DNA of 64,000 nt. Source: Muricea muricata. Its lineage: Eukaryota; Cnidaria; Anthozoa; Malacalcyonacea; Plexauridae. The translations under genes and the position numbers were made by a program. The stretch is taken from contig OY979728.1 of NCBI GenBank assembly GCA_963855995.1, positions 4,637,330 to 4,701,329 on the forward strand. Direction: 5' to 3'. Below are positions 1-64,000 of the stretch, piece after piece; positions within the stretch are counted from its first letter, which is position 1; every line of letters begins with the position of its first letter. The notes beneath the pieces are model-generated. The model was not told where the DNA came from. It saw only the letters and a list, made by a program, of their open reading frames with translations, and did not search any database.

Positions 1-964
1 CTAACTATTAGAATACTAGTATTTTCCAAACATAAGATATAAACTTTAAACAAGAGGGTACACTAAGTGTTGTACACAGGGTCTTTAGCTTGAAGTGTTT
101 ACTGTCACAGCCAAAAACAAAAAACATGGCAAAATATTTGTAACATGGTTTGACTTTTTATAAAGCCGTTTTGGTTTATTATTTATGCACCACTAGGTTG
201 ATATAAATATTACATAGTATGTAATTTATCAAAATTAAAATTGTGCACCATCAACTTACTACACAACATAAATTTCCTCAAAAATGTGTTCCTAGAAGCG
301 CCATTTTAGAAAATTAAATTTTAAATATTTTCTGCCCCGACCAACATACCCCCACCCACCAGAGCTTCTAGCAGGCTCGTGCTTTAGCACTAAGGCACTT
401 GAGTCTCCAAATTTTTCAAAACATGGCCAAAATCAGAAATCCTAGCTAAGACCCTCCTTGTTATGTGGCCTGCAGTGCCCTGATGAAGATTATAATTTCA
501 ACATTTCCCACCACTGACAGGGTGAATGAGACAAAAAATGATAAAAAAAATTAGCTACAACATCAAAATTTATCTGCAATAATAATAAAGTAGGATGTAT
601 CTTAAATCTGGCTGGATTTTTGCATAGGAATCTGGTGTAAATACGGTTTCAGGCAGATTTAAAAATTCAAAATCTGGTGCAACCCTAAGTTTATACTAAT
701 TTTGACATTATCATAACTGTAGACTTTGTAATTAGGGATGTCAAACTAATAAAGCCAGCTAGGGCTACTCAATTAGAATTCCTGATCCCAAGGGTTTTAG
801 TAGGGCTTGCGTCCAACCAAGTACATTTATTCACTATTTTTAATAAATTTGATTTTATGGAATATGACCAATGTTAAATAATAAAAGTAAATAATTGTTT
901 ACTTTGAAAAAATGCAATTGACATTTTGAGATCCGATGCCTTCTCCACTTGGTGAACAAACTAG
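1..964. other. gene-free 3' flank of the first ENPP gene
   Basis: AT-rich sequence without a supportable reading frame or clear repeat. It contains the presumed 3' untranslated region and end of the minus-strand ENPP gene that stops at 965. Confidence 0.5.
826..831 (-). promoter_or_regulatory. candidate polyadenylation signal of ENPP gene 1
   Basis: Read on the minus strand this is AATAAA, about 135 bases past the stop codon at 965. This is a normal position for a poly(A) signal, but the hexamer is common in AT-rich DNA and no transcript supports it. Confidence 0.35.
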
Positions 965-2503
965 CTACAGATATGGCTGGTTTTTGCCACGCTTTTTTGC
1001 CTGAGTGAGATGTCTTGGTGGTGTGAATCCAACTTCCTCCTCGTCAATGTCATCATTCTTCCCTATCAGTAGTCTGTTTGATTGTTCCAATTGTTTGTTT
1101 TTACCTGAATCTTGAATGTTTCTGAACTCTACTTTTTTATCCCCCATGTATATTGCAATTGAGCACATCATGATTCCTAATGCAAACACCAGTGCAAAAA
1201 CTAGGATGACAACTACGACTGGACTGGTTGATGAGCCGCTATCAGAAACTAGTAACATCGGCATTACTGTTTCATATGATCCATTGTTAGGGTTAGCTTT
1301 TATTTTCAGCAGCTTGCAAATCAATGGGTATATATCCGTCATACTGAATATTTCTGAGTGGTAACCTTTTTTAAATGCTGGTCCGCGGGCAAAGAATATG
1401 GGCCACATTGAGGAAAATGTGTTGAGATAGCCATGGGTTCCTTGATATTTCCATTTAAAAGTCTTGGGATCACTTAAAAATCTCCACCCTTCGTCAGCAG
1501 TCAACAGAATTGGGGATACACGACGGTTGTTACGAAAATGATGTTCCTCTGGAAAATCCTCTCTCAACCAAACTTGCATATGTGGATGATGCTTCTGTTT
1601 TAATTTCTTGTAAACAACATCTTTCATCCCCTTTTTTGGCCAAATAAAATGAACGCCTCCATCATTGGTGATCATGCTCTGAGAAGCATTAACAAACTCT
1701 GTAATGTCTATTACTCTACTTTGTGAAACATTGGCCATTCCATGGTCAGAAGTTATAATAATATTCCACTTGTCCCATAAATTGTTCTGTTTTAGTTGTT
1801 CAATAAGGTATCCCATAATGTTATCTATATTCCTTATTTCCTCAAGTGTTTCTGGTGACCCAAAGCCGTAATCATGTCCAATATAGTCCAACATGTCAAA
1901 ATACAATATCACAAAGTTTGGTGGTTTATCAGACTTCATCCAGTTTATCCCAAGATCAACCCTATCTTTATAGCTTATCTTCTCATCCTTGTTCCAATAT
2001 GTTGGGGTATAACCTTCGATATTGTACCCTGGCCACCATGTAATACCACTTATACCACCCTGCTTTTCATTGGTGTACCATATTGGTTCAACACCATTAC
2101 CCCACCACCATTTTGGGTCTGTTAGGGTATATTTGAAATGCTCATCAAAAACTGGATCATACATTATATTTGCTACTATTCCGTGTGCCTCTGGATATAA
2201 CCCTGTAGCAAGGGAAATATGATTTGGAGTTGTTTCAGCCGGAATCACATTCAGAATATAATCAGCATAGACGCCTTGTTTCTTAAAGTACGTGTCTAAA
2301 ACTGGCGTCTGAACTAAGTCCATGTATTCCCAGCCAAATGCATCAAATGAAATCAACACAACGTTACCAGCTGACGTGCCAATGTCATGCTTTGCTTTGC
2401 TGTGAGCTTCGTCTTTGTTTTGACACGATATGAAATTCGCATTTAATAACCAAAGTGACACAAAAAACATACAGCATTCCCAGCTTCTCCCAGCGACATA
2501 CAT
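965..2503 (-). CDS. ectonucleotide pyrophosphatase/phosphodiesterase, ENPP4/5-like (copy 1)
   Basis: A 512-residue intronless open frame. Residues 1 to about 27 form a hydrophobic signal peptide. The body is an alkaline-phosphatase-fold ENPP domain. The catalytic set is complete: metal-binding Asp54 in ISFDAFG, nucleophile Thr91 in the PAETTPNH motif, Asn112 in NIMYDP, Asp206 and His210 in DYIGH, Asp253-His254 in SDHGM, and His357 in GTHGY. A hydrophobic stretch at about 428-453 is a single transmembrane segment followed by a 60-residue charged tail, so the enzyme should face the cell exterior as a type I protein. This architecture matches ENPP4/5 rather than ENPP1-3, which have somatomedin-B and nuclease-like domains. 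The family hydrolyses nucleotides, dinucleotides or phosphodiesters; the substrate here cannot be read from sequence. It is a tandem paralogue of the frame at 4011-5531. Start chosen at the first ATG, which opens directly into the signal peptide. Confidence 0.95.
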   Translation of the reverse strand: MYVAGRSWECCMFFVSLWLLNANFISCQNKDEAHSKAKHDIGTSAGNVVLISFDAFGWEYMDLVQTPVLDTYFKKQGVYADYILNVIPAETTPNHISLATGLYPEAHGIVANIMYDPVFDEHFKYTLTDPKWWWGNGVEPIWYTNEKQGGISGITWWPGYNIEGYTPTYWNKDEKISYKDRVDLGINWMKSDKPPNFVILYFDMLDYIGHDYGFGSPETLEEIRNIDNIMGYLIEQLKQNNLWDKWNIIITSDHGMANVSQSRVIDITEFVNASQSMITNDGGVHFIWPKKGMKDVVYKKLKQKHHPHMQVWLREDFPEEHHFRNNRRVSPILLTADEGWRFLSDPKTFKWKYQGTHGYLNTFSSMWPIFFARGPAFKKGYHSEIFSMTDIYPLICKLLKIKANPNNGSYETVMPMLLVSDSGSSTSPVVVVILVFALVFALGIMMCSIAIYMGDKKVEFRNIQDSGKNKQLEQSNRLLIGKNDDIDEEEVGFTPPRHLTQAKKRGKNQPYL

Positions 2504-4010
2504 AATTTTTGTAACTGCACTGTTTTCTCCTGCGGCACACTTTGCCTGTCGGGAGTTAGTCGAGAGGACACATTACATGACGTCACACTGGGGACAAATC
2601 ACCGAGTTACTGGACAAATATAATACATGTTTCCACAGATTAATGTCAGATTTTCAAATTTTAATGAGAAAACGTTTGTCTTGATTTCTCGTCTTAAACA
2701 TCTATATTAAAAATTTCTCCATAAGTAAACTCACAAGATGGGTGTACATTATAGGTTTTTTAGCCATTTTATAAAATACTCACAATTCATGCGTTACCAG
2801 ATATAAACGTTTTACTGCGCTGTTTATGTCTGATAAAACGCTCCTTTAAAAGTTATACGTGAAAAACTAAAAACCCTTTTCAACATGACGTCACACTGGG
2901 CATTTGGAGCTCAAAAATGCATTTTTATAATTTTTCAAATAATTTAAAATTAAAAAAATAAGAATACCTAACTAGTGACTAGTGTGGACCCCAGTACTTC
3001 CTGTTTTGTTTTTAAACGTTGGTGGGAGGGGGGTACTGGGGGCAAATTATCCTGACATACTTTGCCGACAGTGTAGGGAATGGACAGTAGGGCCACTTAA
3101 TCGAAGTTTGTGTGTCCACGCATTGCCATTACACCAGCCAATAAATTGCATTTTCTGGCCAATAAAAATGTTGAACTGGCTGGTGGCAGCCAGTACACTA
3201 CGTAATAATGGGGGGGGGGAGCCTTTGCACTGCTGATTGGCCCTACTGCCCATTCCCTAGTTGGCTTGCACCTTAAGTGGCTGGTACTAAAACAACCCCC
3301 TGTATTTCATTGTTAGACTGTTCCTGGTGTGCTGGTATGTGCCTACAGTCAAAGGGACAGGTATTTGATTGTTACTGGAGTCCTAGGATAAGAATTTGCA
3401 CATTATGTAATTTCTTTCGCTATTGTAAATAGTCCTTGATGCCAGAATAATTTAAAGATGTCTGCCATTCTTCTTTGTTTAAGTTAAGTATACTTATCTG
3501 TTGGGCGGTTTTCCAGTAGGGCCTACATTTGCTCACTAGTTATTGTAGGAATCGACTCATTGACTCAAAATAGTCAAATGAATGTTTATTTCTATAAAAT
3601 CTTTTATCATAAATTATCTGTGAATTATCTAGTGTTATTCATAAATCTAAGCAAATAGTTTGGGTAATGTTGATAATTATATGTAAACTCAATATACGAA
3701 AAAGAAATAGACAAATTTAATTTTGGTATGAAAATTTATCATTTTGTTGCCAGTTTTACACATGTACAAGATGAAAAGCACTATGAACAAATAGACCTTT
3801 CATGGCTAATTTGCATAGACCAAGCCAAATTTGTCCTACATTAGCATTCTATATAACATTCTATACCAATTGCTTCTTCAAATCTCTGCATAACATTTCT
3901 ATAACCTAGTTAAAATTAAAATCATTATCATTGCACAGTTAATATCTTCACCTGATCCTCTTGACGTATAGCAGATTGTTTGTATGAACTTGTTAACAGT
4001 GCTGTCATAA
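2504..4010. other. intergenic region between the two ENPP genes
   Basis: No gene seen. It must hold the promoter of copy 1 and the 3' end of copy 2. It contains a short MITE (3074-3259) and a direct repeat of about 18 bases, ACATGACGTCACACTGGG, near 2574 and again near 2884. That repeat carries a CRE-like TGACGTCA core upstream of the copy 1 start, so it could be regulatory; this is inference only. Confidence 0.45.
3074..3259. mobile_element. MITE with AGGGCCACT-type inverted ends
   Basis: The ends are inverted copies of each other: TAGGGAATGGACAGTAGGGC on the left and its near-exact complement on the right. The interior (CATTTTCTGGCCAATA, GAACTGGCTGGTGGCAGCCAG) is shared with the insertion at 19146-19369, so both belong to one non-coding family although their outermost end bases differ. 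A TA at each end could be the target duplication. No transposase is present. Confidence 0.7.
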
Positions 4011-5531
4011 TTAAAGTGTCTCAGATCTTGGTGGTAGGAATTTATCTTCCTCGTCATCATCATCTTCATCATCCTCATTAAGGAGCAATTTATCTGATTG
4101 TTCTAACTGGCTCATTACCATGTTATTGTTCCAAGCTCGATTGGTTCTGAATTTCTTTGCCTTTCTGTCACTCAAGCATATTGTGACGGAGCAAATCAAG
4201 ATACCAAGGGCAAAAAACAGTGACGAGACCATCACACCAACGACGATTGGGCTGATTGATGGACTAGCATCATAACCAAGTAAAAGTGGCTTAACTGCAC
4301 TGAAGGAGCCATTATTTGGGTTAGCTTTTATCTTTAGGAGTTTGCACATCAGAGGGTATAAATCAACATTGTTAAATGTTTTTAAATGATAACCTTTTTT
4401 AAATGCAGGTCCGCGGGCAAAGAAGATGGGCCACATTGAGGGAAACTTACTAAGATAACCATGTGATCCTTGAAGTGTCCACTTAAATGTCTTGGGATCA
4501 TTAACTAATGTCCATCCTTCATCAGAAGTCACCAAAATTGGAGATACACGACGGTTGTTACGATAGTGATATTTCTCTGGAAAGCCTTCTTTCAACCAAA
4601 CTTGCATATGTGGATGAGGCTTTGCATTCAACTGCTTGTAAACAGTATCTCGCTTTCCTGTCTTAGGCCAAACAAAGTGGACGCCTCCATCACCATTAAC
4701 CATGCATTCAGATGTATTAACATAATCTGTAATGTTTATCACCTTGCTTTCCGAAATGTTTGTCATTCCGTGGTCGGCTGTCAAGATGATGTTCCATTTA
4801 TCTAACAAATCATTCTGTTTCAACTGTTCAATAAGGTAACCTGTAATATTATCTATGTTCCTTATTTCCTTCAAAGTTTGTGGTGATCCAAAACCATACA
4901 AATGGCCAGCATGGTCCAACATGGGGAAATATAACATCAGAAAATTTGGTGGTTTATCTGACTTCAACCAGCTTATAACAAGATCAACTCTGGCTCTATA
5001 TGATATATCATGATTCTTGCTCCAATAGGAAGGGGTATAATTTTTGATATTGTACCCTGGCCACCATACAACACCACTCACACCACCCTGCTTTTCATTG
5101 GTGTACCATATAGGCTCGACACTTTTGGTCCACCACCATTTTGGGTCGGTTACACTCATATTGAAATAATCATGGAACACTGGATCATACATGCTATTTG
5201 ATACTATCCCATGGGATTCCGGATATAATCCTGTAGCCATTGATACGTGGTTTGGGAACGTCTCAGTTGGAATGACATTAAGAAGGTAATCGGCACAAAC
5301 TCCTTGTTTTTTGAAAGTATCCAGAACTGGTGTATCAACCAAGTCCAAGTATTTCCAGCCAAATGAATCAAACGAAACCAGGAGAACATTGTCTTTGGAT
5401 GTATCGTTCTTTCTTGCATCATTTGCTTTGTTGTGCGCGTCGACGTTGTTGTTTTGCTCATGGGACCACATGAGATTCACATTTATTAACCAAATTGACA
5501 GAAAAACATACACACGCATAAAAACCTTCAT
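4011..5531 (-). CDS. ectonucleotide pyrophosphatase/phosphodiesterase, ENPP4/5-like (copy 2)
   Basis: A 506-residue intronless frame, clearly paralogous to the gene at 965-2503 along its whole length. It has a signal peptide (about 1-23), Asp55 in VSFDSFG, nucleophile Thr91 in PTETFPNH (the textbook form of the ENPP motif), Asn112 in NSMYDP, Asp206 and His210 in DHAGH, Asp253-His254 in ADHGM and His357 in GSHGY. A transmembrane segment lies at about 427-452. The cytoplasmic tail contains a run of about 14 acidic residues and ends close to a PPR motif also present in copy 1. Several NxS/T sites suggest N-glycosylation of the ectodomain. Both copies lacking introns fits either a retrogene that later duplicated or an ancestral single-exon gene. 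The active site is intact, so the gene is probably functional. Confidence 0.95.
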   Translation of the reverse strand: MKVFMRVYVFLSIWLINVNLMWSHEQNNNVDAHNKANDARKNDTSKDNVLLVSFDSFGWKYLDLVDTPVLDTFKKQGVCADYLLNVIPTETFPNHVSMATGLYPESHGIVSNSMYDPVFHDYFNMSVTDPKWWWTKSVEPIWYTNEKQGGVSGVVWWPGYNIKNYTPSYWSKNHDISYRARVDLVISWLKSDKPPNFLMLYFPMLDHAGHLYGFGSPQTLKEIRNIDNITGYLIEQLKQNDLLDKWNIILTADHGMTNISESKVINITDYVNTSECMVNGDGGVHFVWPKTGKRDTVYKQLNAKPHPHMQVWLKEGFPEKYHYRNNRRVSPILVTSDEGWTLVNDPKTFKWTLQGSHGYLSKFPSMWPIFFARGPAFKKGYHLKTFNNVDLYPLMCKLLKIKANPNNGSFSAVKPLLLGYDASPSISPIVVGVMVSSLFFALGILICSVTICLSDRKAKKFRTNRAWNNNMVMSQLEQSDKLLLNEDDEDDDDEEDKFLPPRSETL

Positions 5532-6821
5532 TGCCCTCCAGATATTCAGGATAATTTTACCTTCCAGAGACGAGCTTTCAAAGTATGAAACGAACTTTTA
5601 CTGCACTTAGATCAATTTTATCGACACGTCAATACATCTTGAAACGACATAATATAAAACATTGAGAATAATTACATTCGTCAGTAAATTAATAGAATTA
5701 ATTTACATATGACTATACAGGAAGTGATTAAGATGCAGAGATACTAACCTGCGCGCGCAGGGAAAAGGGTATAGAAATATTTAGAAATAATCAGAGAGAA
5801 GTAATAGATATTTATATAATAAAATATAATGTGTTGGAAATTTATAGCACACTAACATCTCTAATTCTTACGCTGCATGAACGTTTTTTCACAGAGTCGA
5901 GACTAACAAATGCAGAGGTATAGCAAGTGTCGCAAAGTAATACAACCAACATAACGATATAACCGAAATAAAGCCCCCCCCCCGACAAAATATTGAAGAA
6001 GGCGCAAAACCAACATACTCAACTCAGTTAGCTTATGTTATAAGCCAATGTTGAGATCTAAAGTGATTGGGCTAGCCTCCTTATCTTATTCCCCGTAATT
6101 CCCTGTGCAAATCATGTGCAAATCAATGTAAATGTACCTCACCGTCACGTGATTGAAACGTCCAGGGATGTTCGAACGGGGGGGGGGGGGGAGGAGGCAA
6201 CCTCATCGCACAGAAATTCGATCGTTGTCGTTCAGGAGAGACAAGATATATTTTGTACTGCTCTTTAACAGTTAAATATTGCTCTTTACATAGCTCATTT
6301 TGGCGCCATACTGTTGTTTTTATAGCTGCTCTTCTTTAGAAAAGGTATAAAGCGACACATGCATTTCATTTTAGTCAATTTCGAATTTGACACATCTGTC
6401 ATCTGATGACTGATAGATTACCCTCATTCTTTAGGGGCTCTATAGAAGCAACAGCTAATTAATGGACACGCAATGGTCATTATGGTCTTCTTTTGACATG
6501 GTACTAAACGGCTGTCGCGAAGAAGCGGTAACTAGAACTTTTGTGAAATTTGAATTCGACAGCACATTTGAAGGCATGTTACAAAGCCATCGGAAGCAAA
6601 CGAGGGGGGGGGGGTGTGACAACAGTAAAGTCTTGGTGGTGGTTCTTGGTTTGCACTTTTCCATTGTGAGTGTTTTGTTCTGCCTTATACAGATATGCAT
6701 ATGTATTTGCCTCATTCTTTTTAAAAACCGCTGTTAATGTATAAAACACCTATCAAAGTATATACTGTGAAAGTAAATATACTTTGGTAGGAGAAAGAAA
6801 CTGGCATGAGTTGTTCAAAAG
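5532..6821. other. gene-free upstream region of ENPP copy 2
   Basis: No coding region supported. Contains short homopolymers (C run near 5977, G run near 6179, G run near 6604) and AT-rich sequence. The promoter of the ENPP gene starting at 5531 should lie here. Confidence 0.4.
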
Positions 6822-7422
6822 CCAGTTAGCTTCAGATTGCAGAGTATGTCAACAGTGCCTTCCCCCCTGAGATTTTGTTTTTCCAGATTCAATCTGCCCC
6901 CCGAGCTCTATTTTCATTGTTTTTATTTTGTTACTTTTGCCCCTTAACTCACTCATGATCCACACTTGGCAGCTGTTTTGTGCAGGGGTGTAAATCCTGG
7001 GGGGTATGGGGGGGGGTGGTTCACCCCCCTCCCAAAGATTAAAATGAACAGTTTTGTCGGGCTAAACTAACTGTTTAGTCGGGCAAAAAGCAACCAAGTG
7101 TTTTAAAGAAAATTTAATTTGTTTACGTTAAAAGGTAAAAAAATACTAAATTACGAAGTTGGTGCAATATAATGCGTAATAAAATGATTTTTTTTTACTT
7201 TTACTTATTTGACAATAACTTTTATTTGTGAGTAATATTTACTTAGTGTGGGTGTGGCATTTTCAACCACGCCCTTTTGTCGGGCAAAATTAGTTCACAG
7301 CCCCCCAATCTTGAGACCCAAGTTACGCCCCTTCCTTTTGCGCATCTAAGATTTGTGCCTTCTCCGCACCCTAGGTCTTGTCAAAAACTGCCATACTCTG
7401 CAGTCTGGAGCTAGCTTAACTG
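6822..7422. mobile_element. inverted-repeat element with a second element nested inside
   Basis: The outer ends match in inverse orientation: CAGTTAGCTTCAGATTGCAG near 6822 against the complement of a segment ending near 7422, which shares GCAGAGTATG. Inside, about 6984-7335, a second pair of ends (GGGGTGTAAATCC on the left; the complement of GGGGCGTAACTTGGG on the right) marks a nested MITE. Neither carries a reading frame of useful length. Exact borders are uncertain. Confidence 0.5.
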
Positions 7423-9589
7423 TGGGATAACATTAGATTGAAAAGAAATTTCCCAACAGCTTAGTTACAAGTTTAGAATTGTTTCTACAGGAATCACGTC
7501 TCGATCGATACTAGTTTCTCTTTCTAAAGTTTTGAAAAAAACAGGGGTGTAGAAATGTAAAAAATGGCTCAAACCTTGACCCAAGGTTAGTGTCAACCCA
7601 TTTTTGAACAGATGCCCCCAGACAAACACATATAAATAAACAAGTCTGGGTTTTTGTCGAGGGTCAGATGTAGAGGGTCAAGGTTAAAAAGTCGAGGGTG
7701 GAGGATTGCAAGTCGAGAATCAATGTTCAAAGTTTGAAATTTAAGGGTCTACAGGTTTCTCTAAAGAGTGAAGCATTCTTATTCTGACAAAATCACTTTA
7801 TTTCAACCAAGTGTTACTCAGTGGCTTGACTGTGCAGTTCCAGAAATTTCAACTTGGATGCAGTTTCGCAGGGGTTTTGGCTGAAAGAACCTCGGTTTGG
7901 TGTCCTTTTCAGTTCTTATCAAGAAAGAATGTATTTAAAGAATTTGCGCAATAAATTGTAAAAACACAATAAATTAAGAAATTCAAGTTGAGTGAAAAGT
8001 ATTCAGATATATTATATTTGATAATACTCTACAACTGATTGAGATTCTCAGTTAACCACACCACTCTACTTCATATATTTAAATGTCAATCTGAATATTT
8101 TTTTAGAATGTTTGAAATAACGACAATATCTGTTGACACTTGGTAACATGCTTCATTTCAGAAATGCTGAAGGGCATACAGTAGTCTTGAAAGTAAGTGC
8201 CCTACTTACTTTCTGAATTAGTGGCCTTAAAGCAGGGCTTGAAATAGAGAAGAAATATTACCTGCGAAATCAAATTTTTTTGCAGGTCAAATACAATATA
8301 GTCTGTCATTTTATTTTTTTTACCTGCCAAAATCACGAGGTCTCGTATGTTGTAGAAATGAATGTTTTTATGATAGGCATTTATTTTTAGTTTTATTGTC
8401 CTTTACTATATGGGTATGGGTGTTTTACCATAAACTAAAACACTCGTATTTTTCATATTTTTACTCGTGAAGATATGAAAAAATATGTGACGCGTGAAAA
8501 AGGTGTGTGTTTTCCCGCGAGATTTATATTTTCTCTCTTTGCTTGTTTCGACCATATAATAAAAAGAACATTACACAGTAGCTTGAAGATATGAATATTA
8601 TTTTCTTGAAAACTATTCGAAAACAATATTCATATCTTCGTGCCTAGATAAAACACAGATGCTTCTCGTCAGATTTTTTATCACACATCCATTCAATAAG
8701 TTTTTTAAAGTAGATTAAAGGAGACATCAGGATCTTTAATGTTTCTTAATTTTTAGACAATTTCTATAATTCAGCTCAAAATACCAAAAAATTACGGTCA
8801 ATTTTATGAAAAGGTTTACGTGAATAGAAGACCTATTTCTAGAGAACATAGACAAAAACAAACGAACTGGTATTCTTATTTCCATCCAAAACAAAACAAA
8901 ACAAAACAAAACAACTGTTCTATTTAGTATATTATATGTTTGGGCCATATATTTCTTAGTAATTATATGAAGTAAACTTGCAAAATTAATCCACTTCTAG
9001 TTATTAATCTTGAAGTATAAGCGTTTATCTTTGAAAGACCGAGCTCTTCATTTGAGGCCAAATTTCCAAGCGTCAAGTTAGTATTTCTTTAAAAATACTA
9101 TCAACATTAGTTTTTTTTAATAGCACACAGCATTATCAAAAACCTGCGTGTTGCAAATTTAAACATTACTTACTATATACCTACTTCAATAACTCGATAA
9201 CGTAACGCGATAGCGTTCAAGTATCAAGATGAAAAGGACATTCAACTATCGTCAGATGCCTGAAGCTTTCCCCGTGAAATTAAGGCTAAAGCCTTTCCAT
9301 TTGATCGCGAAGTCATTCTCGACAATATGATATAGTGAAGATCTACCTTCTCTTTTGTCAGTTGTATTGAGATTAGTCATATTAAGTGCTCAGCGTACAC
9401 ACACTATCACATCGGTCACTTTGGCATATAATTTCTTTTTTAAAAAAACACATACTATGTACAGGTTATCTTCACGACTAAGAGGAAACTAGGGCTAAAT
9501 GGTTTCAACTTTAAACTTCGAATTTACCACAATAGTTTCCTTGTTGTCTGCGGTATTTTATCCTAGACATACGCAGAACACGCATATTA
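7423..9589. other. gene-free AT-rich region with hairpin repeats
   Basis: No gene seen. Around 8430-8660 are inverted CACTCGT/GAAGATATGAA motifs forming imperfect hairpins, the style of a dispersed hairpin repeat. A short hairpin (GAAAGTAAGTGCCC type) is near 8190-8215. Around 9060-9110 a segment resembles 18185-18240 in the left palindrome arm in the same orientation, an older dispersed copy. Confidence 0.4.
8886..8918. repeat. AAAAC microsatellite
   Basis: Five to six tandem AAAAC units. A simple repeat with no further significance seen. Confidence 0.8.
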
Positions 9590-10180
9590 CAGGGAGCGGC
9601 CATAGAGCATGCGTACAAGGTTTATGCAATATATCGGATGGTGCCGTTTGACTCGGTGATAATCTATTACTATAAAAAATTTTTAGTCCGCTCTAATGCT
9701 TAGAATGTCCGCTTTAATTTTTCAATTTTCATTGCTTATCTTGTAAATAGTTTTCTAAACATCGTAATTGTTTATTTTTTAAAAAGATGCCTAGTAACAA
9801 GTGAATACAGAACGAGATTGGAAAGACCTAAAAAGTGAATCACTAGCCGTGTCCATCAGAAGATGTCAAGATGCAAATACTATAACAATGTAGAGCTTGT
9901 CAAAGTCATTTTAGACAGTAATAATCAAATTTTCGTTTAGTTTCCAATATTTTGTAACATTGATTTTTCCTTATTTTACGATGGATAGGAGTGAGCTTGT
10001 TACCTACTGGACCGGCGTGATGTTCTACGAAAAGAGAATAGCAGCCAGGTGAAGCCATAAACACCATGATAAAACGAGATTAACCGAAGCAACGACGATC
10101 CAAAGATAGAGTGAAAGTAAGTTTGTTGAATATATTTTGTCGTCTCCATTGCCTTCGTCAGTTGAGTTTTCTTTTCAGTA
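9590..10180. repeat. decayed third copy of a segment also present in both palindrome arms
   Basis: Direct similarity to 28950-29700 (right arm), therefore inverse to about 20400-21200 (left arm). Shared landmarks include CTTATCTTGTAAA-AGTTTTCT, ACCTACTGGACCGGCGTGATG and GATCCAAAGATAGAGTGAAA followed by GTAAGT. This copy lies outside the palindrome and is more diverged than the arms are from each other, so it predates the inverted duplication. The conserved GTAAGT after a conserved block could be a splice donor relic, but no frame survives here. Confidence 0.65.
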
Positions 10181-10211
10181 CCGGTAGTTGCAGTCGCAAG
10201 CACACGAAGAC

Positions 10212-10373
10212 ACAGGTGGTGGTACATTACTCTATTTTTTACTGCGTTTTGTTATGTCACATTTTCTACCAAAAAATGCCCCTGGAGGGGACCTAATTAG
10301 AGTGGACCTAATTAGGTTTCCAGGTTCAATTCCTGGAGACAATATAGAGATGTACGCTAACTGATATACACTA
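10212..10373 (+). repeat. outermost inverted repeat, left copy
   Basis: Matches the complement of 41033-41217. The best-conserved core (about 10275-10361) is nearly identical, while the outer part is more diverged and has indels. The core holds two CCTAATTAG boxes and CCAGGTTCAATTCCTGG, which folds as a five-base stem with a seven-base TTCAATT loop, the form of a tRNA T-arm and a Pol III B-box. No tRNA body is present. The pair brackets the whole 31-kb palindromic region. Confidence 0.7.
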
Positions 10374-10377
10374 ATTA

Positions 10378-10785
10378 CTCCGCCTGCCGTAGGCGAGGCG
10401 GAGTTTTAAATTCGCCCCGTTTCTGTTTTTTTTTTTTTTTTTTTTCGGTGTCAGAAGTCGGTGCAGCGCTCATGGGTGATACCGCTGGCACAAACCGCGT
10501 GAGCCGACCTAAACACGGCGTTTAAACTCAATTTCTAGCGAAATGTGTCTACAAAACACGCATTTAAACGTGCATGCTAGAACATCTAAACCGCAAGAAG
10601 GTTTTACGTGCAAAGATTCTCATGCAAAATGCTTTAAAACGACAAATTCCAGCGATGTGTCGCGGTGAAGTTTTGAGAGCGTGTTTCCGTCATTTTCTGG
10701 TTTATTCCTACTTTTAAGGAAATTTAGAAATTTCTACACAAGAATCAAACGCAAATTCTACTGAAATATCTACATACATACAAAA
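10378..10785 (+). repeat. 400-bp dispersed repeat, left copy (direct orientation)
   Basis: Begins with a hairpin, CTCCGCCTGCCG-TAGG-CGAGGCGGAG, then a long T tract, then a body that continues to CAAATTCTACTGAAATATCT. The same unit, same orientation, occurs at 38474-38875 with scattered differences. Both copies follow a TA. The family is not recognised and no coding sequence is seen. Confidence 0.8.
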
Positions 10786-11495
10786 TGAAGATCGGTGAAG
10801 GAACTTCGCAAAAATATTCATTTTTGTACTTTCGAACGGCGTTTTTCCTATGCTTTTGACTGAAAACACGACGAACGACACTTGCCAGAGCAATTTGCGT
10901 GGCGCGTGGAATGACGTGAGCACGGGGACACAAAAATTGAGGTTATTGAGTGCGAGTTCCCTATCTGTATATATCTGATCTGTGATACAGCTTCTTCTGA
11001 ATCAGGAACAAGGAACTTGCTCGGAGCATGTCGACACAAAGTGGTAGTTTCGGCGTTTCTCGGAATTCGTCGGTTTCCGACGCTGCTCGAAGATTTTCCG
11101 AATACTATTTTTTCAAAATTTTTCTCTAGCTCGAAGATTTTGCTCCTTGAAAGTCCTCTAAATTTTCATGCATCCTAACTTTGTTTTAAGGTAATATGCT
11201 TTATTTTCTATCATTATTTGTAGCAAAGTACTTAGATTGTGCATAGAGATCGATTTTTGAGAGATCAGACTGGAAATAAGTACAATTTTCGAGTATTGTA
11301 AGTTTGTGCTTTCCAAGCATGGCTATGGTCGCATGTAAGATTAAGGCTACCGTTTTCAGTTGAAGTTGGTTCGATAATAATACCATGAAATCCGCTATAG
11401 AAACTGAATGAGGTCTTGAATTGTTGAGATTGTCGAAGAAAGTATGCTGAGACAGTTCTATGTATAGAGTTGGTTCTGGTTCAAATTTATTGAAA
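10786..11495. other. unique spacer between outer repeats and left palindrome arm
   Basis: No gene or repeat partner found in the window. It has no counterpart beyond the right arm, so the palindrome's left border is at about 11496. Confidence 0.5.
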
Positions 11496-11681
11496 AAAGG
11501 CAATTTAATTTTAATTTTGTGAATTTCGATTACAAAACATGCCTTGGACTGTCGACCAATTGATTTCGTCAGGCGATTACAGACTTGTGAGAGGAGGGGG
11601 GTAGCCTAATTACTAAAATGTAGTGAAAAAAGGACTTTCCATCTAATGGTGGGAGCAGGTTGGCGGGAACACTGGAGAATA

Positions 11682-12188
11682 AAGGTCCTGTCACAATGCA
11701 ATTTTTCTTGCAACTTGAAATGCAATTCTACTATTGGGAGATGTAAAATTGGCAAATGCAAGTTTCCATCACAGTTTGCTGGGGTTTTTTAACGTACCAA
11801 ACATTTGTCACAAATTTACTTAAGAGTAGATTTTCCCTGTAGCAAAAAAGATGGCAAATGTCGATTTTACCAGAGTGCATGGCAGTCTGAAATTGTTTAA
11901 AAAGGCAAATTAACGTCTTTTGAAGAACAGACAGAAGACAATAGGTTATTTTCACACTTGTGTTAAAATTTCAATCCAGTAGCTTTGCTTCTTGTCATCT
12001 TTTCCCACGTATTCTTTCTTGATACCTGCAATGCATTCTGGTAAAATCGACATGTCGCCATCTTTTTTGCTACGGTGAATGCAAGGAAAAGTGCACCGTG
12101 TGACAGGGCCTTAAGGGTAAGAGGTGGATAGAGAAGGAGACGGAGCAGTTACAAGTGCAAGAAAAATTGCACCGTGTGACAGGGCCTT
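11682..12188. mobile_element. MITE with CCTGTCACA ends and a nested second MITE (left arm)
   Basis: Inverted ends AAGGTCCTGTCACAATGCAA and the complement of a matching right end. The right end is duplicated internally (GTGTGACAGGGCCTT occurs at about 12096 and again at about 12174). Nested inside, 11840-12072, is a second MITE with ends TAGCAAAAAAGATGGC. The composite is mirrored at 37779-38285, so it predates the palindrome. End style resembles the hAT-like composite at 49428-50077. Confidence 0.7.
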
Positions 12189-15100
12189 GAGGGTGGGAGG
12201 TGGATAGGAGGAGACGGAGCAGGATGTGGGAGTCGTGCAAGGTCGGGAGGTTAAAAAAGAACAAGGAATGTTATGTTTTTAATGCCTTTTAGACTTTTCT
12301 TGAGGCAATTAAAATTCAAACTGTCAAATCCAAACACTGTACAGAATGGCCTTTAGTTTTTACACAACCACTTGCATTGTTATCTTTTGCAGTTTGTTTA
12401 CCATTTCAGTTATATATCTTCAATAGAATTCTTTGAAATTTGTTTGTAGATCGACAAAATGCTTAACCTCCTCTCAACAACTGGCAGATTATGAAAAATG
12501 AAATTGTTAAAGGTATTGGAATATTGCATGTACAATATTGAATATGGGACAATTTGGGACAGTATAATTTTGGACATGACGGTTTCATTCTCACCTAATT
12601 TGACGATTATTTTGTGGGTACACATACCGTGGAATCTCATGTGCTCCAAAAGCATTTTAATCTTAGAAAAAGTCAAATAATGATGAACTGTGTTTTAAAA
12701 GAAAGTTAGAATCTTATTTGGTTCAAATCAATTGAATTATGGCCCAAGAGTTCATGAAAACACATACAAAAGGCTTTCTTAAAAAACTGAAATATCAAAT
12801 CTAGCAATTTTATATGTTATGCCTCTAAACAACACAATTCTGTTTCTAAAAATTGGTACCCTACTAGACCTATATGCATGATTATACTAATTTGGACATA
12901 TTTATTTTTACCCATTAAAATATAAATTTGTGTTTAATCATTCGTGTTTGTCATTATTTGACTTTGTAATGTTGGTTAAACATAAGGAGATTGAGGTGAC
13001 TTTGCCAGAAACAAAAACATCCATTATTATACTAAAATTTCAATATATATAGCAATTAAAACTAACCACAGGAAATATATTTCTACTTTTTAATTGAAAT
13101 GTTTCTGTTATATGCACTATATCATATTTTTGATAAAAAATTACAACACCTATGTTATTTCCTGGTTTACTATCTCAATCATCTTTTGTTTAAGCTGGCT
13201 TTGAGTGTTCATTTGAAAGTTTGGAAAGTTCATTTGAAAATCACAATAGTTCTCAATGTTATATTGGACCCTTTAAAGTTAAAAAAATACTTTGTAATAT
13301 TTTATACTACTGGTAATTTATCTTAGATACAGACTTTGTGATTTTGTACTAGAATGTTGACTTTCAAACTTTAAGATGAACTACTTATTAAGGACAAAAT
13401 AAGCTAGCATATTGTCTTTTGTTTACAAAGTGGAACTTGTTTGGAATTGAGATGAACTGATGCAGTTGTTCTTTAACTTTATCAATTAATTACATATCTT
13501 AAATGAAAAAGAAAACCACAACTTGCCAAATAAATTCTGTGGGCTCTTTTTATTAGCAAAGAAAAGATGTGGCGGATGTAAGAATTTAAGAGTAAAAAAG
13601 TTTCCTTGGACTAAAAAAATTGACAGTATGCCAGATTTTCTAGATAAACAAGCAGTACAGATGTTGGCCAATAATAAGTATAAGTAACTACAATTTTTAA
13701 TTTTAAAAGTTTTCTATTGATGCCTGGATACAGTAAATACTTTACCAGAGTTCTTCGTATTACATCGACTTGAAAAAGTTTTAAGTCACATGAAGCTTTT
13801 AGTTGATACTATGCAATTTCAAATTTTACAGACTTCTTAATTAACATGCCAAATTTACCTTGTTGAACATAAGGTCTTTCCTGAGAAAAAGTAAAACTGT
13901 CTGGCATTATATGGAGTAGAATAATTTAAATTAGTTTGAGACTTTGATTTGATAACAATTTTGATTTGTACTATTTACAATACAAGTGACCGGGTTGTAT
14001 CGGATATACAAACCCAAGCTGAAGGCGAGATATCTGACATACACAGATGCGAATGTTGTAAATGGCTTGTGAAACTCGTCAATTTTATACATCAGATCTA
14101 TAGCAAAGTGATTTTGAAAATACCGATTCTGTAAGATGAGAAAATGATTTCTTTTGTGTTTCCTGTATGATTTATTACTTTATAAGTTTCTTAATTAAAA
14201 TTACAACATATTGCCTACTGGAACTTTTTATATTGTTTGGTTGTGGTGAATTTGTATTTTGGCAATTGAAATATTTCTGAATTTGTATGTGCATTTCCTT
14301 TGCTTCAGTTCAAGTTTACATTTCAAATATTCCACTTTGTAATACTTGCGTGGTAATAATAATATAAGAAAACAGGTTTACATGGCTCTTGAATATAGTC
14401 TTTTCTACAAGTAAGTAAAGATGAATTTATACTTCAAAGAGATATGTTCCTAACCTGACAATGGTACCTTCCAAAAAGACTAAATTTAAATTGATTCTTC
14501 GAATAAATTTTTTACTTTTCAATCCAAGATCAATCTAAGTTATGTATTTCTACTTTTATTTTGGTTTCTTTAACACTGAAACTATCAATTGTATATAAAG
14601 CAACTTCACTATCGAGTGACTTCATTAGTTGCTGGGCAAAGCCAAAGCATTGATTTTTCGGCTGTTTTCAATGAAAAATAGAATTTTGCCCAAAGTTATC
14701 TCAAATAAATTATCACAATTTGAACAAAAAGCTTCTGTTCTTGTGCCCACCAGAAAAATGAGATGTCTGAGACTTTCTTTGTATTTTTTTGCGAAAAATA
14801 GATCGCATGCACTGTTATGCAAAGAAAAATGTAAGAGATTGGTTTCTGAAAAATGTCGTGCTACACACAATATTCTAAAAATGCTTGGTTTTTATTCTAT
14901 GTATTTTTGAATTTTTTGTTAAAAAAAATAAAGGTAGCAATGTTTAGTGCATTTCACATTGTCAGGTTAGAAACGCAATAAGAAAAATGTGGCTCCGAAC
15001 ATTACAGCTTGGTCAATTTGGAATTTATAAAAAAATCGTTTCTTCGTTGTTTTTCGACGTTTTGAAGGGTTGTTTCGAGTACAAAAAAGTATTTTTAGGA

Positions 15101-15249
15101 AGAATTATGTGCCCACGTTACATGTCTCAAAGCCATCAAAATTCGTTGGTAATTCGTGCATGTATTTTTTCTGACTTATAAAAGCACAATTGATTAAAAA
15201 TGATATTTTTCTTTTGACAAAAATACCTTTCTTCTGTGAGGCTGGCTGT

Positions 15250-15345
15250 ATTTGAAAAAGCGTTGGTCAACGCTCCGCCAAAACTCGTGGGTTTTCTCCG
15301 GGTACTCCGGTTCTTCCCACTGGGAGAGTTGACAGGGTAGTTACA
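15250..15345 (+). mobile_element. SINE fragment with conserved central domain (left arm)
   Basis: Carries the strongly conserved block GTGGGTTTTCTCCGGGTACT followed by CCGGTTCTTCCCACTGGG. This block is widespread as a central domain of animal SINE families. The tRNA-related head is missing. It is mirrored at 34618-34712. Confidence 0.65.
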
Positions 15346-15822
15346 TATGGTTATAAAAATGTGACTAACTTTTGAAAACCTTTCTACTTAGACTTGTTAA
15401 GCCTTCTCGTCATCTCTATCAGTTGCATGTTTTGAGCCACATGTTTTTCTTTGTAATTGTGAAACAACTCGTTATATGTTGGGTAAACCTTTGCAAAACT
15501 CTCAAAATTTATCACTTCAAGTTGTTTCATTGTTATAATATATTTTGAAGTATAAACATTTACTTACGTTGAAAAGACCCAAGTTTTTTAGGACTTTGTT
15601 CATTCACTTGTGTTATTGTTCTCTCTGCCATGTTCTGTTTTCTTCTGTTGTTATTTTAATAAGTACAATGTGTGGTAGTTAATCTCTTTTTATTGTTATT
15701 CAAATTGTATGTAATCTTTACAAATTTTTTCAATAAATTGTTTACAAAATTTACTTGTGGCCCCTTTTTAATTAAAAATTCAATTCCCATGGGAATTAAG
15801 AAATTGAATAAAAAAAATCCCC

Positions 15823-15940
15823 CTACCCCGGCCAGCTCCCCAAGTGCCACTTCCACCTTAGTAGAAGTACTTATACATGTAGTACAAGTACTTCTACTTA
15901 TTCACGGTGGAAGTAGCACTCGGAGAACTGGCCGGGGTAG
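15823..15940. repeat. long near-perfect hairpin (left arm)
   Basis: CTACCCCGGCCAGCTCCCCA pairs with the complement at the end of the interval (GAACTGGCCGGGGTAG). The stem continues through AGTGCCACTTCCACC, and the middle is a second nested hairpin (AGAAGTACTT...AAGTACTTCT). It is mirrored at 34018-34135. GC content is much higher than its surroundings. Confidence 0.8.
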
Positions 15941-16774
15941 CCGGCAAAGAGAAGACCAACTTTGCAAGTGCTAATACAATTGCTAAGTTGATCTTCCCTA
16001 GAGAGCAGCCGCGCGTACCTAACAAATTAAAACAACAAACGTTAGTGACTTAAGTACTTAGCATGCAAATTTGATTCCCAAAGCCAAAATGTCAAGTGCC
16101 CCCCGCTGATCCTACCAACTGCCTACCTGCCTCAGTTCTAAGCTGTCTTCCTCAGTTCTAAGCTCCTGCATTCCATTCGTTACCTTCACTTTCCTCACCA
16201 TCGCACAGTCACTCACAGCTGATAAACCCGCATGCACCACCACCACCCCGACTGCCACCCAATTTCGAAAATTAAAAGAGTTAAAATTTCGGTAAAGTAT
16301 GCATTTTAAATGCAATTTATTTGGATATTTTAGATCAAACGTAAACAGAAAAAGCTCGTACATAAAAACAGGTGAGAATTCTATTTAAAATTTGCTTGCA
16401 AAATATAAAACTTAATTCGCATTTTTCTTAGTTAATAGTATAGATCAATTTAGTTGATGTTGAAACCTACTCTTAACTGTTTTGTTAGAAGTGACGACAG
16501 ATTTTGGTTTTTAAGCATACTTTCAAAAATTTTAATTCCTTTAATAAACCTAACCCCATGCAACTTACACACGGCGCACACCCTCGCAGTCCATACATTT
16601 AGCTAATAAACTACGTTATAAACAAAAAAGCAAAATAAAAAGATAAATTACGTTATCTCTAGCTACTTAAACCCACTTAGACTGAGTTTTTGATTGAATT
16701 TTCAAACGTAAAACCTTAGCTGAATGGGCATGGGCTTTTCGTTGTGTTAACTGTTCCGGAGTAAATATAAACCT

Positions 16775-17016
16775 GGGGCCGGTTGTATCAAAGGCGTTTA
16801 GCTTAAACGGTGGATAAGTGAAATTTAAAAATCAGTTTTACACCTAGTACGGAACCGAAATTATGAGTTGAAATAGAATAAATATTTAGTTTTATATATA
16901 ATTGTTCTTCTCAGGTCAAATAACTTCAGCTGGTTTGTTTATACAACATGGAAACGTGTTTCATATTTTTGACTTATCCACCGTTTAAGCTAAACGCCTT
17001 TGATACAACCGGCCCC
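16775..17016. mobile_element. MITE with GGGGCCGGTTGTATCAAA ends (left arm)
   Basis: Inverted ends of about 45 bases beginning GGGGCCGGTTGTATCAAAGG and continuing into CGTTTAGCTTAAACGG. Interior is non-coding and about 150 bp. Mirrored at 32942-33183; a diverged single end lies at about 61538. Confidence 0.85.
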
Positions 17017-17515
17017 TGATACTTACCAAAGTCCAAGGCTGGGTCAAATAAGCATGAGAATTAGGCAAAAATAAAAAGCAATTGAAACTCAACAGATTCA
17101 CTAAAGTTGTTTTTTTTTTTGGCAACTTATATCCTTAAGTGTAGATGACATGCAATTTTTAATGCCGTAATTCTCACACTTATTTAACCGAAACGCCTTC
17201 ATTTGCATGGTACCTCGCAGCTGCTCTCAAACCACCTTCGTAATTTGCTTTAGTGTACACAAACAATGACTTCATTGTTCCTGCTTACCAAAACAAATCT
17301 GAAAGCACCAAGATACTTATATTAATAATCAAAGAGGATTCGCATTATGCAGTAATTACCATAAACAGACGCACACCATTGAAACAAAGCATGCCGTATT
17401 CCCATGGGAATTTAAAATGCACAAAAAAATATAATGATCCTACTGATTTGCATGGATGTATGAACCAAATTAGCTAAGAAACAAAGAAATGATATATTCC
17501 CTTGGGAATTTAATG

Positions 17516-17743
17516 TAGCAAAAAGATGGCGGGTGTTGATTTTACCAGAATGCCTTGCGGTCTGAAATCGTTTAAAAACTTAAGGTAAATTAACCTCGTT
17601 TGAGGAACAGACAGATAGGTTATTTTGTCACTTGTGTTAAAATTCCGTCCATTAGCTTATCTTAAATATCATTTCACTGGTATTCTTGATTGATACCCGC
17701 ATTAAATTCTGGTAAAATCGACATGCCACCATCTGTTTTGCTG
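17516..17743. mobile_element. MITE with TAGCAAAAAGATGGC ends, second copy (left arm)
   Basis: Same family as the element nested at 11840-12072: ends TAGCAAAAAGATGGCGGGTG and complement, with an interior containing GAACAGACAGA and TCACTTGTGTTAAAATT in both. Mirrored at 32212-32439. Confidence 0.8.
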
Positions 17744-18647
17744 CGGTGAATTGGAATACAAGTCACATTTTCTCGCTTTTTAACCAGAGAACACATTCTT
17801 TAAAGGTAGAACGACGGAATTGATCGTTTGCAATCGACGCCATCTTTGTTGACGTTTGAAACACATGGCAACCACAAAGTATCTATTCATTATATCTGAT
17901 CCTATCGAGCCATACATCTTTAAAGTATCATTCATAATACGCTAAAACTAACGATGAAATAGTAAATTGACACAAGTACTTCGCTGTAAACAGCTGAAGT
18001 AATCTGCAGAGTCAACCAAGATGGCGCCCAATCACACGAAATGACGTCATGTGCAAACCAAGAATAGTGACAAAATGCATCAACTATAATTTAGTGGCAT
18101 TATTACGAAACTTATTTTTGTAAAACGTTCAATCCTACATGTTATTTTGTTTTGTTTTTAGAAATATCCAAATCCAAATGTTAGAGACGAAATTTCCAGG
18201 CGTTAAGGTATTGTTTCTTTAAAAAATATTGTCGACATTTACCATATTTTTACCTGTTTTTTGACTCGAAAATTGACTGCCAAACTCCTAGATATTCTAT
18301 TTAATTATTTTGTTGAATGTATTTGATATCAATGTTATTTCAATCCAATTTTTTTCACTTAATTTGCTGTCTTTTCTTTTTCATTAACGAGAAATATCTA
18401 TTAAATCCTCTTTGATCCCTCAATAATAAGTATCTTGTTTTCTACTAACTTGCACATTACCACTACTTTCTATTACAATGTCGTGTCTTCTTATTCTTGT
18501 GGATTGTTGTTTTGTGGGTCTTGCCGTCCAGGATCGTTCATTCTTTTCTCTTCTTGTGCGTTTTTTTCACATCCCATCACCCTTTGCAATAGTAGAAAGA
18601 AGTAAGTCATGAGATGATAGTTACGAATAATTTATAAACTATAACAT

Positions 18648-18768
18648 GATAAGTTTCTTGTACGTTTGCATGGTGAATACAATATACTTATTAAGCTTTG
18701 TGGAAACACCACGTAAATTTATTATTGCAATAATAAATTTACGTGGTGTTTCCACAAAGCTTAATAAG
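18648..18768 (-). mobile_element. hairpin element inserted only in the left arm
   Basis: A 121-bp insertion flanked by exact 13-bp duplications TAAACTATAACAT (18635-18647 and 18769-18781). The right arm has the empty site with one copy of the target. Bases 18687-18768 form a perfect 41+41-bp palindrome. The remainder is a 39-bp tail that, read on the minus strand, ends with CACCATGCAAACGTACAAGA and AACTTAT. The same tail and stem (GTGGAAACACCACGTAAATT) occur at 53700-53820 and 58010-58157. There is no coding capacity. Confidence 0.9.
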
Positions 18769-19145
18769 TAAACTATAACATATTAAGCACTTATTGGATG
18801 AGGTTTTTGTGATATGCGAAATGATCAATGTCGAGGTAAGAGTTATCAGCCGAGCCGAAGGCGAGTCAGATAACTCTTACCAAGACATTGATAATTTTGC
18901 ATATCACAAAAACCGAATCCGATAATTGCTTTATTATACATTGTAAGTCTTTTTCCTCGAGCAATTGACGAATTTCGCCTTCGGAAGAGCTTAAAAAGCA
19001 AGATGCCATAACATGAAACAGAAAATATCGAAAAAATGTTGTTGCCATGCCAACCATTGATGCCAACGAATACCGCATACTGTAATAATCTGCACCGTAG
19101 GCTCAACATGCAGATAACTCAGTTATCTGCTAGCAGATAACTGAG

Positions 19146-19369
19146 CCATAGAATAAGAATACATAGAAGGGCCACTCGCGTCGGAGCCTTTGGAGTTTTT
19201 GAAGCCGCGCATGTCGCATTACGCACGTTATTAGCATTTTCTCAGCCAGTCAATTGCATTTTCTGGCCAATAGGAATGCTGAACTGGCTGGTGGCAGCCA
19301 GTAAACTGCATAAACATAGTGTGACATGTTGCACTGCTGAGTGGCCCTTCTATGTATTCTTATTGTATG
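19146..19369. mobile_element. MITE inserted only in the left arm
   Basis: 224 bp with 30-bp inverted ends starting CATAGAATAAGAATACATAG and continuing GAAGGGCCACT. It is flanked by ACTGAG on both sides (19140-19145, 19370-19375). The right arm shows the uninterrupted site. Interior matches the MITE at 3074-3259. Confidence 0.85.
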
Positions 19370-19455
19370 ACTGAGTTATCTGCAGATTGTGTGATAGTCG
19401 CATTTATCTGCATACAACTGACCAATCACAACGCATAAAACAACTGCAATGTATA

Positions 19456-19822
19456 GTAATTAACACTTATTGACTGAGACCGAGGGAAACAGTATGTTTT
19501 GTGGACCAGAGACTGTCGATGTCGAGGGTCCACAAAACATACTGCTTTCCCGAGGTCTCAGTCAATAAGTATTTTATTATATACTGACTGCCAAAAGAGA
19601 AGAAAGTACCACAAATCAATCAAACATGTGTAAAAAGGATTACCTTTTACCTGACATGGCTACGTGAGGCTTTGTGGATTTGTTGTCTACCGGTGAATAA
19701 AAGTAATGTCCACCGCTTAGCTACGTTGCCAGGGAGACAATAGAATTTCTCCACTAACACGTGATACGTTCTTAACCAATAAGAAACAGGAATAAATGAA
19801 CTTTGACACTCAGTATATTATA
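19456..19822. mobile_element. hairpin-headed element inserted only in the left arm
   Basis: About 367 bp absent from the right arm. It starts with a hairpin of about 105 bp (ACTTATTGACTGAGACC and complement, inner stem CAGTATGTTTTGTGGACC). This is followed by inverted ends TTATTATATACTGACTG and complement near 19820. The target duplication is not clear. Architecture matches 31096-31649. Confidence 0.75.
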
Positions 19823-20762
19823 AAATAGTATTAATTAGGCCGGCCAAATTATTGTGTAAGCTGTTAATATGAAATTTTTTTATTAAAATCTCGAGAATCA
19901 TTAATAAATCGTGAGCAAAACACAAAAGAAAATCATAGCCGTGAAGGAGTCTTTATTTCTCACACGCACACAACTTGCAGCTACCCTAATTTATGAATTT
20001 AGATTAAAATATCCCGAGAATTAAACAACACGTAAGGAATGTGTAAATTCTTAAAGCTCTTTCGAACAATAAAAATTAATATCTCGCACTAATCTCTCTC
20101 AAAAGCTCTCTCAAATTTATTGTTGATATCTCTTTGAGAATTACTGTGCACGTGAAATGTAACTTATATCAAAACTAGCTTACTTCAAGCTGTTTGGGAA
20201 TCAAGATTTTACGTGTCAACGAGATCAAATATGAATCTAAGATGGCAGACAGCGCATTAAATTTTTATCTTTACGACCAACTCCCCAACGAAAGGCTTTA
20301 ATTCGCTCGAAAGTCGAATTTTGTTTTTTTTTATTGTTTCAGGTAGTGAAAGATCCTGTGTGCTTTTTACAGTACTACCGACACTAGCAACGTTAGTGCG
20401 AGATGTTAATTTTTATTGAAACAAAAGCTGAACTGCTAAAAAAATGGAAACGACAAGATAAAATAAAAAAACTTACTTTCACTCTATCTTTGGATCTTCT
20501 TGGCTTCGGTTGTTCTCGTTTCATCATGCTGTTTATGGTTTCATCTGGTTGGCGCACTCTCTTCATGGAGCATCAAGGCGGTCCAGTAGGTAACTAGCTC
20601 ACTCGTGTCCAGTCAACCAACATAAAATAAGGAGAAAATTAATGTTACAAAATATTTTAGAATATAGGACACTAAGCTTTAATTGAATTGACTTTAACAA
20701 ACCGTACATTGTGATAGTATTTGCATCTTAACATCTGATGGAGACGGCTTGTGATTTACTTC

Positions 20763-21122
20763 TTATGTCGATATGAATTCTTTCCCATCTTGTTGCATCA
20801 TTAGTTGATGGTTGTTGTATTCACTTTTTACTTGGCATTCTTTGAAAAAAAAATTACGATGTTCAGAAAACTGTTTACAAGATAAGCAAAGAAAACTACG
20901 TTCACAAGCATTAGAGAGGACTAAGTAATTATAATAGGCGTGACAGGTCACAGAGGTTAGTCGACGAAGAAACTCATGGACAAATTCCCGGCATGATGAT
21001 ACCCCGATAGCAAGAAATACAGCAAGTGTAGAACCTGTACGTGTGAGCTTAAACTGTATGTATGCAACTCCAAGAAAAGCGCAACACAAAATGGCGGAAT
21101 TTAAAGACATTTCTGGTGTCAT
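20763..21122 (-). other. unrecognised 119-codon open frame in the left arm
   Basis: From the first ATG at 21122 the frame runs 119 codons to 20763, with a hydrophobic N-terminal third and a Cys-rich patch (CERSFLCLSCKQF). No family is recognised. In the right arm the same frame is broken by TAG where this arm has TAC (near 29065), and the third copy at 9590-10180 has no frame. This loss suggests it is not under protein selection, so it is listed only as a candidate. Confidence 0.2.
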
Positions 21123-21573
21123 TTCCAGTTCCCTAACTTTCGCGGACAAATATATTTATATATTTTTCTCAAATTTTTTTGAAGTAAATCTAGATGGATT
21201 TTGTGAATAAACAAATTAAAAAAAGTATTGCCCACGTTAGGAAACTAGAACGGGCGCCCAAGAATGCCCACAATTTCTCCAATCTGGATTATATTTATTG
21301 ATTGCGCAAATGACTGATAAAAAATAAGAGAGTAATAAAATACCAAATGGTTTCCTCTTCAAGATAGTGTCATACATGCGCGCGGCATTTCGGGATATTT
21401 GGGAAAACTCGTGTTGAAGTTGAACCTAAGGCAACATGCCAAGTACATGGATGACGCTATCCTGCTCAGGAAACTATTTAGTAATTGTCTTACAAAATGA
21501 TGACAGTGAAACACAAGTCAACGCCACGGCATTTAAATTTCTCGTGTAGGATTGTTTGATCCTGCACAGTAAT

Positions 21574-21720
21574 AGCCAAGTGGCGCAATCGTCAGAGCAA
21601 ACGCCTATCACATGTGAGGTCGTGGGTTCAATCCTTACTTCAGACTCGTGACACCCATGTGAGGAGTTAGTCAGTCGTGGGTTTATTCCGGGTACTCCGG
21701 TTTGCGAATGTTGACTGGAT
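21574..21720 (+). mobile_element. tRNA-derived SINE with conserved central domain (left arm)
   Basis: The head has a Pol III A-box (GTGGCGCAATCGTCAGAGC) and B-box (GGTTCAATCC) at tRNA-like spacing. The body contains TCGTGGGTTTATTCCGGGTACT, related to the conserved SINE domain at 15250 and 49700-49800. Mirrored in the right arm (about 28415-28560). It is not an intact tRNA gene because the acceptor arms do not pair. Confidence 0.7.
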
Positions 21721-21907
21721 GGTTAAAATTGTAAAATATCAGTAATCACCGGAACACGGGTACTTAACTAAACTGCTGACGATGAGGCGGAACTCATAAT
21801 GAATTAATGAAAATGTGTTTCACTGTAGTTATCATATAATGTAATTGCCAAGCTGAATGAATAATTCTCCAGTAACTACGTCATATGAATAACTTACAAT
21901 TATGAGA

Positions 21908-22172
21908 GTAGTGGGGGGGGGGCAGCATAAAGATTGAAGTAGTGTCAAGGAAGGGGTACTACCCTGATGGGTACTAGGCGAAGAAGTAGAGTAAACAGGA
22001 GGAAGAAGATTAAATTGGAGTAAATAAGGGGGATTGGGGTAAAGAAGGGGAGAAGCAGGATAAAGAAACCAGTGGAAGGGGGTGCTATCCTGGAAGGAGT
22101 ACCCGGGAAAGAAGAGGGTGAACAGGAGGAAAAGTAGATTGGAGAAAAGAAAGGGGAAATTAAACGGATCAG
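21908..22172 (+). repeat. polypurine tract with internal duplication (left arm)
   Basis: About 265 bases overwhelmingly A and G on this strand, starting with a G run. It contains two diverged copies of a unit of roughly 100 bases (GGAAGGGGTACTACCCTGAT-like and GGAAGGAGTACCCGGG-like). Mirrored as a pyrimidine tract near 27965-28215. Confidence 0.7.
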
Positions 22173-23737
22173 GAAATTCAGACTTGCAATTCAAATGAAA
22201 GGCAGCTCATTGGTCATGTAAACACTCGTTGAATCATGGTTCTCGCTTGCCTTTAGCTTGGAATCATCTTTGAATTTGAACTGAAAGTCTGAATTTGCAT
22301 GTTTCTTGTATAGAGTGCAGTGTATCAGAACAGAAGAGGTTTTGAAGAAAAAGAAAGAAAGAATAAAAGTAAGTTAAAATTTGTAAAGAATAATGAAGAA
22401 ACTATTGGTACAGCACTTGATACATGATGATAATCATCATTATAAACTCTCTATTAATCCGGGGGGGGGGGGTATAATAGAGAATTTGCAATGATAGTAA
22501 GTATATTGTAATATTTGGGTTTTTACCACTAAATCCTCTTGAAAGTTCTTTTTGGCTGTGGCTTCTCTCATCACAGTTGTCTGTGCTTGTCTTGCAAAAT
22601 CTCTGGAATATCTATAACGTGAAGGTCAATATTTAAGATTAGAAAAATAGAAACCGTAAAATAGAAAGAAATTTAAATCGTGGCGAATACTTTTTACGGT
22701 CTTGCTGGCATGACAAAAAGAGAGTATAGATTTATAAGATCATGTTGATTTATCCTTTATCTGAACTATATTTAACTTAGATTTTAAAATAGATTTCACC
22801 CTGGTAAGCAGACCGAATGGGTTTTCAAACAAGATAACATTTAATGACTAAAACGTGCACAGAATAGTTAGAGAATGCTTACATGTCGAATAAAAATCCA
22901 ATACTTTTAATGTCCAACTACACAATAGCGATTTTCGTTGCATTTCTAGACTGGAGAAGAAGACGACGCCATTTTGATTTTGATTTCTCCCGACAACGGC
23001 AGATTTGTCTTCGCAATTTTTTTCCATTTCTTCGTCGTTTTAGCTCCAATTTGCTCGTTGTGTTTCTTTCGTACCTTCCTCGCCATTTCCGTACAATCAA
23101 TGGACATTTATACTCAAGATTAAGACTGTATTGAGACTTTCAAAATGTTCGTCAGGAGACATAAAAATCGAAGCTTCTTCTTCGGGTTGCAGAAGCAAAT
23201 GACGTCAGACGACCTTTGTCCGCCAGCAAATACCCGTATGTATAACATTCAATGATCTTTTTAGGAAGCTGAAAATCAGTTTTTATTGCGCGAACGAAAT
23301 GTTTTTGCCATTATTTCTTACTCAGGTCTTTGTTCTACTACTTTACTTCCAGTTTAGTTAGGTAACTTGCCAAAAGAAACGCCTGTAAGGGACAATTTTG
23401 CATTTTTTTTTTATTTCGATGCTGATGAAGAAGAGAAGACTCGTTAGAGCTTTCATTGGCAAATATCTTTCCCTCCGTGGCCGAGAGGTAAAGACAACTG
23501 TCTTGACTTCGATTTTGGGTGGATCGAGGACCGGTCCAGTTCAACTGAGTTTGGTAAGAATTTAATTCTGATCGGTGCTCGATCCACCCAAAACTGAATT
23601 CAAAGCTGGGCGTGGAGTGCAGGAAAACACTAGGCAGTACCGCGAGGCCAAGGAGGCAAACGTTATTTTCCTAGTGTTGTTAACTAATATTTAAGCAAAT
23701 TTCATTAACTTGACTGTTGGGGACAGACCTGTAGGGT

Positions 23738-23898
23738 TGGTGCATTGAAGACTTCTCGTCGTTATTTCCCTTCGTTCAAGAAGACAAGTTGTCTTCGTCG
23801 AGAAATAACGACGAAAAGACTTCAAGACACCACTAAACCACTACACTTTAAAGCTACAGTGTAGTGGTTTAGCTAGCTAAACCATTACACTGTGCCAA
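23738..23898. repeat. pair of adjacent hairpins (left arm)
   Basis: One hairpin is GAAGACTTCTCGTCGTTATTTC with its complement (23738-23826). The second (about 23832-23895) is built from CTACACTGTAGTGGTTTAGC-type inverted repeats. Mirrored at about 26270-26400. Confidence 0.7.
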
Positions 23899-24289
23899 TA
23901 ATATATGGCTGACTTCTTCCTAACGCTTACGGTACGACCATGGATGCGCAAAGATGCGCAAACACATTAAAGCCTTGAAAGCAAGTGTTTTCTTTTAGGA
24001 AAGAATCAAGGACGACAACGCTTACTAAATCAAAGCCGTCTAGTCATGTTTTAAGTACTTCAGCTATGTTTAACGATCTTTTACCAGATCTTTGCAAGAG
24101 GAAAAGCAAAACCTCGCACCATTATTACTAACCCCCCGCCAGTCGTTTCTTTCTTGATCGAGCATTATATGCCATTGTGTTCAGTGTCCTTGATATAGGA
24201 GCCATATACTTATGGCCTTGGGTTTAATTCCCAAACACTGAATGGCAGTGTTTTGCTCTTCCAATGAGATAACAAGATGGCACTGTAGA

Positions 24290-24799
24290 ACGCGTGGTTT
24301 TATATAAGCTACGAGCGTCAAGATATCCTTGATAGGTAACTATTGATCCTACAATGGACACTTATGTTCACTGCCAATAGGAACGTTTCCAACTCACAGC
24401 TTGTACATAATGGATTTTATAGGTTGTGTCACAAGGAAACTGCAGTTCGGTCGTAAAATCAACTTGTTTTCAAGGTTGCCGGGTTTTAAACATTACTGAC
24501 ACTGTTAATGTTGTAGCTCGGAATTGTAAAACAACGGCGGCAATGCAGTTTTCTTGTGCCATAACCTGTAAAATGGGTGGTTTTATCATTTATATAAGCT
24601 ACGACCGCCAAGCTTTATCCTTGATAGGAAACAATTGATCCCACCAACGACATTTGTATTCTCTACCGATAGGAACGTTTGAGACTTACAGCTTGTACAT
24701 AACGCATTTTATCGGTGAGTCGTAAAACCAACCTGTTACTGCTCAGCAAACTACCAGTTCCCTCGATCAACGATAGTCGATGAAGCTTGGCGCTCGTAG
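24290..24799. repeat. degenerate tandem duplication at the inner end of the left arm
   Basis: Two units share, in order, TATAAGCTACGA, ATCCTTGATAGG, AATAGGAACGTTT and CAGCTTGTACATAA, separated by about 290 bases. The same units appear inverted in the right arm (25371-25850). The palindrome's inner edges therefore lie inside repetitive DNA. Confidence 0.7.
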
Positions 24800-25370
24800 G
24801 TTGTGTAAAACCAAGCATTTTACAGGTTATAGCCAGGTTAGCAGTATCTGCAATGTTTCAAAGCAACCACGAATAGAAACTGACAGCCAACGTTCTGAGT
24901 TAAGGTTTGTAGAATATACTACATGATTAGTTACAGCATGACCAGGCATATAGTAAATAACGCATTGCCATCTTGTTCCAAAGTTATCTTATTACTTGAA
25001 AGAGCTGAAGACTGCCATGCAGTGTTTGGGAATCAAACCCAAGGCCATAAATACATGACTCCTATATCAAGGACACTGAACACAATGACATATAAAGCTC
25101 GATCAAGAAAGAAACGACCGACGGAAAGTCAATAGTATATGCAAACTTCGACTTTCCTTCTTGCAAAGGCTTGGTCATAAAAGATCGTTAAACATAGCTG
25201 AGCAACTTAAAACATGCCTACACAGTTTTGATTTAATAAGCGTTATCGTCTTTGACTCTTTCCCGAAAGAAGACATATTCTTTACAGGCTGTACAGTGTT
25301 TGCGCATCTATGCTTCATGCCTTCTTGAAAAGACCTCGCCATAAAAAATCGTTTAACTTAGCTGAACAAC
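24800..25370. other. central spacer of the giant palindrome
   Basis: 571 bp without an inverse partner at the centre. From about 24965 to 25330 it is a diverged direct copy of 25855-26220 in the right arm (shared landmarks AGTGTTTGGGAAT, CAAGGACACTGAACACAATG, GCTCGATCAAGAAAGAAACG). The spacer is thus a leftover repeat unit, not unrelated DNA. Confidence 0.8.
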
Positions 25371-28300
25371 TCGAGCGCCAAGCTTCATCGACTATCGTTG
25401 ATCGAGGGAAATGGTAGTTTGCTGAGCAGTAACAGGTTGGTTTTACGACTCACCGATAAAATGCGTTATGTACAAGCTGTAAGTCTCAAACGTTCCTATC
25501 GGTAGAGAATACAAATGTCGTTGGTGGGATCAATTCTTTCCTATCAAGGATAAAGCTTGGCGGTCGTAGCTTATATGGTTATGGCACAAGAAAACTGCAT
25601 TGCCGCCGTTGTTTTACAATTCCGAGCTACAACATTAACAGTGTCAGTAATGTTTAAAACCCGGCAACCTTGAAAACAAGTTGATTTTACGACCGAACTG
25701 CAGTTTCCTTGTGACACAACCTATAAAAGCCATTATGTACAAGCTGTGAGTTGGAAACGTTCCTATTGGCAGTGAACATAAGTGCCATTGTAGGATCAAT
25801 AGTTACCTATCAAGGATATCTTGACGCTCGTAGCTTATATAAAACCACGCGTTCTACAGTGCCATCTTGTTATCTCATTGGAAGAGCAAAACACTGCCAT
25901 TCAGTGTTTGGGAATTAAACCCAAGGCCATAAGTATATGGCTCCTATATCAAGGACACTGAACACAATGGCATATAATGCTCGATCAAGAAAGAAACGAC
26001 TGACGGAAAGTTAATAATAATGATGCAAAATTTTACTTTTCCTCTTGCAAAGATCTGGTAAAAGATCGTTAAACAGCTGAAGTACTTAAAACATGACTAG
26101 ACGGCTTTGATTTAGTAAGCGTTGTCGTCCTTGATTCTTTCCTAAAAGAAAACACTTGCTTTCAAGGCTTTAATGTGTTTGCGCATCTTTGCGCATCCAT
26201 GGTCGTACCGTAAGCGTTAGGAAGAAGTCAGCCATATATTATTGGCACAGTGTAGTGGTTTAGCTAGCTAAACCACTACACTGTAGCTTTAAAGTGTAGT
26301 GGTTTAGTGGTGTCTTGAAGTCTTTTCGTCGTTATTTCTCGATGAAGACAACTTGTCTTCTTGAACGAAGGGAAATAACGACGAGAAGTCTTCAATGCAC
26401 CAACCCTACAGGTCTGTCCCCAACAGTCAAGTTAATGAAATTTGCTTAAATATTAGTTAACAACGCTGGGAAAATAACGTTTGCCTCCTCGGCCTCGCGG
26501 TACTGCCTAGTGTTTTCCTGCACTCCACGCCCAGCTTTGACTTCAGTTTTGGGTGGATCGAGCATCGATCAGAATTAAATTCTTACCAAACTCAGTTGAA
26601 CTGGACCGGTCCTCGATCCACCCAAAATCGAAGTCAAGACAGTTGTCTTTACCTCTCGGCCACGGAGGGAAAGATATGTGCCAATGAAAGCTTTAACGAG
26701 TCTTCCCTTGTTCATCAGCATCCAAATAAAAAAAATTGCAAAATTGTCCCTTACAGGCGTTTCTTTTGGCAAGTTACCTAAGTAAACATGAAGTAAAGTA
26801 GCAGAAGAAAGACCTGAGTAAGAAATAATGGCAAAAACATTTCGTTCGCGCAATAAAAACCGATTTTCAGCTTCCTAAAAAGATCATTGAATGTTATACA
26901 TACGGGTATTTGCTGGCGGACAAAGGTCGTCTGACGTCATTTGCTTCTGCAACCCGAAGAAGAAGCTTCGATTTTTATGTCTCCTGACGAACATTTTGAA
27001 AGTCTCAATACAGTCTTAATCTTGAGTATAAATGTCCATTGATTGTACGGAAATGGCGAGGAAGGTACGAAAGAAACACAACGAGCAAATTGGAGCTGAA
27101 ACGACGAAGAAATGGAAAAAAATTGCGAAGACAAATCTGCCGTTGTCGGGAGAAATCAAAATCAAAATGGCGTCGTCTTCTTCTCCAGTCTAGAAATGCA
27201 ACGAAAATCGCTATTGTGTAGTTGGACATTAAAAGTATTGGATTTTTATTCGACATGTAAGCATTCTCTAACTATTCTGTGCACGTTTTAGTCATTAAAT
27301 GTTATCTTGTTTGAAAACCCATTCGGTCTGCTTACCAGGGTGAAATCTATTTTAAAATCTAAGTTAAATATAGTTCAGATAAAGGATAAATCAACATGAT
27401 CTTATAAATCTATACTCTCTTTTTGTCATGCCAGCAAGACCGTAAAAAGTATTCGCCACGATTTAAATTTCTTTCTATTTTACGGTTTCTATTTTTCTAA
27501 TCTTAAATATTGACCTTCACGTTATAGATATTCCAGAGATTTTGCAAGACAAGCACAGACAACTGTGATGAGAGAAGCCACAGCCAAAAAGAACTTTCAA
27601 GAGGATTTAGTGGTAAAAACCCAAATATTACAATATACTTACTATCATTGCAAATTCTCTATTATACCCCCCCCGGATTAATAGAGAGTTTATAATGATG
27701 ATTATCATCATGTATCAAGTGCTGTACCAATAGTTTCTTCATTATTCTTTACAAATTTTAACTTACTTTTATTCTTTCTTTCTTTTTCTTCAAAACCTCT
27801 TCTGTTCTGATACACTGCACTCTATACAAGAAACATGCAAATTCAGACTTTCAGTTCAAATTCAAAGATGATTCCAAGCTAAAGGCAAGCGAGAACCATG
27901 ATTTAACGAGTGTTTACATGACCAATGAGCTGCCTTTCATTTGAATTGCAAGTCTGAATTTCCTGATCCGTTTAATTTCCCCTTTCTGTACTCCAATCTA
28001 CTTTTCCTCCTGTTCACCCTCTTCTTTTCCGGGTACTCCTTCCAGGATAGCACCCCCTTCCACTCCTGCTTCTCCCCTTCTTTACCCCAATCCCCCTTAT
28101 TTACTCCAATTTAATTTTCTTCCTCCTGTTTACTCTACTTCTTCGCCTAGTACCCGTCAGGGTAGTACCCCTTCCTTGACACTACTTCAATCTTTATGCT
28201 GCCCCCCCCCCCCCCACTACTCTCATAATTGTAAATTATTCATATGACGTAGTTACTGGAGAATTATTCATTCAGCTTGGCAATTACATTATATGATAAC

Positions 28301-28414
28301 TACAGTGAAACACATTTTCATTAACTCATTATGAGTTCCGCCTCATCGTCAGCAGTTTAGTTAAGTACCCGTGTTCCGGTGATTACTGATATTTTACAAT
28401 TTTAACCATCCAGT

Positions 28415-28560
28415 CAACATTCGCAAACCGGAGTACCCGGGATAAACCCACGACTGACTAACTCCTCACATGGGTGTCACGAGTCTGAAGTAAGGATTGA
28501 ACCCACGACCTCACATGTGATAGGCGTTTGCTCTGACGATTGCGCCACTTGGCTATTACT
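28415..28560 (-). mobile_element. tRNA-derived SINE (right arm mirror)
   Basis: Mirror of 21574-21720: A-box, B-box and the CCGGAGTACCCGG domain read on the minus strand. Confidence 0.7.
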
Positions 28561-30295
28561 GTGCAGGATCAAACAATCCTACACGAGAAATTTAAATGCC
28601 GTGGCGTTGACTTGTGTTTCACTGTAATCATTTTGTAAGACAATTACTAAATAGTTTCCTGAGCAGGATAGCGTCATCCATGTACTTGGCATGTTGCCTT
28701 CAACTTCAACACGAGTTTTCCCAAATATCCCGAAATGCCGCGCGCATGTATGACACTATCTTGAAGAGGAAACCATTTGGTATTTTATTACTCTCTTATT
28801 TTTTATCAGTCATTTGCGCAATCAATAAATATAATCCAGATTGGAGAAATTGTGGGCATTCTTGGGCGCCCGTTCTAGTTTCCTAACGTAGGCAATACTT
28901 TTTTTAATTTGTTTATTCACAAAATCCATCTAGATTTACTTCAAAAAAATTTGAGAAAAATATATAAATATATTTGTCCGCGAAAGTTAGGGAACTGGAA
29001 ATGACACCAGAAATGTCTTTAAATTCCGCCATTTTGTGTTGCGCTTTTCTTGGAGTTGCATAGATACAGTTTAAGCTTACACGTACACGTTCTACACTTG
29101 CTGTACTTCTTGCTATCGGAATATCATCATGCCGGGAATTTGTCCATGAGTTTCTTCGTCGACTAACCTCTGTGACCTGTCACGCCTATTATAATTACTT
29201 AGTCCTCTCTGATGCTTGTGAACGTAGTTTTCTTTGCTTATCTTGTAAACAGTTTTCTGAACATCGTAATTTTTTTTTCAAAGAATGCCAAGTAAAAAGT
29301 GAATACAACAACCATCAACTAATGACGCAACAAGATGGGAAAGAATTCATATCGACATAAGAAGTAAATCACAAGCCGTCTCCATCAGATGTTAAGATGC
29401 AAATACTATCACAATGTACGGTTTGTTAAAGTCAATTTCAATTAACGCTTAGTGTCCTATATTCTAAAATATTTTGTAACATTAATTTTCTCCTTATTTT
29501 ATGTTGGTTGACTGGACACGAGTGAGCTAGTTACCTACTGGACCGGCGTGATGTTCCATGAAGAGAGTGCGCCAACCAGATGAAACCATAAACAGCATGA
29601 TGAAACGAGAACAACCGAAGCCAAGAAGATCCAAAGATAGAGTGAAAGTAAGTTTTTTGATTTTATCTTGTCGTTTCTATTTTCTTTAGCAGTTCAGCTT
29701 TCGTTTCAATAAAAATTAACATCTCGCACTAACCTTGCTAGTGTTGGCAGTGCTGTAAAAAGCACACAGGATCTTTCACTACATTAAACAATAAAAAAAC
29801 AAAATTCGACTTTCGAGCGAATTAAAGCCTTTCGTTGGGGAGTTGGTCGTAAAGATAGAAATTTAATGCGCTGTCTGCCATCTTAGATTCATATTTGATC
29901 TCGTTGACACGTAAAATCTTAATTCCCAAACAACTTGAAGTAAGCTAGTTTTGATAGAAGTTACATTTCACCTGCAAAGTAATAGTTGAAGAGATATTGG
30001 TAATAAATTTGAGAGAGCTTTTGAGAGAGATTAGTGCGAGATATTAATTTTTATTGTTCGAAAGAGCTTTAAGAATTTACACATTCCTTACGTGTTGTTT
30101 AATTCTCGAGATATTTTGATTTAAAATCATAAATTAGGGTAGCTGCAAGTTGTGTGCGTGTGAGAAATAAAGACTCCTTCACGGCTATGATTTTCTTTTG
30201 TGTTTTGTTCACGATTTACTAATGATTCTCGAGATTTTAATAAAAAAATTTCATATTAACAGCTTACACAATAATTTGGCCGGCCTAGTTAATAA

Positions 30296-30740
30296 ACTAT
30301 TTTATTATACATTGCAGTTGTTTTATGCGTTGTGATTGATCAGTTGTATGCAGACAAATGCGACTATCACACAATCTGCAGATAACTCAGTTATCTGCTA
30401 GCAGATAACTGAGTTATCTGGATGTTGAGCCTACGGTGCAGATTATTACAGTATGCGGTATTCGTTGGCATCAATGGTTGGCATGGCAACAACATTTTTT
30501 CGATATTTTCTGTTTCATGTTATGGCATCTTCCTTTTTAAGCTCTTCCGAGGGCGAAATGCGTCAATTGCTCGAGGAAAAAGACTTAAAATGTATAATAA
30601 AGCAATTATCGGATTCGGTTTTTGTGATATGCAAAATTATCAATCTCTCGGTAAGAGTTATCTGACTCGCCTTCGGCTCGGCTGATAACTCTTACCTCGA
30701 CATTGATAATTCCGCATATCACAAAAACCTCATCCAATAA
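30296..30740. mobile_element. hairpin-headed element, uninterrupted (right arm mirror)
   Basis: Mirror of the older element at 18791-19832 without its two nested insertions. It gives the empty-site sequence for both. Inverted ends are TTTATTATACATTGCA and complement; the hairpin head is at about 30600-30735. Confidence 0.65.
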
Positions 30741-31095
30741 TTGTTTAATATGTTATAGTTTATAAATTACTCGTAACTATCATCTCATGATTTAATTCTT
30801 TCTACTATTGCAAAGGGTGATGGGATGTGAAAAAAACGCACAAGAAAAGAAAAGAATGAACGATCCTGGACGACAAGACCCACAAAACAACAATCCACAA
30901 GAATGAGAAGACACGACATTGTAATAGAAAGTAGTGGTAATGTGCAAGTTAGTAGAAAACAAGATACTTATTATTGAGGGATCAAAGAGGATTTAATAGA
31001 TATTTCTCGTTAATGAAAAAGAGAAGACAGCAAATTAAGTGAAAAAAATTGGATTGAAATAACATTGATATCAAATACATTCAACAAAATAATTA

Positions 31096-31649
31096 GTATA
31101 GGAAATTACACGGTCCGAGAAGTATTAATGAAAAATCGCACGCGTGTTTGGCGAAATGTTTATAATACCGCGAGTGCGTAGCACGAGCGGTATTATAAAT
31201 ATTTCGCCAAACACAAGTGAGATTTTTCATTAATACTTCGAGAACAAGTGTAATTTCCTATTAATATCATTTTACTACATATTTCAATGCTGAACTTAAC
31301 TGTTTTCGTGAATGAAGTGCTGCCGACGATATGTTTCGCAAACTTTCGCAATAAATACTTTCAGGTTTGCCATTTTCTCTTCAAAGAAACCTTTTCTAAC
31401 ACGAGTATTCATCCAACGAAAGTTTTTTAACCACTTTGTGAACATTTTTGTCAAAAAAACTGCTGATTCTTTGAATATTTCAAAATAAAAATACAAAAAT
31501 GTTGACAAATTTTATCACAAAAACATTTTACTACATGACGTATAGCTCGTTTCCGTGCCGATTAATTTTTAATCGGCACAATGTGCCGATTAAGGGTTAA
31601 TCGGCACACTTTTTAACCAATCAGAATCGAGTAAACTAAAAAAAATGAT
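31096..31649. mobile_element. hairpin-headed element inserted only in the right arm
   Basis: About 554 bp absent from the left arm, whose uninterrupted site is found near 18290-18310. A possible 4-bp ATTA duplication flanks it. A hairpin head of about 168 bp (stem TAGGAAATTACAC, ATTAATGAAAAATC, GTTTGGCGAAAT) is followed by an element with ends TAATATCATTTT and complement, and CCAATCAGAATCGAG near the far end. The inner frame of 70 codons is not recognised. Confidence 0.85.
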
Positions 31650-32211
31650 ATTAAATAGAATACCTAGGAGTTTGGCAGTCAATTTTCGAGTCAAAAAACA
31701 GGTAAAAATATGGTAAATGTCGACAATATTTTTTAAAGAAACAATACCTTAACGCCTGGAAATTTCGTCTCTAACATTTGGATTTGGATATTTCTAAAAA
31801 CAAAACAAAATAACATGTAGGATTGAACGTTTTACAAAAATAAGTTTCGTAATAATGCCACTAAATTATAGTTGATGCATTTGGTCACTATTTTTGGTTT
31901 GCACATGCCGTCATTTCGTGTGATTGGGCGCCATCTTGGTTGACTCTGCAGATTACTTCAGCTGTTTACAGCGAAGTACTTGTGTCAATTTACTATTTCA
32001 TCGTTAGTTTTAGCGTATCATGAATGATACTTTAAAGATGTATGGCTCGATAGGATCAGATATAATGAATAGATACTTTGTGGTTGCCATGTGTTTCAAA
32101 CGTCAACAAAGATGGCGTCGATTGTAAACGATCAATTCCGTCGTTCTACCTTTAAAGAATGTGTTCTCTGGTTAAAAAGCGAGAAAATTTGACTTGTATT
32201 CCAATTCACCG

Positions 32212-32439
32212 TAGCAAAACAAATGGTGGCATGTCGATTTTACCAGAATTTAATGCGGGTATCAATCAAGAATAGCAGTGAAATGATATTTAACATAAGC
32301 TAATGGACGGAATTTTAACACAAGTGACAAAATAACCTATCTGTCTGTTCCTCAAACGAGGTTAATTTACCTTAAGTTTTTAAACGATTTCAGACCGCAA
32401 GGCATTCTGGTAAAATCAACACCCGCCATCTTTTTGCTA
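32212..32439. mobile_element. MITE with TAGCAAAA ends (right arm mirror)
   Basis: Mirror of 17516-17743. Confidence 0.75.
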
Positions 32440-32941
32440 CATTAAATTCCCAAGGGAATATATCATTTCTTTGTTTCTTAGCTAATGTGGTTCATACATC
32501 CATGCAAATCAGTAGGATCATTATATTTTTTTGTGCATTTTAAATTCCCATGGGAATACAGCATGCTTTGTTTCAATGGTGATGCGTCTGTTTATGGTAA
32601 TTACTGCATAATGCGAATCCTCTTTGATTATTAATATGATAAGTATCTTGGTGCTTTCAGATTTGTTTTGGTAAGCAGGAACAATGAAGTCATTGTTTGT
32701 GTACACTAAAGCAAATTACGAAGGTGGTTTGAGAGCAGCTGCGAGGTACCATGCAAATGAAGGCGTTTCGGTTAAATAAGTGTGAGAATTACGGCATTAA
32801 AAATTGCATGTCATCTACACTTAAGGATATAAGTTGCCAAAAAAAAAACAACTTTAGTGAATCTGTTGAGTTTCAATTGCTTTTTATTTTTGCCTAATTC
32901 TCATGCTTATTTGACCCAGCCTTGGACTTTGGTAAGTATCA

Positions 32942-33183
32942 GGGGCCGGTTGTATCAAAGGCGTTTAGCTTAAACGGTGGATAAGTCAAAAATATGAAAC
33001 ACGTTTCCATGTTGTATAAACAAACCAGCTGAAGTTATTTGACCTGAGAAGAACAATTATATATAAAACTAAATATTTATTCTATTTCAACTCATAATTT
33101 CGGTTCCGTACTAGGTGTAAAACTGATTTTTAAATTTCACTTATCCACCGTTTAAGCTAAACGCCTTTGATACAACCGGCCCC
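32942..33183. mobile_element. MITE with GGGGCCGGTTG ends (right arm mirror)
   Basis: Mirror of 16775-17016, with the same 45-bp inverted ends. Confidence 0.85.
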
Positions 33184-34017
33184 AGGTTTATATTTACTCC
33201 GGAACAGTTAACACAACGAAAAGCCCATGCCCATTCAGCTAAGGTTTTACGTTTGAAAATTCAATCAAAAACTCAGTCTAAGTGGGTTTAAGTAGCTAGA
33301 GATAACGTAATTTATCTTTTTATTTTGCTTTTTTGTTTATAACGTAATTTATTAGCTAAATGTATGGACTGCGAGGGTGTGCGCCGTGTGTAAGTTGCAT
33401 GGGATTAGGTTTATTAAAGGAATTAAAATTTTTGAAAGTATGCTTAAAAACCAAAATCTGTCGTCACTTCTAACAAAACAGTTAAGAGTAGGTTTCAACA
33501 TCAACTAAATTGATCTATACTATTAACTAAGAAAAATGCGAATTAAGTTTTATATTTTGCAAGCAAATTTTAAATAGAATTCTCACCTGTTTTTATGTAC
33601 GAGCTTTTTCTGTTTACGTTTGATCTAAAATATCCAAATAAATTGCATTTAAAATGCATACTTTACCGAAATTTTAACTCTTTTAATTTTCGAAATTGGG
33701 TGGCAGTCGGGGTGGTGGTGGTGCATGCGGGTTTATCAGCTGTGAGTGACTGTGCGATGGTGAGGAAAGTGAAGGTAACGAATGGAATGCAGGAGCTTAG
33801 AACTGAGGAAGACAGCTTAGAACTGAGGCAGGTAGGCAGTTGGTAGGATCAGCGGGGGGCACTTGACATTTTGGCTTTGGGAATCAAATTTGCATGCTAA
33901 GTACTTAAGTCACTAACGTTTGTTGTTTTAATTTGTTAGGTACGCGCGGCTGCTCTCTAGGGAAGATCAACTTAGCAATTGTATTAGCACTTGCAAAGTT
34001 GGTCTTCTCTTTGCCGG

Positions 34018-34135
34018 CTACCCCGGCCAGTTCTCCGAGTGCTACTTCCACCGTGAATAAGTAGAAGTACTTGTACTACATGTATAAGTACTTCTACTTA
34101 GGTGGAAGTGGCACTTGGGGAGCTGGCCGGGGTAG
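34018..34135. repeat. long near-perfect hairpin (right arm mirror)
   Basis: Mirror of 15823-15940. Confidence 0.8.
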
Positions 34136-34617
34136 GGGGGTTTTTTTTATTCAATTTCTCAATTCCCATGGGAATTGAATTTTTAATTAAAAAGGGGTCA
34201 CAAGTAAATTTTGTAAACAATTTATTGAAAAAATTTGTAAAGATTACATACAATTTGAATAACAATAAAAAGAGATTAACTACCACACATTGTACTTATT
34301 AAAATAACAACAGAAGAAAACAGAACATGGCAGAGAGAACAATAACACAAGTGAATGAACAAAGTCCTAAAAAACTTGGGTCTTTTCAACGTAAGTAAAT
34401 GTTTATACTTCAAAATATATTATAACAATGAAACAACTTGAAGTGATAAATTTTGAGAGTTTTGCAAAGGTTTACCCAGCATATAACGAGTTGTTTCACA
34501 ATTACAAAGAAAAACATGTGGCTCAAAACATGCAACTGATAGAGATGACGAGAAGGCTTAACAAGTCTAAGTAGAAAGGTTTTCAAAAGTTAGTCACATT
34601 TTTATAACCATATGTAA

Positions 34618-34712
34618 CTACCCTGTCAACTCTCCCAGTGGGAAGAACCGGAGTACCCGGAGAAAACCCACGAGTTTTGGCGGAGCGTTGACCAACGCTT
34701 TTTCAAATACAG
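34618..34712 (-). mobile_element. SINE fragment (right arm mirror)
   Basis: Mirror of 15250-15345, with the conserved CCGGAGTACCCGGAGAAAAC block. Confidence 0.65.
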
Positions 34713-37700
34713 CCAGCCTCACAGAAGAAAGGTATTTTTGTCAAAAGAAAATATCATTTTTAATCAATTGTGCTTTTATAAGTCAGAAAAAATACATGCA
34801 CGAATTACCAACGAATTTTGATGGCTTTGAGACATGTAACGTGGGCACATAATTCTTCCTAAAAATACTTTTTTGTACTCGAAACAACCCTTCAAAACGT
34901 CGAAAAACAACGAAGAAACGATTTATAAATTCCAAATTGACCAAGCTGTAATGTTCGGAGCCACATTTTTCTTATTGCGTTTCTAACCTGACAATGTGAA
35001 ATGCACTAAACATTGCTACCTTTATTTTTTTTAACAAAAAATTCAAAAATACATAGAATAAAAACCAAGCATTTTTAGAATATTGTGTGTAGCACGACAT
35101 TTTTCAGAAACCAATCTCTTACACTTTTCTTTGCATAACAGTGCATGCGATCTATTTTTCGCAAAAAAATACAAAGAAAGTCTCAGACATCTCATTTTTC
35201 TGGTGGGCACAAGAACAGAAGCTTTTTGTTCAAATTGTGATAATTTATTTGAGATAACTTTGGGCAAAATTCTATTTTTCATTGAAAACAGCCGAAAAAT
35301 CAATGCTTTGGCTTTGCCCAGCAACTAATGAAGTCACTCGATAGTGAAGTTGCTTTATATACAATTGATAGTTTCAGTGTTAAAGAGACCAAAATAAAAG
35401 TAGAAATACATAACTTAGATTGATCTTGGATTGAAAAGTAAAAAATTTATTCGAAGAATCAATTTAAATTTAGTCTTTTTGGAAGGTACCATTGTCAGGT
35501 TAGGAACATATCTCTTTGAAGTATAAATTCATCTTTACTTACTTGTTGAAAAGACTATATTCAAGAGCCATGTAAACCTGTTTTCTTATATTATTATTAC
35601 CACGCAAGTATTACAAAGTGGAATATTTGAAATGTAAACTTGAACTGAAGCAAAGGAAATGCACATACAAATTCAGAAATATTTCAATTGCCAAAATACA
35701 AATTCACCACAACCAAACAATATAAAAAGTTCCAGTAGGCAATATGTTGTAATTTTAATTAAGAAACTTATAAAGTAATAAATCATACAGGAAACACAAA
35801 AGAAATCATTTTCTCATCTTACAGAATCGGTATTTTCAAAATCACTTTGCTATAGATCTGATGTATAAAATTGACGAGTTTCACAAGCCATTTACAACAT
35901 TCGCATCTGTGTATGTCAGATATCTCGCCTTCAGCTTGGGTTTGTATATCCGATACAACCCGGTCACTTGTATTGTAAATAGTACAAATCAAAATTGTTA
36001 TCAAATCAAAGTCTCAAACTAATTTAAATTATTCTACTCCATATAATGCCAGACAGTTTTACTTTTTCTCAGGAAAGACCTTATGTTCAACAAGGTAAAT
36101 TTGGCATGTTAATTAAGAAGTCTGTAAAATTTGAAATTGCATAGTATCAACTAAAAGCTTCATGTGACTTAAAACTTTTTCAAGTCGATGTAATACGAAG
36201 AACTCTGGTAAAGTATTTACTGTATCCAGGCATCAATAGAAAACTTTTAAAATTAAAAATTGTAGTTACTTATACTTATTATTGGCCGACATCTGTACTG
36301 CTTGTTTATCTAGAAAATCTGGCATACTGTCAATTTTTTTAGTCCAAGGAAACTTTTTTACTCTTAAATTCTTACATCTGCCACATCTTTTCTTTGCTAA
36401 TAAAAAGAGCCCACAGAATTTATTTGGCAAGTTGTGGTTTTCTTTTTCATTTAAGATATGTAATTAATTGATAAAGTTAAAGAACAACTGCATCAGTTCA
36501 TCTCAATTCCAAACAAGTTCCACTTTGTAAACAAAAGACAATATGCTAGCTTATTTTGTCCTTAATAAGTAGTTCATCTTAAAGTTTGAAAGTCAACATT
36601 CTAGTACAAAATCACAAAGTCTGTATCTAAGATAAATTACCAGTAGTATAAAATATTACAAAGTATTTTTTTAACTTTAAAGGGTCCAATATAACATTGA
36701 GAACTATTGTGATTTTCAAATGAACTTTCCAAACTTTCAAATGAACACTCAAAGCCAGCTTAAACAAAAGATGATTGAGATAGTAAACCAGGAAATAACA
36801 TAGGTGTTGTAATTTTTTATCAAAAATATGATATAGTGCATATAACAGAAACATTTCAATTAAAAAGTAGAAATATATTTCCTGTGGTTAGTTTTAATTG
36901 CTACATATATTGAAATTTTAGTATAATAATGGATGTTTTTGTTTCTGGCAAAGTCACCTCAATCTCCTTATGTTTAACCAACATTACAAAGTCAAATAAT
37001 GACAAACACAAATGATTAAACACAAATTTATATTTTAATGGGTAAAAATAAATATGTCCATATTAGTATAATCATGCATATAGGTCTAGTAGGGTACCAA
37101 TTTTTAGAAACAGAATTGTGTTGTTTAGAGGCATAACATATAAAATTGCTAGATTTGATATTTCAGTTTTTTAAGAAAGCCTTTTGTATGTGTTTTCATG
37201 AACTCTTGGGCCATAATTCAATTGATTTGAACCAAATAAGATTCTAACTTTCTTTTAAAACACAGTTCATCATTATTTGACTTTTTCTAAGATTAAAATG
37301 CTTCTGGAGCACATGAGATTCCACGGTATGTGTACCCACAAAATAATCGTCAAATTAGGTGAGAATGAAACCGTCATGTCCAAAATTATACTGTCCCAAA
37401 TTGTCCCATATTCAATATTGTACATGCAATATTCCAATACCTTTAACAATTTCATTTTTCATAATCTGCCAGTTGTTGAGAGGAGGTTAAGCATTTTGTC
37501 GATCTACAAACAAATTTCAAAGAACTCTATTGAAGATATATAACTGAAATGGTAAACAAACTGCAAAAGATAACAATGCAAGTGGTTGTGTAAAAACTAA
37601 AGACCACGTAAAGTCGGCCATTCTGTACAGTGTTTGGATTTGACAGTTTGAATTTTAATTGCCTCAAGAAAAGTCTAAAAGGCATTAAAAACATAACATT

Positions 37701-37778
37701 CCTTGTTCTTTTTTAACCTCCCGACCTTGCACGACTCCCACATCCTGCTCCGTCTCCTCCTATCCACCTCCCACCCTC

Positions 37779-38285
37779 AAGGCCCTGTCACACGGTGCAA
37801 TTTTTCTTGCACTTGTAACTGCTCCGTCTCCTTCTCTATCCACCTCTAACCCTTAAGGCCCTGTCACACGGTGCACTTTTCCTTGCATTCACCGTAGCAA
37901 AAAAGATGGCGACATGTCGATTTTACCAGAATGCATTGCAGGTATCAAGAAAGAATACGTGGGAAAAGATGACAAGAAACAAAGCTACTGGATTGAAATT
38001 TTAACACAAGTGTGAAAATAACCTATTGTCTTCTGTCTGTTCTTTAAAAGACGTTAATTTGCCTTTTTAAACAATTTCAGACTACCATGCACTCTGGTAA
38101 AATCGACATTTGCCATCTTTTTTGCTACAGGGAAAATCTACTCTTAAGTAAATTTGTGACAAATGTTTGGTACGTTAAAAAACCCCAGCAAACTGTGATG
38201 GAAACTTGCATTTGCCAATTTTACATCTCCCAATAGTAGAATTGCATTTCAAGTTGCAAGAAAAATTGCATTGTGACAGGACCTT
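37779..38285. mobile_element. nested MITE composite (right arm mirror)
   Basis: Mirror of 11682-12188, including the inner TAGCAAAAAAGATGGC element at 37895-38127. Confidence 0.7.
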
Positions 38286-38473
38286 TATTCTCCAGTGTTC
38301 CCGCCAACCTGCTCCCACCATTAGATGGAAAGTCCTTTTTTCACTACATTTTAGTAATTAGGCTACCCCCCTCCTCTCACAAGTCTGTAATCGCCTGACG
38401 AAATCAATTGGTCGACAGTCCAAGGCATGTTTTGTAATCGAAATTCACAAAATTAAAATTAAATTGCCTTTTT

Positions 38474-38875
38474 ACTCCGCCTGCCGTAGGCGAGGCGGAG
38501 TTTTAAATTCGCCCGGTTTCTCTTTTTTTTTTTTTCGGTGTCAGAAGTCGGTGCCGCCGCTAATGGGTGATACCGCTGGACACAAGCCGCGTGAGCCGAC
38601 ATAAACACGTCGTTTAAACTCAATTTCCAGCGGAATATGTCAACAAAACACGCATTTTAACATGTATGCTAGAACATCTAAACCGCAAGAAGGTTTTACG
38701 TGCAAAAATTCTCATGCAAAATGTTTTAAAACGACAAATTCCACCGCGAAACTTTACCGAGGAGCGATGAGAGCGTGCTTCCGTCATTTTCTGTTGTATT
38801 CCTACTTTTAAGGAAATTTAGAAATTTCTACACAAGAATCAAACGCAAATTCTACTGAAATATCTACATACAAAA
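38474..38875 (+). repeat. 400-bp dispersed repeat, right copy (direct orientation)
   Basis: Same unit and orientation as 10378-10785, starting with the CTCCGCCTGCCG hairpin. It begins exactly where right-arm homology to the left arm stops. Confidence 0.8.
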
Positions 38876-40395
38876 CACAATTTTTAACATGTAATAGTCA
38901 ACAAAAAGGGACAGGAAGGTTCTTTATCAAAAAATTGCTCCAGAAATGTTTTAAAACGGCAAATAAAAGGTGAGAGACATTTTACATTCCAATTCCAGAA
39001 ATACATATGTTAGTCTAAAGTTCCCAACAAATTATATCGTGGAGACTTCAGACTTAATAGCTTAGTCTAATTTTTAATTTTTGTTGTTTTTATGAGCGAT
39101 TTTAATACTTGTTTTGTTAGAACGTCACGTTGAATAGTTGACTCAGAGAAAGGATTTCAAATTGGATATCACAGAAAATACAGATCACAGTAATACTTTT
39201 AAGTCGATTACTGTAAAGATTGTTGCTATAATTATTAAAATAGCAAGAAAAAAACTCAAAAATGCAAAATAAAAAAAAGAACAAAATTTAACTTAAATTT
39301 AGTAAAATTTCAACTGGCACTTTCTTAATTTTCCAAAACTTTATCAGACACCCTGCCTATATACCAATGTTTTAACTGACACCTGAAGCTTTCTGGAAGT
39401 AAATACTTTGTCAGCATGTCGAAAGTCTAACTGACAACTTGTGGGCATGTACAGGTCAAAGTCTAACCGACATCTTGTCAACAAGCCAAAAGCCTAACCA
39501 ACATCTTGTCACAAGCCAAAAGCCTAACCGACATCTTGTCAACAAGCGAAAAGCATTACCGACATCTTGTCAACAAGCCAAAAGCCTAACCAACATCTTT
39601 TCAACAAGCCAAAAGCCTAACTGACATCTTGTCAACAAGCCAAAAACCTAACCGACATCTTGTCAACATGCCAAAAATCTAACTAGGAGCATATCAACAT
39701 GTCAAAAGTCCATTTCAAAGCTTGTCCACATATCAAAAGACTAACTCAGATCTTATCAACATGTCAAAAGTCTGCTCGAAAACTTGTCAACTAGTCAAAA
39801 TCCTTACCAACATTTTATAAACATGCCAAATATTTACCTGACACCTTATCAACACATCAAATATCTAATTCAAAGCTGGTCAATATATCAAAAGGCTAGC
39901 CAACATTTTCCCAACAAATTATATCGTGGAGACTTCAGGCAGTGTGCTACAGAATAGATTTAATAAATTGATGGATTTAATAGACTGATGTATTGTATAC
40001 ACTTTTAGTAAAATTTTCTTTACTTGCAAAATAAAACAGCTATTTGTTGGTGGCATTATGGCAAAAGAATCTTGTTTAACATATGTACTATTAAAGTCTT
40101 TAATCTAAATTAAATTCTAAAAAATGCAATCCTACTAGGACTCTGGACAGAGTGCCTGGCAGGTCACTCAGACATTGATTTTTGGTTATCTTAGTGATTG
40201 CATAAGATGTGCTAGCAATGTCTTAAAATGCCTTGGAAGGTACCGTAATAATAATTGATTTAAAAAGGAATTAGTTGGACAGAACAGAAATAAGTGAATG
40301 TACCCCACCCCCAATGAACTCTCTAGTTACAGCCCTGCCTGGCCTTGTGCCCATTTTCGTTTGGCAGGCGGAGTGAACGCCTTAGCAGGCGTCTT
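38876..40395. other. gene-free region with minisatellite and a duplicated 31-bp block
   Basis: No gene seen. A 31-base sequence beginning TTCCCAACAAATTATATCGT occurs at about 39025-39055 and again at about 39908-39938 in the same orientation, bracketing the minisatellite at 39430-39720. Confidence 0.5.
39430..39720 (+). repeat. 31-bp minisatellite
   Basis: Units of about 31 bases (CAACAAGCCAAAAGCCTAAC then CGACATCTTGT) in roughly eight copies. They degrade further to about 39910 into units with CAACATGTCAAAAGTC. A short open frame across it is an artefact of the repeat. Confidence 0.85.
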
Positions 40396-41036
40396 GTTAT
40401 ACTTAGTATAGTTAGTACAGGTGAGTTCACTGAATATAAAAGAGTGCTAGGCACTTACAGTTATTTGTAATCCCACTAACCACCCCCGACCATTCTAATT
40501 CCACCCCTACCGGTTTTCGTAGCTTTATAGTTCTCACAGCAATCTAGTTATTACGGTTTGCATTACTGTTACCATTAGGAGGTAACTCTGCATGACATGC
40601 GCGGAAGGTTTAGTTATGTAGTTAGTATACCAGAGTCACCCCAGTTATCTAAGCTAACTCAAGTGTACCTGGGTAGATAACTTTGTAGTTGACTAGAGTT
40701 AGTTAACTAAGGCAGACTCTACCTTAGTTAACTAACTCTAGTCGACTACAAAGTTATCTACACAAGTACACTTGAGTTACCTTCGATAACTGACAGAGGT
40801 AACTCTCGTGTGCTAACTACAGTAAACTAAAGTTACCTTTTGCGCATGTCATACAGAGTTACCTCCTAATGGTAACCGTAATAACTAGATTGTTGTGAGA
40901 ACTATAAAGCTACGAAAACCGGTAGGGGTGGAAATTAGAATGGTCGGGGGTGGTTAGTGGGATTATAAATGACTGTAAGTACCTAGTACCATTTTATATT
41001 TAGTGAACTCACCTGTACTAACCATACTACGTATAG
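40396..41036. mobile_element. 640-bp near-perfect palindromic element
   Basis: Two arms of about 315 bases, from TAGTTAGTACAGGTGAGTTC inward to TAACTAACTCTAGTCGACTA, meet around 40715 with a loop of about ten bases. Arms carry scattered mismatches. It looks like a foldback element or MITE with almost no interior. It lies next to the right outer inverted repeat. Confidence 0.85.
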
Positions 41037-41217
41037 TGTATGGCAGTTAGCGTACATCTCTATATTGTCTCCAGGAATTGAACCTGGAAACCTAATTAGG
41101 TCCACTCTAATTAGGTCCCCTCCAGGGGCATTTTTTTGTTAAAACATTACTAGAAGGTTACACGCGTGACATAACAAACCTAGTAGAAAGTATACTTAAT
41201 GTACTACCTATTTTTTT
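41033..41217 (-). repeat. outermost inverted repeat, right copy
   Basis: Inverse partner of 10212-10373, including the CCAGGAATTGAACCTGG T-arm-like hairpin and the two CTAATTAGG boxes. About 20 bases longer than the left copy because of an indel. Confidence 0.7.
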
Positions 41218-41495
41218 GAACTGAAAGAAAATAGAAAGGACAAAATCAGATCGACAAAAAAGATCAACAAGCTTATGCCAACTATATCTAACCATTTACA
41301 GTCAGAAAGTCCAGGCTTTTGGCTTTCGATTGTGACCATTTTTGTGATATGTGAAGTAAATTGAGCAAAACAAGTGAAAATAACCGATCGAAATTGCATA
41401 TTTTCACCTCTGAGTGTCTTTAAGGCAGCAAATAAGAAAATAATACAACTAATAATAAACATTTATTTAGACACGATGAAATTCACAGCTGTTGA

Positions 41496-41955
41496 GCTGA
41501 TGCCATTAAAGTGTACACGACACGAAATTTTATATTTTAGAATTACAAACTTCATTCTGCGGCAAGTATCGCAGTGTAATTCATTTTTTTCAAAAACATG
41601 ATGCCAAGGAAATTATTTGAACATTTTAATACCTAGCGGTGAGGCAAAAACTGTCTAATACCTGGGAGCGAAATTGCAACAAAATGACATCATGCACTGA
41701 TGAGATTTATTTCCTGTTCATTGACTGAGTTCAACTTTGGGTAAAACTACTAACGTTATTTTGGTGCCAATTTGTTCCCATACATGACGTCATTTTCGTG
41801 CAAATCCATTTCCATAAAAGGGACAGTTTTTGCCTCACGGCCATGTAGTAAAACGTTTAAATAGTCCACTTAGCAGCATGTTTTTGAAAAAAAATGTATC
41901 TATGATTCTAAAATATTAAATTTCGTGTCATATGCACTTTAATGACTTGATGTGT
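41496..41955. mobile_element. MITE with long (about 150-bp) inverted ends
   Basis: Outer ends GATGCCATTAAAGTG and complement. Homology continues inward through ACACGAAATTT, TTTTTCAAAAACATGATG and GAGGCAAAAACTGTC on both sides. The interior is short, with no frame. Confidence 0.7.
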
Positions 41956-43351
41956 CACGATAAATGAACGTGGCTAATAAGACGCATTTAATTAATACTA
42001 ACTAATCTAAAGTCTCTAAAATTTGCCAATTTTAATTCTCAAATGGGATTAAATTTCAACAAATTTTTAATAAATTGTAGACTTGTAACTCACAACAATT
42101 CTGATATGAATTTAATTTTTTTTGCCTTTTTTGCAAGCTAAACAAATGTATGTTCAAAATCCCAAGCAATACTCAACTTTTAAAACACAAACATGCAATA
42201 ATATTATTCATGGGTTTTATATAAATCAAAATGTAATTTTTAAAATTATATGCTTGTGACCTGTGACTGGGTAAAAGATGATCAATTAACTCCAACATAA
42301 ATGTATATATTACCAGTCAAAATACTTGTAAAATACTACAATACTAACAAACTGCTCAACAAATTATCTTCAGAATTTGTGAACTGACTGATGTACAACA
42401 ATTTGGCAGACTTTGCAAGTTACAATTAATTGGCAGATTTTAAAACCTCACAATAGGCACAGTCCCTGATCACAAGCAAGCCTAAATGTTCAAATCATTT
42501 TTTACTTGAACAAAACAAGAAAATATTGAGAATTTTTTGTATATTTTCTATCAATGGTCTACATTTTTGGAGATCACTCTGTTGTCAGTCAACTAATGAA
42601 GCATTTTGGGAATGTGCAACACACATCCAGAAAATATTTGAGTTTAAATGTTGAGCATGTTTCTTGAACCAGGTTTAGAGATTAATTAACCATCCAGACT
42701 GTAAAAGGTAAAGAAAGAAGGTGACAATACCTTTTACAATAATATTTCACATTTCATAATCTGTCAGTTGTTAACAGAATGCAAACATTTTCTTGATCTG
42801 CAAATGTAAAAGAATTATAAATTCGAATTCTATAAAGGATGCAAATAATTGCAAAGGCAAACAAACTACAAAAGATAATAAAGCAAGCAGTTGTGTACAT
42901 GATAATTATATACAATGGTCAAATATATCAGAAAGCATCCATAATCCCCACACAGTTTTAAAATCTAGTCCTGTATCCTGTTTCTAATTCAAAATGCAAT
43001 CTCTGAACCTTTGTGCAGAGAATGCATCCTGGTCTGGGACTGGATCCCTTCATTCAGCATGTCCCTGCTTTCATGCAATTGTTTTGGAATCACAGGCTCC
43101 AGGCTAACCCTGCCCTTCATCACAGAACAAGCTGGTTGCAATCACAGCTGACAAAATCTATTTATTGTTAGTCACTAAGCACATTTTGTTAGGCTAATAA
43201 ATTTGAAGATATTTGATGATCTAAATCTATAGAACTGTCTAAGCATACTTTCCTGGACAATCTTAACAATTTTAACAGCCCTGCCAACTTTCTCTTCATG
43301 GTCAGAAGTCTCCCAATATAGTTTAGACTTGCACTAAGTCTGCCTCTTGAA
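41956..43351. other. gene-free AT-rich region
   Basis: No gene seen. At about 42745-42905 there is direct, diverged similarity to 37450-37600 in the right arm (CATAATCTG-CAGTTGTT, CAAACAAACT-CAAAAGATAA, GTTGTGTA), another relative of arm sequence outside the palindrome. Confidence 0.45.
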
Positions 43352-43440
43352 TTAAGGGTGGATGGGTGGGATAGTGGGTGGGTGGGTGGGTGGATGGGTG
43401 GGATAGTGGGTGGGTGGGTGGGTGGGGTAGTGGGTAGGTG
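43352..43440 (+). repeat. GGGT-rich microsatellite
   Basis: Repeated GGGTGGGTGGATGGGTGG with GGATAGT interruptions on the plus strand. Many closely spaced G triplets could form a G-quadruplex. Confidence 0.85.
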
Positions 43441-43968
43441 AAAAAAAATGATAAGAGACAGCCTTGTTTCCCTTGCAGAGTAATGAATCAAATTATATTC
43501 GCTACGTCGGCTACGATTCTAGCTAGTTTAGTATTTTTCTCGCTCCTAGCTGGGCGATTTGACAACATTTTCAGTCGGGGGTTTCAACTCTTGTAAAAGT
43601 TGAAATCCCTGAGCTTGTGCGGTGGTTGGGTTAATTGACTAGTGCATAATCAGCAGACTGCTCAGCGAAATAGGTGTTTCAAATTTAAGTTCTCCCTAAA
43701 AATCAGTCGCCAAGGTTGGCAGGTTTGTTTAGGATTTCACTCAGTATTTGTATTTGTACTATTACCCATTAATTGCAACCAAAAACCGCAGCCTTATATT
43801 GAGAACAGAGAACTGTCAGATCATATTAAACCAAGCTATTAAATAACCCAAAGTTTATACTCCAATATTATACTGAATTCTAGTCCGATTTTTTAAAAAT
43901 CAATCTCTATAAGTAGCCCTCAAACTACTAAAATGACACCGAAATCATTGTCAGAGATGAAATTAGTA

Positions 43969-44269
43969 CCGTATTCTCTCTATTTAGCCCTCGGAGAGCT
44001 TATTCATTTCAGGACCTTTTGAGGGGGGAGGGGGCTTATTGGAGAGGAGTGGCTTAAGAGGGGGGAGGACTTATATATACATTCAAAAAACCAGCAATGG
44101 AGATTATCTCTTTGAACTGCAATAAACTCAAAATCATTACACAGTATATATCATTTTTGAGTCTATATTATGGGGGGGGGGCTTATTTCATTTCTTCACT
44201 CAAAAGGGGGGGGAGGCTATTAGAGAGGGGGGCTAATTTGAGAGGAGGGGCTAAATAGAGAGATTATGG
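43969..44269. mobile_element. MITE with CCGTATTCTCTCTATTTAGC-type ends
   Basis: Inverted ends ACCGTATTCTCTCTATTTAG and complement, flanked by TA on each side, with a G-rich interior. TA target duplication fits a Tc1/mariner-type mover. Confidence 0.75.
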
Positions 44270-45110
44270 TATGCTGTTTTGCTAGTGATTCCGTAGCATT
44301 CAACGCAGACTATATTAGACTATAGCGTTTTCGCCTTAGGTTCACCATATGTGCTCACTCACTAGTGATTCTGGTGAAAAGTTATTAGAAGAATTTAAAG
44401 TAATCAATCCTGAAACACAGGCACGACTGCATCCCACTGAAACCCAATGTTTCACATGAGAACGCTCAACGTTTTCCAGTTTTAATAAAGAAAAATCATT
44501 TGGGCACCATGGCATTACGGGTGAAATGGAATGGCAGTACAAAACATTAACACAACAAATTTTTACCGACTAGGCTATATACAGGTAATACAGCAGCTGG
44601 TGGGGTACTGCTGCAAAATCTACAATCCGTTGTTTTTCTGTAACCGCAAATCCCGTTGAAAACGCTATAGATCTGATTACTAGATTTTCTGAACATAATG
44701 CTTTTGAATTGTATAAATAAAATAAAGTTACGCTCATAAACTATGTATGCATGAAAACTACCTTGTCATGCCTTCATTAATTTTATGCCGCTTTTTAAAC
44801 CTATAATTTCCTGGGAGAGCGCATACGTTTCTAAGAAACTACACCTTCTTGGAATTAATAGAAGACTAGTTTGCTCATTATTTCATTTTTTAAAGTTACT
44901 TTAGTCAAATGAAGTTTACTTCAATTTTGGTATTCTAGTTTGACCGTATTTTTTAAGATTGTATCACAAATATGTACTAACCCAGAATGTCATCCTTGTA
45001 CAAGTCCTCGCATGTATAAGATCCCGTGTATATTAGCCCACCAAAACACGCTGACGAACTTTTATAAGCCCAGGGCTTAAAAGGCGGAGGTTTACCGTAT
45101 CTATTGATTA
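44270..45110. other. gene-free 3' flank of the PLP-enzyme gene
   Basis: No gene supported. A possible small inverted-repeat pair (ACTATAGCGTTTTC near 44320 and its inverse near 44658) and a decayed element near 44945-45095 ending GGTTTACCGTAT are visible. Confidence 0.35.
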
Positions 45111-48100
45111 TCATGGCTTTTGTTTCATAATACTCTGCACAACCTCAATGCTGACATTTCCGCCACACATTAACAAGACAATATTCTGTCCATGAAAACG
45201 CTCTTTTTCTTTCTTGTAAGCGGCAACACACACAGCGGCAGCGCCTTCGACTAACTGAAGACAAAGAGTTTGTTTGAATTTTAGTAAAAAAAAATTAAAT
45301 TTCTGTTAAGCCACAACAAAATAAACTGGTGACTTTTCAATTCTTCTGTTAGAAACAATGTTTTTTAAGGGGTATGGCAAAATGTTTTTTAATTTTGACT
45401 TAACGTTAAGAATCTTTGCATGATAACATAGTTACTTAGTTTCTGAAACACTAAATCAGAAAATTCTCAAACAAAAATTTAATATGTATGTAAACACCGC
45501 ACAAAAAAAAAGTTCCCCCCTAAATATTATAATAAATTCCAAACAAATGAATCGTTGTTAATCAACCTAGAACTACTTGGACCTATGGTAGGTTGCTTAA
45601 TAGTGTGTGAAGAATTGGGTCACACATGCGTGCAAGAATGAGTTAAACCCCATTGAATACAAAAATACCCGATTTCAAAATTAACATGCTGAATATGCTA
45701 GTGTGATCCGTCTCATTCACCATTCATTGGTAAACACAAAATCGTAGTGCAATCGTGTAAAGCCGTTTAAATCATGCCCAGAATAGGTCCACTTAGTTAT
45801 AGGTTTGATTAACAGCGATTCATTTGTTTAGAATGTATTCTGATGTATGTAGGGGGAAACTTTCTTTTTGTGCGGTGTTTATATACGTATATTTTACGCA
45901 AACTACGAATTGTTCAAAAAATTTTTTGGGATTGAACGGCAGGTTTTAACTGCCCCCGTGCGATGTGTTAAACAGAACTAATTTTGAAACAAGATAGCGG
46001 ATGGCTAGCATCCTTTGTCCTCTAATATTTCAGAAACAAAGAATACCATCAACGACTTAACAACGGATATTACAGTTACCTCAGAGGTTCTTAATATGGA
46101 TAAGCCAGGGATAACCGTAATTTGATCTGTACCTTGTGTTCTTTCTGCAACATGAAGAACATTGCATGGGATATTTCCTCTTCAGAAACCAGAATCCATT
46201 CATCGACATAGTCACAGCATAAGTCGAATGTGAACTGAAAACAAATCGTCAAAGGAATATCGATAAGTAATTATAATTTCCAGCATCTTTAACGTTTTGG
46301 AAAAAAGTATTTTATCAAGCAAAATGGTTCATGGCATTCTCAGAACATAAAGCAACACCCAACAACATCGTCCAAAAAATTTTCAAGGCACAAAAAGTTC
46401 TAAGATCTTATTAATAACAGTGGGTCGGTGGGGGGGGGGGGGCAATTTTACCACATGAGTGCAAATATACTTACAGCATCAGGGTCAACTCCTCCAGCAG
46501 AACCATCAGACAATGTTGGCAATGATGGAATGTCAAGGATTTCTTTGGCTTTGCACGATTCATACATTACACAAGAATTTAACGGCTGACAGCCAATGAT
46601 CTAACAAATTATATAATAATCAGAGCTCATTCTGGGTTTTCATTGGTCGAGAACTGTGATCTATTAGAGGACAGACGCACGCTGACGCGATTTCAGCGAC
46701 AAGCCAATCACAGCAATTTTAGAATTATCGACAGCCAATGGCGTGCTTTGTTTTGTATAGATCATAATCACGTCAAATGGCGTGCTAAGTCTTTTCGTCG
46801 CACTACAGTGGAACCCCGCCTTACGGCCACCTCGATAATACGGTCATGTCGATAATACGGTCACTTTTTTTGGTCCCGGAGAAACACCAATGCATTTTAT
46901 ATTAAAGTTACCCCTTTAATACGGCCACCCCGCTAATACGGCCAACGGCCACATTGCCGAGTCCTAAACTAATGAAATCACCCCGTTAATACGGACATTC
47001 TAAATGTGTCTACAGACGGAAACATAATTTAAGACTCCAAACATAGATGTAAACCATGACATCCGTGTTATATCATGTTACTTATTGTATTCTTATTATA
47101 AAAGTAACGCATTTAAAACATTACATATAGGCTTCAGTTAAAAGTAAAAAAGTAAAGGTTTTTAACGTCGTTTATGTAGTTATTAATTGGTATTGTAGTA
47201 TCGTGTTGTTGCTGTGCTTTTGAAATAAATTTTTTAACATGGTTATGTCACAATTGAAATTTGATATTATCCCATTAATACGGTCATCCCGATAATACGG
47301 CCATATTATTTCGACCCGTTGGTGACCGTATTAACGGGGTTCGACTGTACAAAGCTTATTTTGGCAAATTTTTTACATTTTTATGATATAAAACAAATAG
47401 ATTACATTTTGCCGTTGTCTGTTCAGTTATAGATACACGGTGAACGTCATAATGTGGTAAGTCGTCTGGGTGGCTCGTGGACCACTTTTTTGTTCTTACC
47501 TCATTATGACGTCATACCGTGTATCTATAACTGAACAGACAACGGGAAAATGTAATCTACAGTCGAACCCCGTTAATACGGTCACCAACGGGTCGAAATA
47601 ATATGGCCGTATTATCGGGATGACCGTATTAACGGGATAATATCAAATTTCAATTGTGACATAAAAATCATGTTAAAAAATTTATTTCAAAAGCACAGCA
47701 ACAACACGATACTACAATACCAATTAATAACTACATAAACGACGTTAAAAACCTTTACTTTTAACTGAAGCCTATATGTAATGTTTTAAATGCGTTACTT
47801 TTGTAATAAGAATACAATAAGTAACATGATATAACACGGATGTCATGGTTTACATCTATGTTTGGAGTCTTAAATTATGTTTCCGTCTGTAGACCCATTT
47901 AGGATGTCCGTATTAACGGGGTGATTTCATTAGTTTAGGACTCGGCAATGTGGCCGTTGGCCGTATTAGCGGGGTGGCCGTATCAAAGGGGTAACTTTAA
48001 TATAAAATGCATTGGTGTTTCTCCGGGACCAAAAAATTGACCGTATTATCGAGATGACCGTATTATCGAGGTGGCCGTAAGGCGGGGTTCCACTGTATTT

Positions 48101-51100
48101 GTTAATGAGATCAAGGATACTCTATACAGAATCTATTTTGAAGAAGAGGTGTTGAGAATGAGAGAAAAATCTCATTTCATTTTCCTCTCTACGGCCAAGT
48201 TGTGAACTGGTCCACATATTGTCTTTTGGACGGACTCTTGAACTGAGGCAGTCAATCAGCTTTCAATTGATGTTCGAAAAAATGAAACACACGTCGCTGG
48301 CTGATCACTCTAGTCAATAGTTTTGAAAATATTTTGACAAAACCCCGAAAAACATTTGCATTTCATAAGCCGGTTTAGAAATAATTTTTATGAAAACATC
48401 GAGAGAATGTAAGTTTCAGTGTTTAACGTAACCTAACGTTTTAAAGCTCACATGCTGTCGTTTAGGGTTTGGTATATTTGTAAAATTTTGTACATTTTAA
48501 GACGAAATGCGATAAATCATTTTAGACAAAACCTTCATCTTCATGTTTTTGGTTGTTCAAATCAGAGGAACTGACGTCATTTTTTAAAGCACGAAACAAT
48601 GGAAAACTCACTTGTATAACTTAAATGACACCAGGTCAGGTAACTTAAAGAACCAAAAAGACCATGAAGATGGCTTTTTTCTCTAGGAATAAAACTTACA
48701 TTTCCTAAAATGTCCTGAATATCGCAAAATCCCCAAAGACTGCATGTGCCAGTGTGACCAGATCTGGTATATTTTTTACCAGATCCAGTTGGATGGGCTT
48801 GGACATTCACCCCTGCTTTAAAGATTTGCAACATTTAGAACAGGAAGGGGTGGTCCCACCAAATCTACGTAGCTTTGGTAAAAACAATTGCATAGCTATA
48901 TGGTCACACTGTCATGTGCACTTTTAATGGTTTTTGTTTGTATTTTGCGAAATATCCACAGGTTGTAGTGAACAAGCCAAAAAAGAAATTTTATTGCCAT
49001 ATACCCTTTAACTAATTTGGTTATCGTGCTACCCCCACCCCCCCCCCCCCCACCCCACTCCCCATCTCTCCCACGATCAGAATGGCGAGGTGTATACCTT
49101 AACGGAGGGTCTTTTAGCTTTCATATATGTCGCGATACCACCAATAAGACCGCCACCACCAACACAAATAAAAACTGAGTCAACATTTGGTAAATCTTCC
49201 AGAATTTCCAGCCTAAACACAATTTTAGAATCAGCTTGTCAGGTTAAAAAGTTGAAATTTATGTCTAATGTATCCAACCATGAATGCGAGTTTCCGTCTT
49301 AGAAACAAAAATATGCACAAGACCACAGTTTGTAGCAAACCTGTGGCAAAGTTTTTGGAATATTGTTTTAACAATTTGACCGCAGAATGTGTTCGCATTT
49401 TATGCTCCAACATGGCGTGTGATTTTTAAGGTGCTTTTATACTATGCAACTTGTGAACTTGTCTCGCAATTTTGTCGCGACGGAAGTCGCACGCGCATTT
49501 GCAAGGTGAAACATGCCTCACAATCATAAAGTCACGCAACATTTTTGTTGCAAGAAGCATTGCATGAAGTAGAATCAGGCTCTACTTTCCGCAACGATTA
49601 CCACAACGCATTTTTTTAACCATTGCACAGTGCAGCATCCCTCTTGCAACTTGTCTCGCAATATTCTTTTTTTTATTTAGCTTTGCCACAGGGGCAGGGT
49701 CACCACAACAGCGTGAGCCAATTACTGTGGGCCTATATTACCTATCCCACCCTGTCAACTTTCCCTGTGGGAGGAAACCGGAGTACCCGGAGAAAACCCA
49801 CGACTTCCGGCAGAGCGTTGACTATACTCTTTTCACATGAGAACTGGGTTCGAGTTCACCTTACTGGGGATCGCACTAGGAACCTTCGAGGTGAAAGGCG
49901 AGTGGTCTGACCACTACACCACCAAAGCCCCAGTCCCAGCCTCTACTGAGGTTGCGGACAAGTTGCAAGAAACATTGCACAGTGTAATAAGTAATAACAT
50001 CTCTGATTAAGCAACTTTATAATTCTTAAAATAAAGTCGTTGCGAGACAAGTTCCATAGTGTAACAGCTCCTTACGGAGTTTATACTCTTCCATAATTCC
50101 CCTTCCCTCACAGGGTAAAAGCAAGCAAAAGGTTTTAGAAACAGGGAAGAGAACCAGTGAAAGTATAACGAAGAAGCCTGCAAGAAGAATGAAAAGACGG
50201 AGAAAGAAGGAAAAAAAGACAAAGGGGCCCAGGAAATGTAAAATGAGGGGTAAAAAAATGACGAGATACAAGAACTATTTCAGAAGCATCCAGCATCTCA
50301 GCAGTATATGTCATGAAGTTATTGCAGAATACCCGAAAGAATTTTAAAAATTTCCTTACTTTAAAAAAATTCTAATAGTAGTTCAGAAATAGATCAGTCG
50401 TCAGAAAAAATTTACATTAAGCAAGTTAACAAGTTAGCACTTTTCGAAAAGTAATTAAATAATATTGAAGTAAATGTTTCGACGCATTCATTTCGAGTCG
50501 ATAAAACGCACTAAAAGAGCAATGTTAAGCGTGTGTTTTAACCTAGTGTCTTGACTACCAAAATGCTTTCGCGTTCAATTTTTAGGCTTTTACGTGCAAA
50601 GTTACAGTGCTAACACATGCGAACATATAGTTTAAGAACAATCCTCAAGAATGGTAAAAATGCTAGTTTCATAAGCTATTGGTCAGCCCGGCGTTTGATG
50701 AAAATCGCGATACGAAGGCACCACAAACGTAAATTTATAGCAACATTCAGGGCAATTATTTTTCCTTCATACATTTTATAACAGCATTTTACTCGTCATT
50801 TATCTGGCTACATTCCAAGAAAATTTGATACAAATTAGATACAAATTAGCCAACACTAGCAGATAACCTTGTAAACGCAAATGTAAAACAAAACTGACAC
50901 ATATATTTACCCGATAGTTGATTGACCGTGAACAACTTGAACATCGTTGTAAGGAGAAACGTATACTGTTTGTCTTGTTTCTTGAGCAATGTCTTTAGCT
51001 CGGCTCTCTGCCTTCACACAATCATCACCATATATTTCTAGCTTGCCACCGGATTTCTTTATTGCCTCCATCTTTGTTGGTGAAGCATATTCTGGGACAA

Positions 51101-53582
51101 ATATTGTTCCTTTAACTCCAAGAGTTTTCATGGCCAATGCCTGATGCAGGAAGACAGATAAGGTTTATTAGAGTACAGTGATAGATAAACCTTATACAAT
51201 TAAAGATACAAATATGTCTCCAATTCACACAAAAAGCAGAGCTCACAATAAAGAGGTTATTGTATTAGAGAAATCAATCTATATTTAGGGGTATATTATT
51301 TAAAATATTTGATGATAATGAGAGATGTCCACATTAGAGAGATGTCTGTATTAGAGGGATGTCTGTATTAGAGAGATGTCTGTATTAGAGAGATGGACAT
51401 CTGTATTTGATTGATATCTGTATTAGAGAGATGTCTGTATTAGAGAGATGTTTGTATTAGAGAGATGTCTGTATTAGAGAGATGTCTGTATTAGAGAGAT
51501 GTCTGTATTAGAGGGATGTCTGTATTAGAGAGATGTCTGTATTAGAGAGACATTTGTATTAGAGAGATGTTTGTATTAGAGAGATGTCTGTATTAGAGGG
51601 ATGTCTGTATAGAGAGATGTTTGTATGAGAGAGATGTCTGTATTAGAGAGATGTTTGTATTAGAGAGATGTCTGTATTAGAGAGATGTCTGCATTAGAGA
51701 GATGTCCGTATTAGAGAGATGTTTGTATTAGAAAGATGTTTGAATTAGAGAGATGTCTGTATTAGAGGGATGTCTGTATTAAATAAATGTCTGTATTAGA
51801 GATGTTTATATTAGAGTGATGTCTGTATTAGAGAGTTGTCTGTATTGAAGAGATGTCTGTATTTGATAAATGTCTGTATTAAATAAATGTCTGTGTTAGA
51901 GATGTCTGTATTGAGAGATGTCTGTATTAGAGATGTTTGTATTAGAGGGATGTTTGTATTAGAGAGATTTCTGTATTAGAGAGATGTCTGTATTAGAGAG
52001 ATGTCTGTATTCGAGAGATGTTTGTATTAGAGGGATGTTTGCATCAGAGAGATGTCTGTATTAGAGAGATGTCTGTATTAGAGGGGTGTTTGTATTAGAG
52101 ATCAGAGATGTCTGTATTAGAGAGATGTCTGTATTACATAAACATCTGTATTAAATAAACGTCTGTATTAGAGAGATGTCTGCATCTGTAGGGAGAGTAT
52201 TAGAGAGATGTCTCTACTAAAGATTTAGATAAAGAGAATGCCAAAGTCTACTAGAGATAAACCTGTTTGACTGTATTAGATATTTCCAGCCTAGAAACAC
52301 TGTAAATCATCACAACAAACACAATTATCATTACAATCATGAAAATAATTAAGTATATTACACTTACACAAGCTAGGCCGTGATTTCCAGATGATGCTGT
52401 GGTTATGCTAAGTTGATTAGGTTCTGTTAAGCCTTTGTTTTTCTCTTTTATTAAACAAATTTTGTTGAATGCTCCTCTTGCTTTGAATGAACCAGTTATT
52501 TGTTCACTCTCTACATTAAATATTGAGCAAAAGTTTATTGCGTGTGTGTATCAGATGTATCATTTGTACTGTAGTTATAATTCTAACGAGTTTCTAAACC
52601 ATCTCTTCTAGATCTATTAACTATGTAACTACTTAAATTACAGCCAAGCTTGGTTATATCCTAGTTCACATACATGTAAAGTGAAATAGTTGTTTTACAA
52701 AATTATTGTGGAGTAGGGCACCACATTTGAATGGGCCAGCCCTTATCATATTTACAAGCCCCTAATGCACCAGTCATTGGTTAATAATGCCCCACGTGGG
52801 ATATTGGCCATACCTATGGGATTTGACATTGCGGTACAATTGTTTGACAATTTCTGTGATGTAGCTTTCAATTAAGCAAGTGGGACGAGTGGGTATATGC
52901 CCAATACCTCAGCCAGAAACTAATTACACAGCCAGAAATGCCAGACTTGATGCAAGTTGTCCTGGCTTGACACAAGTTGATGATGACACAACCCATCCTA
53001 TTACTGGCTGTATCATACCCCTCAATATTTATGTTAATCAAGTAAGACAAAAGGGCTATTCGATTAATATCCACCCCCTCCCACCTGTGGATAAGCTTTG
53101 AAAATTTTTCACCCTTTAGGAAAAAAGATCAAAGTGCTGATACAAAACACCCCTCAGAAATTTGGAATTTTCCACCTTACCCCTAAAAAAAAATCGCAAT
53201 GATCAAAGGAAGCCGACAAGCATAACCTCTCAGAAATTGCTTTTGACCAAGCCATCAGAAAACTCCGTCCACAGTTGGGGGGGGGGGGGGCATTAAATGG
53301 ATGGCCCAAGGTCATGAGACTTCTAGTTACTTGAACATGTGCCAGTAGAAGTCAAAAATTAAAACTCTCCAGCATCCATTAATTTATCAGTTATATCAGC
53401 TTACCCATTTTGAAGTGAACACTAGTTTTCAAACCTTCATCGCTTAGCCATAGAGAGTGGCACAGCGCAGTTTTATGAACATACGGTTGGATTCTAACAT
53501 GCGCTTCTTCTACATTTTCAACTAAAGTTTCCAAATATTTCTTTGCCAATGCTTCTCTTGTCTTGGCTGTCAATGTAGCCAT
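45111..53582 (-). CDS. serine racemase / serine-threonine dehydratase family PLP enzyme, 7 exons
   Basis: Exons, 5' to 3': 53405-53582, 52368-52510, 50911-51140, 49098-49212, 46475-46600, 46133-46234, 45111-45254. All junctions are GT-AG with consistent phase, giving 345 residues, the family's usual length. PLP Schiff-base Lys69 lies in TGSFKARGAF. SSGNHG (about 99-104) holds the serine equivalent to mammalian serine racemase Ser84. The phosphate-binding glycine loop GGGG is at 202-205 (VGGGGLIGG), and CGGN at about 328-331 is the C-terminal cofactor contact. It should act in the cytosol on serine, threonine or a related hydroxy-amino acid by racemization or ammonia elimination. Residues matching the mammalian divalent-metal site are not conserved (Gln227 for Glu210, Val233 for Asp216), so dehydratase activity is as likely as racemase. 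The start is the ATG at 53582 (AAATGG context); the in-frame TTG nine bases upstream is not used. Introns hold MITEs, a SINE composite and a minisatellite. Confidence 0.9.
45493..45879. mobile_element. MITE with AACACCGCACAAA ends in intron 6
   Basis: Flanked by TA on both sides; ends AACACCGCACAAAAA and complement. Inverted similarity continues for about 70 bases (AAACAAATGAATCG, TTAATCAA). Non-coding, inside the last intron of the PLP-enzyme gene. Confidence 0.8.
46806..47347 (+). mobile_element. pogo/Tigger-style MITE, forward copy
   Basis: 542 bp, ends CAGTGGAACCCCGCC and complement of CAGTCGAACCCCGTT, flanked by TA. Terminal zones repeat AATACGGNCA-type motifs several times. CAGT ends with TA duplication are typical of pogo-like Tc1/mariner elements; no transposase remains. 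Confidence 0.85.
47560..48095 (-). mobile_element. pogo/Tigger-style MITE, reverse copy
   Basis: 536 bp, the inverse of 46806-47347 with few differences, flanked by its own TA duplication and inserted inside a hairpin stem. Together the pair makes a palindrome of about 1.3 kb in an intron. Confidence 0.85.
49428..50077. mobile_element. hAT-like MITE in intron 3, split by a SINE
   Basis: Ends TAAGGTGCTTTTATACTATG and the complement of a matching right end (about CTATGGAACTTGTCTCGCAA inward). Repeated TTGCAACTTG/CAAGTTGCAAG motifs occur inside. The SINE at 49690-49925 interrupts it. End style resembles 11682-12188. Confidence 0.65.
49690..49925 (-). mobile_element. tRNA-derived SINE with conserved central domain
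   Basis: On the minus strand: a tRNA-like head (GGTGGTGTAGTGGTCAGACC A-box region, CGCCTTTCACCTCG anticodon-arm-like, GGTTC...GCGATCC B-box region). Then comes the conserved block GTGGGTTTTCTCCGGGTACT and an A-rich end at 49665-49690. This is the most complete SINE in the window. Confidence 0.8.
51290..52200 (+). repeat. 17-bp minisatellite in intron 2
   Basis: Around fifty copies of TGTATTAGAGAGATGTC with point changes and some 16- or 18-base variants, inside the intron between exons 2 and 3 of the PLP-enzyme gene. Confidence 0.9.
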
Positions 53583-53699
53583 TTCGCACAATCCTTGCGA
53601 GTTTTAGAACTTACCAAGAAATATTAATTTTTACCCTCTGGGTTTTACCTGTCGGTGGAACCCTCTGGGCAGAACCTGTCGGTTTTACGAACGAAATTT

Positions 53700-53820
53700 A
53701 AAATATAATTTTGTGGAAACACGACGTAAGTAACTTACGTGGTGTTTCCACAAAATTATATTTTAATTTGAAATTCACCATCCAATCATACAAGGAACTC
53801 TGCGTGCAAGGAACTTATTT
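53700..53820 (+). mobile_element. hairpin element, second copy
   Basis: Flanked by ACGAAATTT (53691-53699, 53821-53829). Stem AATATAATTTTGTGGAAACAC with complement, then a tail with AAATTCACCATCCAATCATA and AAGGAACTTATT. Same design as 18648-18768, but in the opposite orientation and with a shorter stem tip. Confidence 0.8.
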
Positions 53821-54029
53821 ACGAAATTTGTTACAGATTTCTGGGCAACCAGTGATCTGCAACCATCAAGACATAACTGGAGTGTGTCTGTACACATCTT
53901 AGGGTAAAGGCAGGGGTAGTTCACTTCCTATAGAGCTAATTAGACAACATTAGCTGTTACATTAGCCTAATTTTGCGAGTAACACACATGTTACTCCGTG
54001 ATCAAGCATTTAACACTTTTATGAACAAT

Positions 54030-54240
54030 AATTAATTATGCACTGTTTAATATAGTTAATTACCATAATTATGCTTAATGCTAATAATTACCATAATTAA
54101 TTACCATAATTAATTACCATAATTAATTACCATAATTATGCTACCATAATTACCATGGTAATTACCATAATCACCATGGTAATTACTATAATTAGCATGC
54201 TTACTATAATTACCATAATTATGCCTAATTACCATGCTTA
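54030..54240 (+). repeat. AT-rich tandem repeat
   Basis: Degenerate AATTACCATAATT units, several also self-complementary (TAATTACCATGGTAATTA). Confidence 0.85.
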
Positions 54241-54659
54241 ATGATGCTTATTCTTATTTCATACGACCAAGGGCGAGCATCCAGGTTCAGAGAATGCGTT
54301 TGACCGCTCCCACGGGGTTTTTTGAGCAGCTCCTCGTGGAGTTGACCCGCCATATAAAGAATCCCTTCCCCAAGGGGCCTTTTTAAGTTGAAACACCATA
54401 GAAATCCCGTTGAAATTTTCTTAGAACATTCGAGGCAAAAAATTAGGTACCTGTGTGCATTTAAACCTCATTATTTTTCAAAAGGTTTTTTCGCCAACCG
54501 AGGTAAATTCTGCCCATATGAACAGACCCTAAGTGTTTACAATACACAGTGACCATCTGCAAGGCACTACACTGGCTTTCATTTCATAAATTTCGTACTT
54601 TAACAAAGCCTAAGTGATTACATTTTACATATAGGAGAATTAGGGTATGTTCATGTCGG

Positions 54660-57600
54660 TTACGCTTGAACCGAAGGCTCGTATTGGGCTGCTAATCTGT
54701 CAAACTCTTTCTCCTAGACAGGAAAAACCAACAAAAAGTCAATAAAAAATGTCGATAAATTGCACAGCTAGAAACACAAGTTGCAGCAAGTCTGCTGTAG
54801 GCTTGTCACCTTGATGTCATCAAGGGTGACCAAGCCCGATATCAGGATTCGTTCTTATCGCTTGCTCCGGCTTGATAGCAAGTCTGCTGCGAATTGTCAA
54901 CAGGCTTGATTCAAATTGTGGTCAAGATTTTGTATCTACAAGCTTGATTCAAGTTGCTTCAAGAACTTGCAGCAAGTCTTCAATTTCAAGCTGCAGCAAG
55001 TCTTCAATTTCAAGCTGCACCAAGTCTGATCTTCAAAGATCTAATGAAAAGTGATGAAGCCAACAGGCTTCATACAACTTGATGACCAACTTGAATCAAG
55101 GCGGGAAAATCCACAACTTGGATCAAGTGTGTAGCGTTTTACTACGATCCTCACACGAAGAACTGGTGTTGTTTAAACCTCAAGGAATAAAAATAACATT
55201 CCAACAACATTACCACGGTCGTGATGACCAGTCAGTTCCTCCAGTGACAGGTCAAACGCAATTCCTGATCAGACAATGTTTCACATTAAGTTATTTAACT
55301 AGCAGCAGTCAGCAAAAGTATTTGAGAAGTAACTTTAGTTCCAATGAAATATTTAATAGTCAGAAAATCAACCACAAAATGTGACCAATCACATTGTATC
55401 GGCATGGTCAATCGAAGAAGAGGCAGTACCCGAAAATGGCGGATAAACTTTGCGTTTGAAAAGCCAATCACACCACACTTGTAGTAGTATACAAGAACAA
55501 AAATTGTCCCATTTTGTGGCATTCACAGAAGTACACCGCGTGCAACCGTAACAGAGTTAATGGCGCAGGATGTAACATACGCATTTTTATATACAATCAT
55601 TTTCAAAACTATTAGGACAGACACGCCTGAAGCTTATAATTTAAGAAAAATTGAATCCTTCGAGCTCCCATCTCATTTTATGTTACTACAGTTAGTTTCT
55701 AAAACGGCTCAATAGCATCGATTGGGAAACTACACTGTGCAGACATTTATCTATAACTGTTTATATAATAATACATGTTCATTCTGCATTTTCATTGGTC
55801 GCGAGTTCTGTGTTATTTAAGTACACACGCACGGATGACGTCAACTGATGGCGTGATCTAATTTAGCTAATTTATTTTGCGGGTCTTCGCAATATTGTTG
55901 CCAACTTTATTATAATATGAAACAGATTTCATTTTTTTGTGCCTCTGTACTGTATAGATCACAGATGACGCCCTATCGTGTGAAGAACAAAAAGTCACGC
56001 ACTCGACTGCGTCTCGTGCGTACTTTTTTTGTTTTTCACACGCTATGACGTCATCTGTGATCTATTACAGTACAGACGCACGCAAAAATGAAATCTATTT
56101 GTTGAATATCCCCTAAACACTTTTGAAACTGATTGTAGTTGCATTCTCCAGAATGGTAGAATTTGACTGCCCAGGAATTGTGTTTTACTGGTCATCATGG
56201 ATGTCCTAACGCGGAACGTGATTTTGAGCCCTGGAAATCGTAAATTGCTTGCAAACATTTAACTGCCAACATAAGATTAAAGTTATTCCGAAAATATGCA
56301 TAATTTGATGCACAATTTAAAAATTCAACTGTACATTTCGAACCTATATTTTCAATTTTCCAACTGAAGATGAATCGATAGTTTCGAAATGTATACAACT
56401 GCCTCTACCTTGCTGCCAAATTGTCTGGTGAATATGTGGTCTGGATGTGAGCTTTTTAACTGCGAAATGTAACGATTGCTGACCTAAAAATCACATACAG
56501 GAAGATAAGAACACGATCATGAATCTGCACGTAGACACAGCGCTGTAGGCATCTAAAATTTCAGGATTCTAACCTCAGCTGATTTTCCCAAGTGTTGAGA
56601 AAGGAATGCGAGATTTAGAAGCGTTTCTGGATTGCTGTTTTCCTGAAGAAAATAAAAGTTATTACAGAATGTAAGTGATGGTTTACTTACACGGACATGG
56701 CAATATATTTTGTTTCTGGCTTATTTATAAGAACATTTGAAGTGATTGTAATATTCGTGGTCAAATCTTTGGTAACATGCTTTCTTTCTGAAGGATAAAT
56801 AATACCAGAGGATGTCTAGCTTGTTTTATAATTAGGTCCATTTTATTGACGTCACAAGCAAGGTAGACTGTATATAACTTATTGTAAATAGGTTAAATCT
56901 CAAAGAAATTTTCTCGAACTCTTCGCAAATAATGTACCAATGAGAAAACGACTAATTTTGTGGGTGTATCTACTAAAACACTTCTGAGCTTTCGGGCTGT
57001 AACTCGGGCCGTCTTCAAACGTTTGCACTTCAACTTCACAATTTAGATAAACAAAAGTACATAACTTTCATACAAATACACTTTGGCTTTAACAATTAAC
57101 ATTTAATGCATTTGCCAACAGCTTCTTGACAGGAATGGATGTTTTGAATATCCAACATGACGGATGGCTAGCGCCTCTGTATTCTAATACCTTATCTAGA
57201 GCCTCCTGTAATAGGCTTTCGGCGTCCTCGTATTTTCCCATGAGTAAATAACAAACTGCTTGGCCATTCAAAAGCAGTACACTGCTGCCATATTTGTCTG
57301 ACATTTCTTGGAATATGTAATACGCGTCTTGGATCTTATCTCCTCCCTTAAGAAAAACGGTTACATCACAGGTGGCCCAGAAATCAGTGGTTTTTGCCTT
57401 TAATATATTAAACCGATAATACTACATGAACTTATTATTATTATTATTATTATTTAATCTTATTTACAAGACATGCAACGGTAGCCCTTCAGCAAAAGCT
57501 GATTTTCAAGGGGCCGTTGCAAAATAAAAAAGCAATTAAAAATTAACACTAAACAAACACATATACCCACCACACACATACCTACCACATTCATTGTTGC

Positions 57601-60600
57601 GCAAATTATACTGTAGATTATTTTTAACGTTAAACATGTTTGTAATAGCGTGACAAAAAGATTGGAAATAACAAACGTTGTTATACCGACTAACAGCGTG
57701 ACAAAAGATTGGAAATAACAACGTTGTAAATTTCTGGCAGCTGTAAAATGAATATTATGTACAAAATTGATTTATTCAACGTGAAAGCCCCTCACTTCTG
57801 GGCCACCACCTATGATAACATGCGCAAAACTTGATCAGTTTGATGTAACGTTGTCGCCTAAACAACATTGTTATCAAGGTTGAACAGCATTTGGTGAATG
57901 CACAATGTCGATGAGAATTGTTCGATAAATAGTTGTTCGAGGTTGATAAATAACAAAAATTGCTATCGTTGCAACAATAGCCGACAATAGTTGATGAAAC
58001 AAGTTTGTTAATATTATAATATAATTTTGTGGAAACATCAAGTAAATTTATTATCGCAATAATAAATATTATGCGGCAATAAATTTACGTACTGTTTCCA
58101 CAAAATTATATCTTAATTTGATATTCACCATGCAAACATACAATTAGGAGCTTATTAAGTTTGTTGATGCTTGTCAACAATGACTGAACTTGATGACTGT
58201 TGACTATGAACAACCATGAAGTCGTGAATAAGGGTTGTTGACAACAGTTGTTGACAAGGAGCAACACAAGATTGTAAAAAAATGGTTGAGAACAACTTGC
58301 AATAAGTTCTTGACAAACTGAGCGAGTGGCTTGCACAGACCAATTTCATGCAAGAACAGTTGACGAGGGTCGAATGACAGCTAGTTCTTGTACTCTAATT
58401 GTTGCTTTATTCACACTCACAAAATTTCTAGACTTTTTAAAGAGAAGCCCTTGATGAGATTAGCATGATATTTGTCCACTTGTAACTTCGATGAACATTA
58501 ATTTCAAAATACACCTTCAAAACGCTTTCAGTTTCTTAATACCACGTCTTGTTCTGGAGGTATTCATCTTTTAATGGCAGTAAAATTAAAACCAAATATT
58601 TTGATGTCATCTTCTCACGCATTCGAAACAAGATTTACTAAGCTAAGAACATCTCTAAAAACGCCAGTAAAATTTACCAACTTTTTCATATGGATGCAAC
58701 ATTACTATAATTTTGTAATGCTCGTAAATAAATTCTGCTAGTAAGTTTCTAAGATATTCCTGGTTTTGTATGATCTATTTGGTATTTAGCACGCAGGAGA
58801 AGATGACATCACAAGCTATTTAAATGTTTTAAAACAGTAAATATCTGGGGAACGAGACGATTATTTGGAAGGGCGAGCTCGTTCACTTTGAGGACAACTT
58901 CTTTTGATACTGGCGCCTTAAGCGTTGACGTTTTGTTGAAGTCTTTTGGGCAGTGAAATACTCGAAAAATCAACTCAAAAAATTAACAGTCAATATCTCA
59001 CACAAACAGTTTCTCATGATAGCGACACTTTAAATGTTGTATTGTATGTATTCAAAACAATTCTAGAAGGGTTGTTTTTCCAGCCATCTTACCACAGCTA
59101 TGTTGAACCAAGCCTGGGCAAGTTGCGTTAATGATGCATCTTCATCAATTTCCTTAGAAAGTAAACCTTTATTTAGTACAACTCTTAAGTGTTTTCACAT
59201 CCACCATTTTCTCTGTGAAGTAGCTTAAATTACGAAGCTGCTTTAATTATGGGCTTACTTGCATTCTCTTCAGCTCTTTTCTAGAAAACATAGAGAAATA
59301 TGTTCAGATCTGTAGCTGACCTTACACTAAATACTAAATAAACAGATGCAACCCTTACTTGGCTAAGTCAATTCTGTCCATGCTGATATAAATTTGAATG
59401 GTCAGGGCAGAACTAGATTAAAATAGAAGGGGACAGAAAAGTCGATTTTAGTGCCACTACAGAGGAGACAATTAATTGTTGATACTTATATGTGATTGAC
59501 AACAAAAATGCATCGCCTGCACTGCACTTTGTTGAGAACTAAATGCAAAAATTTTGCGAAAATACAAAGGGCCTTGAATCAAAATGGCTTGTAACAATTA
59601 GCTATACATAGGTTTATGCAACATATTTTGAAATCTTAATTTACTAGGAAATGGCAGTTGTTTTCATGAACGAGTTTTTTTATTTTGCCAAGAATTTTTG
59701 GGTGTAAAATGAATTTACTGTAGGTCACACTCTCTCTTAAAAGATTTTAATGATGCTACATACATACAGTACTCAGTATATCACAACACTTTAAAAACAC
59801 CGTAACTGGTACTAGACAGCTATTTCAACAATTAAGGTTGTCTTTTCAAAAGCGCAACCTGTGCACTATGAGCGTGCAAGGGAAGATGGATTATTGTTTG
59901 TTCAGGCCAAATAAATACTCAATGAATTACCTTTATAGCAAGTAAATTTGCCATTGTAAGTTTCCTATATGTGTCCTCAATTCTGTTTCAACAGAATAAT
60001 TCCGGGTTTAGAGGAGAAAATAAGAAATAACCCATCATCCTTTGTGCGCTCACAGTTTACAGTTCACGCTTTCGGAAGGACAACCTTTATTGAAATAGCT
60101 GTATTTTTATCTGATACCACCCAACTTAAAGTATAGTAAAAAACATAAAGATTCTTGCACAAGTTTTTCGCACACAGTTAGTTCAGTTGACCATGGAAAA
60201 AAAATTATAGCATTATAATCACAATAACATTCTGCAAACTCAACATACAAGTTTCAAAACAAGACTTGTAACAATTTCAAGTCTATTTTGAATTCATTTG
60301 TTATTCTGGTGTGACAATGACATTAAAATTGGGGGACTTCGAAACATTGTTTAAAAGTTCATATCTTGAGTTTGCAAGAATGTATTTTAACCCTGGGTTA
60401 TGAAATTCAAAGGAAATTTCCCAGCAGTTTGTTCATAATTTTCTGAAAAATTTCTTTGGAATTCTTGTTTGCTCCAATAGCAGTTTTGATTTCTATGGGG
60501 AAAACAGAGGTGTAGAAATACCGAAATTAAAAAAACTAACACAAAACAACTAAATAAAGTATAAAGTGGGTTGGTAAGTGCTGACCCAGCTTTGAAGAAC

Positions 60601-63180
60601 TCAAGGTTAAATTTCACATTTTACTGTTTAAACTGAAGTAAAAAAAATTAAAATTATCACAGATAATAATACATTATTACCTTTCTAGTGCTTCAGACGC
60701 ATGTAGACATCTCAATGCCGACTCATAGTTCTAAATACAAATCACACTGAAAATATATATCCGATATGTTGAAATACACAAAAAAAAACAAATCCTGACG
60801 ACGCACCTGTTCATGTGAGTAAATGATGGCTGCAATCAATAAATAATAATCATCAACATCACCAGACTTTAGCTTCTGATCAACTGTGTTTACAATCGTT
60901 TCTCTGCAAAATAAAATATTACCAGTCCCAATTCTAAATGAATGTGTTGGAGTTTGGGACATCTCAGGAAGCATTGTCTTATGACCAGCAAGACAACCAG
61001 GATGACCATCATAAAATTTAGTGATTGACCAATAATCGGTGTTGGTATTGGGCCCACACTTGCCTTATCGGTAGAAAATCGTTATCAGGAAATGTGTAAA
61101 TATTTGCCAATTGTGTGAAACCAATAGTTGAGAAAATTCACATTTTAAAAATTACACACATCGCACATCATGTGGATGCACCTGCAAGCACATGTGACAT
61201 GTGTCCAGCCATTTTGTATAAAAAAATTGAAAACAAAATATCAACTTCTCCTGCAAACCTCAGTATGCTTGCTTCTTATGTGCATGCAGTCATTGTATGA
61301 AATCATTTTTTTTGTCTAGGACTAGTAGATATTGTTAACATACTGCAGTTTTAATTTAACTTGAACTATGTGCATAATCTAAAATTAAAATTAAAATGAG
61401 TGACGTCATTAAAAAGCATGAGTTGAGTACAAGTGGTGAAAAAAATGGCTATAGGTAAAACCGATTATGGCACTATCGGTCAATCACTAATAAAGTTTTG
61501 ATGGGCACTTAAAAAAGACAACTTTTGGACAACTGGGGCTGGTTGTGTCAAAGGTAGATAAAGCTATCTGTCAGATAGTAATTTTTCCAAGTGCTGCAGA
61601 AAGACATAACATCAAGAACATTTAAATACATGTAAATTCTTGCATGTAAATAAGATAAAAATTTAAAAATGTTTCAAGGACTTTCAAGGCCATATATCAG
61701 AATATCTTTACAAGTCATGAATTCATGAACCACTGCAATTGAAATTTCAATGTCAAAAATGTCAAGAAGCTAAACCAAGATGAATTCAAGGACTTTCAAA
61801 AACTTTATAAATTCAAGGATTTTCAAGGCCTTGGATATTTGTTTTCAAATTTAAGGGTATTTGCAGAGATTCATTGTTGCTATGAATCTTGCTGCATTGT
61901 TCCATATGGTAGTGATGTTTTATCAAACTTGACTGTGTTATGCTTTTTACCTTCTTGCTGGATTTTGTAAATACTCTGCCAGGGTACGTACTGGCTGCAA
62001 TTCTTTGGGAGAGGATTTATTTATTTCATCCAGAACAACTCCATATTTTCCCTGCAAGAGTACATGTGATGATCTTAAGTTATATGGAAATAGTTATGTT
62101 TACAATTATATTATATATAAAGTGTTGGACACTATCCAAGACTTAAGGAGGGGGACAGAAATGAGTGCAATATTATTTTGCTCATGCATTTAAATGATGA
62201 TTTGTTTTGCATGATATGTTTGGCCGGAATGGCAAAATCTACTGCTTTACTGATCTAAATCATGCTGCCCATTTGAATTAAAGTTAGTAAGGCAGTAACT
62301 ACCTTTAGTCTTTTAGATCTAAGCTAGTAAATTTTTCACGATTGGATGTGATGTGTTTGTTTGTCATTTGTAAATGTTTCTTGTTGTTCAAATAAAAACG
62401 ATGAACTAATGATAGCCACTGATCACGATACAAGTATATCTTACAGTATACTACAAATAATGGCATACTGATACAGTGTCAAAGCCAAAACTACCATACC
62501 AGTATCAAATCAATACTGTGAATAACAAATTACCGCCCAACATTACTCAAAAAGAGGAAAGTGAATCTGGTGAGACTAGACTAGGGTTATGCACCAACCC
62601 TAGCTTAAACGTCCAACCCTATCTTGGGAATACCAGGGACATTCACTAGTTCGTACAGTTGTGTATGTGAAACTTACTGACGTCCCCAATCCCCTCATAT
62701 GGCCATCTTCCCACTTATCCCCCAAGGTAGGAGGATTTCAAACAAACAGATTGCACCTGCACATCACATACTTTTTCTTTCATGGTGGAAAAGAGTTAAT
62801 ACAAAATAGGCAATCATGGAACAAGGATGACAAAATCCATTTGTTGATGGTCCCTTTAAAATCATACATGTGGGTACATTTTTCTGTCTAGGAAGTTCCT
62901 CATACCTGTGCACAATAAGCTCGGAACATAAACGAATCTCTTTCAATCTTTAAGTCTTGAGATGATGGCTGTCAGAAAATTTAAACTATACATGAATAGT
63001 TGCCAAATGGTTTGACCTCGGGTTTGAGGACTAAGATATTTGTCACAGACAGAAACCAGCGTATATTGAAACTACATATACCTGAGATTTCTGCACTTCG
63101 TTTATACAACGTTGATAGCTTCCTAAATAGAAAGAATTTCGAATATCGAACAACTCGTCCACGTCATTATTGCCAGCCAT
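54660..63180 (-). CDS. COPE: coatomer subunit epsilon, 12 exons
   Basis: Exons, 5' to 3': 63082-63180, 62906-62968, 61951-62051, 60807-60903, 60681-60730, 59359-59412, 59259-59280, 59093-59152, 57191-57346, 56574-56642, 56409-56483, 54660-54713. They sum to 900 bases, 299 residues plus stop, against about 308 in human. All junctions are GT-AG with matching phase. Family landmarks in order are [11 protein letters not shown] near the N-terminus, KYGVVLDEI, the helix-rich middle, [50 protein letters not shown] and [12 protein letters not shown] at the C-terminus. The protein is an alpha-solenoid of TPR-like helical pairs. It binds the C-terminal part of alpha-COP in the COPI coat, which mediates retrograde Golgi-to-ER transport. 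Start context AAAATGGC is strong. Exon 7 is only 22 bases. Exon 9 is often over-extended if its donor is ignored. Introns contain several MITEs. Confidence 0.93.
55750..56100. mobile_element. hairpin-type repeat in intron 11 of the epsilon-COP gene
   Basis: CATTTTCATTGGTCGCGAGTTCTGTG near the left resembles 46630-46665. Around 55955-56070 is a hairpin (GATCACAGATGACG and complement TGACGTCATCTGTGATC, inner CGTGTGAAGAACAAAAA). Same general design as the hairpin-headed elements elsewhere. Confidence 0.55.
57420..57455 (+). repeat. ATT microsatellite in intron 8
   Basis: A run of ATT units; a simple repeat. Confidence 0.7.
58010..58157 (+). mobile_element. hairpin element, third copy, intron 8
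   Basis: Flanked by AAGTTTGTT (58001-58009, 58158-58166). Stem ATAATTTTGTGGAAACA...TGTTTCCACAAAATTAT with GTAAATTTATTATCGCAATA inside, then the tail ATATTCACCATGCAAACATA and GCTTATT. A small extra inverted insert sits in the loop. Confidence 0.85.
59815..60112. mobile_element. MITE in intron 5 of the epsilon-COP gene
   Basis: Inverted ends ACAGCTATTTCAACAATTAA and GGTTGTC against their complement near 60080-60112. Inner inverted motifs AAAGCG and GTGCGCTCAC also pair. Non-coding. Confidence 0.7.
61021..61486. mobile_element. MITE with GTGATTGACC ends in intron 3
   Basis: Ends GTGATTGACC and GGTCAATCAC, each flanked by TA. ATAATCGGT near the left end is paired inversely by ACCGATTAT near the right. 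The frame at 61115-61300 inside it is not convincing. Confidence 0.65.
61538..61580 (+). repeat. single decayed MITE end
   Basis: GGGGCTGGTTGTGTCAAAGG resembles the GGGGCCGGTTGTATCAAAGG end at 16775. No partner end is found nearby. Confidence 0.45.
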
Positions 63181-64000
63181 TTTGTTGACCGAGAAACGTT
63201 TGAAGAAGAAAGACTGGGAACAAAAAAAATATAAACACTTTCAGTACAACTTACATGAAGTACCGCGCGTTTCATGAGGAAGCTCTCTCAGATGACTTTG
63301 TTCACATAAAACTTGATAAAAAAGTAGTATGTTTTAACTACAAAAAATGTCGAAAACATATAAAAAGTAAGTAAATGTTAATTATAAAAAGTTTTTAAAT
63401 ATACAAAAGACTGTTTCTTTGTACGAAACAATATATAATTGCGCATCGTTGCTTTTGAAATGTTATATTTAGTGCAGTTCCTCGAATGCTGTGTTTAAAT
63501 ATTAATTTTGATGGGTTATTGTTTCGAATTTTATTCAGCTTTTCGAGCCGTTACACGCAAGGTTTACTTCATGTAGAATACAAATCGAGTACATCTACAG
63601 TTACAAGTTGTAATAGTTTCGCGATTTAACAGTTTTTGTGCCGAAAACTTAAATTTGAGAATGATACTTCATGCTTCTACTGTATGTAGATCTTTATCTA
63701 TACATTATTTTGTTCGTAATTTTATTAAAAAACAACAAGCCGAACACGTTTTAAGGGGCACAAAGTACACATTACGTAGTTGTACACATTATTTGATTTC
63801 ATAGACGCTGCATCTATCTCTTTGGTTGATTTATAAAACATTTATAAAAATGAAGTCAATATAATATATACTGGCTTGCTCTATTAGCAACTTATTAATT
63901 AATTATACTTGCGAATGACTTTGAGTATATTTGTAGCTTGCTGTGGCTATTTCGTGTGTGTAATAGCAGACTTCTGGTAATTTTGTAGATGATGTATTTG
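63181..64000. other. upstream region of the epsilon-COP gene
   Basis: No gene seen. Should contain the epsilon-COP promoter read toward lower coordinates; no TATA box at a convincing distance was identified. Confidence 0.4.

Follow-up and report, generated by a model that had tools for sequence, protein, structure and literature searches.

The locus

A long palindrome fills the interval between ordinary genes. The window, the 64,000-nucleotide stretch of DNA analysed here, carries an ENPP pair beside the palindrome (PF01663 at 1.8e-84 and 2.9e-79, the positive control of our Pfam searches) and a PALP gene (PF00291, minus strand, near 49.1–49.2 kb). Self-BLAST of the window resolved two collinear inverted arms, about 97–99% identical, around a 575-bp spacer (Table 1). 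Their length and identity exclude a chance match. Four large indels, of 558, 134, 230 and 364 bp, interrupt the alignment in mid-arm. A sequence-only reading had proposed long collinear inverted arms at this place, and self-BLAST bears it out; the spacer it described is also there, at the size given above and not at 571 bp.

Mirror symmetry stops at 11494 and 38472–38473. Outside these limits, no inverted-repeat alignment joins 10374–11493 to 38473–40398; the two segments share a direct repeat pair of 408 columns instead. A small outer inverted match (10268–10373 with 41139–41034, 97.2%) is part of a foldback MITE-like host repeat. The limits drawn earlier, 10212 and 41217, are thus those of the host repeat and not of the element.

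The arms contain no recognisable genes. Six-frame Pfam searches of 10374–25300 returned no family at E ≤ 0.1, and those of 38400–40400 returned only two matches (E 0.064 and 0.067), far under curated cut-offs. No transposase domain was found in six frames of the arm, the spacer or the 3' part. An Rfam search of the window gave nothing at gathering score, and a tRNA search of the window gave no genes. The earlier description of the arms as non-coding therefore holds at the Pfam level, with no credible domain in six frames.

Table 1. Features of the palindrome and its surroundings, in window positions.
Feature	Position	Strand	Remarks
Mobile element, type A	10376..40397	+	30,022 bp; HINE-1 5' end, palindrome, HINE-2 3' end; borders recur elsewhere
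5' unique region (HINE-1 5' part)	10376..11493	+	10375–10778 recurs directly at 38472–38872 (89.7%)
5' terminal hairpin	10377..10404	+	first 12 bases (10377–10388) are the 5' subterminal inverted repeat
Left palindrome arm	11494..24796	+	13.3 kb, without Pfam family
Spacer	24797..25371	+	575 bp; contains the 44-base marker found 273 times in the genome
Right palindrome arm	25372..38472	-	13.1 kb, inverted
Inverted match	11494–18305 / 38473–31650		self-BLAST; 6830 columns, 99.15%
Inverted match	18302–18647 / 31095–30750		self-BLAST; 98.0%
Inverted match	18769–19145 / 30762–30386		self-BLAST; 97.1%
Inverted match	19367–19459 / 30394–30302		self-BLAST; 95.7%
Inverted match	19816–24796 / 30309–25372		self-BLAST; 4989 columns, 97.1%
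HINE-2	38473..40397	+	second complete short element, own 5' and 3' termini; within right-arm T-run
31-bp tandem repeats	39458..39830	+	inside HINE-2
3' subterminal repeat GGCAGGCGGAGT	40363..40374	+	exact reverse complement of 10377–10388
3' hairpin	40377..40392	+	6-bp stem, 4-nt loop, 5 nt before element end
Host foldback repeat (MITE-like), right part	40398..41139	+	split by the element; left part 10268–10375

A dispersed family of palindromes

The window palindrome is one of about 270 dispersed copies of a mobile element. We counted copies in the 453-Mb eukaryotic assembly that contains the window. A 44-base spacer marker matched 273 times genome-wide, its backward control not once, and an arm marker matched 540 times, an arm-to-spacer ratio near 2. 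Among the 100 arm markers listed, 90 paired convergently, with a median spacing of 21.6 kb, and all 30 copies inspected around the spacer had palindromic arms. The spacers retrieved were those with the best scores. At about 30 kb per copy, the family would total about 8 Mb (273 × 30 kb). These markers, spread across contigs, overturn the earlier notion of a rare, locus-specific palindrome. The spacer marker had no exact match in the collections viral_contigs and genome_contigs, which may leave out records of the genome that the window comes from. Among named matches in a protein search, the best to the ENPP gene is from Xenia, at 48%; COX1 lies on contig C74.

Termini and target site

The element has defined ends that recur at unrelated sites. 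Its left border is reached in other copies whose flanks are unrelated, and its right border in five of seven fetched right ends. The 5' terminus was carried by 21 of 30 fetched left-end loci, with a T preceding it in all 21. The ends read TACTCC and CTTGT, the target is TT, and the overall pattern is TACTCCGCCTGCC ... GGCAGGCGGAGT...CTTGT: the 12-base ACTCCGCCTGCC at 10377 has its exact reverse complement at 40363. The 5' subterminal repeat pairs with neighbouring sequence as a hairpin (-12.8 kcal/mol, z -5.2; none of 200 shuffles as good), whereas the 59-nt stretch at the 3' end, taken as a whole, has only a mild folding advantage over shuffled sequence (z -1.7; 9 of 200 shuffles equal it). 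The 3' terminus occurs at 1188 genomic places with up to 3 mismatches, far above the number of palindromes; the ends therefore belong to a larger element family.

Insertion left no target duplication at the one exact empty site. For the copy at C9:8.576 Mb (contig C9), the joined flanks agree at 98.4% over 500 bp with the half of the same repeat that carries no insertion, and exactly for the 45 bases shown on each side of the junction AAT|TCC, an insertion into TT. The window's own joined flanks align over the junction with 41139–40798 (87.7%) and with loci L070, L051 and L056; this comparison is inexact, with a 4-base gap at the junction in the other half of its repeat, and the window's flank has T where three relatives have C.

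These features point to HINEs. In the part of PMC4067079 that defines them, HINEs have palindromic subterminal inverted repeats of 12–15 bp, a 3' stem-loop and a TT target without duplication. The element shares all three with HINE / DINE-1 as that account gives them, as well as an inverted repeat overlapping the 5' subterminal repeat, internal tandem repeats and a lack of coding capacity. It differs in being 30 kb long, in its internal 27-kb palindrome and in being a composite of two HINEs. Its 3' subterminal repeat lies 23 nt from the end, whereas that of the mite HINEs described in PMC4067079 lies 38–60 bp from it. The ends and the TT target do not fit a canonical Helitron (5' TC, 3' CTRR, insertion between A and T), which we rejected.

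Composite structure

The element joins the 5' end of one short element, HINE-1, to the 3' end of another, HINE-2. HINE-2 begins with the same 5' terminal sequence as position 10376 and supplies the composite's 3' end. At the mirror position of another copy (C13:1.24–1.27 Mb, locus L073) the arm is uninterrupted. The arm/HINE-2 junction matched 158 times genome-wide and was crossed in 37 of 40 scored matches; the arm junction without HINE-2 matched 344 times, and 158 + 344 comes close to the total that two arm ends in each palindrome would predict. Among 73 classified copies, 42 are type A like the window, with unlike ends and internal arms, and 15 are type B, symmetric with 5' ends on both sides. 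One symmetric copy (L056/L073) has unrelated flanks.

Exchange between arms

The two arms within copies can exchange sequence across the family. Of 18 doubleton variants, 11 lay in both arms of one copy, against 0.31 expected. The arms differ by less than 1% in 13 of 30 copies; in the other 17 they are 1.2–2.1% apart, with fixed differences between left and right next to the spacer. In 12 of 42 classified copies the spacer itself is inverted. Gene conversion, offered earlier as a possible reason for the similarity of the window's arms, is thus borne out for part of the family, but finds no support in the stretch of the window copy that we compared. In some 2.3 kb of its outer arm, the left arm differs by a median 0.26% from the left arms of other copies and by 0.48% from its own right arm, and we saw no clear sign of recent homogenisation there.

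A probable rolling-circle element with a palindromic cargo

The element is very probably a giant rolling-circle transposon of the non-autonomous, Helentron-like kind (HINE), and carries as its cargo a 27-kb palindrome in which no genes are recognisable. Composites of this kind have precedents among Helitrons. For Helraiser, the cited part of PMC4778049 describes a 5' end that is required and a 3' end that is not strictly so, with bypass of the hairpin leading to a downstream terminator, and PMC6431247, a second source for the use of a next terminator, gives capture composites of up to 39 kb in maize. As in the composites these sources describe, one element's 5' end and another's 3' end enclose captured sequence here. 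The cargo here, however, is a palindrome of about 27 kb, and the termini are Helentron-like rather than 5' TC / 3' CTRR with insertion at A^T. None of the open-licence papers listed in our literature searches described a Helitron or Helentron with a large palindrome as its cargo.

Transposition would be driven in trans by the Rep/helicase of an autonomous Helentron. Copying would start at the HINE-1 5' end, pass through the palindrome and halt at the 3' hairpin of HINE-2; the palindrome would be captured because the terminator used is the next one downstream. The inverted structure itself would date from an earlier event in which the copying of a HINE-1 copy doubled back, leaving a right arm that mirrored the left out to the 5' end. 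An error of the type of origin-dependent inverted-repeat amplification (ODIRA) is a candidate for this step: as outlined in the cited part of PMC4689423, a replication error joins inverted copies through a loop, there in amplified segments of yeast chromosomes, here in the cargo of a transposon. The arms may later have recombined, by conversion and by a crossover flipping the centre, either in the chromosome or in a displaced single strand folded into a hairpin of about 13 kb. Searching for an autonomous partner, we obtained 150 genome matches to Helitron_like_N; of these a single locus, L076 (8.5 kb), was read, and it lacks the subterminal repeat and does not resemble the window. The search turned up no autonomous partner, and on contig C1, among the matches listed, no 3' terminus and Rep stood in the right order within about 15 kb.

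Because 15 of the 73 classified copies have 5' ends on both sides, a plain model with one start and one stop leaves them unexplained. One extension, on balance doubtful, would give the palindrome a part in the element's life cycle and make the element self-homogenising and two-way. The displaced strand would snap into a hairpin of about 13 kb in which arm mismatches are repaired, so that both arms end up with one and the same mosaic. Symmetric double-5' copies could move from either strand, since their mirrored 5' end would provide the GGCAGGCGGAGT repeat together with the 3'-terminator hairpin.

Alternative explanations

The symmetric copies, with the same terminus at both ends and in one case unrelated flanks, are what one would expect of a foldback DNA transposon that moves by cut-and-paste and has terminal inverted repeats of enormous length. 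We judge this improbable: the commoner type A has unlike ends and non-terminal arms, the exact empty site (a single one) lacks a target duplication, the ends fit HINE features, and Pfam found no transposase domain. Foldback repeats of Galileo and Tetris are terminal. The element resembles both (PMC4168063, PMC4079207) in being dispersed and mobile with long inverted repeats, but in type A its repeats do not lie at the ends, and the exact empty site showed no target duplication.

A false inverted duplication, made by fold-back or haplotype joining during assembly, is highly improbable as an account of the family. The same architecture stands in about 270 places with different flanks and an arm-to-spacer ratio near 2; arms 1.2–2.1% apart with fixed left/right differences, as in 17 copies, are not what an artefact would produce, and a local artefact is also hard to square with variants that the two arms of a single copy share privately. 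The arms do exceed the length of many reads, and errors at long near-identical inverted repeats may affect single copies. Three pairs among the fetched left ends share flanks, a pattern that fold-back or duplication in the assembly could produce: L058 and L059 in inverted orientation over 569 of 569 bases; L046 and L067 at 99.8% over 568 bases on the same strand; and L047 and L048 over 113 bases before they differ.

An inverted duplication confined to this locus, with arms that gene conversion keeps alike as it does in the sex-chromosome palindromes of mammals, is extremely improbable and is refuted as the main account because the copies are dispersed. The spacer and arm markers lie on many contigs with unrelated flanks, the ends are of transposon type with an exact empty site, and over 2.3 kb the window's left arm lies nearer to those of other copies than to the right arm beside it. 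What the two situations share is the length of the arms, their high identity and, within the family, conversion from arm to arm; conversion and centre inversions also link it to the mammalian palindromes (P6 study, PMC3723533). Those palindromes are single loci, whereas here the family is dispersed and mobile, and 17 of 30 inspected copies have distinguishable arms. That the palindrome is what remains of a giant virus-like element resembling Teratorn or Polinton is hardly credible. Its size, and a unique centre set between long inverted repeats, recall Teratorn as described in PMC6431247; against this stand the Helentron-type ends, six frames without a Pfam family or any viral or transposase gene found, and, as a weak test, the absence of the exact spacer marker from viral_contigs.

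Palindromes as replicates

Very long palindromes are commonly viewed as unstable, or as peculiar to sex chromosomes and amplicons. Here one is carried, as the cargo of what is very probably a Helentron-like transposon, to about 270 places in one assembly. A single genome here provides hundreds of palindromes that share one origin and serve as replicates, so that conversion, centre inversion and arm loss can be counted, and the family offers a route to ask how a rolling-circle machine traverses a 27-kb inverted repeat.

The largest contigs are nearly without palindrome copies, contigs C1–C3 among them, and exact end-junction markers were absent from contigs C1 and C2. This near-absence raises the question of which parts of a genome can harbour these elements. 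The contig bias is somewhat unlikely to reflect a second organism, since the Cpn60_TCP1 loci are spread unlike a second full gene set: about ten lie on contigs C4–C14, three on C2 and none on C1 or C3.

A dispersed palindrome

The sequence-only reading had placed a giant palindrome of collinear, apparently non-coding inverted arms in the window; the structure is real, and the absence of coding holds at Pfam level. Self-comparison recovers the two arms around a short spacer (table), and a six-frame scan found no Pfam family in the arms, with the neighbouring ENPP genes scoring 1.8e-84 and 2.9e-79 as the positive control. That reading proposed measuring identity along the arms: in the self-alignment it is ~99.2% for the outermost 6.8 kb and 97.1% for the innermost 5 kb, and four indels of 134–558 bp lie between these parts. 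Global alignment of the arms counts 131 transitions against 122 transversions, which carries no weight because the count takes in a non-homologous outer stretch.

Features of the window and their positions
Feature	Position	Description
Tandem ENPP-like genes	1013-2473 / 4026-5512	left neighbours; 73% alike; PF01663
Left arm	11494-24796	collinear with right arm, inverted
Spacer between arms		575 bp
Right arm	25372-38472	inverted relative to left arm
Palindromic repeat	46804-48097	another, ~1.3 kb; inverted self-match 87%
PALP (PF00291)	49092-49211	right neighbour; minus strand
Tandem array	51320-52223	17-bp unit, ~50 copies

The palindrome is a dispersed repeat. The window corresponds to C13:4637330-4701329 in a 453-Mb assembly of 74 contigs. 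Across this assembly, 44-base markers matched 273 places for the spacer and 540 for the arm at up to two mismatches, and backward controls for both gave 0 matches. A 1-kb arm query scored 40 near-identical places, the best 40 of 1614 candidates, several of which are inverted pairs ~9.1 kb apart. Ninety of 100 listed arm places fall into 45 convergent pairs, with a spacing of 20–24 kb in 43. A 771-base spacer query was covered end to end in 40/40 scored matches, and all 30 copies fetched from these 40 have both inner arms.

Element ends and target site

The palindrome is carried by an element that likely works like a HINE, a non-autonomous Helentron. Copies with unrelated flanks start at the 5' terminus TACTCCGCCTGCC (window 10376), which occurs in 21 of 30 fetched left-end loci with a T directly before it in 21/21; the remaining nine gave no match to the search expression, several being cut off further in. 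The right end falls at 40397/40398 in five of seven fetched right ends, while one of the others is broken within HINE-2, a second short element in the right arm, and one is without it. The 5' subterminal repeat at 10377 is the exact reverse complement of GGCAGGCGGAGT at 40363. A fold of -12.8 kcal/mol (z -5.2) is predicted for the 5' end, and the 3' end bears a 6-bp stem 5 nt from the terminus. These features match the HINE / DINE-1 description in PMC4067079, except in how far the 3' subterminal repeat lies from the end.

Insertion is into TT without target duplication, as one exact empty site records. For the copy at C9:8.576 Mb, we removed the element (TACTCC...CTTGT), joined the flanks and compared them with the empty half of the repeat in which it sits. 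The two agree at 98.4% over 500 bases, and the junction AAT/TCC is exact over the 45 bases shown per side. Empty-site comparisons for the window copy cross the junction, yet are inexact. Related foldback or MITE-like repeats host several copies (flanks of loci L042, L043, L051, L053, L056, L061, L063 and others). The 3' terminus matches 1188 places in the genome at up to three mismatches, so elements with this end greatly outnumber the palindromes.

A composite element

At 38473, within a T-run, the right arm gives way to a second 5' terminus; 1.9 kb containing 31-bp repeats leads from there to the 3' terminus. This complete short element, HINE-2, supplies the composite's 3' end. The copy L056/L073 (C13:1.24-1.27 Mb) has an arm that is uninterrupted at this point and terminates in a mirrored 5' terminus; the left and right flanks of this copy have no substantial match to each other. 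Exact searches of the genome found 158 HINE-2 junctions and 344 uninterrupted ones. At two arm ends per palindrome, and as arithmetic rather than a census, these counts fit ~158 type A copies (5' end on one side, one HINE-2 on the other) and ~93 type B copies (no HINE-2, 5' ends on both sides).

A census of 73 of the 273 spacers, those with surroundings inside the listed ranges, assigned 42 to type A and 15 to type B; another 15 were resolved on one side and 1 on neither. On contig C3, one place carries a HINE-2 junction at each side, with 26.5 kb between them. The composite build suggests an order in which a symmetric palindrome came first, a HINE-2 insertion gave it a working 3' end, and spread followed. 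Use of the next downstream terminator is supported by published Helitron work (PMC4778049, PMC6431247).

Exchange between arms

Variants and mosaics shared between arms, together with reversed spacers, indicate that arms convert and sometimes cross over. The alignment covers 1.59 kb of the two inner arms in each of 30 copies, chosen as the top spacer matches by score and so not a random sample. Within-copy arm distance is bimodal (<1% in 13 copies, 1.2%–2.1% in 17), and 21 diagnostic sites yield 19 different left/right combinations. In each of three copies (L020, L021, L023), the two arms carry one and the same mosaic over most diagnostic sites. Eighteen variants are limited to two of the 60 arms, and for 11 of them, spread over 6 copies, these are the two arms of a single copy, against 0.31 expected (nominal P 9.5e-16, sites treated as independent). 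Left/right differences adjoining the spacer are kept in all or nearly all copies. The centre also inverts: relative to the HINE-2 end, 30 of 42 type A copies have the spacer in the window's orientation and 12 have it flipped. In the 18.5–22.5 kb stretch, two copies for which both arms were retrieved show 99.75% and 99.7% arm identity across 4 kb, versus ~97% in alignable parts of the window arms.

Gene conversion, which the sequence-only reading offered as a way in which the arms could be kept similar, does occur in the family, as the same-copy variants show. The window copy itself illustrates it poorly. In the outer 2.3 kb its own arms differ by 0.48%, and the median difference between its left arm and 29 other copies is 0.26%. 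Its private variants number 1 in both arms, versus 1 and 5 in one arm only.

Mirrored flanks and mechanism

At two places the mirror symmetry extends past the 5' end into host flank. The inverted pair L058/L059 (G000:C11:12181272-12208861) has 569/569 fetched flank bases in common; L047/L048 (C6:2456456-2501823) has 113 common flank bases, then different sequence. The loci L046 and L067, which share a strand of C6 and are separated by 1.76 Mb, have flanks 99.8% alike over 568 bases. Such flanks at the first two places would result from copying that ran back past the 5' end into the host, and are a possible trace of palindrome formation; a fold-back error in assembly would produce the same pattern. 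We propose that the element would move by rolling-circle transposition driven in trans, that its displaced strand would fold as a hairpin, and that the palindrome may have been born by turned-back copying. No autonomous partner was found in the one Rep locus read among 150 Helitron_like_N matches. By hand count, ~105 of these 150 lie on C1.

Genomic distribution

Palindrome junctions are unevenly distributed among contigs. Of the 158 HINE-2 and 344 plain junctions in the whole genome (0 mismatches, listed in contig order), none lies on C1 or C2, and C1–C3 together hold 3 and 1, respectively. By match coordinates these contigs span at least 124, 67 and 60 Mb, together over half the assembly. 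In contrast, exact matches to the 3' terminus number at least 79 on C1 and at least 21 on the initial 15 Mb of C2 among the matches listed. Profile matches in the genome placed no Cpn60_TCP1 locus on C1 or C3. A COX1-like stretch whose match contains one stop lies on nuclear contig C1 (G000:C1:38414782-38416095) and may be mitochondrial DNA copied into the nucleus; another COX1 match lies on C74.
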